Assembly (NCBI RefSeq): GCF_036013935.1
Contig: NZ_CP107902.1
Coordinates: 9,581,001 to 9,645,000, forward strand
Reading direction: 5' to 3'
Origin: Streptomyces sp. NBC_00461
GTDB taxonomy: Bacteria; Actinomycetota; Actinomycetes; Streptomycetales; Streptomycetaceae
DNA: 64,000 bases
Shown here: piece after piece, positions 1-64,000 of the stretch
Layout: the number at the start of each line of letters is the position of its first letter
Numbering within the stretch: the first letter of the stretch is position 1
Position numbers and translations under genes: made by a program
Notes under the pieces: model-generated
The model's input: the letters and a program-made list of their open reading frames with translations, nothing else
Told to the model about the DNA's origin: nothing
Database searches by the model: none

Positions 1-471
1 CCCATTCTCGGCCAGGACTGGCTCGGCGACCCCCAACTGGCCTTCTACGCGGTGGTGTTCGTCATCACCTGGCAGTTCGTGCCCTTCCACACCCTGCTCT
101 ACCAAGCCGGAGCCCGGCAGATCCCCGCCTCGCTCTACGAGGCCGCGTCGATCGACGGCGCGGGCCGCCTCGCCCAGTTCTGGCACATCACCCTGCCCCA
201 GATGCGCTACACCATCGTCACGTCCTCGACGCTGATGGTCGTCGGCTCACTCACCTACTTCGACCTGGTCTTCGTCCTCACCGGCGGCGGCCCCGGCTAC
301 GCCACCCGCATCCTGCCGCTCGACATGTACATCACGGGCTTCCAGAGCAACGAGATGGGCCTCGCCAGCGCCATCTCCGTGGTGCTCGTCGTGGCAGGAC
401 TCGTCGTCTCCCTCGCCCTCACCCGGTTCTCCGGTTTCAACCGGATGCGCAGCCAGCAGGCAGGTATGTGA
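1..471 (+). CDS. Sugar ABC transporter permease (MalF type), 5' end outside window
   Basis: This is the C-terminal part of an inner-membrane permease of a carbohydrate ABC importer. The frame is open from the first base, so the start lies upstream of the window; 156 codons are visible. The ATPase-docking EAA loop is clear (EAASIDGAG...ITLP), followed by hydrophobic helices. Its stop codon overlaps the start of the next permease, so the two are translationally coupled and should form a heterodimer. The sugar-binding protein would be expected upstream. The substrate cannot be read from this fragment. Confidence 0.9.
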   Translation, partial: PILGQDWLGDPQLAFYAVVFVITWQFVPFHTLLYQAGARQIPASLYEAASIDGAGRLAQFWHITLPQMRYTIVTSSTLMVVGSLTYFDLVFVLTGGGPGYATRILPLDMYITGFQSNEMGLASAISVVLVVAGLVVSLALTRFSGFNRMRSQQAGM

Positions 472-1385
472 TGTCCTTGCTCTCCCACGCCCCGTCCACC
501 GGTTCCCCCAGCACACCGCCCCAGGGCGAACCGCCGCCGGCACACCCGCGGCGCAACCCGCTCACCAGCCTGCGCCGCGCCAACCCGCTCGGTGCAGTGG
601 GCGGACTGCTCTGGCTGGTGATCGTCCTCGTGCCGGTCTACTGGGTCCTCGTCACCAGCCTGCGCACCCGCGAGGGCTTCTTCGACGCCAACCCGCTCTC
701 CGTCCCCTCACACCCCACCCTGGACAACTATCGGCAGGTCCTCGACAACGGCTTCACGCACTACCTCCTCAACAGCACGCTGGTCACGGTCGGCGCGACG
801 CTGCTGACCGTCGTCGTCTCCTTCCTGGCGGCCTACGCGATCGTGCGCGGCACCAGCCGGGCCCTGCGCTGGGCGTTCAGCGTCTTCCTGCTGGGCCTCG
901 CCATCCCTCTCCAGGCGACGATCATCCCGGTCTACTACCTGATCGCCAAGGCACAGATGTACGACACCCTGGGAGCGATCGTCCTTCCCTCGGCGGCGTT
1001 CGCGATCCCGCTGACCGTGATCATCCTGGTCAACTTCCTGCGCGACATCCCCGACGAACTGTACGAGTCGATGCGCGCGGACGGCGCCGGCCACTGGCGC
1101 ATGCTGTGGAGCCTCGCACTTCCCCTGTCCCGCCCCGCTCTGATCACGGTCGTCATCTACGACGCCCTGAACGTCTGGAACGGCTTCCTCTTCCCGCTGA
1201 TCCTCACCCAGAGCCCGGACAAGAGGACACTGCCCCTGTTCGTGTGGAGCTTCCAGGGCGAGTTCACCATCAACGTCCCGGCGATCCTGGCAGCAGTGGT
1301 CCTCTCCACGCTGCCCATCCTCGTGCTCTACGTCCTGGGCCGCCGCCAGCTCATCGGCGGACTCACCGCCGGCTTCGGCAAGTGA
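468..1385 (+). CDS. Sugar ABC transporter permease (MalG type)
   Basis: Second permease of the same importer, about 305 residues, the usual MalG-type length. It begins with a GTG at 468 or the ATG at 471, overlapping the upstream stop. A proline-rich cytoplasmic N-terminus of about 45 residues precedes six hydrophobic segments. The EAA loop reads YESMRADGAGHWRMLWSLALP around residue 205. The C-terminus ends in GGLTAGFGK, typical of the family. No ATPase gene follows, which is usual for Streptomyces sugar importers that share MsiK; that sharing is an inference from the family. The operon ends here. Confidence 0.92.
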   Translation: MMSLLSHAPSTGSPSTPPQGEPPPAHPRRNPLTSLRRANPLGAVGGLLWLVIVLVPVYWVLVTSLRTREGFFDANPLSVPSHPTLDNYRQVLDNGFTHYLLNSTLVTVGATLLTVVVSFLAAYAIVRGTSRALRWAFSVFLLGLAIPLQATIIPVYYLIAKAQMYDTLGAIVLPSAAFAIPLTVIILVNFLRDIPDELYESMRADGAGHWRMLWSLALPLSRPALITVVIYDALNVWNGFLFPLILTQSPDKRTLPLFVWSFQGEFTINVPAILAAVVLSTLPILVLYVLGRRQLIGGLTAGFGK

Positions 1386-1473
1386 GAGGCAACAGGACTG
1401 CTCGGCTCCACCCGACTCGGGACAGCGGACTGCAAGACGCTCGGTGCAACTCCCGATCATGGAATACGCGTAG

Positions 1474-1672
1474 ATGACTGGTGAGAACGTGACCAAGTCC
1501 GGGGCTGCCGAGTCCTCGAAGGCTGTGGCGGCCAGGGCTGTGGACGACCAGCTGATCGACGAGATTCGTGAACCGGGCCCAGGCGGAAGGTCTGCAGCGG
1601 ACCGGTGAGGGCGGCCTGCTTCAGCAGCTGCGGCTCCTGGAGTCCGACTGGAAGGCGAGATCGCAGTGATCC
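1474..1672 (+). pseudogene. IS256-family (mutator) transposase, N-terminal remnant
   Basis: The beginning of a mutator-type transposase can be read across two frames. The ATG at 1474 opens a frame with VDDQLIDEI. A one-base shift near 1570 moves to a frame with NRAQAEGLQ.TGEGGLLQQL, a hallmark of IS256 N-termini. A second shift near 1640 is needed to read LEGEIAV, the expected continuation. Nothing of the DDE catalytic part follows, so only about 65 codons survive. It is non-functional. Confidence 0.8.
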
Positions 1673-2049
1673 ATACCCCGCGAACCTCCCAAGCGGCTCC
1701 TGATCAGCTCGTCGAGTTCGCCTTGCCAGACGGTGCCTGACCGATGAGAGGCAAGTGCCCATCGTGGCGAGGTGCCGGAAACTGATCGAAACCGGGCGTC
1801 ATCACCGAGGCTGGTGGCGATACGTCGGCGAAGCTTTCCGCGCTCAGTGCCCCTCGCCTCGTCGATCAGGAACCTCCTGATCACTGTGCAATACAGGATT
1901 TCTCCAGAGAGCCGACTGTGGCGCGAGGCTGGCCGAGGGGGATTCGTGCAGCTCAGCACTGGTCCCGTTGACACTGCCAGGTGCAACAGGTGTCGTCGTA
2001 TCGCCAGTTCAGGTGAAACCCGGCTGCATCTGGCCCGGCAGCTCCTATT
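1673..2049. other. Unassigned decayed sequence
   Basis: This lies between the two transposase remnants. Several overlapping open frames exist on both strands, but none has a ribosome binding site with a recognisable domain. It is most likely debris of inserted elements. I see no gene here. Confidence 0.5.
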
Positions 2050-2700
2050 CCGGTTGCGGGATGGTCCTCGAGCCAGGCCCGGGTGGACAGTCTGTTGTGA
2101 CTGGACAGGTTGTCGGTGACGATCCAGATCTCCCAGTCCGGGGTTGGCGTCCTCGAGTTGTTGCAGGAACTGCTGGTAGAAGACGCTGTTGCGGGAGGAA
2201 GCGGTCATCGTGACGGCCTGGCCGTCGGCGGGTCGCAGGCCGCCGTAGACCCACGTCTTCTCCGGTCCGCGGCTGTAGTCGAGTTCCGCTTTGATCCGGT
2301 GCCCGTCGGGTGACCAGGCGGGTGCGGGCGGGAAGGCCCGTGGGATCGCCGGCCCCAGCTCGTCGGCGCAAATCACCGTCGCGTCGTCGGGCGGGTGGGT
2401 GTAGAGGCCGATGATCCGTGTCGTTTTGGGACGAAGTCCGGGCCCTTCGAGTGTGTCCAGGACCGGGTGCGGCGCCAGCGCACGCCCTCGGCGAGCAGGA
2501 TGCGACGAACCTGCGAGCGGCTCACGTCGATCCCTGCGGCCCGCGCTGCCGCTGCCAGTGAATCCAGGGTCCACTCTGCCGGTCCCGATTCGTCGAAGGC
2601 TCACAGTTCCCCGACGGGCTCCCACCGCAGCCGCCCCGGCGGCACGGTCAACAGCACGGCAACTGGCTCACCAGCGTGATGACAGATCAGTGATCGCACG
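2050..2700 (-). pseudogene. IS630-family transposase, frameshifted remnant
   Basis: Read on the minus strand, the IS630 pattern appears in pieces. From about 2650 to 2410 there is DESGPAEWTLDSLA, then DVSRSQVRRILLAEGVRW. After a frameshift, 2440-2140 carries RIIGLYTHPPDDATVICADE, the first catalytic Asp region, then SPDGHRIKAELDYSRGPEKT and WVYGGLRPADGQAVTMTA. A further shift gives DWEIWIVTDNLSSH, the second catalytic Asp, and LSTRAWLEDHP near 2055. An in-frame TGA before DESGPAEW and at least two frameshifts mark it as dead. The C-terminal third is missing. It abuts the phosphatase gene that ends at 2754. Confidence 0.85.
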
Positions 2701-2753
2701 GTACTGCCCTCGACAACCCAATCTTCGGCCACTGGGATGGGCAGAGTGGTTCC

Positions 2754-4898
2754 TCAGGCCGACAGGAGTCCCGGCAGTTCGTGCGTCGCCCGCGATATCT
2801 CGGTCCAGATCGTCTTGCCGGTCGATGTGTAGCGCGTGCCCCAGCGCTCCGTGACCTGGGCGACGAGGAACAGGCCACGGCCACCCTCATCCTCCATCGC
2901 GGCCCACCGCAGGTGCGGAGAGGTATGGCCGCTGTCGGACACCTCGATGATCAGATCGCGGTCAGGGATGAGTCGAAGACGGATCGGGGCGCCACCGTAG
3001 CGGATCGCATTGGTGACCAGTTCGCTGACAACGAGCTCGACAACGAAACCTGTCTCTTCCTCCACATCCCATTCACCGAGCTTCTCGCATGCCAGTGATC
3101 GGGCACGGGCTACCTCTCCGGGGTCGGCGGGGATGTCCCAGGTGGCAACCAGGGGATCCGGGAGAGAGTGCACTCGAACCAGCAAAAGAGCCGCATCGTC
3201 CTGTGGCGGGCTCGGTAGGAGCGCGTCGATGACAGACTCGCAGGCCACCTCCAGGGGACCGGAGCTGTGGTGCGAGAGTGTGTCGCGCAGCGCACGAAGA
3301 CCGATATCGATGTCGCGCTCGCGGCTTTCGACGAGGCCATCGGTGAACAGGGCCAGCTTGCTGTCCTCAGGCAGTTCGAAGTCGGCACTCTCGAACGGCA
3401 GGCCACCAAGCCCCAACGGTGGACCGGCGGGCAGGTCCAGGATCTCGGCGTCTCCGTCGGCTGTGACCAGGATTGGTGGCGGGTGCCCCGCGCGCGCCAT
3501 GACGCAGTGCCGGGACACCGGGTCGTAGACCGCGTACAGGCAGGTCACACCCAGCGCCTGATCCTCGGCTCCGTCGTCTTCCAGCCCCGTGGCTCCGGCT
3601 CGGGCCACCAGGTCGTCCAGACGGGCGAGCAGTTCGTCCGGCGCGAGATCGAGTGCCGCGAGAGCGGCGACGGTGGTGCGCAGACGCCCCATCGTGGCGG
3701 CCGCTCCCGTGCCGTGTCCCGCTACATCACCGACGATCAGTCCCACCCTCGCACCGGAGAGCGGGATGACGTCGTACCAGTCCCCGCCGACGCCGACCGG
3801 CCCTGCCGCGGGCACATAGCGATGAGCGATCTCTGCCCCCGTCGGCCGTGGCAGAGCACGGGGCAGCAGGTCGCGCTGCAGCATCAGCGCAGTCGCGTGC
3901 TCACGGGTGTACCGGCGAGCGTTGTCCACGCAGACGGCGGTGCGGGAGGCCAGTTCTGCGGCGAGTGCGACTTCCTCTCCGTCGAAGGCATCGCGCGGAG
4001 CGGTCCGGGCGAAGGAGGCGACCCCCAGGACGACCCCTCGGGCCGCCAAGGGGAGGACGAGTACGCCGCTGGCCGGGTCTGTACGGGGTGTTGCGTCTGT
4101 CAGACAGTGCGTCACGGTGGCTGGGGCGGCCACGGGGACTCCCGCTGCGGCGTCCTGTGCCCGTTCGGACACCCGGCACAGGTCCCCGTCAGTGCCGCCG
4201 TCGAGGGGCGGGGGTTCCTGGCCGCTCAGCACTGGCCTCAGGAGATCCACGGTCACCGCGTCCGCGAACTCGGGGACCACGAGTTCCGCCAGGTCGTCGG
4301 CCGTGCGCCGGATGTCCAGGGTTCTGCCGATGCTGCCGCCGGCCCGGCTCAGCAACGCCAGGCGCTGACCGGCTACGTAGCGGTCAGTGATCTCCAGACC
4401 GACTTCACAGACCCCGATCGGCTGTCCGACGTCGTCCTGCAACCGGAAGTAGGAAACGGACCAGACCCGCTGGTGATGGGTGCCGAAGCGTCTGGTGCTC
4501 CGGTAGCGGACATCGATCACGGGCTCGCCGGTACGCAAAGCCCTGCGGATGGGCTCTTCGACATCGGCCTCGATTCCGCCGCCCTCGGAGAGCACCATCC
4601 CGCCCGGTTCGACCTCCGGCAGGCGCTTTCCCGCGACACTCTCCAGCTTCACGCCGAACTGTTCCTCGACGGCAGTGTTGATCCACTGGATGCGGGCGTC
4701 GACGTCGTAGATGACCAGGGTGATCGGTGACTGGTGGGAGAGCCCGGCCAGCGTGGCCTGGTCAATGGCGTTCTGCCGTGCCCGATCCCCGTCCATCGCC
4801 ACCATCAACCACATGACCCGCTCCTGGCCATGGGCCAGCGGAATCAGGCTCAGGGCTACGGGCAGCCCACGGCCGTCCCGGTGTCGTACCGACCGCAT
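2754..4898 (-). CDS. PAS/GAF/SpoIIE (PP2C) phosphatase with C-terminal anti-sigma-type ATPase, 5'-truncated
   Basis: A multidomain signalling phosphatase of about 714 residues from the first ATG. In order: the end of a first PAS domain, a second PAS domain (LVIYDVDARIQWINTAVEEQFG, C-terminal DITDRYVAGQRL), a GAF domain (TLDIRRTADDLAELVVPEF to TAVCVDNARRYT), a SpoIIE PP2C domain (GGDWYDV, VGDVAGHGTGAAATMG, LFTDGLVES, DDAALLL), and a GHKL ATPase (ELVTNAIRYGG, EVSDSGHTS, DEGGRGLFLV). Such proteins control sigma factors by dephosphorylating anti-anti-sigma factors. The same frame stays open upstream to about 5110 and encodes LLLFGYAPGEVLGRSARD, the second half of the first PAS domain, but has no start codon there. 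The PAS beginning is missing; a matching fragment lies at 37013-37151. It is a close paralog of 29566-31983. Confidence 0.88.
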   Translation of the reverse strand: MRSVRHRDGRGLPVALSLIPLAHGQERVMWLMVAMDGDRARQNAIDQATLAGLSHQSPITLVIYDVDARIQWINTAVEEQFGVKLESVAGKRLPEVEPGGMVLSEGGGIEADVEEPIRRALRTGEPVIDVRYRSTRRFGTHHQRVWSVSYFRLQDDVGQPIGVCEVGLEITDRYVAGQRLALLSRAGGSIGRTLDIRRTADDLAELVVPEFADAVTVDLLRPVLSGQEPPPLDGGTDGDLCRVSERAQDAAAGVPVAAPATVTHCLTDATPRTDPASGVLVLPLAARGVVLGVASFARTAPRDAFDGEEVALAAELASRTAVCVDNARRYTREHATALMLQRDLLPRALPRPTGAEIAHRYVPAAGPVGVGGDWYDVIPLSGARVGLIVGDVAGHGTGAAATMGRLRTTVAALAALDLAPDELLARLDDLVARAGATGLEDDGAEDQALGVTCLYAVYDPVSRHCVMARAGHPPPILVTADGDAEILDLPAGPPLGLGGLPFESADFELPEDSKLALFTDGLVESRERDIDIGLRALRDTLSHHSSGPLEVACESVIDALLPSPPQDDAALLLVRVHSLPDPLVATWDIPADPGEVARARSLACEKLGEWDVEEETGFVVELVVSELVTNAIRYGGAPIRLRLIPDRDLIIEVSDSGHTSPHLRWAAMEDEGGRGLFLVAQVTERWGTRYTSTGKTIWTEISRATHELPGLLSA

Positions 4899-5064
4899 GC
4901 CGAGCGTTTCCGTCGGCTTCAGGGCCGCGGAAGCGCCGAGGGGCCCGCTGAACTCGGCTGGATACTCACCCAGTACGTCGCGAGCCGATCTGCCCAGAAC
5001 CTCGCCAGGCGCGTATCCGAACAGAAGCAGGCGAGTTCGCGGATTCTTGGAGGGGGCAACCGCT

Positions 5065-5076
5065 GAACCCGCGCGT
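5065..5076 (+). repeat. Candidate attL: 12-bp direct repeat copy 1
   Basis: GAACCCGCGCGT occurs here and again, in the same orientation, at 36989-37000. This copy lies just beyond the point where the truncated phosphatase stops matching its paralog; the other copy lies just inside the stub carrying the opposite half of the same PAS domain. The repeat could be the core of a recombination site. Twelve bases in GC-rich DNA is modest evidence alone; the position is what makes it notable. Confidence 0.5.
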
Positions 5077-5528
5077 CGTCGCCAGGTTGAAGACCGGAAC
5101 GAGGGCGGGTTCGTCTATGCCTGCAGGAATGAGGCTGCTGTCAGACCTATGGGGATCGTTGGCGTGCGGCGGCGGTGGCTGTTCACGGTGCGCGCGGCGA
5201 CCACGGAGAGATGGTGTCCTGGCGGGTGGTGTGGTGTAGTCGAGCCGCCTTCGTGATGCCGCAGATCGCGGTGGTGATCCGCCCGGCACCCGGGAACTTT
5301 GTGGGTCATGCCGCTGTAGCCAGCCGGCCGGCCGCACAGGAAGCTCCACCGCGCGGCCCGGCTACAGGCTTTGTGTCAGCGCGCCGTCCACATGGCTACA
5401 CCACTCCGTGGGGCACGACTGGGGACCTTGCTGTCCGGTGCCGATGAAGCCTGGTTGCGTCCCATGGCCGTACCGGATCGGAGGCGAAACGTGAGGGCGG
5501 GGCTCGGTGAAAGATGCTGGGAGTCCTC
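5077..5528. other. Gene-free left edge of the island
   Basis: No frame here combines a plausible start with a recognisable protein. Short overlapping frames on both strands have no ribosome binding site and no known motif. It may hold decayed integration or transposon sequence. Nothing can be assigned. Confidence 0.5.
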
Positions 5529-6258
5529 TCAGACGTCGCTGAGGCGCAGGCCGACGTGGGCCTTGTAGCGGCAGTTCACCGAGATCAGGTTGGCTACCAG
5601 CGACTCCACTTGGTGGGCGTTGCGCAGTCGTCCGCCGTAGAGGCCGCGTGCGCCCGGGAGGCGTGAGGCGAGTGCCTGGACGGTGTCGGTGGCGGCGCGT
5701 TCGTCGCCCAGGACGAGTACGTCCGTGTCGATCTTCTCGATCTGCCGGTCTTCCAGAGTGACGGCGGAGAGATGGTGAAACGCAGCGGTCACCCGGGAGT
5801 CAGACAGCAGCGCGGCAGCCTGCTGGGCGGCGCTGCCCTCCTCGGGCCTGAGTGCGTAGGCTCCCTTCTTGTCGAAGCCGAGGGGGTTGACGCAGTCGAC
5901 CACGATCTTGCCGGCGAGTTCATCGCGGAGCGTGGCCAGCAGCTCGGCATGCCCCTCCCAGGGAGTGGCGACGATCACCAGATCGCTCTTCCGCGCGGTC
6001 GTGGCGTTGTCAGCGCCGCGGACGTCAGGGCCGATGTCTGCTGCCGCGGAGGCGGCCCGGGCGGCGTCTCCTGACCCGATGATGACCTGTTGGCCCGCGC
6101 CAGCGAGCCCGGTAGGCGAGGCCGCGCCCCTGCGGGCCGGTTCCGCCGAGGATGCCGACGACCAGGCCGAACACGTCGGGGAGGCGATGGGGATCGTTTC
6201 GAGTGGCTTCAGCGGGAGTGGAGGGACGGGTGCCGGCAGCTTCGTCGAAAGTCGTCAT
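5526..6258 (-). pseudogene. F420:NADP oxidoreductase-like protein, one frameshift
   Basis: An NADPH:F420 reductase (NpdG/Fno type) that would pass hydride between F420 and NADP. Translation from ATG 6258 gives a 30-residue leader, then the Rossmann motif VVGILGGTGPQGRGLAYR. The frame then needs a one-base correction near 6105-6112 (an extra G in the minus-strand run CGGGCTCGC) to continue as LAGAGQQVIIGSGDAARAAS and DLVIVATPWEGH, then DCVNPLGFDKKGAYAL and the expected C-terminus. Everything except that base is conserved, so this is a recent frameshift or a sequence error. It lies last in the ligase-P450-LLM operon, next to an F420 oxidoreductase, so it may regenerate F420H2. Confidence 0.75.
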
Positions 6259-6359
6259 GCTGCGGTCCTCGGCTCGTTCGGTTCGCTCTTCCGCGGCCCG
6301 GTGCCATTCGTCGTCAGCGGGCCGCTCGGGCCGCGATGCGGGACACCGAATCGGCGCCG

Positions 6360-7298
6360 TCAGGCGGTCAGGGACTCCACGCGGCGCATCACCTCGCGGC
6401 AGAACGCGCCCACTCCGTTCGGATCGTCGGTGAACTGCGAGGGCTTGACGCAGAAGGTGGTGAATCCTTGGGCCATCTGCTCGGGGACGGGCTCGAGGGC
6501 CTGGGCGAGGTCGGCGCAGGAGTCGTCGTCGGGGAACACGGCGCGGGTGCCGCCGATCATCTCCAGATCGGCGATGTCGCGGCCCGCGGCGGCCATCGCG
6601 GTCTTCAGCGTCTGCATCTGCTCGGGCGTCACCTTCCCCAGCGGGTTGAAGGCGTGGCCGTACCGGACGATCCTGCGGACCATCGCGTCGTGCATGCCCG
6701 CGCCACCGAAGCACAGTCGGGGGCCGTCCGGGCAGTATGCCTTGGGCTCGAAGTAGACGTCCTGGAAGGCGTAGTACTCGCTCTCGTGAGACACGGGAGA
6801 GGGGCCCCACAACTTCGCCCAGATCTCCAGGTGCTCGTCGAGGAGCTTGCCGCGCCGGGAGAACGGGACGCCGAGTGCCGCGTACTCGTCCCGGCTCCAG
6901 CTGACGTTGGGCAGCACGATCAGGCGGCCCTCGGAGAGAAGGTCGAGGGTGCCGAGCTCACGGGCCAGGAGCAGGGGATGCCGCAGGGGAGCAATGACCG
7001 CCGACGCTGCGAGACGCACGCGCTCGGTGACGGCGGCGATCGCGCTGAGCAGCATGAGCGAGTTGGGCCACGGGGTGTGGGGGTCCTGGTTGCCGGGCAG
7101 GGCGTAGTCGCGGGGGTTGCCCATCACGCCACCTGCTCCGGCGTCGGGGCCGAGCACGATGTGTTCGCTGATCATGACGGAGTCGAATCCGGCGTCCTCG
7201 GCCTCGCGGGCCCAGCGGATCAGGGTCGGCAGATCCGCGCGGCCTCCGGTCATGGTCCAGTTCTCGCTCAGGACGAGCTGCATGCGGGGAGTGGTCAT
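6360..7298 (-). CDS. LLM-class F420-dependent oxidoreductase
   Basis: A TIM-barrel luciferase-like protein of 312 residues. The start chosen is ATG 7298 (MTTPRMQLVLSENW), preceded by GAGGA at good spacing; an in-frame upstream extension is Arg/Pro-rich and not family-like. Recognisable stretches are GFDSVMISEHI near residue 45, the LGTLDLLSEGRLIVLPNVSW flavin region, and GVPFSRRGKLLDEHLEIWAKLW. The F420 class is favoured over FMN because a F420:NADP reductase-like gene follows. It stands third in an operon after the amide ligase and P450, so it probably oxidises or reduces an intermediate of that pathway. The substrate is unknown. Confidence 0.8.
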   Translation of the reverse strand: MTTPRMQLVLSENWTMTGGRADLPTLIRWAREAEDAGFDSVMISEHIVLGPDAGAGGVMGNPRDYALPGNQDPHTPWPNSLMLLSAIAAVTERVRLAASAVIAPLRHPLLLARELGTLDLLSEGRLIVLPNVSWSRDEYAALGVPFSRRGKLLDEHLEIWAKLWGPSPVSHESEYYAFQDVYFEPKAYCPDGPRLCFGGAGMHDAMVRRIVRYGHAFNPLGKVTPEQMQTLKTAMAAAGRDIADLEMIGGTRAVFPDDDSCADLAQALEPVPEQMAQGFTTFCVKPSQFTDDPNGVGAFCREVMRRVESLTA

Positions 7299-7409
7299 CG
7301 TGGTGATCCTCGGGCCGAGTGTTTTTGGCGGGCGGACGAGAGGTGCGGCCGCTCGTGCGGGGCGGGGCGCCCCGGGCGGCCGCATCTTCTGGGCGGCTCG
7401 GGAAGGCGG

Positions 7410-8696
7410 TCAGGCGAGGGTGACTGCGACCGGCAGCTTCTTGATGCCGTTGACGAAGTTGGAGCGCACGCGCGGGACTTCGCCGGTCAGACGGATGTCG
7501 GCGATCCTCGGGATGAGCTCCTCGAACATGATGCGGATCTCGGTGCGGGCGAGGAGGTTGCCCAGGCACAGGTGGGGGCTGCCCTTGCCGAAGGTCACGT
7601 GGTCGTTGTCGGCGCGGGCGACGTCGAAGTCGTACGGGTTGCCGAAGACCGCCTCGTCGCGGTTGCCGGAGGCGTACCACATGACGACCTTGTCGCCCTC
7701 CTTGATGCGCTTGCCGCCCAGTTCCACGTCCCGGGTCGCCGTGCGGCGGAAGTGGTAGACGGGCGACGCCCAGCGCAGGAACTCCTCCACCGCGACGGGG
7801 ATCAGGGACGGGTCCTCCTGGAGCCGGGCCAGCTGCTCGGGGTGCTGGAGGAGGGCCAGCATGGAGTGGGTGATGGTGTGGCGGGTGGTCTCGTTGCCGG
7901 CCACGACGAGGAGCAGGAAGTAGTTGTCGAAGTCCTGCGGCGTGAGGGGAACGCCGTCCCTCGGGGTGGTGTTCACCAGCCTGGACACCAGGTCCGTGCC
8001 GTCGCCGCCGCGCCGCTGCCGGGCCAGCTCACGGCCGTACTCGAAGACCTCCAGCGAGGCGGGCGAGCGGAACGGGAGGTGCCGGTACTGCTCGCTCTCC
8101 GCGCTGTCGAGCAGGACGTCGGCGTAGTCGGGGTCGGTGTTGCCGATGATGCGGTTGCCCCAGTCGATGAGCTGCTGGTTGTCCTCCGGCGGAACGTCGA
8201 GGAGGCGGGCGAGGACGTTGATGGGGAAGTCGGCGGAGACCTCCTTGACGAAGTCGAAGCTCCCCTTGGCGAGCGCCGCGTCCAGCGTGGTGGCGGTCAG
8301 GCCGCGCAGGAAGTCGGTGTAGCTGTTGATGACGCTCGCGCCGAACTGGCGCTGGAGCAGGCTGCGCATGGCGCGGTGGCGGACGCCGTCCAGTTCCAGG
8401 ATGGAGGCACGCGTCTTGATCTGGTCCTCGTCGACCTCTTCGAGGTTGACGAACTTCATCGAGGTGAAGGTCTCGGCGTCGCGGTCGACGCGGGCGATGT
8501 CGGCGTGCCGCGTCACCGCCCAGAAGCCGGAGTTGGGGGCCTCCTCGGGCTGCCAGTGCACCGGGTCCTGGTGACGCAGGGTGTGGAACATCCGCCACGG
8601 GGTGATCCCGTCGGTGAAGTTGTCCAGGTCGGCGAGGTTGACGTCCGCAAGCGGCATCGGCTCGTTCACGGCGGCGGTCGGGGTCTCGGTCGTCAT
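7410..8696 (-). CDS. Cytochrome P450 (CYP124/125/142-like heme loop)
   Basis: A soluble class I bacterial P450 of 428 residues. ATG 8696 has GGGAG upstream and is preferred to ATG 8717. The I-helix oxygen-activation motif is canonical (VVAGNETTRHT, about residue 245), the K-helix ExxR is present (EEFLRW), and the heme loop reads FGKGSPHLCLGN with the Cys ligand near 376. The two residues between the second Gly and His match the CYP124/125/142 layout. Electrons probably come from the divergently encoded ferredoxin (10387) and reductase (10578). The gene begins 17 bases after the amide ligase stop, so they are co-transcribed. A hydroxylation or dealkylation of the pathway amine is an inference. 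Confidence 0.9.
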   Translation of the reverse strand: MTTETPTAAVNEPMPLADVNLADLDNFTDGITPWRMFHTLRHQDPVHWQPEEAPNSGFWAVTRHADIARVDRDAETFTSMKFVNLEEVDEDQIKTRASILELDGVRHRAMRSLLQRQFGASVINSYTDFLRGLTATTLDAALAKGSFDFVKEVSADFPINVLARLLDVPPEDNQQLIDWGNRIIGNTDPDYADVLLDSAESEQYRHLPFRSPASLEVFEYGRELARQRRGGDGTDLVSRLVNTTPRDGVPLTPQDFDNYFLLLVVAGNETTRHTITHSMLALLQHPEQLARLQEDPSLIPVAVEEFLRWASPVYHFRRTATRDVELGGKRIKEGDKVVMWYASGNRDEAVFGNPYDFDVARADNDHVTFGKGSPHLCLGNLLARTEIRIMFEELIPRIADIRLTGEVPRVRSNFVNGIKKLPVAVTLA

Positions 8697-8713
8697 CGCA
8701 TGGCTCCCAGTCG

Positions 8714-10069
8714 TCACAGGTGGTAGGCGTACTCGGTGAACTCCCAGTCGGTGACGTGCCGTTGGAAGCGTTCGATCTCGTTGCGCTTGTAGGAGAGGAA
8801 GGAAGCGGTGAAGTCCTTGCCGAGGACGTCGGTCAGTTCCGTGTCCGCTTCCAGGGCGTCCAGCGCGGCCGGCAGGCTCATGGGCAGTACTGCTGCCTTG
8901 GCGGTGTCGTAGCCGTACCCCTCCAGTGGGGCGGGGGGCTCCTCGCCAGCCAGCACCCCGAGCAGCGCGGCGGCGACCGTGCCCGCGATCAGCAGGTACG
9001 GGTTGGCGCTGGCGTCACCCAGGCGCAGTTCGAACCGTGCGCCGGAGCCGCGCTCGGGCGGGATGCGGACCATGGCGCTGCGGTTGTCCAGGCCCCAGTC
9101 GATCAGCCAGGGCGCGAGGGTGTCGGGACCGAAACGCTTGTAGGAGTTCACGGTCGGGTTGGCCAGTGCGGCCAGGGCCGGGGCGTGGGCGAGGATGCCG
9201 GCGACGGCGTGGCGGGCGGTGGCGGACAGCCCGTACGGCCCGGCGGGATCGTCGAAGGCGTTGCCGCCCTCGTCGTTGTCGCAGGACAGGTGGAGATGGA
9301 AACCGGAGCCGCCGGCATCGTTGAACGGCTTGGCCATGAACGTGGCGAGTTTCCCCTCCTTCCGGGCCAGCTCCTTGATCGCGGACTTGAAGCGGAAGGC
9401 GCGGTCCGCGGCGGACAGGGCTTCGGAGTGGGTGAGGTTGATCTCGAACTGGCCGCCGTCGAACTCGTGGTTGCCGCTGGTCGCGCCGATGTTCATGTCC
9501 CGCAGCAGACGCAGCGTGCGGAGCAGATGATTGTTGCCGTCGGCGCGCAGACCGGCTGTGTAGACGACGCCGGCGGCGCCCGAGTAACGCTTCCAGCCGC
9601 TCGGGTAGGCAGGGTCCTCGTCGCAGAGGAAGTACTCGAGCTCGGGGCCGACCACCGGACGCAGGCCGTGTTCGGCACACCGGGCGAGGACGGTGCGCAG
9701 AAGATCGCGGGGCGACTCCGGTGCGGGCAGGCCGGTGGCCGGGTCGGTGACGTCGGCGAGGCAGGACGCGACGCCGGGCTCCCAGGGGAGGGGGGCCAGG
9801 CTGTCCAGGTCCGGTCGCACGGTGATGTCGGGCAGGCCGGCGTCGAGACCGCCGGAGACGGGGACCACGTCGCCCTGGGGGCTGGTGTGGTAGACGGCCC
9901 GGCAGAAGGCCAGGCCGTGGTCGCAGGCCGACGGCAGGTGGTCCAGCAGGATGTCGCGTGCGCGGTCGGTGCCGATGAGGTCGGGATATGTCACGCGCAC
10001 CACGTCGATGCCCTCGGCGGCGAGCCGCTGCATGTGCTGACGGACGCTGGGGGTTGGAGCTGCGCTCAC
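8714..10069 (-). CDS. Glutamine-synthetase-like gamma-glutamylamide synthetase
   Basis: A GlnA-fold ATP-dependent ligase of 451 residues. GTG 10069 is preceded by GAGGAG; a longer ATG frame overlaps the promoter region and is unlikely. The N-terminal beta-grasp part (VRVTYPDLIGTDRARDILLD) leads to the catalytic part with VVGPELEYFL near residue 165, GNHEFDGGQFEINL near 230, the ATP motif GGSGFHLHLS near 275, NSYKRFG near 330 and ARFELRLGD near 370. Members that are not true glutamine synthetases join glutamate to amines (polyamines, ethanolamine, aniline, isopropylamine). It lies in a region with a PuuC-like dehydrogenase, a PuuD-like hydrolase and a permease, so gamma-glutamylation of an amine substrate is the favoured role. 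Confidence 0.82.
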   Translation of the reverse strand: MSAAPTPSVRQHMQRLAAEGIDVVRVTYPDLIGTDRARDILLDHLPSACDHGLAFCRAVYHTSPQGDVVPVSGGLDAGLPDITVRPDLDSLAPLPWEPGVASCLADVTDPATGLPAPESPRDLLRTVLARCAEHGLRPVVGPELEYFLCDEDPAYPSGWKRYSGAAGVVYTAGLRADGNNHLLRTLRLLRDMNIGATSGNHEFDGGQFEINLTHSEALSAADRAFRFKSAIKELARKEGKLATFMAKPFNDAGGSGFHLHLSCDNDEGGNAFDDPAGPYGLSATARHAVAGILAHAPALAALANPTVNSYKRFGPDTLAPWLIDWGLDNRSAMVRIPPERGSGARFELRLGDASANPYLLIAGTVAAALLGVLAGEEPPAPLEGYGYDTAKAAVLPMSLPAALDALEADTELTDVLGKDFTASFLSYKRNEIERFQRHVTDWEFTEYAYHL

Positions 10070-10148
10070 CGATGTCTCCTCGGGCGCTTGGGGGATGTGG
10101 GTGGCGAGGGAAGTCAGAGGGCCGGTGCTGTTGGGGGCACGGGCGGAC

Positions 10149-10166
10149 TTGTTTGATGCCAAACGG
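10149..10166 (+). promoter_or_regulatory. Operator, TTGTTTGATGCCAAACGG (proposed MarR site 1)
   Basis: It contains the inverted repeat GTTTG-N4-CAAAC. It overlaps the -10 of the minus-strand operon. Closely related sites are at 10255, 20637, 22224 and, more weakly, at 32633 in front of the island's MarR gene. Confidence 0.65.
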
Positions 10167-10191
10167 TATGGGGGTTGCGGACGCCCCACAA
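10163..10191 (-). promoter_or_regulatory. Promoter of the ligase-P450-LLM operon
   Basis: On the minus strand TTGTGG (10186-10191) is followed after 17 bases by TACCGT (10163-10168). The -10 element runs directly into the operator at 10149-10166, so a bound repressor would block RNA polymerase. Confidence 0.55.
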
Positions 10192-10208
10192 GAGGGGATG
10201 GAAAAAAA

Positions 10209-10224
10209 TTATCCGCATGGATAG
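10209..10224 (+). promoter_or_regulatory. TetR-type operator TTATCCGCATGGATAG (site 1)
   Basis: The arms TATCC and GGATA flank four bases. The site ends four bases before the -35 of the ferredoxin promoter. Matching palindromes lie at 16657-16672 and 28833-28848, next to the two TetR genes of the island. Confidence 0.7.
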
Positions 10225-10227
10225 GTA

Positions 10228-10256
10228 TTGACCAGGGGTGGACGGCTTCTTATGTT
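10228..10256 (+). promoter_or_regulatory. Promoter of the ferredoxin-Hpa operon
   Basis: TTGACC (10228-10233), a 17-base spacer and TATGTT (10251-10256) make a good housekeeping promoter. It lies between the TetR-type site upstream and a GCCAAAT operator at the expected start of transcription. Confidence 0.65.
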
Positions 10257-10272
10257 GTTTGAAGCCAAATGA
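10255..10272 (+). promoter_or_regulatory. Operator, TTGTTTGAAGCCAAATGA (proposed MarR site 2)
   Basis: Second copy of the motif in this intergenic region. It covers the -10 end and the expected transcription start of the ferredoxin operon, a position that suits repression. Confidence 0.65.
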
Positions 10273-10306
10273 GTAAGGGCCCCCGTCAGTCGCCGGGCCC
10301 TTGGCC

Positions 10307-10339
10307 GGGGCCCGGCCGACAGCGGTCGGGCCCCTTTTC
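10307..10339 (+). terminator. Hairpin with T-run in the leader (possible attenuator)
   Basis: GGGGCCCG (10307-10314) pairs with CGGGCCCC (10327-10334) and is followed by TTTTC. It lies between the promoter at 10228 and the ferredoxin start, so it would stop the operon's own transcript unless another structure forms. Other GGGCCC blocks upstream (about 10278 and 10295) could compete for pairing. Confidence 0.45.
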
Positions 10340-10386
10340 TTCCCCTTGCCCCCGCCCCGACGCCCTCACTTTCAGGAGGACTGGCC

Positions 10387-10575
10387 ATGAAGGTCGTCGT
10401 CGACATGAACAAGTGCCAGGACCACGGCCAGTGCGTCTTCGCCGCCCCCGATGTCTTCTCCATGGACGACAGCGGCCACCTGGCCTACGTCTCCGACCCC
10501 GACGACGCGCTGCGCGACGAGGTCGAGGAAGCCGCAGACGTGTGTCCGCTCCAGGCCATCCGTATCGAGGGCTGA
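10387..10575 (+). CDS. Ferredoxin for P450 (CxxHxxC type)
   Basis: A 62-residue soluble ferredoxin with a strong AGGAGG site. The cluster ligands read CQDHGQC near residues 10-16 and CP near residue 53. With His in the second ligand position this is the class that carries a 3Fe-4S (or atypical 4Fe-4S) cluster and feeds actinobacterial P450s. It is translationally joined to the reductase that follows, which gives a complete electron chain for the P450 encoded divergently at 7410-8696. Confidence 0.9.
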   Translation: MKVVVDMNKCQDHGQCVFAAPDVFSMDDSGHLAYVSDPDDALRDEVEEAADVCPLQAIRIEG

Positions 10576-10577
10576 TG

Positions 10578-11786
10578 ATGAACGCACGCATCGTCGTGGC
10601 CGGCGCCTCCATGGCCGGTCTGCGCGCGGCCGAGCAGCTGCGGGCTGCCGGCTGGACCGGAGCCATCACGCTCGTCGGTGACGAGCCGCACATGCCCTAC
10701 AACCGGCCGCCCCTGTCCAAGGAGGTCCTGGCCGGCAAGGCACCCTTCGAGTCCCTCGCCTTCCGCCCGCGGGCGAGCGTGGCCGACGCGGAGTGGCGGC
10801 TGGGCACCAAGGTCGTCGCCGCGCGGCTCGCTGAGAACATCGTCGAGTTCGACGACGGCGAGGCACTCACGTACGACGGACTGGTCGTCGCCACCGGAAT
10901 GCGGCCCCGGCGCCTGCGCTGCCCCGGCCCGCTCGCCGGCCGGCACACGGTCCGCACCATCGACGACGCGCAGGGCCTGCGACAGGCCCTCACCAGGCCC
11001 GGAGCCCGGGTGGTCGTCGTCGGAGGCGGCTTCATCGGCTGCGAGGTCGCCGCCACCGCCGTCGCTCTGGGCGCCCGCGAGGTGACCGTAGTCGACCCGC
11101 TGCCGCTGCCGATGGTCGGCCCCCTGGGAGAGCTCCTCGCCAGGGCCCTGCTGAAGCGCCACGAAGAACGCGGCGTGCGCTTCGCCCTCGGCACGGGCGT
11201 GACCGGCTTCACCGGCGACGACCATGTCACCGGCGTCGCCCTCGGCGACGGCACCGTCCTGCCCGCCGATGTGGTGGTTGAGTCGGTCGGCTCGGTCGCC
11301 AACACCGAGTGGCTGGACGGCAACGGCCTCGACCTGAGCGACGGCGTGCTCACCGACGAGCACCTGCGCGTCGGCGGACGGCCCGACGTGGTGGCCGTCG
11401 GTGACGTCGCCCGTTTCCCCAACGCCCGCTACGACGGCGTACCGCGCCGTGTGGAGCACTGGTGCATCCCCACGGACACCGCCAAGCACGCCGCGAAGAC
11501 CCTGGTCGCCGGGCTGAGCGGCACCGGCCACGACCTGTCCTCGTTCGCGCCGCTGCCCACCTTCTGGAGCGACCAGCACGACTTCCGCCTGCAGTCCTTC
11601 GGGGCACCGGTACTCGGCAAGGAGGACGTGCGCGTACTGGAGGGCGACCTCGACGGTGACGTCGTCGTCGGCTACCACGCCGGTGCCCGGCTGGCCGGTG
11701 TCGTCGCCCTGGGCGGTCAGGCCGCGGCGGCCGCCGCCTCCCGTTACCGCGCCGAACTGCTCAAGCAGCCCGCCCCCTCCGCCTAA
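10578..11786 (+). CDS. NAD(P)H:ferredoxin reductase (FAD)
   Basis: A pyridine-nucleotide-disulfide-type flavoprotein of about 402 residues that reduces the preceding ferredoxin. The FAD-binding motif is degenerate but clear (IVVAGASMAGLRAAEQLR), followed by MPYNRPPLSKEVLAG, the NAD(P) motif VVVVGGGFIGCEVAATA near residue 145, and the FAD-closing motif VVAVGDVARF near residue 270. The sequence TGATGATG overlaps the ferredoxin stop; the second ATG (10578) has the better distance to GAGGG. The C-terminal reductase domain has the usual PTFWSDQ stretch. Confidence 0.9.
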   Translation: MNARIVVAGASMAGLRAAEQLRAAGWTGAITLVGDEPHMPYNRPPLSKEVLAGKAPFESLAFRPRASVADAEWRLGTKVVAARLAENIVEFDDGEALTYDGLVVATGMRPRRLRCPGPLAGRHTVRTIDDAQGLRQALTRPGARVVVVGGGFIGCEVAATAVALGAREVTVVDPLPLPMVGPLGELLARALLKRHEERGVRFALGTGVTGFTGDDHVTGVALGDGTVLPADVVVESVGSVANTEWLDGNGLDLSDGVLTDEHLRVGGRPDVVAVGDVARFPNARYDGVPRRVEHWCIPTDTAKHAAKTLVAGLSGTGHDLSSFAPLPTFWSDQHDFRLQSFGAPVLGKEDVRVLEGDLDGDVVVGYHAGARLAGVVALGGQAAAAAASRYRAELLKQPAPSA

Positions 11787-11800
11787 GGACCTTGCTGATC

Positions 11801-12607
11801 ATGACCACCGTCCGTGGATTCTTCTTCCCCAAGACGGCGAGCGGAGCCTCGTCGCTGATCCCCTCACCGCCCTATCGGTACTCCGGGGACCTGCTCACCG
11901 TCGAGTACCGCACCGACCCGGCCCGCGTGCGTGAGCTGCTTCCAGAGCCCCTGGAGCTCGCCGACGAGGACCCGGGCGCGGTCGCGCTGATCTGGGCCGA
12001 CTGGCAGTCCTGCTCGGCGTCCGGCGAGGAACTGCTCGACCCGGTGCTCTCCCAGTACAAGGAGGCCTTCGCGGTCGTCCGCTGCAAGTACCGCGGGCAG
12101 ACGTACTCGCGCTGCGTCTACATCTGGGTCGACAAGGACTTCGCCATCGCACGCGGGCTGCACCAGGGCTACCCGAAGAAGCTCGGCTCGATCCACCAGA
12201 CCCGCCCGCACCCCTACGGGCCCGCCCCGCGCATCGAGGCGGGGGCCCGTTTCGGCGCCACGCTCGCCGCCGCCGACCGGCGCCTCGCCCACACCGTGGT
12301 CACCCTGCGCGAGCCGTCGGAGACGAACGGCTTCGTCAACGCCCACCCGATGGCCCACCACCGCTGGCTGCCCTCCATCGAGAAGGGCAAGGGCCTCGCC
12401 CTCGACGAGCTGATCGAGTCGGGCGCCGCGTCCTTCGAGGCGGGACAGGCCTGGCGCGGCGACGCCGAGCTGGAGCTGTTCGAGGCGCCCACCGAAGAAC
12501 TGGCCCGCCTGGAGATCCGCGAGCCGATCGCCGCCTACTACCGCCAGGTCGGCGTCGTCTGGGACGGCGGCCGACTGCTGGAATCCGGCACCTCCGGCGC
12601 CGAGTAG
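11801..12607 (+). CDS. Acetoacetate-decarboxylase-fold protein
   Basis: A 268-residue protein of the acetoacetate decarboxylase family. The signature around the Schiff-base lysine is present: WVDKDFAIARGLHQGYPKKLGSI near residues 110-130. Family members decarboxylate beta-keto acids or handle keto-acid tautomers and hydrations. It sits between the ferredoxin reductase and hpaE, so it probably acts on an acidic ring-cleavage or side-chain intermediate. I cannot assign the substrate. The start at 11801 is chosen by homology to MTTVRGFFFP; the ribosome binding site is weak. Confidence 0.8.
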   Translation: MTTVRGFFFPKTASGASSLIPSPPYRYSGDLLTVEYRTDPARVRELLPEPLELADEDPGAVALIWADWQSCSASGEELLDPVLSQYKEAFAVVRCKYRGQTYSRCVYIWVDKDFAIARGLHQGYPKKLGSIHQTRPHPYGPAPRIEAGARFGATLAAADRRLAHTVVTLREPSETNGFVNAHPMAHHRWLPSIEKGKGLALDELIESGAASFEAGQAWRGDAELELFEAPTEELARLEIREPIAAYYRQVGVVWDGGRLLESGTSGAE

Positions 12608-12641
12608 ACCCCACCACCTCGTGAGACCGGAGGAACAGAGC

Positions 12642-14105
12642 ATGAGCGAACACATCATCACCGTGGCCGGGGTCGCCGTCGACACCCGGCACTGGATCGG
12701 CGGCGAGCGCGTCGCCGCGACACAGACGTTCGAGGACGTCTCGCCCATCGACGGCAGCACGATCGGCGACATCTCCCGGGGCACGGCCATGGAGGCGGCC
12801 GCCGCCGTGGCCGCCGCGAAGGCCGCGTTCCCCGCCTGGGCCGCCACCTCCCGCGCGGAACGCGCCCGCATCCTGCACGCGATCGCCGACGGGGTCGAGA
12901 AGCGGATCGAAGCGCTCGCCATCGTCGAGACCATCGACAACGGAGCCCTTCTGCGCTCCCACCGCCGTGGGGTGATGCCGCGGGTCGCCCACAACTTCCG
13001 TTTCTTCGCGGACTGGCTGCTGTCGCTGGAGCACGAGGACTTCGAGACGCGCGGCCACACCAACCACGTCAGCTGGGACCCGGCCGGCCCCTGCGTCCTG
13101 ATCACCCCGTGGAACGCCCCGCTCATGCTGGCCACCTGGAAGGTCGCGCCGGCGCTGGCCGCCGGCGACACAGTGGTGCTGAAGCCCGCCGAGTGGTCGC
13201 CGCTGACCGCCTCCCTGCTGGCCGACATCGCCGCCGAGGCCGGGCTCCCGGCGGGTGTCCTCAACGTCGTCCAGGGCTACGGCTCCGAGATCGGCGACGC
13301 GCTGACCTCGCACCCCGACGTGCGCCGGATCAGCTTCACCGGCTCGGTGCCCACGGCCAAGCGCATCGCGGAGTCGGCGGCCGCGAACCTCACGCCCCTG
13401 AGTCTCGAACTGGGCGGCAAGTCGCCGCTGCTGGTGTTCGCCGACGCGGACCTGGACCTCGCCGTCGACCTGGCGGTGGAGCAGTACGACAACGCCGGCC
13501 AGGTGTGCCTGGCTGGTACCCGGCTGCTGGTCGAGGAGGCGGTCGTGGAGGAGTTCACGCGCCGGTTCGTCGAGAAGGCGAGCGCGCTGAAGCAGGGTGA
13601 TCCGCGTGACGAGGCCACGGACATCGGGCCCAACATCCACCCCCGCCAGCTGGAGAAGATCGACGGGTTCGTGCAGCGGGCCGTGGCGGCCGGTGCCCGC
13701 GCCGTCATCGGCGGCCACCCGGGGGACGGCCAGTACTACGCCCCCACCCTGCTCACCGGTGTCGCCCAGGACTCCGAGATCGTGCAGGAGGAGGTCTTCG
13801 GCCCTGTCCTGACGCTGCAGACCTTCACGGACGAGGAGGAGGCCGTCCTGCTCGCCAACGGCACCCGCTTCGGCCTGGCCGCCACCGTCTTCACGGGCAA
13901 CCGCGAGCGCGCCGAACGCATCACCGCGCGGCTGGTCGCGGGCACGGTGTGGGTGAACTGCTTCTTCGTCCGCGACCTGCAGGCACCCTTCGGCGGCTCC
14001 CGGCTTTCCGGTGTCGGCCGCGAGGGCGGCACCTGGAGCTTCGACTTCTACTGCGACGTCAAGAACACCGTGACCGCCCCGAGCGGTTGGAGGAACCATG
14101 GGTGA
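12642..14105 (+). CDS. hpaE: 5-carboxymethyl-2-hydroxymuconate semialdehyde dehydrogenase
   Basis: An NAD-dependent aldehyde dehydrogenase of 487 residues with GGAGG nine bases before the ATG. Catalytic features are PWNAP near 150, the LELGGKSP Glu near 255, and the nucleophile Cys289 in GQVCLAG. The C-terminus (NCFFVRDLQAPFGG, GREGGTWSFDFYCDVKN) is characteristic of HpaE rather than of betaine or succinate semialdehyde dehydrogenases. It oxidises the semialdehyde made by the ring-cleavage enzyme encoded immediately downstream, with which it overlaps by eight bases. Confidence 0.88.
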   Translation: MSEHIITVAGVAVDTRHWIGGERVAATQTFEDVSPIDGSTIGDISRGTAMEAAAAVAAAKAAFPAWAATSRAERARILHAIADGVEKRIEALAIVETIDNGALLRSHRRGVMPRVAHNFRFFADWLLSLEHEDFETRGHTNHVSWDPAGPCVLITPWNAPLMLATWKVAPALAAGDTVVLKPAEWSPLTASLLADIAAEAGLPAGVLNVVQGYGSEIGDALTSHPDVRRISFTGSVPTAKRIAESAAANLTPLSLELGGKSPLLVFADADLDLAVDLAVEQYDNAGQVCLAGTRLLVEEAVVEEFTRRFVEKASALKQGDPRDEATDIGPNIHPRQLEKIDGFVQRAVAAGARAVIGGHPGDGQYYAPTLLTGVAQDSEIVQEEVFGPVLTLQTFTDEEEAVLLANGTRFGLAATVFTGNRERAERITARLVAGTVWVNCFFVRDLQAPFGGSRLSGVGREGGTWSFDFYCDVKNTVTAPSGWRNHG

Positions 14106-15024
14106 GATCGTCGGGGCGGGCCTGCTGGCCCACGTCCCCACCATCGTGCTGCCCGAGGAGACCCGGCTGGAGCTCAACGGGGGCAAGGAGATCACCCTCG
14201 TCACCGGCCTGAACCAGCTCCGTCAGGATGTCTTCGAGCGCGACGACTACGACACCGTCGTCGTCCTGGACTCCCATTGGGCCACCACCGTCGAGTTCGT
14301 CGTGACCGCGCAAGCCCGCCGCGCCGGCCTGTTCACCTCCGAGGAGTTGCCGCGCGGGATGTGCCGGATGCCGTACGACTTCCCCGGTGATCCCGAACTG
14401 GCCGGGAACATCGAGAAGTTCGCCGACAAGCACGGCACCTGGATCACCGCGATCGACGACGAGTACCTGCCGATCTACTACGCCACCATCAACCTCTGGA
14501 AGTTCCTCGGCGAGGGTCTGCCCGACAAGCGGTGGGTGACCATCGGCGTCTGCCAGACCGGCGACATGGAGGACCACCTGCGCCTCGGCCGCGCCCTGGC
14601 CGACGGCATCGCCGCCACCCCGGGGCGACGCGTGCTGCTGATCGCCTCCGGTGCCCTCTCGCACACGTTCTGGCCGTTGCGGGAGCTGCGCGACCACGAA
14701 GCCAGCGACCCGGTGCACATCTTCACGCCCGCGGCCCGCGCGGCGGACTTCGAGCGGATCGCCTGGTTCAAGGAGGGCCGGCACGGCAAGGTCCTCGACA
14801 CCATGGACGAGTTCTGGAAGTACAAGCCGGAGGCGAAGTTCTTCCACTACCTGATGATGGCCGGCGCCCTCGGCGAGCGCGCCTGCGTCGCCAAGGCCCG
14901 TCAGTACGGCGAGTACGAGAACTCGATCGGCACCGGCCAGGTGCACCTCTGGTTCGACCGCCCGGCCGACGGCTGGACCGGCACCGGCCTGCCCACCCCT
15001 CGCACCCCCCACAGCCGCATCTAG
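14098..15024 (+). CDS. hpaD: 3,4-dihydroxyphenylacetate 2,3-dioxygenase (class III extradiol)
   Basis: A 308-residue ring-cleavage dioxygenase of the LigB superfamily, non-haem Fe(II) or Mn(II) dependent. Ligand and active-site motifs of the HpcB/HpaD type are visible: AHVPTI with His12, VLDSHW with His60, TSEELPRGM, ASGALSHTF near residue 187, and the C-terminal GTGQVHLWF. It opens homoprotocatechuate to 5-carboxymethyl-2-hydroxymuconate semialdehyde. The position directly after hpaE and before an hpaG-like gene supports the substrate. Confidence 0.87.
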   Translation: MGEIVGAGLLAHVPTIVLPEETRLELNGGKEITLVTGLNQLRQDVFERDDYDTVVVLDSHWATTVEFVVTAQARRAGLFTSEELPRGMCRMPYDFPGDPELAGNIEKFADKHGTWITAIDDEYLPIYYATINLWKFLGEGLPDKRWVTIGVCQTGDMEDHLRLGRALADGIAATPGRRVLLIASGALSHTFWPLRELRDHEASDPVHIFTPAARAADFERIAWFKEGRHGKVLDTMDEFWKYKPEAKFFHYLMMAGALGERACVAKARQYGEYENSIGTGQVHLWFDRPADGWTGTGLPTPRTPHSRI

Positions 15025-15035
15025 GAGTCCGTAAC

Positions 15036-15881
15036 ATGCCCGAGTACCGCCGCATCCTCCTCGACGGCGCCGCCGTCCAGGTCACCGTCGACGGTGACGA
15101 ACTCGTCGCCGGGGACGGCCGCCGCGTCAAGACCGAGGACGCACAGCACCTGCCCCCGGTCGTCCCCTCCAAGGTCATCGCCGTCCACCTCAACCACCGC
15201 AGCCGGGTCGACGAGTTCCAGATCGACCTTCCCGACACCCCCACCTACTTCCACAAGCCGACCTCGGCCCTCAACTCCCACAAGGGCGCCATCGTCCGCC
15301 CCGAGGGCTGCAAATGGCTCAACTACGAGGGCGAGGTCGCCATCGTCATCGGGAAGACCGCGCGCAACATCTCCCCGGCCGAAGCGGGCGAGTACATCGC
15401 CGGCTACACGATCGCCAACGACTACGGACTGCACGACTTCCGCGACACCGACGCCGGCTCCATGCTCCGCGTCAAGGGCTCCGACACCCTCTGCCCCCTC
15501 GGCCCCGGCCTGGTCACCGATTGGGACTTCCACGGCAAGGCCCTGCGCACGTACGTCAACGGGGAGGTCGTCCAGGACGGTACGACGGACGAGATGAAGT
15601 GGGACATGCACTACCTCGTCGCCGACATCGCCCGCACCATCACCCTCTACCCGGGAGACGTACTGCTGTCCGGCACCCCGGCCAATTCCCGCCCCGTCCA
15701 GCCCGGAGACGTCGTCGAGGTCGAGGTGGAGGGCCTCGGCAGACTCACCAACCACATCGTCACCGGCCCCACCCCGGTACGCACCGACGTCGGCGCCCAG
15801 CCCACCGAGTCCGAGGAAGTCCTGTCCACCGCGCTCGGCGGCGACTGGGAGTTCCGCGGCATCCGCCCGCCGAAGCGTTGA
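15036..15881 (+). CDS. hpaG: Fumarylacetoacetate-hydrolase-family isomerase/decarboxylase (HpaG/HpcE-like)
   Basis: A 281-residue FAH-fold protein with GGAG ten bases before ATG 15036. The metal-binding pattern includes KPTSALNSHKG near residue 75, EGEVAIVIGK near residue 100, ANDYGLHDFRD near 130 and LLSGTPANSRPVQPGD near 210. In the homoprotocatechuate pathway this family decarboxylates and isomerises the tricarboxylate formed by HpaE. HpaF, HpaH and HpaI are not encoded nearby, so the lower pathway must be completed elsewhere or by the acetoacetate-decarboxylase-like protein; that is uncertain. Confidence 0.8.
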   Translation: MPEYRRILLDGAAVQVTVDGDELVAGDGRRVKTEDAQHLPPVVPSKVIAVHLNHRSRVDEFQIDLPDTPTYFHKPTSALNSHKGAIVRPEGCKWLNYEGEVAIVIGKTARNISPAEAGEYIAGYTIANDYGLHDFRDTDAGSMLRVKGSDTLCPLGPGLVTDWDFHGKALRTYVNGEVVQDGTTDEMKWDMHYLVADIARTITLYPGDVLLSGTPANSRPVQPGDVVEVEVEGLGRLTNHIVTGPTPVRTDVGAQPTESEEVLSTALGGDWEFRGIRPPKR

Positions 15882-15930
15882 CGCTCCTGCGACGGTCTGC
15901 CGGTCCCGGCGTACGGGTAGGGTCGCGCTC

Positions 15931-16533
15931 ATGAGCGATTCCTCCGAGAAGCCCCCGGCCAGGCCCCGCAAGCGGGTGGACTACGGGACCGGCCGTGAGG
16001 CCCTGCTCAATGCGGCCGTGCGCGTGGTGGCCCGGGGCGGGCTGCGCAAGCTCACCTATCGCGCTGTCGCGGAGGAGGCGGGTGTCACGCACGGGCTCGT
16101 GGTACACCACTTCGGCTCGCGGGACGCGCTGATCGAGGCAGCCCTCGAACACGCGGTGCGCACCAGCGCGAGTACGAGCTCCCTGGAACCCGGCACGGGC
16201 GACATCGCGGACTTCGCGGCGGGACTGGCGGACATGGTCACCCGCGAGCCTGCCATGCAGACGTTCCAGTACGAGCTCATGCTCGAATCCCGACGCAGGC
16301 CCGAGCTGCTGCCGCAGATCCGCGCGCTGTACGACGAGTATTTCCAGGCCACGGAGAGGGAGCTGTCCCGCAGCCTGCCCGACGGCACCAGCCCAGCCCT
16401 GACCCGGCTTGTCTTCGCCGCCCTGGAGGGTCTCGTGCTGCACCAGCTGGTCCTCGACGAGCCGGACGTCACCGAGGCCGCGCTGAAAAGACTGCGGTCA
16501 TTGCTGACCCGGCAGCCGGGAGACGCAGAGTAG
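15931..16533 (+). CDS. TetR-family regulator 1 of the island
   Basis: A 200-residue TetR protein. The helix-turn-helix spans about residues 30-70: VVARGGLRKLTYRAVAEEAG then VTHGLVVHHFGSRDALIEAA. This segment is almost identical to the regulator at 28908-29591, so both should recognise the same DNA. The C-terminal half is a ligand-binding domain and differs more. The likely operator is the TTATCC-N4-GGATAA palindrome at 16657, between this gene and the next P450. It follows hpaG by about 50 bases. Confidence 0.9.
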   Translation: MSDSSEKPPARPRKRVDYGTGREALLNAAVRVVARGGLRKLTYRAVAEEAGVTHGLVVHHFGSRDALIEAALEHAVRTSASTSSLEPGTGDIADFAAGLADMVTREPAMQTFQYELMLESRRRPELLPQIRALYDEYFQATERELSRSLPDGTSPALTRLVFAALEGLVLHQLVLDEPDVTEAALKRLRSLLTRQPGDAE

Positions 16534-16568
16534 TCGCCCCCTGCCAATCCCTGCATAACAGCAGGTCA

Positions 16569-16605
16569 GGACGAGCTCCCGTCGCCAGGCGACGGGAGCT
16601 CGTCC
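16569..16605 (+). terminator. Strong hairpin terminator
   Basis: An 18-base perfect inverted repeat: GGACGAGCTCCCGTCGCC (16569-16586) and its complement (16588-16605), followed by a short T-run. It ends the Hpa/TetR transcript before the P450-2 promoter. Confidence 0.85.
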
Positions 16606-16647
16606 GTTTCCGGCGGCGTAAAGAGTTGATTACGTGCCCGCGAAGTA

Positions 16648-16676
16648 TTGACGAAATTATCCGACTGGATAATTCT
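16648..16676 (+). promoter_or_regulatory. Promoter of the P450-2/ferredoxin/molybdoenzyme operon
   Basis: TTGACG (16648-16653), a 17-base spacer and AATTCT (16671-16676). The TetR operator fills the spacer. The layout matches the promoter of the GcvT operon (TTGACA-N17-GATTCT at 28828-28856). Confidence 0.6.
16657..16672 (+). promoter_or_regulatory. TetR operator TTATCCGACTGGATAA (site 2)
   Basis: A perfect palindrome with 6-base arms and a 4-base centre, lying between -35 and -10 of the P450-2 promoter. It is the best copy of the three. Confidence 0.75.
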
Positions 16677-16763
16677 CGCGGTACGGGGCCTTTGGTCCGC
16701 CCCTCCTTCTTCCACTCCCCAGCTCCCCCTCCGCCTCGCGCCCGATACGAGGAGTGCCACTAC

Positions 16764-17960
16764 ATGACCGTCACCACCGCCGGACCCGCGTCCGCCACCG
16801 AGGACCTGCTGCCCTTCCGTGACCCCGGCTTCCGTGCGGACCCGTACCCGTACTACGCGCGGCTGCGGCAGGAGCACCCTGTCTACCGGCATCCGGTCGG
16901 CCTGTACGTCGTCTCCCACTACGAGGACGTCGCCCGGCTGATCCGCAACCCCAGCCTGAGCGTGCAGCAGCTCGACTTCGGGCCGGCCGCCCCGATCCAC
17001 CACACCATGCTCGGCAAGGACGCCCCCGACCACACGCGGCTGCGGCGGATCACCAACCGCTGGTTCACACCCAAGGCCGTCGAGGAGTGGTCCAAGGTGA
17101 TGCGCGCCTCCGTGGAGGCCGTGCTCGACGAGGTCGAGAAGGGCGACGGCACCCTGGACGCGGCCGACGGCCTCTCGCTGAAGTGCACCTTCGAGACCAC
17201 CTGCCACATCTTCGGCATCGAGCCGACCGAGATGGACACCATCCAGCGCAAGACCTACGAGATCGGCCTGAGCCTCGGCCCCGGCGGCAACGACGAGGAA
17301 GCCCGCGCCACCACGGAGGCGTTCGCCTGGTTCGCCGAGCACATCCGCCGGCTCGTGGCCGACAAACGCGCCCGCCCCGGCGAGGGACTGATCGACGCCT
17401 TCATCGCCGCGCAGGACGAGGGCAGGATGACCGAGGAAGAGGTCGTCTACACCATCTTCCTGTTCTTCGCCGTGGGCCACCTCGACGTCAAGCACCTGAT
17501 CAACCACGGCATCTGGCTGATGACGCAGCGGCCCGAGCTGTTCGCCGCCTACCGGGACGAGCCGGAGGCGCGGCCCGGCATCATCAACGAGATCCTGCGG
17601 ATCGACACACCCGAGTCGATGGTGGTGCGCCTGACCACGCAGGACACGGTCATCGGCGACACCACCGTACCGGCCGGAGAAGCGCTGGCCCTGCTCATCG
17701 CCTCCGCCAACCGCGACCCCGAGGTCTTCGCCGACCCCGACACCTTCGACCACACCCGCCCGGGTGCCGCCAGCCAGCACCTTGCCTTCGGCTCCGGCAT
17801 GCACGGCTGCGCCGGCCAGGTCCTGGCCCGCGCCGAGGCCGACATCGTCTTCAGCTCGATCGTCAACCGGTTCAACGGGGTCGCGCTGGCGGGCGAGCCC
17901 GCCTATGCGCACACCGAGTTCCTGCGCACGATCACCCACCTCCCCGTCCGTTTTCTCTGA
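16764..17960 (+). CDS. Cytochrome P450 with unusual I-helix
   Basis: A bacterial P450 of 398 residues; ATG 16764 has GAGGAG upstream. The heme loop is standard (FGSGMHGCAGQ, Cys near 349) and the K-helix EILR is present. The I-helix, normally AG.(D/E)T, reads FFAVGHLDVKHL near 236, so the acid-alcohol pair used for oxygen activation is replaced by Leu-Asp. Enzymes lacking that Thr often rely on substrate hydroxyls or catalyse atypical reactions. It is followed 30 bases later by its own ferredoxin. No reductase gene adjoins. The substrate is unknown. Confidence 0.88.
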   Translation: MTVTTAGPASATEDLLPFRDPGFRADPYPYYARLRQEHPVYRHPVGLYVVSHYEDVARLIRNPSLSVQQLDFGPAAPIHHTMLGKDAPDHTRLRRITNRWFTPKAVEEWSKVMRASVEAVLDEVEKGDGTLDAADGLSLKCTFETTCHIFGIEPTEMDTIQRKTYEIGLSLGPGGNDEEARATTEAFAWFAEHIRRLVADKRARPGEGLIDAFIAAQDEGRMTEEEVVYTIFLFFAVGHLDVKHLINHGIWLMTQRPELFAAYRDEPEARPGIINEILRIDTPESMVVRLTTQDTVIGDTTVPAGEALALLIASANRDPEVFADPDTFDHTRPGAASQHLAFGSGMHGCAGQVLARAEADIVFSSIVNRFNGVALAGEPAYAHTEFLRTITHLPVRFL

Positions 17961-17990
17961 TCCCCGACCCTCCGAGAGGCAGGAGCCGTC

Positions 17991-18203
17991 ATGAAGGTCG
18001 AAGTCGACCTCAAGAAGTGCCAGGACCACGGCCAGTGCGTGTACGCCGCCCCCGACCTGTTCGCGCTGGACGACGAGGGACGCCTGTCCCTGCGGTCGCA
18101 GGCGACGGACGTCTACGTGGCCGACGTGGACGAGGCAAGCGCCGAGGAGCTGTACGAGGCCGCCGAGGTCTGTCCGCTGCAGGCCATCACGGTGCACGAG
18201 TAG
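17991..18203 (+). CDS. Ferredoxin for P450 (CxxHxxC type), second copy
   Basis: A 70-residue ferredoxin with AGGAG before its ATG. The ligands are CQDHGQC near residues 10-16 and CP near residue 61, the same class as the protein at 10387 and clearly its paralog, with an eight-residue insertion before the last Cys. It pairs with the P450 just upstream. The reductase may be shared with the first system, or electrons could come from the formate-dehydrogenase-like enzyme that starts 13 bases downstream. Confidence 0.9.
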   Translation: MKVEVDLKKCQDHGQCVYAAPDLFALDDEGRLSLRSQATDVYVADVDEASAEELYEAAEVCPLQAITVHE

Positions 18204-18216
18204 ACGGGAACGCGGC

Positions 18217-20547
18217 ATGTCACCGATGGCGTCCGGGCCACCGGAGAACGACCCCGGCGACAGCGGTCTGACCGTCGGTCCGCCCAAGGAGTACGCGGCC
18301 GGCATCCCGGCCGTCGTCCAGTCGCTGCGGCACGGCGGCCGCCAGATGGGCGCCAAGCGGACCCTGCTGACCCTGCTGAGCGTCAACCAGAAGACCGGGT
18401 TCGACTGCCCCGGCTGCGCCTGGCCGGAGGGCGACCACCGGCACGCCGCCGAGTTCTGCGAGAACGGCGCCAAGGCGGTGGCCGAGGAGGCCACACTGCG
18501 CCGCGTCACCCCGGCCTTCTTCGCCGAGCACAGCGTGGCGGAGCTGCTGGAGCGCAGCGACTACTGGCTGGGCCAGCAGGGCAGGCTCACCCACCCGATG
18601 TACCTGGCGCCCGGGGCGCGGCACTACACGCCGGTGAGCTGGGAGCAGGCGTACGACATCGTGGCCGGGGAACTGGCCGCGCTGGACTCACCGGACGAGG
18701 CGTCCTTCTACACCTCGGGGCGCACCAGCAATGAGGCGGCGTTCGTCTACCAGCTGTTCGTCCGCGCGCTGGGCACCAACAACCTGCCCGACTGCTCGAA
18801 CATGTGCCACGAGTCCTCCGGCGTGGCCCTGTCCGAGACCATCGGGATCGGCAAGGGCAGCGTCTCGCTCGACGACCTGCACCAGGCGGACCTGGTCCTC
18901 GTCGTGGGCCAGAACCCGGGGACGAACCATCCCCGCATGCTCTCCGCCCTGGAGCGGACGAAGCGGGGCGGGGGGCACGTCGTGGCGGTCAACCCGCTGC
19001 CCGAGGCCGGCCTGCTGCGCTTCAGGAATCCGCAGCGGCCCTCAGGGATGATCGGCCGGGGCACCGCGCTGGCGGACGAGTTCGCACAGATCCGCCTCGG
19101 CGGCGACCTCGCCCTGTTCCGGGCCCTGAACCGGCTTCTGCTGGAGGCCGAGGACCGGGCCCCGGGCACGGTGGTGGACCGTGCGTTCGTCGAGGAGCAC
19201 ACCGACGGGTTCGAGGAGTTCGCGGCCGACGTGCGCGCCACGCCCTGGGCGGAAGTCCTGGAGGCCACGGGCCTGGAGCGCGAGCAGATCGAGCGGATCC
19301 ACCAGCGGGTGCTGAAGGCCCGGAAGATCGTGGTGTGCTGGGCGATGGGCCTGACCCAGCACAAGCACTCCGTACCGACCATCCGCGAGGTGGTCAACTT
19401 CCTCCTCCTGCGCGGCAACATCGGCCGCCCCGGTGCCGGGGTCTGCCCGGTGCGCGGCCACTCCAACGTCCAGGGCGACCGCACCATGGGGATCTACGAG
19501 AAGCCCGCGGACGACTTCCTGGACGCGCTGGAGAAGGAGTTCGGCCTGCCCATGCCGCGTCACCACGGGCTTGACGTGGTCGACACCATCCGCGCCATGC
19601 GGGACGGAAGGGTGAAGGTCTTCTTCGCCATGGGCGGCAACTTCGTCTCGGCCACCCCGGACACCGCCGTCACCGAGCAGGCCCTGCGCCGTACGGCCCT
19701 GACGGTGCAGGTCTCCACCAAGCTCAACCGCTCCCACCTGGTCACGGGCCGCCGGGCGCTGATCCTTCCCACGCTCGGCCGCACCGAGGCCGACCTGCGC
19801 GGCGGCGGACCGCAGGTCGTCACCGTCGAGGACTCGATGAGCTCGGTGCACGCCTCCCGGGGCACGCTGGCGCCCGCCTCGCCCGAGCTGCGCTCGGAGA
19901 CGGCGATCGTCTGCGAACTGGCCGAGCGGGTGCTCGCCGCTCGCGGTGAGCCGCCAAGCGTCCCCTGGCGAGCCATGGCGGAGGACTACGACCTGATCCG
20001 TGACCGCATCGCCCGGGTCGTCCCCGGCTTCGAGGACTGCAACCCGCGCGTACGCCATCCGGGCGGGTTCGTCCTGCCGCACGGGCCACGGGACGACCGG
20101 CATTTCCCGACCGCGACCGGCAAGGCCCGCTTCACCGTCAATCCGATGACCGTGCTGTACGTGCCCGAGGGGCGGCTCCTCCTGCAGACGGTCCGCTCCC
20201 ACGACCAGTACAACACCACGCTCTACGGCCTCGACGACCGCTACCGCGGTATCCATGGAGGGCGCCGGGTGGTCTTCGTCCACCCCGACGATCTGGCCGC
20301 TCTCCAGCTGGCCGATGCCGACCGGGTCGACCTGGTCGGCGAGTACCCCGACGGCGCCGAACGTGTGGCACCCGACTTCCGTGTCGTGTCCTACCCGACC
20401 GCCCGCGGCTGCTGCGCGGCCTACTTCCCCGAGACCAACGTCCTGGTACCCCTGGACAGCACCGCCGACCTCAGCAACACCCCGACGTCGAAGTCGGTCG
20501 TCGTGCGACTCGTACGCCGGGGCACGGCCGACCTGGCCGCCGCCTGA
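18217..20547 (+). CDS. Molybdopterin oxidoreductase, FdhF/YdeP (formate-dehydrogenase-like) family
   Basis: A 776-residue molybdenum bis-MGD enzyme. The N-terminus has CPGCAWPE (Cys64, Cys67), the short cluster motif of the YdeP family. SNMCHESSG near residue 197 places Cys where formate dehydrogenase H has selenocysteine. ADLVLVVGQNPGTNHPR and the C-terminal MGD-binding domain (LLLQTVRSHDQYNTTLYG) are well preserved. YdeP proteins are annotated as formate dehydrogenase-like; true formate activity is inferred here. The support is that the island also makes formate through GcvT-like protein, FolD and PurU. Co-transcription with a ferredoxin suggests that as electron acceptor. Confidence 0.85.
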   Translation: MSPMASGPPENDPGDSGLTVGPPKEYAAGIPAVVQSLRHGGRQMGAKRTLLTLLSVNQKTGFDCPGCAWPEGDHRHAAEFCENGAKAVAEEATLRRVTPAFFAEHSVAELLERSDYWLGQQGRLTHPMYLAPGARHYTPVSWEQAYDIVAGELAALDSPDEASFYTSGRTSNEAAFVYQLFVRALGTNNLPDCSNMCHESSGVALSETIGIGKGSVSLDDLHQADLVLVVGQNPGTNHPRMLSALERTKRGGGHVVAVNPLPEAGLLRFRNPQRPSGMIGRGTALADEFAQIRLGGDLALFRALNRLLLEAEDRAPGTVVDRAFVEEHTDGFEEFAADVRATPWAEVLEATGLEREQIERIHQRVLKARKIVVCWAMGLTQHKHSVPTIREVVNFLLLRGNIGRPGAGVCPVRGHSNVQGDRTMGIYEKPADDFLDALEKEFGLPMPRHHGLDVVDTIRAMRDGRVKVFFAMGGNFVSATPDTAVTEQALRRTALTVQVSTKLNRSHLVTGRRALILPTLGRTEADLRGGGPQVVTVEDSMSSVHASRGTLAPASPELRSETAIVCELAERVLAARGEPPSVPWRAMAEDYDLIRDRIARVVPGFEDCNPRVRHPGGFVLPHGPRDDRHFPTATGKARFTVNPMTVLYVPEGRLLLQTVRSHDQYNTTLYGLDDRYRGIHGGRRVVFVHPDDLAALQLADADRVDLVGEYPDGAERVAPDFRVVSYPTARGCCAAYFPETNVLVPLDSTADLSNTPTSKSVVVRLVRRGTADLAAA

Positions 20548-20636
20548 GTCACGGTCCTGCAAAGACGCCCGCGGTTGGCGAAGGATCTCGCGCAACCCCT
20601 TGTCAAACGGATAGTTCCGGCCCATCATGGGGCAAC

Positions 20637-20654
20637 TCGTTTGGCCTAAAACAA
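20637..20654 (-). promoter_or_regulatory. Operator, TTGTTTTAGGCCAAACGA (proposed MarR site 3)
   Basis: The motif lies in the leader of the permease gene, about 40-55 bases before its start and downstream of a possible TTGTCA-N17-CATCAT promoter (20600-20628). It is on the minus strand but otherwise matches the sites at 10149 and 22224. Confidence 0.6.
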
Positions 20655-20691
20655 TCTCCCCATCCCTCCCCGTTCCTGGCAGGTGATACGA

Positions 20692-22149
20692 GTGGACAGT
20701 CAGACCGCGGTTCCTACGCAAACGGGTCATGATGCATCCATGGCAGGCAAGCTCAAGCCCGATTCTCTCGGTGTCCTGGGCATTCTCTTCTTCGTTCTCT
20801 CCGCCCAGGCGCCGTTGACGGGCATCGCGGGAGCTGTGCCCATCGCCGTCGCCATCGGCAACGGTGCGGGTGCTCCTGCCGCCTACCTTGCGGCCGGCGT
20901 CATCATCCTGCTGTTCTCCGTCGGATTCGTCGCCATGGGTCGCCATGTCGTGGACGCCGGAGCCTTCTACACCTACATCGGCAAGGGGCTCGGCCGTCCG
21001 GCCGGTTCCGGCAGTGCCGGGGTCGCCCTCTTCGCCTACTGTGCCGTCCAGGCCGCCATGTACGGGCTGTACGGCGTCACGGTAAGCGGTCTGGTCGAGC
21101 ACTACTCGGGCGTACATGTCGCGTGGTGGGTCTGGACGCTGGTCACCATGGTGATCGTGCAGGCCCTCGGCGCCTCGGGCATCGAGATGGGCGCCAAGAT
21201 CCTCGCCGTCTTCGTCCTGGCGGAGTTCAGCATCCTGATCGCCTTCGCCCTAGTGACGCTGTTCAAGGGCGGCGGACACGAGGGCCTGGGCTTCACGGAC
21301 AGCTTCTCGCCGTCCGCCGCGCTTCAGGGCGCTCCCGGTGTGGCCCTGATGTTCGCCGTGGCGTCGATGTTCGGCTTCGAGGCCACCGCCATCTACGGCG
21401 AGGAGGCCCGCGAGCCCCGCAAGACCGTCCCCCGGGCCACCTACCTGTCGGTCGCGGTGATCACGGGATTCTTCGCCTTCACCTCGTGGATGCTGATCTC
21501 GGCGCACGGCGCGTCCCAGGCGACGGGCGACGCCGGCAAGGCCCTGCAGAGCGGCGACGCGACAAGCTTCGTCTTCGCCCCGATCGCCGCCCTGTTCGGC
21601 GGCTGGGCGAACGACGTGCTGCCGATCCTGCTGGCCACCTCCCTCTTCGCGGGCATCCTGGCCTTCCACAACTCCGCCAACCGCTACCTGTTCTCCCTCG
21701 GCCGGGAGGGCCTGCTTCCCCACGCGCTGACCGCCATCAACCGGCGCCACTCGCCCTGGGTCGCGGGCACGGCGCAATCCGTGCTCTCCGTACTGCTGGT
21801 GATGCCCTTCGCCATCCTCGGCAAGGACCCGGTACTGACCCTCTTCTCCTGGTTCAGCGGAGTCGCCGTCCTCGGCGTCATGCTGCTGTACTTCCTGACC
21901 TCGGCCTCGATCGTCGTCTTCTTCCGCCGCTCACGTGCCGACACCCGCCCCTGGAACACGCTGATCGCCCCCGTCCTGGGCGCCCTCGGCATCGCGGGTG
22001 CCATCTGGCTCATCATCGCCAACTTCACGACGCTGATCGGCGGTGACCAGACGACGGCCATATGGCTCCAGCTCACCGTCCCGGTGGTGCTGATCCTCGG
22101 CGTCGTCGCCGCCCGGCTGACGCGGTCCCGGACACAGACCGCCGACTGA
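20692..22149 (+). CDS. APC-family amino acid/amine permease
   Basis: An integral membrane importer of about 485 residues with some 12 hydrophobic segments. The N-terminal APC signature is visible (GVLGILFFVLSAQAPLTGIA), as is MFGFEATAIYGEEAREPRKT near residue 230, typical of amino acid and amine permeases. GTG 20692 is preferred to GTG 20683 because AGGTGAT lies correctly before it. It is followed by a terminator and by the PuuC/PuuD-like genes with the same operator. Uptake of the amine degraded by the island is the natural role; the exact substrate is not readable. Confidence 0.85.
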   Translation: MDSQTAVPTQTGHDASMAGKLKPDSLGVLGILFFVLSAQAPLTGIAGAVPIAVAIGNGAGAPAAYLAAGVIILLFSVGFVAMGRHVVDAGAFYTYIGKGLGRPAGSGSAGVALFAYCAVQAAMYGLYGVTVSGLVEHYSGVHVAWWVWTLVTMVIVQALGASGIEMGAKILAVFVLAEFSILIAFALVTLFKGGGHEGLGFTDSFSPSAALQGAPGVALMFAVASMFGFEATAIYGEEAREPRKTVPRATYLSVAVITGFFAFTSWMLISAHGASQATGDAGKALQSGDATSFVFAPIAALFGGWANDVLPILLATSLFAGILAFHNSANRYLFSLGREGLLPHALTAINRRHSPWVAGTAQSVLSVLLVMPFAILGKDPVLTLFSWFSGVAVLGVMLLYFLTSASIVVFFRRSRADTRPWNTLIAPVLGALGIAGAIWLIIANFTTLIGGDQTTAIWLQLTVPVVLILGVVAARLTRSRTQTAD

Positions 22150-22167
22150 ACACCGCTTTGCCTCACC

Positions 22168-22199
22168 GATACGGCCGGAGCCTGCGCCCCGGCCGTATC
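22168..22199 (+). terminator. Terminator after permease gene
   Basis: GATACGGCCGG (22168-22178) and CCGGCCGTATC (22189-22199) form an 11-bp stem with a 10-base loop, 19 bases after the permease stop. Confidence 0.75.
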
Positions 22200-22223
22200 C
22201 GGCCTTCTGCCGGAGCGCGTGAG

Positions 22224-22240
22224 TTGTTTTCGCCAAACGA
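22224..22240 (+). promoter_or_regulatory. Operator, TTGTTTTCGCCAAACGA (proposed MarR site 4)
   Basis: Found 28 bases before the start of the PuuC-like gene. It is one base shorter in the centre than the other copies but keeps both TTGTTT and GCCAAAC. Confidence 0.6.
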
Positions 22241-22267
22241 AACGGATGAAACGGAGAGGGAGAGCGC

Positions 22268-23758
22268 GTGCTGAACGCCACCCACGAGGAACTGCTGCGC
22301 CGCGCCAAGGAACTCGACCTGCCCACGCAGCACCACATCGACGGCAGGAGCGAAGCCGGTGACGGTGGATCATTCGCCGTGATCTCCCCGCGCGACGGCC
22401 AGACCCTGGTGAAGGTCGCCGACGCAAGGGAGGCGGAGGTCGATCTCGCCGTCGCGGCGGCGCGCCGAGCCTTCGACACGGGGCCGTGGCCGCACCTGGC
22501 GCCCGCCGAGCGTGGCCGGGTCCTGCTGCGAATCGCCGAGCTGCTGGAGGAACGGCGCGAGGAACTGGCACTGACCGTGAGCCTGGAGATGGGCAAACCC
22601 ATCACGGACGCGTACGCCATCGAGCTGCGCGCCGCGATCAACACCTTCCGCTGGTACGGGCAGCTCGCCGACAAGCTCACGGACGAGTCCCCGCACACCG
22701 CACCGGACTCGCTGGCCCTGATCACCCGGGAGCCGACCGGTGTCGTCGGCGCCGTCGTGCCGTGGAACTTCCCGCTCACGTTGGCGAGTTGGAAAGTCGC
22801 TCCCGCGCTCGCTGCCGGCTGCACGGTCGTCCTGAAGCCGTCGGAGTCCTCTCCGCTGTCCGCCCTCCTGCTCGGCCGCGCCGCCACCGACGCCGGACTG
22901 CCGCCGGGCGTCCTCAACGTCGTGACCGGTGACGGTCCGGTGGCCGGCCGGGCGCTCGGCCTCCACCCAGACGTCGATGTCCTGGCATTCACCGGATCCA
23001 CCGCCGTCGGCCGGCACTTCCTGCGCTACGCCGCCGACTCCAACCTCAAGCGCGTCTGGCTGGAGCTCGGCGGCAAGTCACCGAACATCGTCCTGCCCGA
23101 TGCCCCCGACCTGGAGAAGGCCGCGGCGACCGCGGCCTGGGGCATCTTCTTCAACCAGGGAGAGATGTGCACCGCACCCTCCCGGCTACTGGTCCACTCC
23201 TCCATCGCCGAACAGGTCACGGAGGCCGTCGTGGCGCGAGCGCGCGAACTGCGGGTGGGCGACCCGCTCGATCCGGCCACCGAGATGGGCGCACTGGTCG
23301 GCGAGGGCCACCTCGGCAGGGTCCTGGAGCATGTCGCCTCCGGCCTGGACGAAGGCGCCCGGCTACGCGCGGGCGGGGGCCGGGCCTTGGCCGAGACCGG
23401 CGGCAGCTATCTGCGGCCCACTGTGTTCGACCGGGTCGGCCCCGGCGTGCGGCTGGCCCGCGAGGAGATCTTCGGCCCGGTCCTGTCCGTCCTCGCCTTC
23501 GACGACCTCGACGAGGCGGTACGGCTGGCCAACGCCACCGAGTACGGCCTCGCCGCCGGCCTGTGGACCTCCGACCTGTCCACCGCCCACAAGGTCTCGC
23601 GCGCGCTGAAGGCCGGCACGGTCTGGGTCAACTGCTATGAGGAGGGTGACCTGACCGTCCCGTTCGGCGGTATGAAGCAGTCGGGCAACGGCCGCGACAA
23701 GTCCGCCCACGCCATCGAGAAGTACACCGAACTGAAGACCACCTGGATCAAGCTGTGA
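22268..23758 (+). CDS. Aldehyde dehydrogenase, PuuC (gamma-glutamyl-aminobutyraldehyde) type
   Basis: An NAD(P)-dependent aldehyde dehydrogenase of 496 residues, starting at GTG 22268 after GGGAG. It resembles E. coli PuuC along its length: VPWNFPLTLASWKVAPALAA, LKRVWLELGGKSPNIV, catalytic Cys301 in NQGEMCTAP, and the diagnostic end TVPFGGMKQSGNGRDKSAHA followed by TELKTTWIKL. PuuC oxidises the aldehyde of gamma-glutamylated diamines. The next gene, overlapping by four bases, is a gamma-glutamyl hydrolase, which supports the same chemistry. A PuuB-type amine oxidase is absent; a P450 may take its place. Confidence 0.87.
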   Translation: MLNATHEELLRRAKELDLPTQHHIDGRSEAGDGGSFAVISPRDGQTLVKVADAREAEVDLAVAAARRAFDTGPWPHLAPAERGRVLLRIAELLEERREELALTVSLEMGKPITDAYAIELRAAINTFRWYGQLADKLTDESPHTAPDSLALITREPTGVVGAVVPWNFPLTLASWKVAPALAAGCTVVLKPSESSPLSALLLGRAATDAGLPPGVLNVVTGDGPVAGRALGLHPDVDVLAFTGSTAVGRHFLRYAADSNLKRVWLELGGKSPNIVLPDAPDLEKAAATAAWGIFFNQGEMCTAPSRLLVHSSIAEQVTEAVVARARELRVGDPLDPATEMGALVGEGHLGRVLEHVASGLDEGARLRAGGGRALAETGGSYLRPTVFDRVGPGVRLAREEIFGPVLSVLAFDDLDEAVRLANATEYGLAAGLWTSDLSTAHKVSRALKAGTVWVNCYEEGDLTVPFGGMKQSGNGRDKSAHAIEKYTELKTTWIKL

Positions 23759-24477
23759 CCCGTACGCACCCGCGACCTCTGATCGCGATTCCGGCCCGGT
23801 TCGCCGCCACCACGTCCGCGCTCCGCTACGTCGCCGAGGTCAACGCCCGTGCGTTGGTCGAGGCCGTGTGGCGGGCCGGGGGTGAGCCGGTGAGCATCCA
23901 CCCCGCCGAACCGGCCGGAGCCGACGTGGCCGAGCGCCTCGCCCGCTTCGACGGCGTGCTGCTCCCGGGCGGCGGAGACCTGGCCCCGCACCGCTACGGC
24001 GTCACCGACACCCATGACAGCGTCTATGACGTCGACGACCTCCAGGATGTGTTCGACCTCGAAGTCGCCCGGCGGGCCCTGGACTCGGGCCTGCCCCTGC
24101 TGGCGATCTGCCGCGGGCTGCAGGTGGTGAATGTCGCCCTCGGCGGGAGCCTCGAACAGGACATGGGCGGCGCGGACCGCGAACACCGGCACATCGTGCA
24201 CCCGGTCGCGATCCAGCGCGGCTCCCTGCTCGAACAGGCCACCGGCGTCGAGAAGACGGAGGTCTCCTGCTACCACCATCAGCGAGTCGACCGCATCGGC
24301 GTCGGGCTCACGGTCACCGCGCGGGCCGCCGACGGCACCGTGGAGGGGCTCGAACTGCCTGGGCACCCCGGGTGGTTCACGGCGGTGCAGTGGCACCCCG
24401 AGGACACCGCGGACCAGGACCCGGCCCAGCAGGCGCTGTTCGACGCGCTGGTGTACGCCGCCCACCACAGACACTGA
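23755..24477 (+). CDS. Gamma-glutamyl hydrolase, peptidase C26 (PuuD-like)
   Basis: A class I glutamine-amidotransferase-fold hydrolase of 240 residues. The nucleophile is Cys119 in AICRGLQVVN, the oxyanion Gly-rich strand is LLPGGGDLAPHRYG near residue 65, and the catalytic His-Glu pair is VQWHPED near residue 213. Family members release glutamate from gamma-glutamyl compounds such as gamma-Glu-GABA. GTG 23755 overlaps the dehydrogenase stop (GTGA). It completes the ligase-dehydrogenase-hydrolase set in the island. Confidence 0.87.
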   Translation: MTRTHPRPLIAIPARFAATTSALRYVAEVNARALVEAVWRAGGEPVSIHPAEPAGADVAERLARFDGVLLPGGGDLAPHRYGVTDTHDSVYDVDDLQDVFDLEVARRALDSGLPLLAICRGLQVVNVALGGSLEQDMGGADREHRHIVHPVAIQRGSLLEQATGVEKTEVSCYHHQRVDRIGVGLTVTARAADGTVEGLELPGHPGWFTAVQWHPEDTADQDPAQQALFDALVYAAHHRH

Positions 24478-24484
24478 CAAGGAC

Positions 24485-25375
24485 ATGGCTCTCTTCGGCC
24501 ACAAGCGACAGGCACCCCGCCTCGCCCCCGAACTCGACGACGTTCCGCTGGGCCGGGTGCTGAGAGGCATCGCCGCCGCCCGGGGACCGGGACCGCAGGA
24601 CCTCGCCATCGCCCAGGTGGAGCGGCTCCTGCGGGACACCGGTGACGACTGGGACCGCCGCTCTCACCGGGTCGGCGTCCTCGCGCAGGCCGCGCCCGCG
24701 CTGGCCCGGACCTGGCGCGAACGCCGGCCCCGCGACCCGGACGCCCTGGTACTGGCCACCTGGTCCGAACTGGCGACCGATCCGCGGAGTGCCCTGGCGA
24801 TCTGCCGTGCTGCCACCGAGGCCGCCCCGGAAGATCCGACCCCGTGGGTGGCCGCGCTGGCGGCGCTGCGACTTCTGGGCAGGCCGAGCTCTGAGCTTTC
24901 TCCCGTCTGGCAGGAGATACACGCGCGTGATCCTTGGCACCGGGAGGCGTACCTGCAGATCCTGGGATATCTGTCTCCGGAGGAGCAGGGCAGCCAGGCC
25001 GCGCTGCGGGACTTTCTCGACGATGCCATCGCGGTCATGCCCTGGGACGCGCCGACGGCATGCCTGCCCCTGACGGCGGCTGTACGGCAGTACCACCGCG
25101 AAAGGAGCAGCGGGGGTATCGAGGCGCTGGGGGTGAGCCGGTACTGGTCGCAGCCGCACACCGCACGACTGCTGGACCACGGCATGGCCCACTGGCCGCA
25201 ACCTGGTCACCTGCGTCACGCGGCCGCCGTCGCGGACCTGGGAATCCTCGCCTATGCCCTGGTCCGCGCGGGCCGCAGCGGCGATGCCGACCCGGTCTTC
25301 TCCGCGGTCGGCGGGCTGGTGACGCCGTGGCCCTGGAACTACGAGGGGGACCCGGTGGAACAATTCGCCCGCTGA
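24485..25375 (+). CDS. Hypothetical protein, helical-repeat (TPR-like)
   Basis: A 296-residue cytosolic protein I do not recognise by name. It starts at ATG 24485 just after AAGGA, eight bases beyond the hydrolase stop, so it is the last gene of that operon. The sequence is Ala/Leu/Arg-rich with paired helices (ALVLATWSELATDPRSALAI, CRAATEAAPEDPTPWVAALA), which resembles TPR-like repeat proteins of Streptomyces. No catalytic motif or signal peptide is visible. A scaffold or accessory role is possible but unsupported. Confidence 0.7.
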   Translation: MALFGHKRQAPRLAPELDDVPLGRVLRGIAAARGPGPQDLAIAQVERLLRDTGDDWDRRSHRVGVLAQAAPALARTWRERRPRDPDALVLATWSELATDPRSALAICRAATEAAPEDPTPWVAALAALRLLGRPSSELSPVWQEIHARDPWHREAYLQILGYLSPEEQGSQAALRDFLDDAIAVMPWDAPTACLPLTAAVRQYHRERSSGGIEALGVSRYWSQPHTARLLDHGMAHWPQPGHLRHAAAVADLGILAYALVRAGRSGDADPVFSAVGGLVTPWPWNYEGDPVEQFAR

Positions 25376-25455
25376 AGCCCCCTCGGGGGACTGGTTCACC
25401 GTGCCGGCAGGTCGCGCCGCGGGTGGTCATTCGTGTAAACAGGCGGACGGCAGGG

Positions 25456-25842
25456 TCAGTTGCCGGCGTCCTGCTCGGGACCGATCCGCTGGTAGCCGTG
25501 CACTCGGCTCGGTCGTCCCTGGGGGTTGGGGCCGTAGACGGCGAGCATCCGGGCGTAGTCCGGCGCCCAATACCTGCCGACCGTGCCGGCCGGAACCAGG
25601 ACGAGGTCCCCGGTGTGCCCTTCGGTCGTCTTCCCGTCGCACCGCACGAACAAGTGGCCTTCGAGAACGTAGTTGAGCTCGTCGTGAGGATGCTCGTCGC
25701 TCCAGGACTCGCCCCGAAGCTCTCACTCCATCACCGCCAGTCGCTGGGGCCGGCCCGGTGGCGCAGGAGGAATGAAGGCATGACCGCGCGGGCCTTCGCC
25801 TCGGCGAGTCAACAGGGTCGCGGGAAACTTCCGTGGGGGCAT
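25456..25842 (-). pseudogene. Cupin-domain protein interrupted by TGA
   Basis: From ATG 25842 the frame reads MPPRKFPATLLTRR, meets an in-frame TGA at 25723-25725, then continues as a typical small cupin: DEHPHDELNYVLEGHLFV, GDLVLVPAGTVGRYWAP, ending at TAG/TGA near 25456. The metal-binding pattern H.H...E is present after the stop (HPHDELNYVLEG). About 129 codons would make a normal single-domain cupin. It is either a recent nonsense mutation or a sequencing error. It lies alone between the hydrolase operon and the folate genes. Confidence 0.65.
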
Positions 25843-25886
25843 GGTGCCGTCCTTTCCGTGGAGCGCGTGCTGCGGCTCGGGTACGC

Positions 25887-25920
25887 CGGGGCCGGTACCG
25901 CTTAAGCGGTACCGGCCCCG
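25887..25920 (-). terminator. 34-bp perfect palindrome terminating the folate operon
   Basis: A perfectly self-complementary sequence, CGGGGCCGGTACCGCTT followed by its complement, centred at 25903/25904. It lies 11 bases beyond the folD stop on the minus strand and within the 5' side of the cupin remnant. It can form a 15-bp or longer stem. Confidence 0.8.
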
Positions 25921-25931
25921 AGCCGTGTACG

Positions 25932-26780
25932 TCAGCCGCGCTCGGCCGCCTCGACGATGTTGGTCAGCAGCATGGCCCGGGTCATCGGCCCCACTCCGCC
26001 GACCGGCGGCGCGAAGGAGCCGGCGACCTGGTCGACGTCCGGGTGGACGTCTCCGAGGATGCCCTCGACGGTCCGGGTGATGCCCACGGACAGGACGGTG
26101 GCGCCCGGCTTGATCCAGTCGGGCTTGACCAGATGGGCCACGCCGGCCGCGGCCACGACCACGTCGGCGACGCGGGTGTGGGCAGCGATGTCCTGGGTGG
26201 CCTCGTGGCAGAGGGTCACCGTGGCGTGCTCGGTGCTGCGGGTCAGCATCAGGCCGAGCGGGCGGCCCACGGTGAGCCCGCAGCCGATGACACAGAACTG
26301 CTGTCCGGTGATGGGCACGTGGTTGCGCCGCAGCAGGTCGATGATGCCGCGTGGGGTGCAGGGCAGTGGCCCCGGCATGCCCAGCACGAGTCGGCCCAGG
26401 TTGGCGGGGTGGAGCCCGTCGGCGTCCTTGGCCGGGTCGATGAGCTCCAGCACGGCGTGGGTGTCGATGTGGGCCGGCAGTGGCAGCTGGACGATGAAAC
26501 CGGTGCAGGCCTGGTCGGCGTTGAGCCTGAGCACGGCGGCCTCGACATCGGCCTGAGTCGCCGTGGCGGGCAGCTCCACCCGGAGCGATGCGATGCCGAC
26601 CTGGGCGCAGTCGCGGTGCTTGCCACCGACGTAGGAGTGGCTGGCGGGGTCGTCGCCGACCAGGATGGTGCCAAGGCCAGGAGTGATGCCCCGGCTCTTC
26701 AGCATCGCCACCCGTTCGGCGAGTTCACGTTTGGTGTCGGCTGCCGCGGCCTTCCCGTCGAGCAGCGTTGCGGTGGTCAT
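25932..26780 (-). CDS. folD: Methylenetetrahydrofolate dehydrogenase/cyclohydrolase
   Basis: A bifunctional C1-folate enzyme of 282 residues, the normal FolD length. It shows the substrate-binding Lys region [15 protein letters not shown], the signature [20 protein letters not shown] with [11 protein letters not shown], the [11 protein letters not shown] motif and the NADP motif [14 protein letters not shown]. It converts 5,10-methylene-THF to 10-formyl-THF. It is the third gene of the GcvT-PurU-FolD operon. A housekeeping folD is expected elsewhere, so this copy is probably dedicated to the island's C1 flux. Confidence 0.93.
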
Positions 26781-26803
26781 GTCGTACGAGCCTCTCGGTG
26801 CTG

Positions 26804-27649
26804 TCAGGAGAAGACGACGGTGCGGGAGCCGGTGAGGACGACGCGGTCCTCCGCGTGCAGCCGGACCGCCCGGGCCAGCACTATTCGCTCGACGTCCCGG
26901 CCGATCGCGACGAGTTCGGGCGCGGAGTGACGGTGTCCGACGCGGACGACGTCCTGCTCGATGATCGGGCCCTCGTCCAGGTCGGCGGTGACGAAGTGGG
27001 CGGTGGCGCCGATGAGTTTGACGCCCCGGTCGTGGGCCTGGTGGTAGGGCTTCGCGCCCTTGAAGCCCGGCAGGAAGGAGTGGTGGATGTTGATGACTCT
27101 CCCGGACAGCCTGCGGCACAGGTCGTCGGAGAGGACCTGCATGTAGCGGGCGAGCACCACGAAGTCCACCTGGTGCTCGGCCACCAGCCGCAGCAGCTCC
27201 TCCTCCGCCTCCGGCTTGGTGTCGCGGGTGACGGGGAGGTGGACGAAGGGGATGCCGTACCGCTTCGCGACGGGCTCCAGGTCGGGGTGGTTGGAGACGA
27301 TCAACGGGATGTCGACCGGCAGTTCGCCCAGGTCCCAGCGGTAGAGCAGGTCGACCAGGCAGTGGTCGAACTTCGACACCATCAGCAGTACCCGGCGGCG
27401 CTGTTCCTCGGGCCGGATCGTCAGGACCGGGTCGAAGCGGGCCAGCCGCAGCGTGAGTTCGTCCCGCAGTTTCCCGGTGTCGGCCGCGGGTGTCTCCAGG
27501 CTCACGCGAATGGTGAAGACGCCGGTGTCGGGATCGGAGAACTGAGCGCTCTCCAGGATGTTTCCCTCGGCCTGGGCGACGCCCGCGGCGAGTGCGTGAA
27601 CGATGCCCGGCTGGTCGGGGCAGCGGAGGGTGAGAATGTAGCGTTGCAC
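26804..27649 (-). CDS. purU: Formyltetrahydrofolate deformylase
   Basis: A 281-residue PurU with an N-terminal ACT domain ([20 protein letters not shown]) and a formyltransferase-fold hydrolase domain. The active site is [20 protein letters not shown], with [18 protein letters not shown] carrying the catalytic Asp. It hydrolyses 10-formyl-THF to formate and THF, which recycles folate when C1 units are in excess. GTG 27649 has GGAGA before it. The neighbours folD and the GcvT-like gene supply the substrate; the molybdoenzyme at 18217 may oxidise the formate. Confidence 0.93.
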
Positions 27650-27667
27650 GTCAGGATCTCCGTCGGG

Positions 27668-28789
27668 TCAGGCCCGCACACGGGCGCGCTCGGGGTCGTA
27701 CACGGGTGTGGGCCGGACCGTTGCGTCGGCCTTGGAGCCGTCGGCGGCGACGGCGGTCAGCGCGGTGCCGGACTTCACGGCGTCGCGGTGCACCCGGGCC
27801 AGGCCGAGGGTGGCGCCGTCGAGGACGGGGGAGGGCAGCGCCATCGTCACGTAGCCGATGTCCCGGCCGTCCAGCTCCAGCCGGGCGCCCTCGGCGGCCT
27901 CCGGCGCGGCGTCGACGACGACGCTGACGACGCGGCCGGTGACGCTGTCCTTCTTGGCCAGCAGCGCGTCCCGGCCCTGGAAGGGTCCCTTGTCGAAGTC
28001 GAGCGCCCAGCCCATCCGGCACTCGAACGGGGTGACCGTGTGGTCGTACTCCAGCTCCCCCATGATCATCCCGGCCTCGGTGCGGCAGGTCAGCAGGGCG
28101 ATGGCGCCGAAGGCCTTGATCCCCAGGTCCGCTCCGGCCTCGAAGACCGCGTCCCACAGCTCCAGCGCGCGATCCCGCGGGACCTGGATCTCGTAGCCGA
28201 GTTCGGCGGTGAACCCGAGCCGGCTGACCTGTGCGGAAATGCCTGCGATGAGGGCGTCGCGCAGGAAGGTGTAGTAGGGGAACGCGGCGTTGGACACATC
28301 CACGTGGGTGAGGCGTTGCAGGACGTTGCGGCTGCGCGGGCCCTGCAGGGTGAGGACGGCGGACTCGTCGCGGCGCTCGGTGACGGTGGTTCCGGCCGGG
28401 GCGTGGGCGGTCAGCGACTGCTGGGTGGCCGGGTTTCCGCCGGTGACGACGACGTGGTCGGGCGCGAGGACGGCCACGGTCACGTCGTCCAGCATCATCC
28501 CATCGGCATCCGCCACGACCCCGTAGGCGATGCGTCCGGCGCCCAGTTCTTTGACGCTGCGCGAGAAGACGGCGTCGACCGTGGCGACCGCATCCTCACC
28601 CTCGACGTGCCACTTGTAGAGCATCGAGTACTCGGAGGCCCCGACAGCGGTGCGGATGGCCTCGTACTCCTCGGCCGGATCACCGATGGCCAGCGGTACG
28701 GCGTTGCCATAGACGTCGATCCACTCCTCGACGTGGTCCGCGTAGCGGGGAGCGAACGGGGTGGTGCTCAGTCCTTCGGGGATGGCCAT
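27668..28789 (-). CDS. GcvT-family folate-dependent demethylase/aminomethyltransferase
   Basis: A 373-residue GcvT-fold protein. ATG 28789 (MAIPEGLSTT) has GGAG at good spacing; an upstream in-frame ATG lies within the operator. It shows ELGAGRIAYGVVADADGMML, LTLQGPRSRNVLQRLT, FTAELGYEIQVP and the C-terminal barrel (YVTMALPSPVLDGATLGLAR). Relatives include glycine-cleavage T-protein, DMSP demethylase and the O-demethylases LigM/DesA. No P- or H-protein gene is present, so glycine cleavage is unlikely. Transfer of a methyl or methylene group from the island's substrate to THF is the likely role. Confidence 0.82.
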   Translation of the reverse strand: MAIPEGLSTTPFAPRYADHVEEWIDVYGNAVPLAIGDPAEEYEAIRTAVGASEYSMLYKWHVEGEDAVATVDAVFSRSVKELGAGRIAYGVVADADGMMLDDVTVAVLAPDHVVVTGGNPATQQSLTAHAPAGTTVTERRDESAVLTLQGPRSRNVLQRLTHVDVSNAAFPYYTFLRDALIAGISAQVSRLGFTAELGYEIQVPRDRALELWDAVFEAGADLGIKAFGAIALLTCRTEAGMIMGELEYDHTVTPFECRMGWALDFDKGPFQGRDALLAKKDSVTGRVVSVVVDAAPEAAEGARLELDGRDIGYVTMALPSPVLDGATLGLARVHRDAVKSGTALTAVAADGSKADATVRPTPVYDPERARVRA

Positions 28790-28827
28790 GGGAACTCCAG
28801 TGGAGAGGGGAGACGTGCGCTGCAGCG

Positions 28828-28856
28828 AGAATCTATCCATCTGGATAACTTGTCAA
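28828..28856 (-). promoter_or_regulatory. Promoter of the GcvT-PurU-FolD operon
   Basis: On the minus strand TTGACA (28851-28856) is followed by a 17-base spacer and GATTCT (28828-28833). The spacer is filled by a TetR operator, just as at 16648-16676. Confidence 0.65.
28833..28848 (-). promoter_or_regulatory. TetR operator TTATCCAGATGGATAG (site 3)
   Basis: Third copy of the TATCC-N4-GGATA palindrome, between the GcvT-like gene and TetR 2. A further half-site GGATAG lies at 28859-28864. Confidence 0.72.
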
Positions 28857-28907
28857 TAGGATAGATTGACCTTCGGGGAACGGTCAGACAGGGGGACGGG
28901 AGGGCGA

Positions 28908-29591
28908 GTGACTGCCGAGGCAGAAACAGACGGAGAAATCGGCCAGGAGGCCCGGCCCGGTTACGGCGAAGGGCGGGGAGCCCTCCTGGAAGCGGCGGTC
29001 AGGGTGGTGGCCCGTGGCGGCCTGCGGAAACTGACCTACCGTGCCGTCGCAGCCGAGGCCGGTGTCACGCACGGACTGGTCGCCCACCACTTCGGCTCGC
29101 GCGACACGCTGCTCGAAGAGGCGCTGCGGTGGTGCGTCACCCGCAGTATCGAGACGTCCTCGCTGGTGCCCGCCAGCGGAAGGCTGGAGGACTTCGCCGC
29201 CACCCTGGCCGACTTCATCGCGGCCGACCCCGACCTCCAGGCCTTCCAGTTCGAGCTCAAGCTCGAAGCCAGTCGGCGGCCGGAGCTGCGCCACCACGTC
29301 GACCTGCTCTACGACGCCTACCGCGATGCCGTCCGCGAGGCACTGGCCTGCTTCGACGTGCCGCGGGAGATGACGGAGATCGTCTTCGCGGCCCTGGACG
29401 GCCTGGTCTTCCACCAGGTCACGTCCGGTGCACCGAACCGCACCGAGGAGGGTGTCGACGCCTTGCGCCGGCTCCTCGCGGCCCATCGCGCGCAGGCGTC
29501 ACCAAGGAGGGTCGGCGGTACATTGAATGAGCCGAAGCTCTCCTGCACCCACTTCAGGAGCGGCGATGACGAGCATTTTCCAAGGGCGTGA
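28908..29591 (+). CDS. TetR-family regulator 2 of the island
   Basis: A TetR protein of about 227 residues; GTG 28908 follows GGGAGG. The helix-turn-helix (VVARGGLRKLTYRAVAAEAG, VTHGLVAHHFGSRDTLLEEA) is nearly identical to that of the regulator at 15931. It is divergent from the GcvT operon, with a matching operator between them, so autoregulation and control of the folate genes are likely. The last 23 residues or so have no counterpart in TetR 1. Its end overlaps the start of the phosphatase gene by 26 bases. Confidence 0.88.
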   Translation: MTAEAETDGEIGQEARPGYGEGRGALLEAAVRVVARGGLRKLTYRAVAAEAGVTHGLVAHHFGSRDTLLEEALRWCVTRSIETSSLVPASGRLEDFAATLADFIAADPDLQAFQFELKLEASRRPELRHHVDLLYDAYRDAVREALACFDVPREMTEIVFAALDGLVFHQVTSGAPNRTEEGVDALRRLLAAHRAQASPRRVGGTLNEPKLSCTHFRSGDDEHFPRA

Positions 29592-31983
29592 CCAGCCGGT
29601 CCGGCCGCCCGGCAGGTCTTCCTCGGCCATACCGACGCCCGTCGGCGCGACGGCGGTGCTGGACCAGCGCCTGCGGTTCACCGGGTGGAGCCGGGAAGCC
29701 GAGGAACTGTTCGGTCTGGAGTCCGAAGAAGTCCTCGGCCGGCCCGCCGACGCCGTCCTGGCCGATACCGAGACGGGTGCCGGCGTCTCAGCCGCTGGTG
29801 GCGGTGGTGCGGCATGGTCGCTCGGCCCCCGGCCGGTCCGCCGTGGTGACGGCCGCCCGGTATCCGTGTCCTTGTCTCTCACCCCGCTCGCCCTGGGGGC
29901 GGGCGCGACCGGGTGGCTGCTGACGGCCATGGACGCCGAACTGGCGCATCGGGAGGCCATCGGCCGGGCCATGCTTGACGGACTCGACCGGGAAGCGCCC
30001 GTCCAGTTGGTGGTCTACGACACGGACGCCCGGGTGCGCTGGATCAACGCCGCGATCGAAAAACAGTTCGGAATCCCGCTGGAGGATGCTGCCGACAGGT
30101 TCGTGAAGGACATCCTGCCGCAGGGCGAGGTGCTGGGGGAGACCGACGGGACAGCCACGAGCGTCGAAGAGATCGTCCAGCGCGTGGCCCGCACCGGCGC
30201 ACCCGTGATCGACGTCCGTTACCGCAGCTCCACATACCTCGACCCCCATCACGAACGCGTCTGGTCGTGTTCCTACTTCCGGCTTCAGGACGAGCACGGC
30301 CGACCGATCGGAGTCTGTGAGGCAGCCCTCGATATCACCGACCGCTATGTGGCGCGCCGGCGTCTCGCACTGCTCAGCCGAGCCAGCGGCAGTATCGGAA
30401 GGACCCTGGACATCCGGCGCACGGCCCAAGACCTGGCGGAACTCGTGGTCCCCGAGTTCGCCGACGCCGTCACCGTGGACATCGTCGAAGCCGTCTTGGG
30501 CGGGCAGGAACCACAACACTTCGGCACCCGCCCCACCCTGTGCCGGGTGGCTCACCGCACCGATCACGCCGCGGCCAAGGACACTGCGTACGACGCACTG
30601 GACGCCGTCCGCCTGCGGTGCCTGGCCGAGAACGCGCCGGCCACCGACGCGGCCACCCACGCGCTCGCCCTTCCCCTCAAAGCCCGTGGCGCCACCCTGG
30701 GCGTCGTGGCCTTCGCACGCTCCCGACACGCCGACCCCTTCGAGCACGAGGAGATCCAGCTCGCCGAAGAGCTCGTCTCCCGCACCGCGGTCTGCCTGGA
30801 CAACGCCCGCCGCTACACCCGAGAACACGCGACCGCGCTCACCCTCCAGCGTGATCTACTCCCCCGCACCCTGCCCCAGCAGCCGGGCGTGGAGGTCGCT
30901 CACCGCTATCTGCCCGCGGCCGGGCCCGCCGGCGTCGGAGGGGACTGGTACGACGTCATACCCCTGTCCGGGGCACGCGTCGGGCTGGTAGTGGGGGACG
31001 TCGCCGGACACGGCACGGGCGCGGCCGCCACCATGGGCCGGGTGCGCACCACCGTCGCGGCGCTTGCGGCGCTCGACCTCGCGCCGGACGAACTGCTCGC
31101 CCGCCTCGACGACCTCGTGGCGCGGACCGGCGCCCCTGCCGGGCCCGCCGACGCCGAGGACCAGGCGCTGGGCGTCACCTGCCTGTACGCGATCTATGAT
31201 CCGGTCTCCCGGCACTGCGTCATGGCCCGGGCGGGCCACCTGCCGCCCGTGCTCGTCACCCCCGACGGACACGCCGAGCTCGTGGACCTTCCCGCCGGAC
31301 CGCCCCTCGGCCTGGGCGGCCTGCCCTTCGAATGCGCCGACATCGAACTGCCGGAAGGCGCCACGCTCGCCCTCTACACCGACGGACTCGTCGAAAACCG
31401 TCACACGGACATCGACGCCGGAGTCAGCTCTCTCTGCACCGCACTCGCCGGACCCGCGGACGGCCAACTGGACAAGACATGCGACAAGGTCATCACCACA
31501 CTCCTGCCCCAGCCCCCCGAGGACGACGCCGCACTGCTGCTGCTCCGCGTCCACGCCCTGGCCGACAGTCTGGTGGCGACGTGGGATGTGGCCTCCGACC
31601 CAGGAGAAGTCGCACGAGCGCGGTCGCTGGCCTGCAACCAGCTGGCCGGGTGGGGAGTCGACGAAGCCGCATCGTTCGTCGTCGAGCTCGTCGTCAGCGA
31701 GCTGGTCACCAACGCCATCCGCTACGGCGGCGCTCCGGTGTGTCTCCGGCTCATTCGGGAACGTGGCCTCATCGTCGAGGTCTCCGACGGCGGCCACACC
31801 TCGCCCCACCTGCGGCGGGCCGCGATGGAGGACGAGGGCGGCCGAGGACTGTTCCTGGTCGCGCAACTCACGCAGCGGTGGGGAACCCGGTACACGCCAA
31901 CGGGCAAGATCATCTGGACTGAGGTGTCGCTGGCGCCGCCCCGGCTGCCTGGTGCCTTCGCAGACGAGCAATTGGAGCTGTAG
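29566..31983 (+). CDS. PAS/PAS/GAF/SpoIIE phosphatase with C-terminal ATPase domain, complete
   Basis: An 805-residue signalling phosphatase; ATG 29566 has AGGAG. Domains: PAS-1 (TAVLDQRLRFTGWSREAEEL), PAS-2 (QLVVYDTDARVRWINAAIEK to DITDRYV), GAF (TLDIRRTAQDLAELVVPEF to TAVCLDNARRYT), PP2C (GGDWYDV, VGDVAGHGTGAAATMG, YTDGLVENR, DDAALLLL) and GHKL ATPase (ELVTNAIRYGG, EVSDGGHTS, DEGGRGLFLV). It is the intact paralog of the truncated gene at 2754-4898 and shows what that gene lost. Its overlap with the TetR 2 gene suggests co-expression. It probably links a ligand or redox signal to a sigma factor pathway; the partner is not encoded here. Confidence 0.9.
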   Translation: MTSIFQGRDQPVRPPGRSSSAIPTPVGATAVLDQRLRFTGWSREAEELFGLESEEVLGRPADAVLADTETGAGVSAAGGGGAAWSLGPRPVRRGDGRPVSVSLSLTPLALGAGATGWLLTAMDAELAHREAIGRAMLDGLDREAPVQLVVYDTDARVRWINAAIEKQFGIPLEDAADRFVKDILPQGEVLGETDGTATSVEEIVQRVARTGAPVIDVRYRSSTYLDPHHERVWSCSYFRLQDEHGRPIGVCEAALDITDRYVARRRLALLSRASGSIGRTLDIRRTAQDLAELVVPEFADAVTVDIVEAVLGGQEPQHFGTRPTLCRVAHRTDHAAAKDTAYDALDAVRLRCLAENAPATDAATHALALPLKARGATLGVVAFARSRHADPFEHEEIQLAEELVSRTAVCLDNARRYTREHATALTLQRDLLPRTLPQQPGVEVAHRYLPAAGPAGVGGDWYDVIPLSGARVGLVVGDVAGHGTGAAATMGRVRTTVAALAALDLAPDELLARLDDLVARTGAPAGPADAEDQALGVTCLYAIYDPVSRHCVMARAGHLPPVLVTPDGHAELVDLPAGPPLGLGGLPFECADIELPEGATLALYTDGLVENRHTDIDAGVSSLCTALAGPADGQLDKTCDKVITTLLPQPPEDDAALLLLRVHALADSLVATWDVASDPGEVARARSLACNQLAGWGVDEAASFVVELVVSELVTNAIRYGGAPVCLRLIRERGLIVEVSDGGHTSPHLRRAAMEDEGGRGLFLVAQLTQRWGTRYTPTGKIIWTEVSLAPPRLPGAFADEQLEL

Positions 31984-32017
31984 CGATCCGGGCTCACTCG
32001 TCCGGGACTGTCGCGGC

Positions 32018-32587
32018 TCAGGCCTTACGGCGGCCGCTGCGGCGTGGCGCGGGGGCGGCACCGCCCAACAGATCCTGACGGCGCTTCTCGCCGTTCTCCT
32101 CCACCTGCAGCACCACCCGGCGCAGTCCGTCGGCGACGGTCTGGCAGTCCGCGTCGCTGAGCCGCCCGGTGACGAAGGATTCCTCCTCGTTGAACGCCGG
32201 AAAGAGGCGCTGCATCAACTCCTGCCCTTCGTCGGTCAGGCTCAGGAGCACCAGCCTCCCGTCGGTGGGATGGTCTGCCCGCTGCACAAGCCCTCGTCTT
32301 TCCAACGTCCGGGCAACCCCCGTGAGCGTGCCCTTGGAAATCCCGGCTTCTTCGGCCACGTGCCGCGTCTCCGGCTCGCCCCAGATCCAGATGACCCAGA
32401 GCACCACGAAGGCGGTCCAGGTCAGGTCGACTCCGCGTAGCACGGAGTTCTCCAGGTGCTGCCGCACCGCCGAGGCGGCGCGATAGATGTTGGCGACAAC
32501 TGCCATCTGGTCATGCCGGACGGGGATACCGCCGAGCCTGGCCGCTGCCAGTTTCTCGGCTTCGGCGATGGATCGATGGCCGGGCAT
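32018..32587 (-). CDS. MarR-family regulator, proposed controller of the island
   Basis: A 189-residue winged-helix regulator. ATG 32587 has AAGGAG nine bases upstream and is chosen over ATG 32620. The wing region reads THVAEEAGISKGTLTGVART-like (ETRHVAEEAGISKGTLTGVA) near residue 85, followed by RRGLVQRADHPTDGRLVLLS, the conserved D.R wing. MarR proteins of this type respond to aromatic acids or CoA esters and repress catabolic operons. The region upstream holds a weaker version of the motif found at the ligase/ferredoxin, permease and PuuC promoters. That link is inferred from sequence similarity. Confidence 0.9.
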   Translation of the reverse strand: MPGHRSIAEAEKLAAARLGGIPVRHDQMAVVANIYRAASAVRQHLENSVLRGVDLTWTAFVVLWVIWIWGEPETRHVAEEAGISKGTLTGVARTLERRGLVQRADHPTDGRLVLLSLTDEGQELMQRLFPAFNEEESFVTGRLSDADCQTVADGLRRVVLQVEENGEKRRQDLLGGAAPAPRRSGRRKA

Positions 32588-32632
32588 GAGCACGCTCCTT
32601 CGGGCCGCCTGAGAAGCCATGAGACATTAGAA

Positions 32633-32650
32633 TTGTTCGGACCCAAATTA
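32633..32650 (+). promoter_or_regulatory. Operator-like site, TTGTTCGGACCCAAATTA (proposed MarR site 5)
   Basis: It lies 46 bases upstream of the MarR start. It keeps TTGTT at one end and CCAAAT at the other, with a diverged centre. A self-regulatory site is the usual arrangement for MarR genes. Confidence 0.5.
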
Positions 32651-32963
32651 TACGGTGCCTCGTTGTCCTCGACCTCATGAGGGTCAACCCCTCCGGGCTC
32701 GGGGCGCTGCATGCTCGCACCCCACGCAGACAGCTTCCTCTGGCCTCGGACCTACTGCGGACCTACCGAAACCTGGCCCATCCCCTTGCCGAGAAGCGAG
32801 TCAAACACAGTGCGGACTTCGGTACCGCCGACCTTTGTTGGACTACCGTCAACGCTGTCCTCAACGATCTGGCGGCGAGCAGCCTAGAAGACCGGGAGGC
32901 GATCTTGCTGGGCTTTCTTGGCACCGCTCCCGAGGGCGCGTCCGGCGCGGCCGGTCGGGGGCT
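32651..32963. other. Non-coding stretch between MarR gene and integrase
   Basis: No gene is supported. One plus-strand frame begins at 32677 but lacks a ribosome binding site and runs into the 3' end of the integrase gene. The region probably contains the MarR promoter and the end of the integrase transcript. Confidence 0.5.
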
Positions 32964-35309
32964 TCACTTGGGAAGCTTGGCGGTGCGTTCGGGGTGGGCG
33001 GCACCGACGTAGCGCATGGCGGTCTGCTCGGTGATGCCGAACAGCCGCATCAGCTTGAGGGGATCTGCACTCTCGAACGCCTCGTTGAGGATTCGGTCCT
33101 GACGCAGGCTGGCCAACGTCAGTCCCTTGGGGAGGGCTGCTCGCAGCGTGCCGATATTGACGGCCGGGTGGTCGGGATCGACAGCGGTCTTCTGGCTGAC
33201 CAGCAGGTGAGGGTTGGCCGAGGCGGGCCACCGCAGGTGACGGTAGGTCGTCCAATCGGCGGCGAGTTGGTGGGTGAGTTCCTCCAGGTAGAGGGTGTGC
33301 CGCAGCAGCCCGCGCTGTACTTCAAGGGTGCCGCGGGAGAGGTCAAGGCCCGTGGTGCGCAGGGTTCGGATCTCGTGTCCGGGCAGTGCGTGGATGGAGG
33401 CCAAGGCGACGACGAGGCGGCCGAGCGGCGTTGTCGCCTGGTCGAGCAGCCCCATCAGGACGTCGGCGGGGATGGACTTCGGGACCCCCTTTAGATCGCC
33501 GACCCGGAGGTCCCGGGCGGGATTGCGGAAGATCACACGCTCGCGTTTGAGCGCGCGGAACAGGCTGCGCAGGGCTATGGCCAGTCCTCGACGGGCGTAG
33601 CCGGACAAGCCGTCTACGGCGTCCTCGACTTGCTCCTTCGTGATCTCCCTCAGTGAGTCCACGCCAGCCGTCGTGGTCCACGCGGTGAGGGTGGGCTGGA
33701 GCGTGGTGAGGTAGCGGCGGATACCGTCGTACCCGCGGGGCTCGCCTTCGCGGCGACCCTGTTCGCGCATGACTTTCACCCAGGTTCCCACCTCGCTTGC
33801 GACCGGTTTCGGCAAGGCGGTGAGGGTCGACTCGATCCACACCAGATCCGCGTCCCGATGCAGGTCGGGATCCTCCACCAGCAGGCCGCGGTCGCGCAGG
33901 AACTGGCAGACGGGTTTGGCAGCCAGGTTCGCGTCGATCCGGGCCAGGTCGTGCACGTCGCGTTCGAAGACGGCTGTCTCGGCGCCGAGCCAGTACAGGA
34001 GGATGGTGAGCGTGCGGGTGTTCTTCCGGTAGTCCGGCCGCTCTCCCGGTCGATGGCGGGTGAACTCCTCGAGCAACCACTGGGCGGTCTTGGTCAGCGG
34101 CGGCTCGCCCGAAGGCATGCTCCGCAGCCGGGCCAGCACCGGGGCCCAGTCGCGCCGGCTGGCGAACAGCGCTTCCTGTCCGCGGCACGTGTGCAGAGCG
34201 GGCCGTTGCTCGTCGTAGTTGGGCGCCTGGCCGTCGCCGACGGGGAACGCCTCGAACGGCCCCCTTTTGCCGGTCGGCAGTGCGATCACCAGTTGCGTGA
34301 ACCGCCGGGAGGCCGGGCGGGCTTGGTCGATGAGGCGGTACGGGTGGCAGCTGCGGCAACGGTCGTCGCGCAGGACCAGCCCGTCGCGGCCGCAGCGGCA
34401 GCACCGGCCCCGCCCTGCTCGTTCCCGCCAGTGCCGACACGGATCGCAGACAAAACCTGCCCGTCGGCCGACGGGAATCCAGGCGTAGCAGTCGGTGCAC
34501 TGGCGGGGCGCCGGAAGCGGCAGCGGCGTCGGAGCGGTGATGTATGGGGTGCGGGCGGGCTGGTCTGAGATGGAAAACCGCATGGGCTCGGACGCCTCGT
34601 CCAAGAGCCCGGCCCGCAGCAGGATAAGGCGAACAGCGTCCCCGTTGGTGGGAAGGTCCCGCAACATAGCCTCGGGTAGCCGCTCAGCACCCTCGGCCTC
34701 ACACACAGCCAGGGCCAGGCGGACCATCTCGGCGACCTTGTAGCGCCAGCCCGCGGTCAACCCGTGCTCGGTCTCCATCGCCTCGATCACCGGCTGGGCC
34801 TTCTCCCATCCGGCGACCGGGCGGCCGACGATTGCACTGACCGTGGTGTCGCCCAGCACGCGGGGCATGGTGAAGAGCGGGACCTGACCGGGTACCTGCG
34901 CCTCCAGCACCGGCGGGGCGGCGGGAGCGGCGCGCTGCTGCCGGAGCTTGGTCCACCACTCGACCCCCACACTCAGTCCGTTCTTGGTGGGCCGGCGCAG
35001 CGGCCGGGCCGACGCCGACCGGTCGCCGTATGTGCCGCCTACCGTGAGCTGGACCGGCCGAGGTCGCGCCTTCTTCAGGCCCAGAGCCCACTCGGCGTCT
35101 TCCTCAACTCGGATTGCCATGAGGCACGGCTTGCAGAGCCCGTCCGTGTTCAGGTGTGCCTCGTGCCGGCACCGCGGGCACAACCCGCGCTGAGGGTACT
35201 TCCTCGCCCAGGGCCGGCACCCGTCGCACACCCGGTACCAGTGCACCACCAGCCACCCCAGACACACCGGGCAGCTCCGCGCCAGCCCCTTCCCACGACC
35301 CGCCGTCAC
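32964..35309 (-). CDS. Large tyrosine-recombinase-like protein with zinc-ribbon N-terminus
   Basis: A 781-residue protein. The first 120 residues hold two CxxC pairs (CPVC...CDGC, CPRC...CKPC), and about residues 280-330 hold two more (CTDC...CDPC, CCRCG...CRSC), suggesting zinc-ribbon DNA-binding modules. The C-terminal 300 residues look like a phage integrase: a SAM-like core-binding part, GHEIRTLRTTGLDLSRGTLE with the first catalytic Arg, LASLRQDRI with the second, and AMRYVG with a candidate Tyr nucleophile. The catalytic set is more divergent than in the neighbour at 35665. It is the last gene of the integrase-HTH-integrase trio and is likely to act with it. Confidence 0.75.
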   Translation of the reverse strand: MTAGRGKGLARSCPVCLGWLVVHWYRVCDGCRPWARKYPQRGLCPRCRHEAHLNTDGLCKPCLMAIRVEEDAEWALGLKKARPRPVQLTVGGTYGDRSASARPLRRPTKNGLSVGVEWWTKLRQQRAAPAAPPVLEAQVPGQVPLFTMPRVLGDTTVSAIVGRPVAGWEKAQPVIEAMETEHGLTAGWRYKVAEMVRLALAVCEAEGAERLPEAMLRDLPTNGDAVRLILLRAGLLDEASEPMRFSISDQPARTPYITAPTPLPLPAPRQCTDCYAWIPVGRRAGFVCDPCRHWRERAGRGRCCRCGRDGLVLRDDRCRSCHPYRLIDQARPASRRFTQLVIALPTGKRGPFEAFPVGDGQAPNYDEQRPALHTCRGQEALFASRRDWAPVLARLRSMPSGEPPLTKTAQWLLEEFTRHRPGERPDYRKNTRTLTILLYWLGAETAVFERDVHDLARIDANLAAKPVCQFLRDRGLLVEDPDLHRDADLVWIESTLTALPKPVASEVGTWVKVMREQGRREGEPRGYDGIRRYLTTLQPTLTAWTTTAGVDSLREITKEQVEDAVDGLSGYARRGLAIALRSLFRALKRERVIFRNPARDLRVGDLKGVPKSIPADVLMGLLDQATTPLGRLVVALASIHALPGHEIRTLRTTGLDLSRGTLEVQRGLLRHTLYLEELTHQLAADWTTYRHLRWPASANPHLLVSQKTAVDPDHPAVNIGTLRAALPKGLTLASLRQDRILNEAFESADPLKLMRLFGITEQTAMRYVGAAHPERTAKLPK

Positions 35310-35320
35310 CGTGCGGCCCC

Positions 35321-35668
35321 TCAGCTCGGCGGGAGCGAGCGCGGCCCGGTGCCACGACGGTCGCGCGGGACCGGCCGCACCAGGCCCGCCGTCGGCTGCA
35401 CCTCAGCGCCGACGGCCCGTTGTCCCAACTCCGGCGCGGCCTGGCCCGTCCCGAGCGGCTCGGCCTGGAGCAGGTCGGCGACCGTGCAGTTCAGCGCGGC
35501 GCACATCTTGTCCAGGTCATCGAGGCGCACCGTGACCGGCGTGCCGCTCCACAGTGCAGCCACCTTGCTCAGCGACGGGTTGAACCCGACCTGTTGGAAG
35601 GCGGCGAGCACCTCGGTCGGCCGCCACAGGTCCCGTTGGGCGGCAACCATCCGCAGATTCCACTTCAC
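35321..35668 (-). CDS. XRE/Cro-type helix-turn-helix protein
   Basis: A 115-residue protein. The N-terminal 70 residues form a Cro/C1-type fold (WRPTEVLAAFQQVGFNPSLS, KVAALWSGTPVTVRLDDLDK, MCAALNCTVADLLQ), and the tail is Arg/Pro-rich and probably disordered. It overlaps the upstream integrase stop by four bases and precedes the second recombinase by 11 bases. In such trios it may act as regulator or directionality factor of the recombination; this is an inference from position. Confidence 0.8.
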   Translation of the reverse strand: MKWNLRMVAAQRDLWRPTEVLAAFQQVGFNPSLSKVAALWSGTPVTVRLDDLDKMCAALNCTVADLLQAEPLGTGQAAPELGQRAVGAEVQPTAGLVRPVPRDRRGTGPRSLPPS

Positions 35669-36855
35669 CGAAGGTTCCCCTTGTCCATCACCAGTCGCTG
35701 GGCCGCCCGGGAGCTGGCCGCCAGATTCGCGAGCTCTGGGTCAGCGTGAGCAGTCGCCATGTACCGAAGAGTCGTAGTTGCCCAGTCGTGTCCGAGTACC
35801 TTCTGGACCTCCCAAAGTGTCATCCCTCGCTCGTAGTTGTGGGTCGCGCAGGCGTGCCGCAGCAGGTGCGGAAACAGGTTGGTGACCGGTCCCGTGAGGT
35901 AGTGTGCGGCTGCGGTGTGCAACGCCTTCCGGAACGTCGAAGGCACGATCGCCGGCGCGATCGGCACATTCAGATCCGCGATCGCCTTCGACTTTCGCTC
36001 CGACGGCCACAGCGGCGCCCGCGGGTGCTCCGCGTCGTCGCCGAACTCGCCCCGGATCTCCTCGATGTACCACCACAAGAGGGTGCGGCTCTCTTGGAAC
36101 AGGTACGCCTCACGCGGCCGGGGACCTGAGCCCCGGGCTCCCTTACCAAGGACGACGAACCGGCCCCACTGGCCGTGCTCCCAGTGGATGTCGCCGAGGC
36201 AGACCCCGCACAGCTCCGCTGCGCGCACTCCCGACAGGTAGGCGATCTTCGTCATTACGTAATCGCGGCAGGCGACCGCGTACTTCCGTGCGTTCGGCAA
36301 CTCCTCGCGCCAGCGGGCGAAGAAGTCCTTCATCGCAGTCTGGGACGGCGGGATGCGTAGCCCGAAGTCCCCACGGTGGCGCGGCCGGTTGAACGGATCG
36401 ATCGGAGAATCGACGGTGGCGCCGAAGCGACGCATGATCTCGCCCGCGTACCGTTGTTCGAGGAAGGCAAAATACGCGTCGATCTTGTTGATCTTTCCGC
36501 GCAATGTCGACTGCGCCCGCTTGCCGGGGCCCGCGAAGTACTTGTCGACCTCCCGGGGTGTCAGCTGCCAGGGGACCGTGCCGTAGTACTCGCAGACTTC
36601 GATCACAGGCTTGATCAACCCGTCCAGCGTCGTCGGCGCCAGGCCAGCCGCGTCGCGCGCCCACTGGTACTCCGAGAGCGTGTCGAGGAAGAAACTCTCC
36701 TCGTCGTACGCCGACATACGGGCCTGGCGGCGCCGCTGGAGCGTGACGACGTCCGCGAGCCCGCTCTCGACCGACACCGACGCCGGGTCCACCGGCACGG
36801 CTGGCTCCGGTACGGGGCGTACGAGCGTCAACACGCGACTTTCGGAATCTGCCAC
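35665..36855 (-). CDS. Tyrosine recombinase (site-specific integrase)
   Basis: A 396-residue integrase with all expected catalytic residues. The N-terminal core-binding domain spans about residues 55-180. The catalytic domain shows SGVRAAELCGVCLGDI with the first Arg, VLGKGARGSG with the beta-strand Lys, HLLRHACATH for the His-x-x-Arg pair, LGHDWATTTLRYM for the second His and the Tyr nucleophile. It is transcribed away from the right edge of the island, whose candidate att repeat lies 134 bases upstream of its start. It is the best candidate for the enzyme that mobilised the 32-kb segment. Confidence 0.9.
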   Translation of the reverse strand: MADSESRVLTLVRPVPEPAVPVDPASVSVESGLADVVTLQRRRQARMSAYDEESFFLDTLSEYQWARDAAGLAPTTLDGLIKPVIEVCEYYGTVPWQLTPREVDKYFAGPGKRAQSTLRGKINKIDAYFAFLEQRYAGEIMRRFGATVDSPIDPFNRPRHRGDFGLRIPPSQTAMKDFFARWREELPNARKYAVACRDYVMTKIAYLSGVRAAELCGVCLGDIHWEHGQWGRFVVLGKGARGSGPRPREAYLFQESRTLLWWYIEEIRGEFGDDAEHPRAPLWPSERKSKAIADLNVPIAPAIVPSTFRKALHTAAAHYLTGPVTNLFPHLLRHACATHNYERGMTLWEVQKVLGHDWATTTLRYMATAHADPELANLAASSRAAQRLVMDKGNLR

Positions 36856-36988
36856 GAGGCCGCATATTGCAGCGATCTCTCGCAGATTTTACGAGTTACT
36901 GCGGAGATCTCACGTCAACGGCTAGGGGGGGCCAATACCGTGATCTACCTGCTGAGATGCGGCTTCGCGGTCGTCGAGCGCCCGACGG

Positions 36989-37000
36989 GAACCCGCGCGT
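36989..37000 (+). repeat. Candidate attR: 12-bp direct repeat copy 2
   Basis: GAACCCGCGCGT, identical and in the same orientation as 5065-5076. It lies between the integrase gene and the phosphatase N-terminal stub. Confidence 0.5.
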
Positions 37001-37012
37001 ACTCCACTGGTC

Positions 37013-37151
37013 TTGCGGCTTCCGGGCTCCAACCGACGAACCGCATCCGGTCATCCAGTACGGCGGTCGCGCGTCCGGCCATCAGCGGGCTGGGCTCCGG
37101 GGGAGAGCCCTCTTCCCGCCAAGACTCCGGGGAACTTGTGAGACCTGTCAT
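37013..37151 (-). pseudogene. Phosphatase N-terminal stub (PAS start only)
   Basis: From ATG 37151 the minus strand reads MTGLTSSPESWREEG, then GRATAVLDDRMRFVGWSPEA, and then loses all similarity near 37013. This matches the PAS-1 start of the complete phosphatase at 29566 (GATAVLDQRLRFTGWSREAE). It is exactly the part missing from the truncated phosphatase at 2754-4898, lies on the same strand and comes before it in reading direction. It is best explained as the separated 5' end of that gene. Confidence 0.72.
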
Positions 37152-37260
37152 CCTTGGTCCCGATCTTGCGCTCGGCCCAGGAATTCGCGATGTCCCGGTC
37201 CACGAGGGCCTTGCTGGCATGGCGTGCCGGAACGCCCGAATGCATGCCATCCCAGCTGAC

Positions 37261-37441
37261 GCCGTCAGTCAACGCGGATTGCCGAGCCGAAGAAGCTGCG
37301 CTACCGGCTGCTACACGTCGCGGCCCGCATACCCGCACCGCCGGACGCACCCGGCTGCGCATTGCCGAGGGCCGGCCCTGGGCCGGCGACCTGGTCAACG
37401 CGTTCACCCGGCTGACCGCGCTACCGCGACCGATCACCTGA
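37261..37441 (+). pseudogene. Transposase C-terminal remnant (IS1380-like)
   Basis: The plus strand reads AEPKKLRYRLLHVAARI, then after a one-base shift GRTRLRIAEGRPWAGDLVNA and FTRLTALPRPIT before a stop. This resembles the C-terminus of DDE transposases of the IS1380/IS4 type (KRLRYRLFHVAGR...LRLAE.WPW). No catalytic part remains. The family call is tentative. Confidence 0.5.
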
Positions 37442-37776
37442 ACACCGGCCCACGTCCCGACGAGCAGTCGGCGGAGGACTCCGGCCACCGCGCCGGGCCA
37501 TCGGCGCGCCCGTGAACTCCGGCGGACCTCCCCGAGATCGACTGCCCGGATCGCGGTCTTGATCAACGGTTGGTGAAAGGCTGCGGTCGGCTTGACGGCC
37601 ATCGAGCCTCGGCAACTCCCGCGTCTCATAAGGGACTTGCTCCGCAAACCTTCCCGTTACATCTTGACGCGGCCCATGTTATCGATCACAGTGCACGTGG
37701 TGCGCTCAGCCGCACCGCTGGTTGGCTACTCAACACCTACACCCCCACATATTCCTGCACGGCTCGTCCCCGGAAA
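37442..37776. other. Non-coding upstream region of the arabinofuranosidase gene
   Basis: No supported gene. Its GC content is lower toward the right, where promoter elements of the abfB-like gene are expected. Confidence 0.5.
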
Positions 37777-37790
37777 TGTTAGCGCTAACA
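37777..37790 (+). promoter_or_regulatory. LacI-type operator TGTTAGCGCTAACA
   Basis: A perfect 14-base palindrome 101 bases upstream of the arabinofuranosidase start. The CGCTAACA half-site and central CG are typical for LacI-family regulators of sugar catabolism. The regulator gene is not in the window. Confidence 0.7.
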
Positions 37791-37891
37791 CGTCACTTCC
37801 CGGGCTGTTGTCCGTGCGCGGGTGTCGTCGGCGTCCGCGCCGATGCGGCCCCGTCTCATGTCGGCGATCTCCATGACGGAAGGAAGACGCT

Positions 37892-39436
37892 ATGTCGGTT
37901 GGGTTTGCGCGCGCCGCGAGGTGGCGTCGTCGGTGGCGGCCGGGGGTGGCCGCCGCGGCAGCCATGGCGATTGTGGGCGTGTTGCTCACGGTGGCCACGA
38001 CGCCGGCGTCGGCCGCCACGGTGGACACCACCGCCTGGTACGTACTGGTGAACCACAACAGCGGCAAGGCCCTCGACGTCTACAACTCCTCCACCGCCGA
38101 CGGCGCCAACGTCGTCCAGTGGACCCGCACCAACGCCACCAACCAGCAGTTCCAGTTCGTGGACTCCGGCGGCGGCTACTACCGGATCAAGGCACGGCAC
38201 TCGGGCAAGATGATCGACGTGTCCAGCTGGTCGACAGCCGACGGTGCCGCCATCCACCAGTGGACCGACCACGGCGGCGCCAACCAGCAGTTCCGGTTGG
38301 CCGACTCCGACAACGGCTACGTCCGGCTGATCAACCGCAACAGCAACAAGGCGGTCGAGGTCCAGAACGCGGCGACCGACGACGGCGCCAACGTCGTGCA
38401 GTACAGCGACTGGGGCGGCACCAACCAGCAGTGGCAACTCGTCCAGGTGGATGCGGGCACCGGCTCCGGCCCGTGCGACATCTACGGCGCAGGTGGTACG
38501 CCCTGCGTGGCGGCGCACAGCACAACGCGCGCCCTCTACAGCGCCTACAACGGAGACCTGTACCAGGTCCGACGTTCGGACAACACAACCCGCAACATCG
38601 GCGTACTGACCCCTGGCGGCGTCGCCGACGCGGCGGCCCAGGACTCCTTCTGCGCAAACACCACGTGTGTCATCACGGTCGTGTTCGACCAGTCCGGGCG
38701 TGGCAACGACCTGTGGTACCAGGGTTCCAGCGTGGTCCCGGGCTCACCACAGACCCGCCCGGCCGCAGCGACCACCGAATCGCTGACGGTCGGTGGCAGC
38801 AAGGCCTACTCGCTGTACATCAACCCCGGGACCAGCTACTGGCGCGACGGCCACCTGACGGGTGTCCCGACGGGCAGCGCACCCGAGGGCATGTACATGG
38901 TCACCAGCGGTACGCATGTCAACAGCGGCTGCTGCTTCGACTACGGCAACAGCGAAACCACCCGCAAGGCCGACGGGCCAGGTGCCATGGACGCCATCTA
39001 CTTCGGGACGAGCTGCTGGTTCGGCAGCTGCTCCGGAACCGGGCCCTGGGTGCAGGCCGACCTCGAATGGGGCCTGTTCCCAGGTGGCGGCAGCACGTGG
39101 AACCCGAACCAGCAGGCGTTCACCAGCAAGTTCGTCACGGCGACACTCAAGAACAACGGGACGTCGCGATTCGCGATCAAGGGCAGCAACGCCCAGGCCG
39201 GAAGCCTCAACACCCTTTGGGACGGCGCGCTTCCCAACGAGCCCAACGTATACAGCCCGATGAAGAAGCAAGGCGCCATCGTCCTGGGCAGTGGCGGCGA
39301 CTGCTGCTCACCCGAGGTAGGCAACATCAACGACAGCGCCGGCACGTTCTACGAGGGTGCCATGGTCTCGGGCTACCCGTCGGATGCGACCGAAAATGCG
39401 GTCCAGGCGAACATCGCCGCCGCCGACTACCGATGA
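37892..39436 (+). CDS. Secreted alpha-L-arabinofuranosidase, CBM13 plus GH54
   Basis: A 514-residue exported enzyme that removes arabinose side chains from hemicellulose. A signal peptide of about 38 residues has an Arg-rich start and ends at TPASAA. Three ricin-type repeats (CBM13) follow, each ending in a QxF/QxW-type motif (NQQFQF, NQQFRL, NQQWQL), residues about 45-180. The GH54 catalytic domain begins CDIYGAGGTPCVAAHSTTRA and contains DYGNSETTRKADGPGAMDAI, with the Glu of NSET at the position of the family nucleophile. The C-terminal arabinose-binding domain found in fungal AbfB is absent. ATG 37892 has GGAAGGA. Confidence 0.9.
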   Translation: MSVGFARAARWRRRWRPGVAAAAAMAIVGVLLTVATTPASAATVDTTAWYVLVNHNSGKALDVYNSSTADGANVVQWTRTNATNQQFQFVDSGGGYYRIKARHSGKMIDVSSWSTADGAAIHQWTDHGGANQQFRLADSDNGYVRLINRNSNKAVEVQNAATDDGANVVQYSDWGGTNQQWQLVQVDAGTGSGPCDIYGAGGTPCVAAHSTTRALYSAYNGDLYQVRRSDNTTRNIGVLTPGGVADAAAQDSFCANTTCVITVVFDQSGRGNDLWYQGSSVVPGSPQTRPAAATTESLTVGGSKAYSLYINPGTSYWRDGHLTGVPTGSAPEGMYMVTSGTHVNSGCCFDYGNSETTRKADGPGAMDAIYFGTSCWFGSCSGTGPWVQADLEWGLFPGGGSTWNPNQQAFTSKFVTATLKNNGTSRFAIKGSNAQAGSLNTLWDGALPNEPNVYSPMKKQGAIVLGSGGDCCSPEVGNINDSAGTFYEGAMVSGYPSDATENAVQANIAAADYR

Positions 39437-39467
39437 ACCAGACCCGGCCGCCGGCCTGACGGGTACA

Positions 39468-39501
39468 AGCGGTGCCGCCGCTCCAAGGCGGCGGCACCGC
39501 T
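39468..39501 (+). terminator. Terminator after arabinofuranosidase gene
   Basis: AGCGGTGCCGCCG (39468-39480) pairs with CGGCGGCACCGCT (39489-39501), a 13-bp stem with an 8-base loop, 32 bases after the stop codon. Confidence 0.8.
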
Positions 39502-39606
39502 TCGCCCAGATGTGCTGCACCGATCAGACCGAGCCGCCAGCGCCAGTGCCAACTATCCTTCTTTTGTGCCAACCAAAAATCCGGCTACCCGACCCCACCT
39601 GCAGGG

Positions 39607-40464
39607 GTGACGGGCCTCAAGGCAGGTGACCCCGGGCTGTTCGGACCGGCCTCGGTGACCTGGCAGATGCACGGCGACCCCATGATGTGGGTCGCCGGCG
39701 TGCGTGCGCTCTACCTCCAGGCGCTGCATCCGCGCGCGGTGCGCGGAGTCATGCAGAACTCCGACTTCCGGCGCGATGCCTGGGGCCGCCTCATGCGGAC
39801 CGCGAACTTCGTCGGCACCACGACGTACGGCACCGCTCAGGCCGCCGAACGCGCGGGCGCCCGCGTGCGGAAGATCCACAGCATGCTCTCGGCGACCGAC
39901 CCGGACACGGGGGAGCGGTACGGCGTCGACGAACCCGACCTGCTGCTGTGGGTGCACTGCGCCGAGATCGACTCCTATGTGCAGGTCGCCCGCCGCTCCG
40001 GATTCCGCCTCACCGACGCGCAGGTGGACCGTTACATCGGCGAACACCGCGTCAGCGCCCGCCTGGTGGGCCTCGACCCCGACGCCGTACCCGCGAATCA
40101 GGCGGAGATGGACGCCTACTTCGAGAAGGTGCGGCCCGAACTCGCCGCCGGAGCCGAGGCACGCGAAGTGGACGACTTCCTGCTCCGCCCCCCGACGCAC
40201 CCCCTCCTCGTCCCGGCGCGGGAGGTGCTGTGGCGGCGCGTGGCACACCTGGCGTACGCTGCCCTGCCGCCGTACGCCCACGAGCTGTACGGCAGGACCG
40301 CACCGAAACCCGACACCGTCACCCGGCAGTTGCGTGCCACGGGCATCCTGCTGCGCTGTGTTCCCGCACATGTGCGATGGCAACTCCCGCCCAAGCACAT
40401 CCTGCGCGCCATGTCACGGCTGGGGCCCGGCTCCCGCCCGGCACCGTACAAACTCGGACGATAG
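39607..40464 (+). CDS. MpaB/DUF2236-family oxygenase-like protein
   Basis: A protein of 286 residues from GTG 39607; a longer frame upstream crosses the terminator and lacks family features. It shows the DUF2236 pattern PASVTWQMHGDPMMWVAGVR and LYLQALHPRAVRGV near residue 35, and later LLWVHCAEIDSYV, where the conserved His is a heme-ligand candidate in this family. Members include the mycophenolic acid oxygenase MpaB and the latex-clearing-protein-related heme proteins. The substrate is unknown. No partner gene is evident. Confidence 0.8.
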   Translation: MTGLKAGDPGLFGPASVTWQMHGDPMMWVAGVRALYLQALHPRAVRGVMQNSDFRRDAWGRLMRTANFVGTTTYGTAQAAERAGARVRKIHSMLSATDPDTGERYGVDEPDLLLWVHCAEIDSYVQVARRSGFRLTDAQVDRYIGEHRVSARLVGLDPDAVPANQAEMDAYFEKVRPELAAGAEAREVDDFLLRPPTHPLLVPAREVLWRRVAHLAYAALPPYAHELYGRTAPKPDTVTRQLRATGILLRCVPAHVRWQLPPKHILRAMSRLGPGSRPAPYKLGR

Positions 40465-40526
40465 GTCGCCATACTGGACGGGCCAGGGGTGGCCGGGCCG
40501 AACAGTTACGGGGGCGATCGCAGCAG

Positions 40527-42767
40527 ATGGGGGACAGCAGGCTGATCCAGGGCCGGTACCGGCTGCTCGACCTGATCGGGCGGGGCGGTATGGGCGAGGT
40601 GTGGCGTGCGCGCGACGAGTCGCTGGGCCGTCATGTCGCCGTGAAGTGCCTCAAGCCCCTCGGCCCGCACCACGACCAGTCCTTCACCCGGGTCCTCAGG
40701 GAGCGCTTTCGCCGTGAGGCCCGGGTGGCCGCCGCCCTGCAGCACCGCGGGATCACCGTCGTCCACGACTTCGGCGAGTCCGACGGCATCCTCTACCTGG
40801 TCATGGAGCTTCTGGAGGGCCGCAACCTCTCCCAGCTCCTGGAGGACAACAAGCAGCACCCGCTGCCGGTGGGCGACGTCGTGGAGATCGCCGACCAGGT
40901 CTCCGCCGCCCTCGCCTACACCCACCAGCAGAGCATCGTGCACCGCGACCTGAAACCCGCCAACATCATGCGGCTCACCGACGGCACGGTGAAGATCTGC
41001 GACTTCGGCATCGCCCGCCTCGGCGCCGACATCGGCTTCACCTCGCGGCTGACCGGCACGGGCATCGCCATGGGCACCCCGCACTACATGTCGCCGGAGC
41101 AGATCGGCGGATCCGAGGTCGACCAGCGCAGCGACCTGTACTCGCTGGGGTGCGTGCTGTACGAGATCGCCACGGGGGCACCGCCGTTCGACCTCGACGA
41201 CGCCTGGGCGATCCTCGTCGGCCACCGCGACACCCCGCCCCAGCCGCCACGCAGCCGGCGGGCCGAACTGCCCGAGTACCTCGAGAAGATCATCCTGGAC
41301 CTACTGGCCAAGCTCCCCGAGCAACGTCCGCACGACGCCCGCGAGTTGAGCCGCCGCATCAGCATGGGGCGTACGACACCGGCGTACGTGCCGACCGTGG
41401 TGAACCCGCGGCCGACGCTCCGGCCACCCGAGCCGGCGCCCTCGCACGAGGTCCGTCTGCCGTCCTGGACCCGCGGTATGACCACCGGCCACAAGGCCAC
41501 CGGCGCAGGCCTCAGCACCACACCACCGGACGCCGGGGCCGGCCTCACCGGCGAGTGGATCCCGCGATCCGCGGGCGGCCGGGCGGAGGAGCCCTCCTCG
41601 GACCAGCCGCCCGCGCCCTCGCCGGAGAAGATCGCCGCGCTGTCCGGGCGGCACAACGCCGGGCTCAGCCTGGGGCGGCTGGGCCGCTGGGCGGAGGCGG
41701 GCGAGGTGCACCACGCGGTGGCCGCCGAGCGCACCCACCTTCTGGGCCCCGACCACCCCGACACCCTCGCCAGCCGCTACGAGGTCGCCTTCACCCTCAG
41801 CCGCACCGGGCGCGCTGCCGACGCGCTGCAGGAGTACAAGCACGTGGCCGCCGCCAGAACCCGGGCGCTGGGCGCCGACCACCCCGACACGCTCGCCGCC
41901 CGGCAGGAAATGGCCTACGTACTGGGCCAGTTGAGCCGCCACTTCGACGCGCACCAGGTGTACATGTCCGTCCTCGCCGCCCGTGAGCGCGGCATGGGCC
42001 CCGACCACCCCGACACCCTGCGCTGCCGCCACAACCTCGCCTTCAACCTCAGCAGGCTCGGCCGTCTGGAGGACTCGTACCGCATGGCCTGCGACGTCGC
42101 CACGGCCCGCGCCCGCGTGCTGGGCGCGGACCATCCCGACACCCTGGTCACCCGCTACGAAGTCGCTTACGCGCTGGGGCAGTTGGGTCGCTGGCCGGAG
42201 GCCCTGCAGACCTACCACGAGGTCGCCGAGGCCCGCGCCCAGGCACTCGGCCCCGACCACGCCGACACCCTCGCCGCCCGCTACGAGGTCGGCATCAGCC
42301 TCGGCCGTCTCGGCCGCAGCGCGGAGGCGCTCACCCTCTACCGCGACCTGATCGACGACCGCACCCGCGTCCAGGGCCCCACCCACCCCGAGACCCTGCG
42401 CGCCCGGCACGGCCTCGGCGTCAACCTCGGCCGCCTGGGCCGCTGGGAGGAGGCCCTCGCCGAATCCCGTGACGTCTGCGCGATCCGCGAACGCGTCCTT
42501 GGCCCCGACCACCCGGACACCCTGGTCAGCCGCCGCGAGGTCGCCGTCGGCCTCGGCTGGCTGGGCCGCTGGCCCGACGCCCTCACCGAGTACCGCCGCG
42601 TCGCCGCCGCCCGCGAGCACGTCCTGGGCCCCGACCACCCCGACACCCTCGCCAGCCGCAACGACGAGGCCCACTGCCTGGAGCAACTCGGCCGTGGTGC
42701 CGAGGCGGTCGAGTTGTATCGCCGGGTGGCGGTGCTGCGGCAGCAGCGGGCTTCGGGTGGGGGCTGA
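40527..42767 (+). CDS. Serine/threonine protein kinase with eight TPR-like repeats
   Basis: A 746-residue kinase. Residues 10-275 form a Hanks-type kinase: GRGGMGEVW, VAVKCLK, HRDLKPANIM, DFGIARLG, MSPEQ. A Pro-rich linker (about 285-370) leads to eight repeats of 42 residues built around LGPDHPDTL, with paired helices, as in kinesin-light-chain-type TPRs. No membrane segment or PASTA domain is seen, so it is probably cytosolic and uses the repeats to bind partners. The frame is open far upstream, but ATG 40527 begins the kinase fold. The 126-bp periodicity is visible in the DNA. Confidence 0.92.
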   Translation: MGDSRLIQGRYRLLDLIGRGGMGEVWRARDESLGRHVAVKCLKPLGPHHDQSFTRVLRERFRREARVAAALQHRGITVVHDFGESDGILYLVMELLEGRNLSQLLEDNKQHPLPVGDVVEIADQVSAALAYTHQQSIVHRDLKPANIMRLTDGTVKICDFGIARLGADIGFTSRLTGTGIAMGTPHYMSPEQIGGSEVDQRSDLYSLGCVLYEIATGAPPFDLDDAWAILVGHRDTPPQPPRSRRAELPEYLEKIILDLLAKLPEQRPHDARELSRRISMGRTTPAYVPTVVNPRPTLRPPEPAPSHEVRLPSWTRGMTTGHKATGAGLSTTPPDAGAGLTGEWIPRSAGGRAEEPSSDQPPAPSPEKIAALSGRHNAGLSLGRLGRWAEAGEVHHAVAAERTHLLGPDHPDTLASRYEVAFTLSRTGRAADALQEYKHVAAARTRALGADHPDTLAARQEMAYVLGQLSRHFDAHQVYMSVLAARERGMGPDHPDTLRCRHNLAFNLSRLGRLEDSYRMACDVATARARVLGADHPDTLVTRYEVAYALGQLGRWPEALQTYHEVAEARAQALGPDHADTLAARYEVGISLGRLGRSAEALTLYRDLIDDRTRVQGPTHPETLRARHGLGVNLGRLGRWEEALAESRDVCAIRERVLGPDHPDTLVSRREVAVGLGWLGRWPDALTEYRRVAAAREHVLGPDHPDTLASRNDEAHCLEQLGRGAEAVELYRRVAVLRQQRASGGG

Positions 42768-42838
42768 TGCCGTCGTCGTGACCGCCGGGGCGTCGTACAC
42801 CCCTGGCCGCTGACGATCATCGCGTGCTACCAAGAAGC

Positions 42839-44407
42839 ATGGCTGCACACGAGGGACACCGGACATACGACGCCGTCATCGTCGGCGGGGGCCACAACGG
42901 GCTGGTCGCCGCCGCCTACCTGGCCCGGGCCGGGCGGTCCGTGCTGGTTCTGGAGCGGTTGGACCACACGGGGGGCGCCGCGGTCTCCACGCGGCCGTTC
43001 GCCGGGGTGGACGCGCGGCTGTCGCGTTACTCCTACCTGGTCAGCCTGCTGCCGAAGAAGGTCGTGCGGGACCTCGGGCTCGACTTCCGGATCCGGGCCC
43101 GCACCATCTCGTCGTACACCCCCGTGGAGCGGGACGGCCGGCCGACCGGACTTCTGGTCGGCGGGGGCGAGCGGCGCACCCGGGAGGCCTTCGCCCGGCT
43201 CACCGGCTCCGACCGCGAGTACGAGGCCTGGCAGCGCTTCTACGGCATGACCGGCCGCGTCGCCGAGCGCGTCTTCCCGACCCTCACCGAGCCGCTGCCC
43301 ACCCGCGACGAACTCCGCCGCCGCGTCGACGACGAGGAGGCCTGGCGGGTGCTGTTCGAGGACCCGATCGGCGTCGCTGTCGAGGACCGCTTCGCCGACG
43401 ACCTCGTGCGGGGTGTCGTCCTCACCGACGGCCTCATCGGCACCTTCGCTGACGCCCACGACCCCTCACTGCGGCAGAACCGCTGCTTCCTCTACCACGT
43501 GATCGGCGGCGGCACCGGCGCCTGGGACGTCCCCGTCGGCGGCATGGGCGCCCTGACCGACGCCCTTTCCACCGCCGCCCGGCGCGCGGGCGCCGTCCTC
43601 GCCACCGGGCACGAGGCCGTGCGCATCGACACGGACGGCCGAACCGCCGAGATCACCTACCGGACCCCCGACGGCGAGGGCGTCGCCGCAGCCCGGCACG
43701 TCCTCGTCAACGCCTCTCCGCAGGCCCTGGCCGAGCTGACCGGCGACGCACCCCCCGCCCCCGCCGAGGGCGCCCAGCTCAAGGTGAACATGCTGCTCAA
43801 GCGGCTGCCGAAGCTGCGCGACCGCTCCGTCGACCCGCGCGAGGCGTTCTCCGGCACCTTCCACATCGCCGAGGGCTACCGGCAACTCGCCGCCGCCCAC
43901 GCCCAGGCCGCCTCCGGCGAACTCCCCGCGGCGCCGCCCTCCGAGATCTACTGTCACTCCCTCACCGACCCGTCGATCCTCGGCCCCGACCTCGTCGACA
44001 AGGGCTACCAGACCCTCACCCTCTTCGGCCTGCACACACCCGCCCGGCTCTTCGAGCGGGACAACGACTCCGTACGCGAAGCACTCCTGAAGTCGACCGT
44101 GGCCCAACTCGACGCCCATCTCGCCGAACCACTCGTGGACTGCCTGGCTACCGACGCGGACGGCCGCCTGTGCATCGAGGCCAGGACCCCGCTCGACCTG
44201 GAGCGCGACCTGCGCCTGCCCGGCGGCAACATCTTCCATCGCGAGCTGACCTGGCCGTACACCCAGGACGGCACCGGCCGTTGGGGCGTGGAGACCCGGC
44301 ACGCGAACGTGCTGCTGTGCGGGGCGGGCGCGGTACGGGGCGGCGGCGTGAGCGGAGTTCCGGGACACAACGCGGCGATGGCGGTGCTGGAAGCGACCGG
44401 CGACTGA
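42839..44407 (+). CDS. FAD-dependent oxidoreductase, phytoene-desaturase/PYROXD2-like
   Basis: A flavoprotein of 522 residues. The dinucleotide-binding motif is AVIVGGGHNGLVAAAYLARA near the N-terminus, followed by LVLERLDHTGGAAVS. VPVGGMGALTDALSTAARRA near 225 and the C-terminal LLCGAGAVRGGGVSGVPGHN close the FAD site. The overall layout matches PYROXD2/carotenoid-desaturase relatives, but no carotenoid genes are nearby. ATG 42839 is preferred over ATG 42824. The methyltransferase gene starts two bases after its stop, so they are co-transcribed. Confidence 0.85.
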   Translation: MAAHEGHRTYDAVIVGGGHNGLVAAAYLARAGRSVLVLERLDHTGGAAVSTRPFAGVDARLSRYSYLVSLLPKKVVRDLGLDFRIRARTISSYTPVERDGRPTGLLVGGGERRTREAFARLTGSDREYEAWQRFYGMTGRVAERVFPTLTEPLPTRDELRRRVDDEEAWRVLFEDPIGVAVEDRFADDLVRGVVLTDGLIGTFADAHDPSLRQNRCFLYHVIGGGTGAWDVPVGGMGALTDALSTAARRAGAVLATGHEAVRIDTDGRTAEITYRTPDGEGVAAARHVLVNASPQALAELTGDAPPAPAEGAQLKVNMLLKRLPKLRDRSVDPREAFSGTFHIAEGYRQLAAAHAQAASGELPAAPPSEIYCHSLTDPSILGPDLVDKGYQTLTLFGLHTPARLFERDNDSVREALLKSTVAQLDAHLAEPLVDCLATDADGRLCIEARTPLDLERDLRLPGGNIFHRELTWPYTQDGTGRWGVETRHANVLLCGAGAVRGGGVSGVPGHNAAMAVLEATGD

Positions 44408-44408
44408 C

Positions 44409-45185
44409 GTGAGCGCGTCCTCCGCACGGGACTTCTACGACTCACTCGCCGCCGACTACCACCGCGTCTTCCCGGACTGGGACGCGAGCATCGCCCGCCA
44501 GGCCGCGGTACTCGACGGTCTCGTCCGCCGGGAACTGGGCCCCGGGCCGCACAGGTTGCTGGACTGCGCCTGCGGCATCGGCACCCAGGCGATCGGCCTC
44601 GCGCGCGCCGGACACCGGGTCGTCGGCAGCGACTTGAGCCCCGTGGCCGCCACCCGCGCCGCCGCCGAATCCGCGGACCGCGGCGTCGTACTCGCGACGG
44701 CGGCGGCGGCGGCGGACATGCGCCAACTTCCGTTCGGGCCGGACACCTTCGACGCCGTCGTATGCGCCGACAACTCCCTCGCGCACCTGCTGTCCGCGCA
44801 GGACCTGGCGGCGGCTCTGCGCGGCATGCGGCGGGTACTGAGAGACGGCGGGCTGCTCCTGCTCACGCTCCGCGACTACGACGACATCCGCCGGACCCGC
44901 CCCGCGACGTCCTCTCCCCAGGTGTCGCACGGCTCCGACGGCCGGTCGATCACCTTCCAGCTGTGGCACTGGCACGACGACGGCGAACGCTACGACCAGG
45001 AGTACTTCCAGCTCGTGCCCGACGGAGAGGGGTGGGAGGTGCGCGTCCGCCGAGCCACCTCCTGGGCGCTGCCCCGGCGCACGGTGACGGATGCCGCGAG
45101 CGCCGCCGGTTTCACCGACCCGACCTGGCACATGCCGGACACCAGCGGCTTCTACCAGCCCGTGTTCACGGCGAGAACGGATTAG
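44409..45185 (+). CDS. SAM-dependent methyltransferase, class I
   Basis: A 258-residue methyltransferase with motif I LLDCACGIGTQAIGLARAGH near residue 50, the acidic residue at the end of strand 2 (GSDLSPVAA), FDAVVCADNSLAHLL near 115 and DGGLLLLTLRDYD near 150. The N-terminus FYDSLAADYHRVFPDW is typical of UbiE-like small-molecule enzymes. GTG 44409 nearly touches the stop of the oxidoreductase gene. The substrate is unknown. Confidence 0.85.
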   Translation: MSASSARDFYDSLAADYHRVFPDWDASIARQAAVLDGLVRRELGPGPHRLLDCACGIGTQAIGLARAGHRVVGSDLSPVAATRAAAESADRGVVLATAAAAADMRQLPFGPDTFDAVVCADNSLAHLLSAQDLAAALRGMRRVLRDGGLLLLTLRDYDDIRRTRPATSSPQVSHGSDGRSITFQLWHWHDDGERYDQEYFQLVPDGEGWEVRVRRATSWALPRRTVTDAASAAGFTDPTWHMPDTSGFYQPVFTARTD

Positions 45186-45192
45186 CGTCGGC

Positions 45193-45236
45193 CCACCCCA
45201 CCCATCTCACCCCACCCCACCCATCTCACCCCACTC
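45193..45236 (+). repeat. Short tandem repeat
   Basis: CCCCACCCATCTCA is repeated twice with a spacing of about 19-20 bases, starting just after the methyltransferase stop. C-rich DNA of this kind can pause transcription, but no stem is evident. Confidence 0.55.
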
Positions 45237-45275
45237 CCGCCTGCGGCACGGGCGGAACGAGTGACTCCATTTTGA

Positions 45276-45292
45276 TCACTCAGTGTGAGTGA
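45276..45292 (+). promoter_or_regulatory. Palindrome TCACTCAGTGTGAGTGA upstream of GH16 gene
   Basis: Perfect 7-base arms around GTG, about 150 bases before the GH16 start. An additional GAGTGACTC lies at about 45260. It is a candidate operator for a carbohydrate regulator. The regulator is unknown. Confidence 0.5.
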
Positions 45293-45440
45293 GATCTCGT
45301 TGTACACGAACGGCCCATCTGCCTAGCCTTCGGGTGTCCGTCCCGGTAGGCCCCAGCCGCCGGAACGCCGAGTCCTGCGGGACGGGGCCGTGCTCCGCAC
45401 AAGAGGCTCCCTCGCAGCCGCCGTTGAGGAAGCCCCCACC

Positions 45441-46613
45441 ATGCGCCATGCCATCTCCCCTGCCCGTTTGGGCGTCGTCGGCACAGCCGCCGCACTGCTG
45501 GTCGTGCCGTTCGCCACTCAGGCTTTCGCGGCCACCTCCGTCACGCAGGACAAGCTCACCCCGACCACCATGACCGCGGGCGTCGCCGGCTCGGCCAAGC
45601 TGACCGTGCACTCGTCCAGCTGCTTCACGGCCAAGACCCTTGGTGTCGGCGTCCGTGACGCGTCCGGCAACAACCTGGACTTCCCGGGCAACGCCTCGAA
45701 CGTCCGGATCTGCCCGAGCGGCGCGCACTTCACCAGCGCCGCGCGCACGCTGCCGGCCGGCACGTACACGATCTTCGGCTTCTGGCAGGCATCGGGCGGG
45801 GCCTGGCACGACCTGCCGTCGCACAAGCTGACGGTGAGCAAGGCCCCCGCCACGAAGACCCCGCCCGCCACGACGACCCCGCTGTCGTCGACGCCCCCGC
45901 CGTCGTCCGACAGTGGTGACTCGCCGACGGCCGGCCGGTCGGTGGTCTGGTCGGACGACTTCTCCGGCGGTATCGCCTGGAACTCGAAGTGGGTCGGCGA
46001 CAAGACCACGTCCTACGCCTACGGCGACCACAACCCGGACGACAACAAGCTCGACTGGCTGGACCCGAGCGCCGTCACCACCTCGGACGGCATCGCGACC
46101 TTCACCGCCAAGCCCTCCTCGCACACCTTGGAGAACGGCAAGAAGGCGTGGACGACCGGCCTGCTCACCACCGAGGGCTCCAGTGAGGGCTTCCAGGTGA
46201 AGACCGGCGACTACGCCGAGACCCGGGTCAAGCTGCCCTCCCGCTCCGGCGCCTGGCCGGCCCTGTGGACCTGGAAGGACGGCAACGGCGAGATCGACTC
46301 CTTTGAGTACCATCCGGACAACCCGGACCTGCTGGAGCTGACCAACCACGTCACCTCCGGCTCCGACTACTACACCGACTCCGGCGCGATAGCGCCCGGC
46401 CAGTGGGTCACCATAGGCACGCGCTACGGAGCCGACTCCGTGGACTGGTATGTCAACGGCAAGAAGGTCTACTCCGACGGCCACGGCGTGGGCAACGACT
46501 TCTCGGCGTACCTGATCCTCAACCTGTCGCTCAGCGCCGGCGAGTACCACCCCGCGCCCAGCGGCTCGACGCCGATCACCATGCAGGCCGACTACGTGAA
46601 GGTGTACCGCTGA
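45441..46613 (+). CDS. Secreted glycoside hydrolase family 16 (beta-glucanase-like)
   Basis: A 390-residue exported enzyme. The signal peptide (MRHAISPARLGVVGTAAALL, cut after QAFA) is followed by an N-terminal domain of about 100 residues with a Cys pair, a Thr/Pro-rich linker (PPATTTPLSSTPPPSS), and a GH16-like jelly roll. The catalytic signature is GNGEIDSFEYH, matching the E.D..E pattern of the family, in a WTWKDGNGEID context. The protein ends in the usual beta-strand MQADYVKVYR. The substrate is probably a beta-glucan; the atypical spacing after the Asp makes this less sure. ATG 45441 has GAGGA. Confidence 0.85.
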   Translation: MRHAISPARLGVVGTAAALLVVPFATQAFAATSVTQDKLTPTTMTAGVAGSAKLTVHSSSCFTAKTLGVGVRDASGNNLDFPGNASNVRICPSGAHFTSAARTLPAGTYTIFGFWQASGGAWHDLPSHKLTVSKAPATKTPPATTTPLSSTPPPSSDSGDSPTAGRSVVWSDDFSGGIAWNSKWVGDKTTSYAYGDHNPDDNKLDWLDPSAVTTSDGIATFTAKPSSHTLENGKKAWTTGLLTTEGSSEGFQVKTGDYAETRVKLPSRSGAWPALWTWKDGNGEIDSFEYHPDNPDLLELTNHVTSGSDYYTDSGAIAPGQWVTIGTRYGADSVDWYVNGKKVYSDGHGVGNDFSAYLILNLSLSAGEYHPAPSGSTPITMQADYVKVYR

Positions 46614-46643
46614 TCAGCAGCCGACCGTTCCGTAGCCGACCGG

Positions 46644-47105
46644 TCAGCCGTCGACGGACAGGGTGAACGGTGTTCGGTTGTTGCGCGGATCGCGGTCGTC
46701 GACGCTGATCACCTGGACGTGCCCTTCGGCCTCCGTGCCGAAGGGCACATCCGCGTCCACCCGGACCGGAACCAGCGCGGTGGCCGTCCGGAACCGCGCC
46801 AGCCCGGCCCCGAAGGTGCAACGCACCAGGCGGCCACGGGCCTCGGGGCGGCAGTCCTCGGGGAAGTAGGGCCCCTCCGCCGTGAAGCCGGAGGGCAGCC
46901 GCACGACCACCGTGACCGGCGAGGCGGTCTGATCCGGCCCGCCGTTGGCCACGAAGGCGTGCACCACGGTGCTGCCACCGGGCGGCGCGGTGGTCGGGTC
47001 GAGCCGGACCACCTCCAGGTCCGAGTCCGAGGGCGCGGCCGTCAGGCCGGTCGCGCACATCACCGCCACGCCCGCCGCGAGCAGGGTCGTCAGCCTTCTG
47101 GCCAT
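46644..47105 (-). CDS. Small secreted protein with DUF11-like domain
   Basis: A 153-residue protein. The signal peptide MARRLTTLLAAGVAVMCATG is followed by a single beta-sandwich domain (LTAAPPGGSTVVHAFVANGG-type, here TTAPPGGSTVVHAFVANGGP; VTVVVRLPSGFTAEGPYFPE; GHVQVISVDDRDPRNNRTPF), resembling DUF11 repeats of surface proteins. No anchor is seen. ATG 47105 has GGGAG. It is convergent with the GH16 gene. The function is unknown. Confidence 0.75.
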   Translation of the reverse strand: MARRLTTLLAAGVAVMCATGLTAAPSDSDLEVVRLDPTTAPPGGSTVVHAFVANGGPDQTASPVTVVVRLPSGFTAEGPYFPEDCRPEARGRLVRCTFGAGLARFRTATALVPVRVDADVPFGTEAEGHVQVISVDDRDPRNNRTPFTLSVDG

Positions 47106-47182
47106 CCAGCGTCTCCCATCCTCCGCACACTGATCGCTACTCACGGTAGCGGGACGGTGCCGGATCGCAGCGGAGCGCGCCC

Positions 47183-47304
47183 AGGGCCTGTCCGGCGGAT
47201 CATGCCGGCGTCGCGGGCCCTGGCACGCACTCCCGCACTGCCTTGAAGGCGGGTCGGCAACAACGCGCAGTCCCTTCCGGCCGGCCTGATTCGCCGGACA
47301 GGCC
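47183..47304 (+). repeat. MITE-like inverted-repeat element, 122 bp
   Basis: AGGGCCTGTCCGGCGGATCA (47183-47202) and TGATTCGCCGGACAGGCCCT (47285-47304) are inverted repeats that match at 19 of 20 positions. About 82 bases lie between them and encode nothing. The ends look like terminal repeats of IS5-type Streptomyces elements, so this is probably a non-autonomous derivative. Its right end supplies part of the stop codon of the serine hydrolase gene. Confidence 0.7.
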
Positions 47305-49089
47305 CTAATCGGCCGACTCGGCCCACCCCGTCGCCACGAGCCGCGCCGCGTCCGCCGTGCGTGACTCGTCGAAGAGGACACCGTGTGCCGCCTCGACGCG
47401 GAGGCCGTCGACGTACGCGCCGCGGCCCACGTACAGCTTGTCGGTCGTGTACCGCCAGCGCAGGGCCAGCCGGGCGTGTGCCGGGAGGGCGGCCGTCACT
47501 CGGTGCCAGACGCGCCCCGACCAGCCGGTGACCGAGCCCGAGGGATGCTTCTGCGGTTCTTCGCCGTGTTCCGCGGTCGTGAACGGCAGCGGCTGCCAGC
47601 TCGTGCCTCCGTCCGTCGTGGCCTCCAGCACCAGGACGTCCGATCCGGGTTCGATGTCCCACCACAGGGCCGAGTTCAGCCGCGCCGCACCGTCCGTCGT
47701 GTCGAGCGCGGGCAGCGTGAGCGTGGCGCTCGTGGCACTCGCCATGCCGGAGAACCATGCCGTACGGCCGTGTGCCGGGCGCACCGCAACGGCGCGTGCC
47801 AGGTGGTTCCCCGCGGCGACCCGAGGAGCTGAGCCGGAGCGCCAACTGCGCACCGGGTGGACCGAGTTGCCGAGCACGACGAGGAAGGAGTCGGTCGTCG
47901 GGTCCAGGACCAGCGAGGTGCCGGTGAAGCCGGTGTGTCCGGCGGTGCGGGGGGTGGCCATGGCGCCCATGTACCAGTGCTGGTAGAGCTCGAAGCCGAG
48001 GCCGTGCTCGTCCCCGGGGAAGGCGGTGTTGAAGTCGGTGAACAACAGCTCCACCGACTCCGGCCGCAGGATGCGGGCCTTGCCGTAGGAGCCGCCGTTG
48101 AGCAGCGTCCGGGCGAGCACGGCCAGGTCCCAGGCGCAGGAGAACACCCCGGCGTGTCCGGCGACCCCGCCGAGGCTGTAGGCGTTCTCGTCGTGCACCT
48201 CACCCCACACGAGCCCCCGGTTCAGGCCCGACCACGGCGGGCGCTCGTCCTCCGTGGCCGCGATCCTCGGTTTCCAGGCGGCGGGCGGGTTGTAGCGGGT
48301 GCGGTGGAGGCCGAGCGGGTCGGTGATCTCGTCGTGGAGGAGGGTGTCCAGCGTGCGGCCGGTGATCCGTTCCAGGACCAGTTGGAGTGAGATCAGGTTC
48401 AGGTCGGAGTAGAGGTATGCGGTGCCGGGCGGGTGGATCGGCGCCTCGTCGTAGACGAGTTGGAGCTTCGTCTCGTGCGTCGGGGCCTTGTAGAGCGGGA
48501 TCCAGTCGCGGAAACCCGAGGTGTGGGTGAGGAGCTGACGGATCGTGATGTCCTGCTTGCCTGCCGCCCCGAACTCCGGCACGTACGAGGCGACCGGCCG
48601 CTCCAGCTCCAGAGCGCCCCGCTCCATCTGCTGCACGGCCAGCAGCGAGGTGAACAGCTTCGACACCGAGGCCAGGTCGAAGACCGTGTCCTCGGTCATC
48701 GGGATCTGCCGGTCGGCCGGGAACTCGACGCCGGTGTCGGTCTTCTCGTCGTATGCCTGATAGCGCACCGCCATCCCGATGGGCCGGTGCAACGCCACTG
48801 TGTCGCCGCGGCCGGCCAGCAGCACGGCACCCGCGTACCAGGGATGCTTGGGGGAAGGGCCGAGGAACGCCTCGGCGTCGACGACCAGTTGACGCAGATG
48901 GGCGGGGAGGAGCCCGGCGCGTTCCGGGGAACCGTGGCGCAGGGTGGGGTGCCCGGAGCGTGACGCGGCCACGGCCGCCGGGCCGGCCGGGAAGGGGGCG
49001 ACGGCCAGGGCGCCGCCCAAGGCGAGGGCTCTTCGGGCCAGTTGGCGTCGGGACATCCCGCCCCGCCGTCTTGCCGCGTCGTCCGTCAT
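47303..49089 (-). CDS. Tat-exported serine hydrolase (class C beta-lactamase fold) with C-terminal beta domain
   Basis: A 594-residue exported hydrolase. ATG 49089 has GGGAGG. The N-terminus has a twin-arginine signal (SRRQLARRALALGGALAV). The beta-lactamase/esterase domain shows the SxxK nucleophile in LASVSKLFTS near residue 155, YLYSDLNLISLQ near 235, and HTGFTGTSLV near 375 in place of KTG. A C-terminal beta-rich domain of about 150 residues follows (WWDIEPGSDVLVLEATTDGG). The family cleaves muropeptides or esters; beta-lactam hydrolysis is less likely. The coding end has been reached by a MITE-like element. Confidence 0.87.
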
Positions 49090-49108
49090 GGGCGAACCTC
49101 CCGCTGCC

Positions 49109-49150
49109 TGAAAGTATTTTTCGGGGATCACCGTGCGCAGTGAAACTTTC
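49109..49150 (-). promoter_or_regulatory. Paired GAAA...TTTC palindromes at the serine hydrolase promoter
   Basis: TGAAAGTATTTTTC (49109-49122) and TGAAACTTTC (49141-49150) lie 20-60 bases before the hydrolase start. The pattern resembles binding sites of RpiR/MurR-type regulators. The assignment is tentative. Confidence 0.35.
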
Positions 49151-49202
49151 CTGTCAGGTGTGCGGTGTGTCAACGAGGCGTGCGGGCCTGCCGGACGGCG
49201 AG

Positions 49203-49225
49203 AAATCTGACGGAGCATCAGAAAA
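49203..49225 (+). promoter_or_regulatory. Operator AAATCTGAC-N5-ATCAGAAAA (copy 1)
   Basis: The inverted repeat TCTGAC-N5-ATCAGA lies 40 bases upstream of the flavin oxidoreductase gene. A nearly identical site, including the flanking AAA and AAA, is at 60350-60372 between the FadD19-like and crotonase genes. It should bind a TetR-type regulator shared by the acyl-CoA block. Confidence 0.65.
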
Positions 49226-49264
49226 GGCCTTCCGTCGGCCGGAGGACTGCGGCATTCTGCGCCC

Positions 49265-50374
49265 ATGCAGACGGAGCTGAGCAAGAAACTGGGAGTCGAG
49301 CACGCCATTTTCGGCTTCACGCCGTTCCCCGCCGTCGCCGCGGCCATCAGCCGGGCCGGCGGCTTCGGAGTGCTCGGCGCGGTCCGCTACACAGCCCCCG
49401 ACGACCTCAAACGCGACCTGGACTGGATCGAGGCGCATGTCGAGGGGAAGCCGTACGGCCTGGATGTCGTGATGCCCGCGAAGAAAGTGGAGGGCGTCTC
49501 GGAGGCCGACGTCGAGGCGATGATCCCCGAGGGGCACCGGCAGTTCGTCAAGGACACCCTCGCCAAGTACGGCGTGCCCGAACTGGCCGAGGGCGAGGTG
49601 TCCGGCTGGCGCATCACCGGCTGGATGGAGCAGGTCGCCCGGAGTCAGCTCGACGTCGCCTTCGACTATCCGATCCGGCTGCTCGCCAACGCCCTCGGCT
49701 CCCCGCCCGCCGACGTGGTGGCCCGCGCCCACGAGCAGGGCGTGCTGGTCGCCGCGCTCGCGGGCAGCGCCCGGCACGCCGTCAAGCACAAGGAGGGCGG
49801 CATCGATATCGTGGTCGCCCAGGGTTACGAGGCCGGTGGACACACGGGCGAGATCGCCTCCATGGTGCTCACCCCGGAGGTCGTCGACGCCGTGGACCCG
49901 CTGCCCGTGCTGGCCGCCGGCGGCATCGGCAGCGGACAGCAGGTGGCGGCCGCCCTCGCCCTCGGCGCCCAGGGGGCGTGGCTCGGCTCCCTGTGGCTGA
50001 CCTGCACCGAGGCCGATGTCTCCTCGCCCGCGGTGACGCGGAAACTGCTCGCCGCCGGCTCCGGCGACACGGTCCGCTCCCGCGCCCTGACCGGGAAACC
50101 GGCACGTCAGCTCCGTACCGAATGGACCGACGCCTGGGACGACCAGGCCGGACCCGGCACGCTCCCCATGCCCCTGCAGGGACTGCTCGTGGCCGATGCC
50201 CTCACCCGCATCCAGAAGTACGAGGTCGAGCCGCTGCTCGGCACCCCCGTCGGCCAGATCGTCGGCCGGATGAACGGCGAACGCAGTGTCCAGGCCGTCT
50301 TCGACGACCTCACCCGTGGCTTCGACAACGCCATCGACCGCATGATCCGTATCGCCGGAAGGAGCGGCAAGTGA
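49265..50374 (+). CDS. Nitronate-monooxygenase-family flavin oxidoreductase
   Basis: An FMN-dependent TIM-barrel protein of 369 residues. It starts LSKKLGVEHAIFGFTPFPAV and GGFGVLGAVRY, where the first FMN loops lie. IVVAQGYEAGGHTGEIASMV near residue 180 holds the catalytic His, and VLAAGGIGSGQQVAAALALG is the FMN phosphate loop. Although the family is named for nitronate oxidation, members in actinobacterial steroid and acyl-CoA clusters act on CoA thioesters. It overlaps the next acyl-CoA synthetase by four bases, which supports that role. Confidence 0.85.
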   Translation: MQTELSKKLGVEHAIFGFTPFPAVAAAISRAGGFGVLGAVRYTAPDDLKRDLDWIEAHVEGKPYGLDVVMPAKKVEGVSEADVEAMIPEGHRQFVKDTLAKYGVPELAEGEVSGWRITGWMEQVARSQLDVAFDYPIRLLANALGSPPADVVARAHEQGVLVAALAGSARHAVKHKEGGIDIVVAQGYEAGGHTGEIASMVLTPEVVDAVDPLPVLAAGGIGSGQQVAAALALGAQGAWLGSLWLTCTEADVSSPAVTRKLLAAGSGDTVRSRALTGKPARQLRTEWTDAWDDQAGPGTLPMPLQGLLVADALTRIQKYEVEPLLGTPVGQIVGRMNGERSVQAVFDDLTRGFDNAIDRMIRIAGRSGK

Positions 50375-51924
50375 CGAGTACGCCCCCCGCCGGATTCTGG
50401 GTCCAGGCCGCCGCCGATCCGGACCGCACGGTCCTGGTCGCACCGGACGGCGAGCAGTGGACCGCCGGCCGCCTGCACGCCGCCGCGAACCGTCTGGTGC
50501 ACGGCCTGCGCGCCGCCGGACTGGAACGCGGGGACGCCTTCGCGGTCGTCCTGCCCAACGGCATCGAGTTCTTCACCGCCTACCTGGCCGCCAGCCAGGC
50601 CGGGTTCTATCTCGTCCCCGTCAACCACCACTTCGTCGGCCCGGAGATCGGCTGGATCGTCGCCGACTCCGGCGCCAAGGTGCTCATCTCCCACGAACGG
50701 TTCGCCGCACCCGCCCGCCACGCCGCCGACGAGGCGGGCCTGGCGGCCACCCACCGGTACGCGGTCGGCGAGGTCGAGGGCTTCAGGCCGTACGCCGAAC
50801 TCCTCGACGGACAACCGGAGTCGGCGCCCTCGGGCCGGGAGCTGGGCTGGGTCATGAACTACACCTCGGGCACCACCGGGCGTCCGCGCGGCATCCGCCG
50901 CCCACTGCCCGGCAAGACCCCCGAGGAGGCCTATCTCGGCGGTTTCCTCGGCATCTTCGGGATCAAGCCCTATGACGACAACGTCCACCTCGTCTGCTCG
51001 CCGCTCTACCACACCGCCGTACTCCAGTTCGCGGGCGCGTCCCTGCACATCGGCCACCGTCTCGTCCTGATGGACAAGTGGACGCCCGAGGAGATGCTCC
51101 GGCTCATCGACGCCCACGCGTGCACGCACACCCACATGGTCCCGACCCAGTTCCACCGGTTGCTCGCCCTGCCGGAACCGGTGCGGCGCTCGTACGACGT
51201 CTCGTCCATGCGGCACGCCATCCACGGCGCCGCGCCCTGCCCCGACCACGTGAAGCGGGCGATGATCGACTGGTGGGGCAACTCGGTGGAGGAGTACTAC
51301 GCGGCCAGTGAGGGCGGAGGGGCCTTCGCCACCGCGGAGGACTGGCTGAAGAAACCCGGCACCGTCGGCAAGGCCTGGCCCATCAGCGAACTCGCGGTCT
51401 TCGACGACGACGGCAACCGGCTGCCGCCCGGTGAACTGGGCACCGTCTACATGAAGATGAACACCGGCGGCTTCGCCTACCACAAGGACGAGGCCAAGAC
51501 GAAGAAGAACCGCATCGGTGACTTCTTCACCGTCGGCGACCTCGGCTGCCTCGACGAGGACGGCTATCTGTTCCTCCGCGACCGCAAGATCGACATGATC
51601 ATCTCGGGCGGGGTCAATATCTATCCCGCCGAGATCGAGTCCGCTCTCCTCGCCCACCCCGCCGTCGCCGACGCCGCCGTCTTCGGCATACCGCACGACG
51701 ACTGGGGTGAGGAGGTCAAGGCCGTCGTCGAGGCGGCCCCCGGCCAGGAGCCCGGCCCGGCCCTCGCCGCCGCGATCCTCGACCACTGTGCCGGGCAGCT
51801 CGCCGGATACAAACGGCCCAGGAGCGTCGACTTCATCGCCGAGATGCCCCGCGACCCCAACGGCAAGCTGTACAAGCGGCGGCTGCGCGACCCGTACTGG
51901 GAGGGCCGCACGCGCCCCGTGTGA
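50371..51924 (+). CDS. Acyl-CoA synthetase (FadD-type)
   Basis: An adenylate-forming acyl-CoA ligase of 517 residues, GTG 50371 overlapping the previous stop. AMP-binding motifs: NYTSGTTGRPRGIRRP near residue 165, YYAASEGGGAFA near 310, GDLGCLDEDGYLFLRDRKID near 390 and the C-terminal Lys in DPNGKLYKRRL. It activates a carboxylic acid to its CoA ester; the acid is unknown but is likely a steroid-derived or aromatic acid given the cluster. Confidence 0.9.
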   Translation: MTSTPPAGFWVQAAADPDRTVLVAPDGEQWTAGRLHAAANRLVHGLRAAGLERGDAFAVVLPNGIEFFTAYLAASQAGFYLVPVNHHFVGPEIGWIVADSGAKVLISHERFAAPARHAADEAGLAATHRYAVGEVEGFRPYAELLDGQPESAPSGRELGWVMNYTSGTTGRPRGIRRPLPGKTPEEAYLGGFLGIFGIKPYDDNVHLVCSPLYHTAVLQFAGASLHIGHRLVLMDKWTPEEMLRLIDAHACTHTHMVPTQFHRLLALPEPVRRSYDVSSMRHAIHGAAPCPDHVKRAMIDWWGNSVEEYYAASEGGGAFATAEDWLKKPGTVGKAWPISELAVFDDDGNRLPPGELGTVYMKMNTGGFAYHKDEAKTKKNRIGDFFTVGDLGCLDEDGYLFLRDRKIDMIISGGVNIYPAEIESALLAHPAVADAAVFGIPHDDWGEEVKAVVEAAPGQEPGPALAAAILDHCAGQLAGYKRPRSVDFIAEMPRDPNGKLYKRRLRDPYWEGRTRPV

Positions 51925-51939
51925 CCCGACAGCCCTTCC

Positions 51940-52449
51940 TCACGTGCGCACGGCCCTGCCGACGACATGGGGAACGATCAGATGGTGGAAGGGCTGGATG
52001 GCCCTGAAGTACAGGCGGCCGGCGGGCCGGTGGAAGCGCACCGCCGTCGTACAGACGCCCTCCAGCCCGGCGCCTGCGGAGACCGGACGGACCGCGAACG
52101 AGGTGCGGAAGTCCAGGTGCTTGTCGTCGTCCCCGCACAGCACTTCTTCCGCGGTCACCTTCAGCAGGCGGAACGGCCCCATCCTGAGGCCGGGTTCCAC
52201 CCGGATGTCCGCCGCGGGCACGCGCTGCTGCGTCTGCAGGCCGAAGGGTGCCATGGCCTTGTCGCGCAGGGTGAGGAGCTGGTGCACCCACTCCGGAGTG
52301 CCGGTGAACACCAGCCTCGTGAACTCGGCCGCGTCGGTGCCGGCGGGCAGATCCACGGCCACCGCGTCGGCGTGGTCGCAGCCGCCGAGGTCGGCCACCG
52401 CCCCGTCGAGCACCGGCTCGGCGTGCCTGCGGACTCGTGTGCTGGTCAT
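51940..52449 (-). CDS. DUF2867-family protein
   Basis: A 169-residue cytosolic protein. ATG 52449 follows GGGAGG. Family features: CDHADAVAVDLPAGTDAAEF at the N-terminus, RMGPFRLLKVTAEEVLCGDD, LDFRTSFAVRP and RLYFRAIQPFHHLIVPHVVG at the end. DUF2867 is a small lipid-binding-like fold of unknown activity. It diverges from the next acyl-CoA synthetase and shares its promoter region. Confidence 0.8.
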   Translation of the reverse strand: MTSTRVRRHAEPVLDGAVADLGGCDHADAVAVDLPAGTDAAEFTRLVFTGTPEWVHQLLTLRDKAMAPFGLQTQQRVPAADIRVEPGLRMGPFRLLKVTAEEVLCGDDDKHLDFRTSFAVRPVSAGAGLEGVCTTAVRFHRPAGRLYFRAIQPFHHLIVPHVVGRAVRT

Positions 52450-52541
52450 GACCCGTCCCTCCCTGCGACCGGTGTGGCTTCGGCCGTGCCACCGTGCCAC
52501 CTGCTTGACCTGACCCGACGACGGGCCGAGGATCATCAGTC

Positions 52542-54038
52542 ATGACGCAGGGACAGGGCAGCACGGTTGACGGGGTGCTGCGGCGCAGCGCCCGGCGCAC
52601 CCCCGCGCGCGTCGCGGTGGAGTACCGCGACCGCTCCTGGACGTACGAGGAACTCGACGAGGCGGTCTCCCGGGCGGCGAGCGTACTGCTCGCCCAGGAT
52701 CTCGCCCCCGGCGACCGGGTCGGCTCCTACGGCCACAACTCGGACGCCTATCTGATCGGCTTCCTCGCCTGCGCCCGCGCCGGCCTCGTCCACGTCCCGG
52801 TCAACCAGAACCTGACGGGCGACGACCTCGCCTACATCGTCGGCCAGTCGGGCAGCTCCCTGGTCCTGACCGACCCCGACCTGGCCGGCCGACTCGCCGA
52901 CGACGTCCGTACGCTGCCCCTGCGCGACGCCGACGACTCACTGCTGGCCCGCCTGGCCGCGGCTCCGGGGTACGACGGGCCCGAGCCGCGCACCGAGGAC
53001 CTGGTGCAGCTGCTGTACACGTCCGGCACCACGGCCCTGCCCAAGGGTGCGATGATGACGCACCGTGCCCTGGTCCACGAGTACCTGAGCGCGATCACCG
53101 CCCTCGACCTCAGCGCCGGCGACCGCCCCGTGCACTCACTGCCGCTCTACCACTCGGCGCAGATGCATGTGTTCCTGCTTCCGTACCTCGCGGTCGGCGC
53201 CACGAACATCATCCTGGACGCCCCGGACGGCGACCGGCTCTTCGACCTCGTCGAATCAGGCCGCGTGGACAGCCTGTTCGCCCCGCCCACGGTGTGGATC
53301 GGGCTGTCCAACCGCCCCGACTTCACCACGCGCGACCTCGGCGGACTGCGCAAGGCGTACTACGGCGCCTCGACCATGCCGGTGCCGGTCCTGGAGCGGC
53401 TGCGCGAACGGCTGCCGAAGCTCGGCTTCTACAACTGTTTCGGCCAGAGCGAGATCGGCCCCCTGGCCACCGTTCTGGCACCCGGCGAACACAAGGGCCG
53501 TATGGACTCCTGCGGCCGCCCCGTCCTCTTCGTCGACGCGCGCGTGGTCGACGAGGACGGCAAGGACGTTCCCGACGGAACGCCCGGTGAAGTCGTCTAC
53601 CGCTCTCCGCAGTTGTGCGAGGGCTACTGGGACAAGCCCGAGGAGACGGCCGCCGCCTTCCGCGACGGCTGGTTCCACTCCGGTGACCTCGCGGTCCGGG
53701 ACGCCCACGGCTACTACACGATCGTCGACCGCGTGAAGGACGTCATCAACTCCGGTGGCGTACTGGTCGCTTCACGCCAGGTCGAGGACGCCCTCTACAC
53801 CCATGACTCCGTCGCCGAGGTCGCCGTGATCGGCCTGCCCGACGAACGCTGGATCGAGGCGGTCACCGCGGTCGTCGTCCCGCGCGGCGAGGTGACCGAG
53901 GACCAGCTCATCGCCCACGCCCGCGAGAAGCTCGCCCACTTCAAGGCACCCAAGCGGGTGGAGTTCGTGGACGAGCTGCCGCGCAACGCGAGCGGGAAGA
54001 TCCTCAAGAGGGAACTGCGGGACCGGTTCGCAGGCTAG
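52542..54038 (+). CDS. Acyl-CoA synthetase (FadD-type), second
   Basis: A 498-residue class I adenylate-forming ligase. Motifs: LYTSGTTALPKGAMMTHRAL near residue 160, FYNCFGQSEIGPLA near 295, HSGDLAVRDAHGYYTIVDRV near 380 and the catalytic Lys in NASGKILKREL. It resembles medium/long-chain acyl-CoA ligases. It converges with paaK and overlaps its 3' end by four bases. The natural substrate is unknown. Confidence 0.9.
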   Translation: MTQGQGSTVDGVLRRSARRTPARVAVEYRDRSWTYEELDEAVSRAASVLLAQDLAPGDRVGSYGHNSDAYLIGFLACARAGLVHVPVNQNLTGDDLAYIVGQSGSSLVLTDPDLAGRLADDVRTLPLRDADDSLLARLAAAPGYDGPEPRTEDLVQLLYTSGTTALPKGAMMTHRALVHEYLSAITALDLSAGDRPVHSLPLYHSAQMHVFLLPYLAVGATNIILDAPDGDRLFDLVESGRVDSLFAPPTVWIGLSNRPDFTTRDLGGLRKAYYGASTMPVPVLERLRERLPKLGFYNCFGQSEIGPLATVLAPGEHKGRMDSCGRPVLFVDARVVDEDGKDVPDGTPGEVVYRSPQLCEGYWDKPEETAAAFRDGWFHSGDLAVRDAHGYYTIVDRVKDVINSGGVLVASRQVEDALYTHDSVAEVAVIGLPDERWIEAVTAVVVPRGEVTEDQLIAHAREKLAHFKAPKRVEFVDELPRNASGKILKRELRDRFAG

Positions 54039-55330
54039 TGCGAGCGCAGGTCCAGGATCCTGCGGATCTTGCCCACCGACCGCTCCAGTGACTCCGGTTC
54101 GACGATCTCCACCGTGACGGAGACGCCGATGCCGTCCTTCACCGCCGCCGCGATCGTCTGCGCGGCGGCCTCCCGGACCTCCCGGCCGGCGTCCGGCCGG
54201 GCCTCCGCGCGGACCGTGAGGGCGTCCAGCCGGCCCTCGCGGGTGAGGCGGAGCTGGAAGTGGGGCGCCACGCCCGGTGTCCGCAGCACGATCTCCTCGA
54301 TCTGCGTGGGAAAGAGGTTCACCCCGCGCAGGATCACCATGTCGTCGCTGCGCCCGGTGACCTTCTCCATCCGCCTGAAGACACGTGCCGTGCCGGGCAG
54401 CAGCCGCGTCAGGTCCCGGGTCCGGTACCGGACGACGGGCATCGCCTCCTTGGTCAGCGAGGTGAAGACCAACTCGCCTTCCACACCGTCCGGCAGCACC
54501 TCGCCGGTGATCGGATCGACCACCTCCGGATAGAAGTGGTCCTCCCAGATGTGCAGCCCGTCCTTCGTCTCCACGCATTCCTGGGCCACGCCCGGACCGA
54601 TCACCTCGGACAGCCCGTATATGTCGACCGCGTCGATCGCGAACCGCTCCTCGATCTCCCGCCGCATCTGCTCGGTCCACGGCTCGGCACCGAAGACGCC
54701 CACGCGCAGCGAGGTGCCGCGCGGATCGACACCCTGGCGTTCGAACTCGTCCAACAGCGTGAGCATGTACGACGGCGTCACCATGATGATCTGCGGTTCC
54801 AGGTCCTGGATCAGCTGGACTTGACGGGCCGTCATACCGCCGGACGCGGGGATGACCGTACAGCCGAGCCGTTCGGCGCCGTAGTGCGCGCCGAGGCCGC
54901 CGGTGAACAGGCCGTATCCGTACGCCACATGCACCTTGTCGCCGGGCCGGCCGCCCGCCGCCCGGATCGAGCGGGCCACCATGTCGGCCCACAGGGAGAG
55001 GTCGTTGTCGGTGTAGCCGACGACCGTGGGACGTCCGGTGGTGCCGCTGGAGGCGTGGATCCGGCGGATGCGGTCCTGCGGAACGGCGAACATTCCGTAC
55101 GGGTAGTTCTCGCGCAGGTCCGCCTTCGTGGTGAACGGGAAACGGGCCAGGTCGGCAAGTGACCGGCAGTCGTCCGGGTGGACGCCGGCCTTGTCGAAGG
55201 ACTCCCGGTAGAAGGGCACATGCTCGTACACGTGCCGCAGCGAGGCGCGCAGCCGCTCCAGCTGCAGCTCCCGCAGAGCACCGGCGTCGAGCCGCTCCCC
55301 GGCATCCAGCAGTTCCGTCGCATCCGTCAT
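54035..55330 (-). CDS. paaK: Phenylacetate-CoA ligase
   Basis: A 431-residue ligase that activates phenylacetate or a hydroxylated relative to its CoA ester. The N-terminus has the PaaK pattern LQLERLRASLRHVYEHVPFY. Motifs: HASSGTTGRPTVVGYT near residue 95, DIYGLSEVIGPGVAQEC near 240, MPVVRYRTRDLTRLLPG near 310 and MVILRGVNLFPTQIEEI. ATG 55330 is chosen by family length over an earlier frame through the upstream repeats. No paaABCDE genes are in the window, so it may serve another arylacetic acid or stand alone. Confidence 0.92.
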   Translation of the reverse strand: MTDATELLDAGERLDAGALRELQLERLRASLRHVYEHVPFYRESFDKAGVHPDDCRSLADLARFPFTTKADLRENYPYGMFAVPQDRIRRIHASSGTTGRPTVVGYTDNDLSLWADMVARSIRAAGGRPGDKVHVAYGYGLFTGGLGAHYGAERLGCTVIPASGGMTARQVQLIQDLEPQIIMVTPSYMLTLLDEFERQGVDPRGTSLRVGVFGAEPWTEQMRREIEERFAIDAVDIYGLSEVIGPGVAQECVETKDGLHIWEDHFYPEVVDPITGEVLPDGVEGELVFTSLTKEAMPVVRYRTRDLTRLLPGTARVFRRMEKVTGRSDDMVILRGVNLFPTQIEEIVLRTPGVAPHFQLRLTREGRLDALTVRAEARPDAGREVREAAAQTIAAAVKDGIGVSVTVEIVEPESLERSVGKIRRILDLRSH

Positions 55331-55345
55331 GGGGACGTCTCCCTC

Positions 55346-55409
55346 GCCAACCACATCACCACGGCTCGGCAACCACATTATTGCGGTCGCCAACCACATC
55401 ATTGCGGGC
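55346..55409 (-). repeat. Three tandem 21-bp repeats upstream of paaK
   Basis: The units GCCAACCACATCATTGCGGGC (55389-55409) and GGCAACCACATTATTGCGGTC (55368-55388) match closely, and a third, 22-base copy (55346-55367) is more diverged. A 21-bp period is two helical turns, so bound proteins would line up on one face. They fill the space between the palindrome at 55410 and the paaK start. Confidence 0.7.
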
Positions 55410-55425
55410 GACCGATCATTCGGTC
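55410..55425 (-). promoter_or_regulatory. Palindrome GACCGATCATTCGGTC (PaaR/TetR-type operator)
   Basis: Arms GACCGA and TCGGTC around TCAT. The ACCGA/TCGGT half-sites are those of regulators of phenylacetate catabolism (PaaR-type TetR proteins). It could control paaK and the divergent hydrolase gene. Confidence 0.6.
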
Positions 55426-55552
55426 GTGCTCGTCGGGATCAGTAATTCAGGCCGGGTCGGGTCAGGCAAGAGGGTGACCGGCATTTTCTCGGTGCGGTGC
55501 CGCGCGGGAGAACTCCGTTGTGGCACGGGCCTGCGGACACCAGGATCTACCC

Positions 55553-56392
55553 ATGCCGATCTTCACCGCACCCGACGGGGCCGAGCTGGCCTACCACCTC
55601 AGGGGCGAGGGCGCCCCGCTCGTCGTCCTGCCCGGCGGGCCGATGCGCGCCTCCGCCTACCTCGGCGACCTGGGCGGACTGACCGCGCACCGGCGGCTGG
55701 TCCTGCTCGACCTGCGCGGCACGGGGGACTCCGCGACGCCGGCCGACCCGGCGACGTACCGCTGCGACCGGCTCGTGGACGACGTGGAGGCGCTGCGGAC
55801 CCACCTGGGAGCGGAGTGCATCGACCTGCTGGCGCACTCGGCGGGTGGCAGCCTGGCCATGCTCTATGCGGCGAGGTACCCCCAGCGGGTGGCGCGGCTG
55901 GTCCTGGTCACCGCCATCCCCTGGGCGCTGGGGATGCCGGCCACCCCGGAGGGCCGGCTCGCGGCGGCATGGCTGCGGAGCGGCGAGCCCTGGTTCGCGG
56001 ACGCCTTCCCGGCGTTCGAGGAGTGGCTCGCGGGGAAGGCCGACTTCGACCCGGCGTTCGCGCCCTTCTTCTACGGCCGCTGGGACACCACGGCAGCCGG
56101 GCACGACGCGCGCGCCGACGACGAGACCAACGACGACGCCGCCGATGTCTACGGCTCCGACGGCGCCTACGACCCGCCGGAGACCCGAGCTGCCCTGGCC
56201 CGTCTCACCGCACCCGTCCTGCTCCTCGCCGGCGAACTCGACGGCGGCCCGTGTCCAGGGCTGGTGCGGGCCGCCGCTGAGGTCTTCGCGGACGCCGAGT
56301 GCGCGGTGCAGCCGGGCGCCGGGCACTACCCGTGGCTGGACGACCCCGAGTGGTTCACAGGATGCGTCGCCACGTTCCTGGACCGGGCCTGA
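55553..56392 (+). CDS. Alpha/beta hydrolase (prolyl-aminopeptidase-like, S33)
   Basis: A 279-residue alpha/beta hydrolase. The oxyanion region is LPGGPMRASAYLGDL near residue 25, LDLRGTGDS near 52, the nucleophile elbow LLAHSAGGSLAMLYA near residue 100, Asp in LLAGELDGGPCP near 225 and His in QPGAGHYPWLDDP near 255. The HGGP-like motif points to peptidase family S33 relatives, many of which are esterases. It is divergent from paaK. The substrate is unknown. Confidence 0.85.
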   Translation: MPIFTAPDGAELAYHLRGEGAPLVVLPGGPMRASAYLGDLGGLTAHRRLVLLDLRGTGDSATPADPATYRCDRLVDDVEALRTHLGAECIDLLAHSAGGSLAMLYAARYPQRVARLVLVTAIPWALGMPATPEGRLAAAWLRSGEPWFADAFPAFEEWLAGKADFDPAFAPFFYGRWDTTAAGHDARADDETNDDAADVYGSDGAYDPPETRAALARLTAPVLLLAGELDGGPCPGLVRAAAEVFADAECAVQPGAGHYPWLDDPEWFTGCVATFLDRA

Positions 56393-56457
56393 GGCGACCT
56401 GCCGATCGGGCGGGCGAGCTGAAGGGGCGGGCGAGCCTCCGCCCGGTGCCCGTCACC

Positions 56458-58452
56458 TCACCCGGAGTGCGGTCCGAACGCCGTCATGAACCGGTCGCGG
56501 AACTTGTCCATGCTCCACTCGGGTCCGTTCTTGGCGGGCTTGAGACCCTCCGTCCAGCCCCAGTTGGAGACCCTGTCCAGCACCTTCGGGTCGCGGGCGA
56601 CGATCGTGACCGGCACGTCCCGGTTCGCGGTGCCGCCGGTGACCGTCGGGACGGGCTGGTGGTCGCCGAGGAAGACGAGGACGGTGTTGTCGTCGCCGTA
56701 GCGCTGCATCCACTGGGTCAGGCTGTCCAGGGAGTACTGGATGGCCTTGCGGTACTCGGTCCGTACGCGCTTCGCGCTCTTCCAGACCTCCGTGGGGTTC
56801 GTGCCCTCCTTCTTGATCTTGTAGAAGACCTTGCCGTCCCCGAGGTCCTTCCAGTCGATCGTGTGGGCGATGGGGGACCAGGGGTTGTGGCTGGAGGCCA
56901 GGATGATCTCCGCCATGATCGGGTCGCGGTTCTTCTTGCCGTGCTCCAGCTTCTGGAAGGCCTCCAGGCTGAACTGGTCCGGCACCGGCGTCCAGCTGAA
57001 GTACGGACCCTGGTAGCCGAGGTGCGTGGAGTCGTAGATGTGGTCGAGGCCGAAGTACTTGCCCTCGGGCCAGGCCTTGCGCACGCCCGGGACGATGCCG
57101 ACCGTGCGCCAGTCGCCGGTCTTCTTGAAGTAGCTGGTGAGGGTGGCGCGGTCGCTGGTGGTCACCGTCCGGTACCGCTGCTGGTTCTTGATCCACAGAC
57201 CGGACAGGAACGTCGAGTGGGCGAGCCAGCTGCCTGCGCCCGTCACGGGTGACCTGAGCCAGCCGCTGCGCGCCGCGAAGCCGGCCGACTTGAGTCTGGC
57301 GTTGCCCTCCTGGAGCGTCGCGTCGATCTCCGGTGCCATCGCCGGATCGTCGATGGCCACCCGGCCGTAGCTCTCGATGAACGTGAACATCACGTCCTTG
57401 CCGTGCAGCCCGGTCAGCAGCTGGTCGGGCGGGGTCTTGGCGAAGGCGTCGACGGCCAACTGCTTCTTGAAGACATCGGCGTCACCGAGGCCGTCGCGGA
57501 CGTACTGCACACGGTTGGCGAGGTACTGGGCATAGCCCTTGGTGGCGAGGGTGACACCGCCGAACTGCGCCCCCACGGTGAAGCAGATGATCCACGCGAC
57601 GCCGAGGACCAGCGTGGTGCGTACGGCCACGGGGCGGTGCCGGGCCATCACGTTCGCCAGCCGCACCACGGCGAGCGCGCTGAGCACGAGCACGAGGATG
57701 AGCAGGACGATCACCCCGACGATCGCGAGCACCTCGCCCGAGCGCCCGAACGAGTCCTTCACCCAGTCCGCCCCGTCGCTCAGCAGAACCCAGTCGAAGA
57801 CCAGGTCGAACGGGCGGGCCAGGGTCTGGCGGAAACCCATGTCGAGGCACTTCAGGACGGTGGTCAGCCCGAGGAACACCCCCAGCGCCCCGGCCGAGAT
57901 CCGCCGTGCCTTCGACGGCAGCACGAGCAGAAGTGCCGCCAGGAAGATCGCCTCGACGGGGAGGCGGAGGAAGGACTGGACATTGATCCGGTCGAGGCGG
58001 TTGGGCACGAGAAGCACGGCGAGCACCAGGGCTCCGGCCAGGACACTCGTACCCACCCGCACGGCGCGGGCGGCACGGGGGTAACCGCGGCGCCAGCCGA
58101 ACCAGCCGGGGCGGGAAGGCGGGGTGGCTTCGGGGGTGGTGGTCTCGGCGGAGTCGAGGGCGGCCGTCGTTTGCTCGACATCCAGTTCAGCCGCGGGCTT
58201 CGCGCCCGGCTCCGATGGGTCCGTCGACTCGGCCGCAGGCGGTCCGCCCGTGGGTGTGGCGCCCTCGTCCTCGCCCGGTTCTCCGTCCGTGGACGCGGCT
58301 GCCTCATCGGCGCTCTGTGGCTGTTCCGGCACCGCCGGTTTCGCCGCGGCCGTATCGCCCGATGTCGCGGCAGCATCAGATGTCACAGGCGCATCAGGGT
58401 CGACGCCCGCTTCGATGTCCGGCAGTTGACGAGGGGGCGTGAGGTGCGACAC
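56458..58452 (-). CDS. LTA-synthase/phosphoglycerol-transferase-type membrane sulfatase
   Basis: A membrane protein of 664 residues from GTG 58452. An acidic Ala/Pro/Glu-rich cytoplasmic region of about 130 residues precedes five membrane helices (for example VLAGALVLAVLLVP, VLAIVGVIVLLILVLVLSAL, TLVLGVAWIICFTVG). The extracellular sulfatase-like domain has the metal ligands FIESYGR, SHNPW and GDHQP, and AHSTFLSG near the nucleophile. Such proteins transfer phosphoglycerol or phosphate groups to cell-envelope polymers, or are sulfatase-like enzymes of unknown substrate. The start is uncertain; ATG 58542 is possible. Confidence 0.85.
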   Translation of the reverse strand: MSHLTPPRQLPDIEAGVDPDAPVTSDAAATSGDTAAAKPAVPEQPQSADEAAASTDGEPGEDEGATPTGGPPAAESTDPSEPGAKPAAELDVEQTTAALDSAETTTPEATPPSRPGWFGWRRGYPRAARAVRVGTSVLAGALVLAVLLVPNRLDRINVQSFLRLPVEAIFLAALLLVLPSKARRISAGALGVFLGLTTVLKCLDMGFRQTLARPFDLVFDWVLLSDGADWVKDSFGRSGEVLAIVGVIVLLILVLVLSALAVVRLANVMARHRPVAVRTTLVLGVAWIICFTVGAQFGGVTLATKGYAQYLANRVQYVRDGLGDADVFKKQLAVDAFAKTPPDQLLTGLHGKDVMFTFIESYGRVAIDDPAMAPEIDATLQEGNARLKSAGFAARSGWLRSPVTGAGSWLAHSTFLSGLWIKNQQRYRTVTTSDRATLTSYFKKTGDWRTVGIVPGVRKAWPEGKYFGLDHIYDSTHLGYQGPYFSWTPVPDQFSLEAFQKLEHGKKNRDPIMAEIILASSHNPWSPIAHTIDWKDLGDGKVFYKIKKEGTNPTEVWKSAKRVRTEYRKAIQYSLDSLTQWMQRYGDDNTVLVFLGDHQPVPTVTGGTANRDVPVTIVARDPKVLDRVSNWGWTEGLKPAKNGPEWSMDKFRDRFMTAFGPHSG

Positions 58453-58506
58453 CCGTAGGTCCTTCCGTGCGAAGCCCGGTGATGGCACGGCGGACCGGGC
58501 ATGCAG

Positions 58507-58538
58507 AGCCGGGCCGCCAACCTCCGTACGGCCCGGCT
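58507..58538 (-). terminator. Terminator between FadD19-like and LTA-synthase-like genes
   Basis: AGCCGGGCCG (58507-58516) pairs with CGGCCCGGCT (58529-58538), a 10-bp GC-rich stem, 40-70 bases beyond the acyl-CoA synthetase stop on the minus strand. Confidence 0.65.
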
Positions 58539-58580
58539 TCACTCTCCGTTCAATAAGCCCGGGTCAACCGCGCGCAAAGA

Positions 58581-60248
58581 CTACGCCGGGCCGGTCCCGC
58601 CGGTCCCGCCGGGCGCCCGCGCGGGTGCGATGTCCGCCGCGACCGCCACCTCCCGGGCCCAGCGGTAGTCCGCCTTTCCGCTGGGCGATCGCCGTATGGC
58701 CTCCGTGACCACCAGCTGCCGCGGGATCTTGTACCCGGCGAGGTGCGTACGGCAGTAGGACTGGACGTCCTCCAACGAGGGCCGTGGTGCGCCCTCACGC
58801 ATCTGTACGACCGCCGCCACGTGGTTGCCCCACTTCGCGTCCGGCACTCCGGCGACCAGGGCGTCGTACACGTCAGGATGGGACTTGAGGGCCTGCTCGA
58901 CCTCCTCCGGGTACACCTTCTCGCCCCCGGTGTTGATGCACTGCGAGCCCCGGCCCAGGACGGTGACCACACCCTCCTCGTCCACCGTCGCCATGTCGCC
59001 GAGCAGCACCCATCGTTCGCCGTCCTTCTCGAAGAAGGTCTCGGCGGTTTTCTTCGGGTCGTTGTAGTAGCCGAGCGGCACGTGACCGCACTGCGCAACC
59101 CGTCCCACCTCGCCCACGCCGACGGTCGCGCCGGTGGCCGGATCGACCACCTGGGTACGGGAGTTGACGCGGATGCGGAAGCTCTGTCCGGCCCCGGAGT
59201 CGGCCGTCGCCGTGCCGTTGAAGCCGGACTCGGAGGAGCCGTAGTTGTTGAGCAGCATCACGTTCGGCAGCAGTTCCTGGAACTGCCGGCGCACCGTCTG
59301 CGACATGACCGCTCCCGACGACGACACGCTGAACACCGACGAGCAGTCCGTGCCCTTCATGGGCCCGCTCAGCGCGTCGATCAGCGGCCGCAGCATCGCG
59401 TCGCCGACCAGCGACATGCTGGTAACCTTCTCCTTCTCGACGGTCCGCAGCACCTCCTCGGGCACGAACTTGCGGTGGATCACGACCCGTTGCCCGAAGT
59501 TGAAGCCGATGAACGAGGTGAGCGTCGAGGTGCCGTGCATCAGCGGGGGAGTGGGGAAGAAGGTGATCCCCGAGCCGCCCGCGGCGACCCGCTCGGCAAG
59601 CTCCCGCGGCCGCTTCACCGGTTCACCGGTCGGCGCGCCCCCACCGAGCCCCGAGAAGAACAGGTCCTCCTGGCGCCACATGACGCCCTTGGGCATCCCC
59701 GTGGTGCCGCCGGTGTAGATGATGAACTGGTCGTCGCCGGAGCGAGCCGGGAACCCCCGGTCCGGCGAACCTCCCGCCTCCGCCCGGGCGAAAGGTACGG
59801 CGGCGGTTCCCCCGCCCCCGTCCTGGCCCTCGCCGCCGACCCGCACGAGGTGCCGCAGCTGCGGGCACTGCGGCAGGGCGGCCGCCACCCGGCCGTCGAA
59901 CTCCGCGTCGAAGACCAGGGCCACCAGGTCGGCGTCCCGGTAGAGGTACACCAACTCGTCCTCTACGTAACGGTAGTTGACGTTGACCGGCACGATCCGA
60001 GCCTTGAGGCAGCCGAACACCGTCTGCAGGTACTCGATCCCGTTGTACAGGTGCAGCCCGAGGTGCTCGCCGGGGCGGATCCCGGCGTCGATCAGATGGT
60101 GGCCGATACGGTTCGCCGCCGCGTCCAGCTCCGCGTAGGTCAGGCGGCGTTCCGCGCCCGTGCCCGGGTGGTCGACGTAGACCAGGGCCTCGCGCTCCGG
60201 CACCACGTCGACCACCGACTCGAACAGGTCGGCAAGGTTGTACTCCAC
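58581..60248 (-). CDS. FadD19-like (steroid side-chain) acyl-CoA synthetase
   Basis: An acyl-CoA ligase of 555 residues. GTG 60248 follows AGGAGGAGCG. It follows the FadD19 pattern of mycobacteria and rhodococci: VNVNYRYVEDELVYLYRDAD, IYTGGTTGMPKGVMWRQEDL, NNYGSSESGFNGT, PLGYYNDPKKTAETF, INTGGEKVYPEEVEQALKSH and the C-terminal SPSGKADYRWARE. FadD19 activates C24-branched sterol side chains. The divergent crotonase, followed by DUF35 and Ltp genes, repeats the known neighbourhood. The substrate is inferred from family and context. Confidence 0.87.
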   Translation of the reverse strand: MEYNLADLFESVVDVVPEREALVYVDHPGTGAERRLTYAELDAAANRIGHHLIDAGIRPGEHLGLHLYNGIEYLQTVFGCLKARIVPVNVNYRYVEDELVYLYRDADLVALVFDAEFDGRVAAALPQCPQLRHLVRVGGEGQDGGGGTAAVPFARAEAGGSPDRGFPARSGDDQFIIYTGGTTGMPKGVMWRQEDLFFSGLGGGAPTGEPVKRPRELAERVAAGGSGITFFPTPPLMHGTSTLTSFIGFNFGQRVVIHRKFVPEEVLRTVEKEKVTSMSLVGDAMLRPLIDALSGPMKGTDCSSVFSVSSSGAVMSQTVRRQFQELLPNVMLLNNYGSSESGFNGTATADSGAGQSFRIRVNSRTQVVDPATGATVGVGEVGRVAQCGHVPLGYYNDPKKTAETFFEKDGERWVLLGDMATVDEEGVVTVLGRGSQCINTGGEKVYPEEVEQALKSHPDVYDALVAGVPDAKWGNHVAAVVQMREGAPRPSLEDVQSYCRTHLAGYKIPRQLVVTEAIRRSPSGKADYRWAREVAVAADIAPARAPGGTGGTGPA

Positions 60249-60349
60249 CGCTCCTCCTGACCCCGGCAGACATGACGAAGAAAGGCGCATCCGTCGGTTC
60301 GCGGTCATCAGAGCAAAGGGCGCGGCAAGTGTGAAGGGTCCGCGCGAAG

Positions 60350-60372
60350 AAATCTGACTGTCTGTCAGAAAA
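60350..60372 (+). promoter_or_regulatory. Operator AAATCTGAC-N5-GTCAGAAAA (copy 2)
   Basis: A perfect inverted repeat TCTGAC-TGTCT-GTCAGA between the divergent FadD19-like and crotonase genes. It is shared with 49203-49225. Confidence 0.7.
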
Positions 60373-60434
60373 CCCTTGAAGTGCCCCCTCGCCTACTGCA
60401 ACCTGTTCTCGTTCCTTGAGAGGGGAGATGGGCA

Positions 60435-61235
60435 ATGGGTGGGACCGAACACCTCACCGTGCGGCGCGAAGGCGCCACACTGGTGCTCACGCTCAACAGG
60501 CCCGAGGCCAAGAACGCGCTCTCGCTGTCCATGCTCGTCGGCCTGTACGACGGCTGGATCGAGGCCGACCGGGACGACGCCGTCCGCTCGGTCGTGCTGA
60601 CCGGCGCAGGCGGTGCGTTCTGCGCGGGGATGGACCTCAAGGCCCTCGCGGGCAGGGGCATGGAGGGCGAGCAGTATCGGGACCGCCTCAAGGCCGACCC
60701 CGACCTGCACTGGAAGGCGATGCTGCGCCACCATCGCCCCCGCAAACCGGTCATCGCCGCCGTCGAGGGGCACTGTGTCGCCGGAGGCACCGAGATCCTC
60801 CAGGGCACCGACATCCGCGTCGCGGGCGAGTCGGCCACCTTCGGGCTGTTCGAGGTCAGGCGTGGCCTGTTCCCGATCGGCGGCTCCACGGTCCGTCTGC
60901 AGCGCCAGATCCCGCGCACTCACGCGCTCGAAATGCTCCTCACCGGCCGTGCGTACACCGCTCGCGAGGCCGTCGACGTCGGGCTGGTCGGCCATGTCGT
61001 GCCCGACGGCACCGCCCTCGCCAAGGCCCTGGAGATCGCCGAACGGATCAACGCCTGCGGCCCGTTGGCGGTGGAGGCCGTCAAGGCGTCCGTGTACGAG
61101 ACCGCCGAGATGACGGAGACGGACGGTCTTGCCTCCGAACTCAAACGGGGGTGGCCGGTGTTCGACACCGCTGACGCGAGGGAAGGTGCTCGCGCCTTTG
61201 CGGAGAAGCGGCCGCCTGTCTACCGGCGGGCGTAG
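60435..61235 (+). CDS. Enoyl-CoA hydratase/crotonase (EchA19-like position)
   Basis: A 266-residue crotonase. Oxyanion-hole strands are AKNALSLSM and GAGGAFCAGMDLKALAG; GGTEILQGTDIRVAGESATF precedes the catalytic Glu in GLFEVRRGLFPIGG. The family hydrates 2-enoyl-CoA esters in beta-oxidation. It is divergent from the FadD19-like ligase with a shared operator, the arrangement seen for EchA19, so hydration of a sterol side-chain enoyl-CoA is plausible. ATG 60435 has GGGGAGA upstream. Confidence 0.88.
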   Translation: MGGTEHLTVRREGATLVLTLNRPEAKNALSLSMLVGLYDGWIEADRDDAVRSVVLTGAGGAFCAGMDLKALAGRGMEGEQYRDRLKADPDLHWKAMLRHHRPRKPVIAAVEGHCVAGGTEILQGTDIRVAGESATFGLFEVRRGLFPIGGSTVRLQRQIPRTHALEMLLTGRAYTAREAVDVGLVGHVVPDGTALAKALEIAERINACGPLAVEAVKASVYETAEMTETDGLASELKRGWPVFDTADAREGARAFAEKRPPVYRRA

Positions 61236-61353
61236 CGCCGCGACGGCCTGGCCGGTTCGCAAGGTGCGGTTCGTACGAGGCTGATCGCGCAGTTCCCCGC
61301 GCCCCTGTCGGTGCGCGCCCTTCACCGCCGTCTTCCCAAGGAGGCAGCCCCCG

Positions 61354-62304
61354 ATGCCCGAAACCCTCAAAGCGCCCCTCACCGTCGAGTTCCCGTTCAC
61401 CCGCTCCCTCGGTCCCGTCCAGGGTGCCTTTCTGACCGGGCTGCGGGAGAGAGTGGTCCTCGGGGTGCGGACCGTCGACGGTCGTACCCTCGTTCCGCCC
61501 GTCGAGTACGACCCCGTCACCGCCGAGGAGATACGCGACCTCGTCCATGTCGCCTCCACGGGCACGGTCACCACCTGGGCCTGGAACCACGAACCCCGCC
61601 GCGGCCAGCCGCTCGGCACCCCCTTCGCCTGGGTCCTGGTCCGTCTGGACGGCGCCGACACCGCCCTGCTGCACGCACTCGACGCCCCCGGCCCCGACGC
61701 CGTGCACACGGGCATGCGGGTCCGGATCCGCTGGGCCGACGAGCGCTCCGGCGCCATCACCGACATCGCCTGCTTCGAGCCGTACGACGGCGACGACGCC
61801 GAAGTCACCGTGCACGCGGGCGAGTTCGAGAACCCGGTCACCGGCATCGTCGCCGCCGCCCGCCTCGACTACACCTACTCGCCGGGCCGCGCCCAGTCCG
61901 CCTACATCCACGCCCTGTCCGACCGGCGGACGGTCGGCGAGCGCTGCCCCTCCTGCCAGAAGGTGTACGTCCCGCCGAGGGGTGCGTGCCCCACCTGCGG
62001 CGTCGCCACGGCGGAACAGGTCGAGGTGGGCCCGCGCGGCACGGTCACCACGTACTGCATCGTCAACATCAAGGCTGCGCACACGGCGAATCTCGACATC
62101 GAAGTCCCCTACGTCTACGCCCACATCGCCCTCGACGGCGCCGGCCTCGCCCTGCACGGACGTATCGGCGGCATCCCCTACGACCAGGTGCGCATGGGGC
62201 TGCGCGTCGAACCGGTGTGGACGGAAGGGGCCCGCTACCCCGACCACTACCGGCCCACCGGTGAACCCGACGCGGACTACGACGTCTACAAGGAGCTGCT
62301 GTGA
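61354..62304 (+). CDS. DUF35/OB-fold protein with zinc ribbon, Ltp partner
   Basis: A 316-residue protein with two related OB-type halves. The first half carries EFPFTRSLGPVQGAFLTGLR; the second has a zinc ribbon CPSC...CPTC near residues 200-217 followed by TVTTYCIVNIK. DUF35 proteins form complexes with Ltp thiolase-fold lyases and channel acyl-CoA substrates. The two thiolase-like genes that follow, each coupled by overlapping stop/start codons, are its likely partners. Confidence 0.87.
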   Translation: MPETLKAPLTVEFPFTRSLGPVQGAFLTGLRERVVLGVRTVDGRTLVPPVEYDPVTAEEIRDLVHVASTGTVTTWAWNHEPRRGQPLGTPFAWVLVRLDGADTALLHALDAPGPDAVHTGMRVRIRWADERSGAITDIACFEPYDGDDAEVTVHAGEFENPVTGIVAAARLDYTYSPGRAQSAYIHALSDRRTVGERCPSCQKVYVPPRGACPTCGVATAEQVEVGPRGTVTTYCIVNIKAAHTANLDIEVPYVYAHIALDGAGLALHGRIGGIPYDQVRMGLRVEPVWTEGARYPDHYRPTGEPDADYDVYKELL

Positions 62305-63350
62305 TGCGTGACGTTGCACTGGTCGCCTTCGCCCAGACCGACCACCGGCGCAGCAGCGAGGAGCTCTCCGAGGTCGAGATGCTCATGCCGGTGCTGCACG
62401 AGGTCCTCGCGCAGACCGGCCTGCAGACCTCGGACATCGGCTTCACCTGCTCCGGCTCCAGCGACTACCTGGCCGGCCGCGCCTTCTCCTTCACCCTCGC
62501 CCTCGACGGCGTCGGCGCGTGGCCGCCGATCTCCGAGTCGCACGTGGAGATGGACGGCGCGTGGGCCCTGTACGAGGCGTGGACCAAGCTCCTCACCGGG
62601 GAGGCGGACACCGCCCTCGTCTACGCGTACGGCAAGTCCTCGCCCGGTTCCGTACGCGACGTCCTGACCCGCCAGCTCGACCCGTACTACGTGGCACCCC
62701 TGTGGCCCGACTCCGTCGCGCTGGCCGCCCTCCAGGCGCAGGCCCTCATCGACGCGGGTGACACCGACGAACCCGCGCTCGCCTCCGTCGCCGCCCGCAG
62801 CCGCGCGGACGCCACCGCCAACTCCCATGCCCAGCTGAGGGGTTCGGTGCCGCAAGGGGACTACCTCGTACGACCCCTCCGTACCGGCGACTGCCCGCCC
62901 ATCGGCGACGGAGCCGCGGCCGTGATCCTCGCGGCGGGGGAGCGGGCGCGCGAACTGGGGGCGCGGCCCGCCTGGATCCGCGGCATCGACCACCGTATCG
63001 AGGCCCATGGCCTGGGTATCCGCGACCTGACCGACTCGCCCTCCGCGCGGCTGGCCGCGGAGAACGCGGGCGCCTTCGAACGCCCCGTCGACACCGCCGA
63101 GTTGCACGCACCCTTCAGCTCGCAGGAGGTCGTGCTGCGCAAGGCACTGAGGCTCGGCGACGACGTACGGGTGAATCCGTCCGGCGGCGCGCTCGCCGCC
63201 AATCCGATCATGGCCGCCGGGCTCATCCGGATCGGAGAGGCCGCCGCCGCGATCCACCGCGGCGAGTCCGACCGGGCCCTCGCCCACGCCACCTCCGGCC
63301 CCTGTCTGCAACAGAACCTGGTCGCCGTACTCGAAGGGGATCCGCGATGA
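62304..63350 (+). CDS. Ltp-type thiolase-fold lyase, first subunit (Ltp4-like)
   Basis: A 348-residue SCP2-thiolase-fold protein. ATG 62304 overlaps the preceding stop (GTGATG). It shows DVALVAFAQTDHRRSSEELS, GDCPPIGDGAAAVILAAGER, a His-containing HAPFSSQEVVL near 265 and the C-terminal NPSGGALAANPIMAAGLIRI. The thiolase Cys nucleophile motif is not seen at its usual place. Ltp enzymes of this type are retro-aldolases that shorten C24-branched or C17 side chains rather than true thiolases. It pairs with the next gene. Confidence 0.83.
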   Translation: MRDVALVAFAQTDHRRSSEELSEVEMLMPVLHEVLAQTGLQTSDIGFTCSGSSDYLAGRAFSFTLALDGVGAWPPISESHVEMDGAWALYEAWTKLLTGEADTALVYAYGKSSPGSVRDVLTRQLDPYYVAPLWPDSVALAALQAQALIDAGDTDEPALASVAARSRADATANSHAQLRGSVPQGDYLVRPLRTGDCPPIGDGAAAVILAAGERARELGARPAWIRGIDHRIEAHGLGIRDLTDSPSARLAAENAGAFERPVDTAELHAPFSSQEVVLRKALRLGDDVRVNPSGGALAANPIMAAGLIRIGEAAAAIHRGESDRALAHATSGPCLQQNLVAVLEGDPR

Positions 63351-64000
63351 GCAAGGAACCCGTGGCCGTCATAGGCATCGGCCAGACCAAGCACGTGGCG
63401 GCGCGGAGGGACGTGTCGATCGCGGGACTCGTCCGGGAGGCGGCCCGACGTGCCCTGGACGACGCCGAGTTGACCTGGACCGACATCGACGCCGTCGTCA
63501 TCGGCAAGGCGCCCGACTTCTTCGAGGGCGTGATGATGCCCGAGCTGTACCTCGCCGACGCGCTCGGCGCGGTGGGCAAGCCGATGCTGCGCGTGCACAC
63601 CGCCGGTTCGGTCGGCGGCTCCACCGCGCTGGTCGCCGCGAACCTGGTCGCGGCCCGCGTCCACGGCACCGTGCTGACGCTGGCCTTCGAGAAGCAGTCC
63701 GAGTCGAACGCCATGTGGGGCCTGTCCCTGCCGATCCCGTTCCAGCAGCCCCTGCTCGCCGGGGCGGGCGGCTTCTTCGCCCCGCACGTGCGCGCGTACA
63801 TGCGGCGCACCGGCGCGCCCGACACGGTCGGCTCCCTGGTGGCGTACAAGGACCGGCGCAACGCCCTGAAGAACCCCTACGCCCACCTCCATGAACATGA
63901 CATCACCCTGGAGAAGGTCCAGGCCTCGCCCATGCTGTGGGACCCGATCCGCTACTCGGAGACCTGCCCGTCCTCCGACGGCGCCTGCGCGATGGTGCTG
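63347..64000 (+). CDS. Ltp-type thiolase-fold lyase, second subunit (Ltp3-like), 3' end outside window
   Basis: The first 218 codons are visible, from ATG 63347 (ATGA overlap with the previous gene). It begins VAVIGIGQTKHVAARRDVSI and continues DAVVIGKAPDFFEGVMMPEL, TAGSVGGSTALVAANLVAAR and KQSESNAMWGLSLPIPF. At the thiolase nucleophile position the sequence is AGSVGGST rather than CASG, so a Cys is lacking, as in aldolase-type Ltp proteins. The order DUF35-Ltp-Ltp matches the Ltp4/Ltp3 arrangement in sterol-degrading actinobacteria. Confidence 0.85.
   Translation, partial: MSKEPVAVIGIGQTKHVAARRDVSIAGLVREAARRALDDAELTWTDIDAVVIGKAPDFFEGVMMPELYLADALGAVGKPMLRVHTAGSVGGSTALVAANLVAARVHGTVLTLAFEKQSESNAMWGLSLPIPFQQPLLAGAGGFFAPHVRAYMRRTGAPDTVGSLVAYKDRRNALKNPYAHLHEHDITLEKVQASPMLWDPIRYSETCPSSDGACAMVL

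Follow-up and report, generated by a model that had tools for sequence, protein, structure and literature searches.

Positions 5024 to 37009 of the window (the whole 64,000-nucleotide stretch of DNA analysed here) can be interpreted with high confidence as a site-selective transposon, related to Tn554 and of an actinobacterial kind, which split a phosphatase gene and carried a catabolic cluster, most likely captured. At the level of sequence, this interpretation is founded on the ends of the element, the in-frame empty site that remains on its removal, its membership of a family of elements, and the occurrence of its cargo elsewhere without the recombinase trio. Read on the minus strand, from its trio side (37009) to its distal side (5024), the element comprises about 31,986 bp (~31.99 kb), and in its apparent layout the cargo is framed by the recombinase module on one side and a short recognised end on the other. 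Its borders rest on termini common to other elements, together with a join that restores the frame of the interrupted gene.

2754..5023, minus strand: host fragment 2, remainder of the split phosphatase (with the second half of PAS-1, PAS_4, SpoIIE, HATPase)
5024..5073, minus strand: distal terminus, GCGGGTTC, 18 nt, GAATCCGCGAACTCGCCTGCTTC, then host (42.2 bits; similar layout in other elements)
5024..5209, minus strand: distal end module (74% identical to that of the G394 element)
5065..5076, plus strand: subterminal copy of a 12-bp repeat, GAACCCGCGCGT, not a boundary
36984..37009, minus strand: trio-side terminus, (C)AGTGGAGTACGCGCGGGTTC... (matrix score, and end of conservation in 10 of 21 relatives)
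36989..37000, plus strand: copy of the 12-bp repeat, GAACCCGCGCGT, 9 bp in from the end of the trio-side terminus
37010..37250, minus strand: host fragment 1, the start of the split phosphatase (likely start codon that of MTGL, at 37151)

Across 21 loci bearing tnpA, the match to the window ends at 37006-37008 in 10, at 37011 and 37020 in two, and inside the element in the remaining nine. A terminus matrix ranks 36984-37008 first among all 25-mers of the window (32.6 bits; runner-up 12.4). The distal terminus is inverted relative to the trio-side terminus and carries three mismatches to the search consensus; with a matrix built from 16 other elements, the end at 5024 scores 42.2 bits against 11.8 for the next best position in 64 kb, and leave-one-out scores of the 16 real distal ends span 30.5-58.6 bits. 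The original prediction had placed the island edges at the 12-bp direct repeat, and both copies are present as it described, but the repeat is rejected as an attachment site because the conserved ends, at 5024 and 37009, lie 41 bp and 9 bp farther out. When composition is compared inside and outside, GC (cargo 0.699, trio 0.686, right flank 0.705, 5-kb left flank 0.672) does not set the island apart, and the 4-mer profile of the cargo is closest to that of the right flank, the short left flank differing more; foreign composition was thus ruled out as a mark of the island.

The start-less SpoIIE/PAS phosphatase ORF first reported at 2754-4898 (minus strand) is borne out, its frame reaching back to LLLFGYAPGEVLG, and fragment 2 as a whole is free of internal stops and frameshifts. 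The missing start, ATAVLDDRMRFVGWSPEA, is found at 37013-37151 on the same strand, as had been claimed, and a 46-aa piece of fragment 1 has no match in Pfam. Joining 37010 to 5023 leaves no surplus bases (...FVGWSPEAAR|LFGYAPGEVLG...) and gives an open frame of 836 codons, which is colinear with the intact paralog at 29527..31983 (64% over 813 aa, gap-free at the joint); without the 31.99 kb, the uninterrupted phosphatase is predicted to read ...GWSPEAARLFGYAPGE.... No target duplication is visible, the flanks rejoining with no codon gained or lost, and the gene therefore appears to have been severed cleanly. The surplus of 58 bases and the frame shift that had been reported arise because the flanks were joined at the 12-bp repeat, the distal copy of which lies inside the true end. 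As the earlier doubt over a decayed site or paralog exchange came from this join at the wrong repeat, neither is needed, and the single insertion of a 32-kb island, likewise part of the original prediction, accounts for both fragments to the base. That exchange or rearrangement among phosphatases, rather than insertion, made the two fragments is very improbable: an intact relative (64-68%) does lie inside the island, yet the gene is broken precisely at two transposon ends whose definition comes from other genomes, the fragments rejoin codon for codon, and the carried copy is an ortholog of the free-cluster copy (92.6% to G373), not of the split gene (64%).

Relatives of the split phosphatase were sought in 392 genomes of the genus (its own included) using the fragment as query, with scoring restricted to the one or two top candidates in each genome. 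Within this scope, neither an uninterrupted gene at this locus nor a close ortholog was found; the best candidates from other genomes reach 67-68% to the fragment, and the six best relatives, among which those of G373, G249, G315, and G266 are the copy within a free catabolic cluster, reach at most 64.8% identity to the joined protein.

Between the phosphatase fragments lie, as predicted, both a recombinase trio and a set of catabolic genes. The trio occupies the right end of the element, with all three genes on the same strand.

32964..35309, minus strand: large recombinase-like protein, 781 aa, with conserved CxxC pairs (fold search of an AlphaFold model)
35321..35668, minus strand: small Cro/C1-type HTH protein, 115 aa (HTH_26 PF13443, 6.8e-10; 4-bp overlap with tnpA)
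35665..36855, minus strand: tnpA-like tyrosine recombinase, 396 aa (Phage_integrase PF00589, 7.9e-16)

The tnpA-like recombinase has a homolog of 93% identity in G415. Profiles give no sign that the small protein is a TnpC homolog, Pfam matching it to HTH_26 alone and NCBIfam to nothing. The 781-aa protein has no match in Pfam or NCBIfam, and is a putative recombinase by the fold search of a model of low overall confidence (pLDDT 66, pTM 0.29), whose Foldseek matches to XerA, XerH, and Tn1549 Int (E 4e-7 to 1e-6) have TM-scores by query of just 0.16-0.23 and rmsd near 10. It also has relatives on plasmid NC_008697 (6e-24, 29% across 65% of the query) and on Arthrobacter FB24 plasmids. The element is apparently moved by two proteins of tyrosine-recombinase type and a small DNA-binding protein. 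Although accessory cargo with a terminal recombinase gene would also fit an integrative conjugative element (ICE) or prophage remnant, we consider such an origin extremely improbable, given that no transfer, replication or structural phage gene is present among the ORFs scanned (some small ORFs left out), and that the same module and the same termini recur in elements of 5-8 kb.

To sample the family, we took 20 of the 21 tnpA places that rank next below the window's own (one from G182, of equal score to another, was skipped) and sought 14 further stretches, two of which do not exist; 32 oriented sequences were examined in all. Both termini could be placed in 20 of these, and 19 were kept (window included; one duplicate). 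Among the 13 unused sequences, nine show no distal end in the sequence examined (G067, L012, L013, L015, L017, L018, L023, L025, L026), and the others are L024 (only candidates with four mismatches, which were not accepted), G336 (trio-side end missing), G000b (distal end missing), and G203b (the same as G203a). Where several distal candidates were present the choice was made by layout, by eye, and G362 and L027, with four mismatches, were left out of the terminus matrices, for which the 16 other elements were used; several records appear both as an L locus and as a G genome (e.g., L011/G415, L016/G020, L021/G185).

The termini of the window element recur in 18 other elements, all of them smaller (2.7-21 kb). 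With the join rule used for the window, a clear in-frame join, judged partly by eye, results in 10 of the 19 (window included); one base less is needed in G374, and eight are without a clear frame. A GGDEF gene is rejoined at the identical codon in G020, G185, and G118, and in these three insertions the codons either side of the joint keep the family motif; a Mom-like gene is rejoined in G415, G394, and G182b, and transposase-like genes in G134, G203a, and G182c. When the pieces were searched apart, a Tn3 DDE profile was divided between left (3-122) and right (127-305) in G182c, Mom was matched on the left (2-135) with no match on the right in G415, GGDEF was matched from 39 on the right with no match on the left in G020, and a DDE transposase was matched weakly on the left (0.032) and at 2.5e-5 on the right in G134. 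Automatic frame choice by third-position GC missed the coherent frame in the window and in G118, for which the frames come from a separate joining analysis. A second distal end in G118 (7540) was ruled out, as no recognisable gene crosses the joint, whereas 12620 gives one. The attB columns of the 19 elements hold 12.4 bits, compared with a mean of 5.8 and a maximum of 9.6 in 200 controls 60-700 bp away, which indicates a weak preference, and a strong target sequence was rejected. Part of the attB signal is due to elements that share a target gene. Other trios are followed by different genes, related to arsenic, mercury, and copper in L095 and to fluoride in L096, from their annotated neighbours.

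The cargo of the window element contains the following features.

5536..32775, no strand assigned: cargo, catabolic cluster (block also in other genomes)
6360..7385, minus strand: F420-dependent luciferase-like oxidoreductase (just above cut-off)
7410..8717, minus strand: cytochrome P450 (below cut-off)
8714..10189, minus strand: glutamine-synthetase-family ligase (below cut-off)
10269..11786, plus strand: ferredoxin-reductase-like flavoprotein (below cut-off)
11792..12607, plus strand: acetoacetate-decarboxylase-family protein
12621..14105, plus strand: aldehyde dehydrogenase, HpaE-like (below cut-off)
14098..15024, plus strand: LigB-type ring-opening dioxygenase
15931..16533, plus strand: TetR regulator
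16626..17960, plus strand: cytochrome P450 (below cut-offs)
18217..20547, plus strand: FdhF/YdeP molybdopterin oxidoreductase (above cut-off)
20683..22149, plus strand: amino-acid permease (below cut-offs)
22268..23758, plus strand: aldehyde dehydrogenase, PuuC-like (below cut-off)
23755..24477, plus strand: PuuD-like glutamine amidotransferase (below cut-off)
25932..27119, minus strand: ORF holding FolD, methylene-THF dehydrogenase/cyclohydrolase (above NCBIfam cut-off)
26804..27649, minus strand: formyltetrahydrofolate deformylase PurU (above NCBIfam cut-off)
27668..28840, minus strand: GcvT-like demethylase (below cut-offs)
28866..29591, plus strand: TetR regulator (overlaps the start of the carried phosphatase)
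29527..31983, plus strand: intact phosphatase, 818 aa, inside the cargo (64% to the joined gene across 813 aa)
32018..32620, minus strand: MarR regulator, last gene of the cargo block (same ORF at the corresponding edge in G373)

Matches to G373 cover 5536-5925 (94.1%), 6231-25478 (95.8%), and 25860-32775 (95.3%), and in G249 and G315 the block is bordered at 7406-32674. Four other genomes of the 392 searched hold nearly all of one 7-kb part of the cargo, and these carry most or all of the remainder, less completely in three than in G373. The free cluster occupies at least three settings in the four genomes, with no close tnpA near it in the sequence compared; the transposon therefore appears to carry a catabolic cluster that occurs separately. 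By the original prediction, close relatives holding the segment at this locus together with an intact phosphatase elsewhere would speak against a single insertion. This was tested in part: the best one or two candidates from each of the 392 genomes include no close ortholog of the split gene, and the cargo is indeed present elsewhere, yet in other settings and, in the sequence compared, without this trio. A two-step history, whereby the phosphatase was first split by a small trio transposon, into which the 27-kb catabolic block came later by another route, is possible but unlikely. It would fit a block which is known without the trio and has borders of its own (5536-32775 in G373; 7406-32674 in G249 and G315) just inside the element ends, as well as the size of this element beside its 18 relatives. 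Against it, a motif search for termini finds no second pair of element ends inside, and varied cargo between the same two modules is, by sizes and annotated neighbours, the usual state of the family.

The carried phosphatase, an intact relative overlooked in the original prediction, is the closest relative of the split phosphatase within this genome (68% to the remaining fragment). It is conceivable, though we think it doubtful, that this nearest relative offsets loss of the host phosphatase and takes over its signalling, a regulator swap which would favour retention of the insertion. When 900 bp of each flank was compared with the element by tblastx in the 18 other elements, the longest match among those listed was at most 85 aa and was judged high-GC noise, as against 232 aa at 61% in the window. 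A general rule that elements carry a relative of their target is rejected, the window being one case in 19 by tblastx.

In the transposon interpretation, the trio presumably binds both inverted termini, which may then form a circular or paired intermediate, and this intermediate would have recombined into a short target, the codons ...EAAR|LFGY... within PAS-1 of an RsbU-type SpoIIE phosphatase. The 27-kb cluster (P450s, ring-opening dioxygenase, aldehyde dehydrogenases, C1-folate enzymes, TetR, MarR, and phosphatase) was most likely captured as cargo, given its occurrence without this trio elsewhere, and the element may still be mobile. More broadly, the termini give measurable borders to elements that were before a vague 'recombinase trio', and point to a route by which large catabolic clusters, and probably metal-resistance clusters, can be carried in Streptomyces. 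The usual annotation of 'site-specific integrase, helix-turn-helix regulator, hypothetical protein' would mask such elements. Were the regulator swap true, insertion would exchange a host phosphatase for the pathway's own.

Among known systems, RIT elements have three recombinase genes of 315-410 aa, unlike this trio of 396, 115, and 781 aa, and the SE module, set beside it by description, comprises intA, tfp, intB, and srap where the window module has three genes only; the conjugation genes of an ICE are absent among the ORFs scanned in the element. GInts, in the part of PMC5385486 available to us, are similar in having a recombinase operon, cargo of 2.5-70 kb that includes large adaptive clusters, and a short distal end, but their ginABCD operon encodes three integrases and GinD, rather than two recombinase-type proteins and an HTH protein, and they are flanked by direct imperfect repeats of 10-17 nt (attL, attR), rather than inverted ends. 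The 12-bp direct repeat of the window, which lies 9 bp from one end and 41 bp from the other, does not match such attachment repeats. Tn554 of Staphylococcus shares an ordinary and a large recombinase with a small protein, imperfect inverted ends, and target specificity, according to the available part of PMC10214605, and also a lack of target duplication (from the title of its reference 27). It differs in its target, and the window element has an HTH_26 protein in third place, the proteins being compared by description; for the 6-bp footprint that Tn554 carries from its donor site, no counterpart could be recognised here. The window cargo is also much larger than that of Tn554. The nic cluster of pAO1 in Paenarthrobacter, proposed as a catabolic transposon, likewise unites a catabolic cluster (49 kb) with Tn554-type recombinases at one end, but it encodes another pathway, and its far end is marked by an IS481-family sequence rather than a matching terminus, as described in the available part of PMC10494377.

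Recognition of Tn554-related transposons in actinobacteria dates from 2012 and was based on their proteins (Van Houdt et al., 2012, PMC3414803). The part of that source available to us describes pairs of neighbouring tyrosine recombinase genes that point the same way, one short (about 350 aa) and one long (611-828 aa), on plasmids and chromosomes of Streptomyces and other actinobacteria. The window's pairing of one normal and one abnormally long recombinase fits this class, and NC_008697, matched by the 781-aa protein, is among the plasmids listed there; Arthrobacter FB24 is listed under another accession. A small HTH protein lies between the recombinases here, and that part of PMC3414803 names no TnpC partner for the NC_008697 subfamily. 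No ends or targets of Streptomyces members were found in the available parts of PMC3414803, PMC8138268, PMC5385486, PMC10214605, and PMC10494377, and none of the titles and abstract openings found among openly licensed papers points to them. The kind of element was already known in outline, the class being defined in the accessible text of PMC3414803 by proteins, with no termini, targets or cargo borders given, whereas here the ends and the target have been read off.

The single-contig, 10.37-Mb genome of Streptomyces sp. NBC_00461 contains, in this window, a SpoIIE/PAS phosphatase gene cut by a proposed Tn554-related transposon (the element), arranged as follows.

2754..5023, minus strand: larger fragment of the split phosphatase gene
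5024..37009: the element, distal end at 5024, trio-side end at 37009
~5536..32775: catabolic cluster (the cargo)
29527..31983: intact phosphatase within the cargo
35665..36855: tnpA, a 396-aa tyrosine recombinase, forming a trio with a 115-aa HTH protein and a 781-aa recombinase-like protein
37010..37250, minus strand: smaller phosphatase fragment

The ORF at 2754-4898 (minus strand) encodes a PAS_4-SpoIIE-HATPase phosphatase by Pfam profile search, and its frame is open back to ~5023, with unrelated sequence beyond. The original prediction held that this gene lacks the first half of PAS-1 and that the missing half lies at 37013-37151; both proposals were borne out, the latter stretch encoding the start of such a phosphatase (ATAVLDDRMRFVGWSPEA), a stub which had no Pfam match when searched apart. 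Joining the flanks with the element taken as 5024-37009 produces an 836-codon open frame. Its product aligns with the intact phosphatase (29527-31983) at 64% identity across 813 aa, gap-free at the joint (FVGWSPEAAR|LFGYAPGEVLG). Shifting the ends by one base, either way, breaks this frame. The 58 surplus bases previously counted on rejoining are a product of using a 12-bp repeat, the distal copy of which is set 41 bp in from the true end. No stop or frameshift interrupts the joined frame, a sign that the insertion was probably recent.

A scan of species genomes yielded 21 loci with a relative of the 396-aa recombinase (18 in Streptomyces), and when these were aligned to the window the match ended at 37006-37008 in 10, at 37011 and 37020 in two, and earlier in nine; the trio-side boundary sequence is (N)AGTGGAGTACGCGCGGGTTC. 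The distal end was revealed by two elements (L016 and L021) that occupy one GGDEF gene in different genomes, where the gene picks up directly after ...GAACCYGCGCGYTTC. Within the genus, 62 of 392 genomes, including the window's own, matched tnpA at E 1e-40 or better, as many as four candidates being scored in each. An added sample of 20 further tnpA places and 14 extensions returned 32 of the 34 stretches sought; both ends were placed in 20 of 32 oriented sequences, 19 of which, the window included, were retained, and the distal layout GGGTTC, 18 nt, GAATCCGCGAACCCGCGCGCTTC, host recurs across elements. Matrices built from 16 elements, window excluded, place the distal end at 5024-5073 (42.2 bits; runner-up across the 64 kb, 11.8) and the trio-side end at 36984-37008 (32.6 bits; runner-up 12.4). 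The two ends are mutually inverted.

The same join rule gave coherent frames in 10 of the 19 elements, window included (judged partly by eye, automatic frame choice having overlooked those of the window and G118), required one base less in G374, and gave no clear frame in eight. Restored genes comprise GGDEF genes in G020, G185 and G118, always joined at the codon preceding DxDHFK, Mom-like genes in G415, G394 and G182b, and transposase-like genes in G134, G203a and G182c; resemblance is the sole basis for the targets named in G394, G182b, G185, G118 and G203a. Searched apart, the G182c pieces divide a Tn3 DDE profile (3-122 left, 127-305 right), the right piece of G020 matches GGDEF from 39 and the left has no match, the left piece of G415 matches Mom 2-135 and the right has no match, and both G134 pieces match DDE transposases (left weakly, 0.032; right, 2.5e-5). 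Target sites have little sequence in common. The distal flanks of four elements (G331, G146, L027, G362) are mutually similar, as if one target gene were common to them, possibly one with an ATP-dependent DNA ligase motif; the G331 flank piece had no Pfam match.

The window's genome has two more tnpA genes (G000:C1:8986808 and G000:C1:793290) of a 70-72% identical subfamily, the latter in a ~10-kb element with both ends present. Downstream of its single trio, the G118 element (L072, L090) has two distal-end motifs, at oriented positions 7540 and 12620, which would suit a nesting or fusion of two elements. In G203, the 8.5-Mb and 245-kb contigs (L074, L075) carry an element and flanks that are identical as far as visible, suggesting a larger duplication rather than two insertions.

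Profile searches of the cargo ORFs (6.4-29.6 kb), in which several matches fell under curated cut-offs, point to P450s, a ferredoxin-reductase-like protein, LigB dioxygenase, FdhF/YdeP, aldehyde dehydrogenases resembling HpaE and PuuC, a ligase resembling glutamine synthetase, a PuuD-like amidotransferase, FolD, PurU, a GcvT-like demethylase, TetR regulators and a permease. This complement suggests oxidative demethylation with one-carbon recovery, together with ring or amine breakdown. Translations read by eye place a seemingly frameshifted NpdG-like F420-dependent reductase at 5529-6230, of which a 149-aa piece had no Pfam match and ~305 bp (5926-6230) are absent from G373. The TetR genes at 15931-16533 and 28866-29591 are related, with ~68-73% identical DNA across 310-475 bp.

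Of the 392 genomes, four others have a 7-kb stretch of the cargo almost entire, the best one or two places in every genome being scored. G373 matches 5536-32775 at 94-96%, two short breaks excepted; G266 matches 5781-32945 piecewise at 77-86%; and G249 and G315 match 7406-32674 at 90-93% without ~18.3-20.6 kb, where they hold a 78% inverted copy of the gene at 6.4-7.3 kb. In the stretches compared, G249 and G315 have block flanks in common, and neither resembles those of G373 or G266; the block therefore occupies at least three settings. No close tnpA was found in the stretches around the block in these four genomes; a distant relative, 33% identical across 245 aa, lies ~3.6 kb past the block in G266, and in G373 a MarR gene ends the block, with other genes beyond. 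As the block occurs elsewhere without a close tnpA, the catabolic cluster is, judged from sequence, an independently occurring unit which the transposon carries.

The carried phosphatase is 92.6, 86, 85 and 80% identical to the free-cluster copies in G373, G249, G315 and G266, respectively, and by these comparisons is the cluster's own. Within this genome it is also the split gene's nearest relative, at 68% identity to the fragment; the runner-up by score reaches 50% over the same length, and others, at 56-59%, match in just the C-terminal part. Across 392 genomes, with the best one or two candidates taken from each, a slightly higher score against the split gene was reached only by G266's copy, which belongs to the same free cluster. 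In the 18 other elements, the matches listed included no comparable relative of the gene on the flank; the window's pairing may be chance.

Within the trio, Pfam assigns the 396-aa protein to the phage-integrase family and the 115-aa protein to HTH_26; the 781-aa protein had no match in Pfam or NCBIfam. Its AlphaFold model, weak overall (pLDDT 66, pTM 0.29), aligns in Foldseek with XerA, XerH and Tn1549 Int (E 4e-7 to 1e-6, low TM-scores). An alignment of 32 relatives has conserved CxxC pairs, and in the conserved C-terminus, read by eye, arginines and a tyrosine are present and the usual histidines were not seen. Plasmid records matched the 396-aa protein in 257 cases (38 at at least 60%) and the 781-aa protein in 110 (22 at at least 60%). 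Integrase, HTH and large hypothetical protein are consecutive in all three annotated regions inspected, where the annotated neighbours after the trio are arsenic, mercury and copper genes (L095), fluoride exporters with arsenic genes further on (L096), and hypothetical proteins (L094). On L096 (pFRL5), two different such trios lie inside ~11 kb, and fluoride exporters, enolase and phosphoglycerate mutase come after the second, with arsenic genes farther along. Trio loci L014, L015, L017 and L023 have 1.4-4.6 kb cargo stretches in common (84-91%), and the arsenic genes behind the L095 trio may be this same set.

Van Houdt et al. (2012; PMC3414803) define actinobacterial Tn554-related transposons by one long and one normal recombinase, and a further source compares SEs, GInts, RITs and Tn554 (PMC10214605). 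The 781-aa protein matches NC_008697, tabulated as a Tn554-related member in the former, and plasmids of Arthrobacter FB24, for which the table gives a different accession. The element's layout works like that of GInt as described in PMC5385486, but its genes and repeats are not those by which GInt is defined there. We file the element as a newly found member of the actinobacterial Tn554-related class of 2012.
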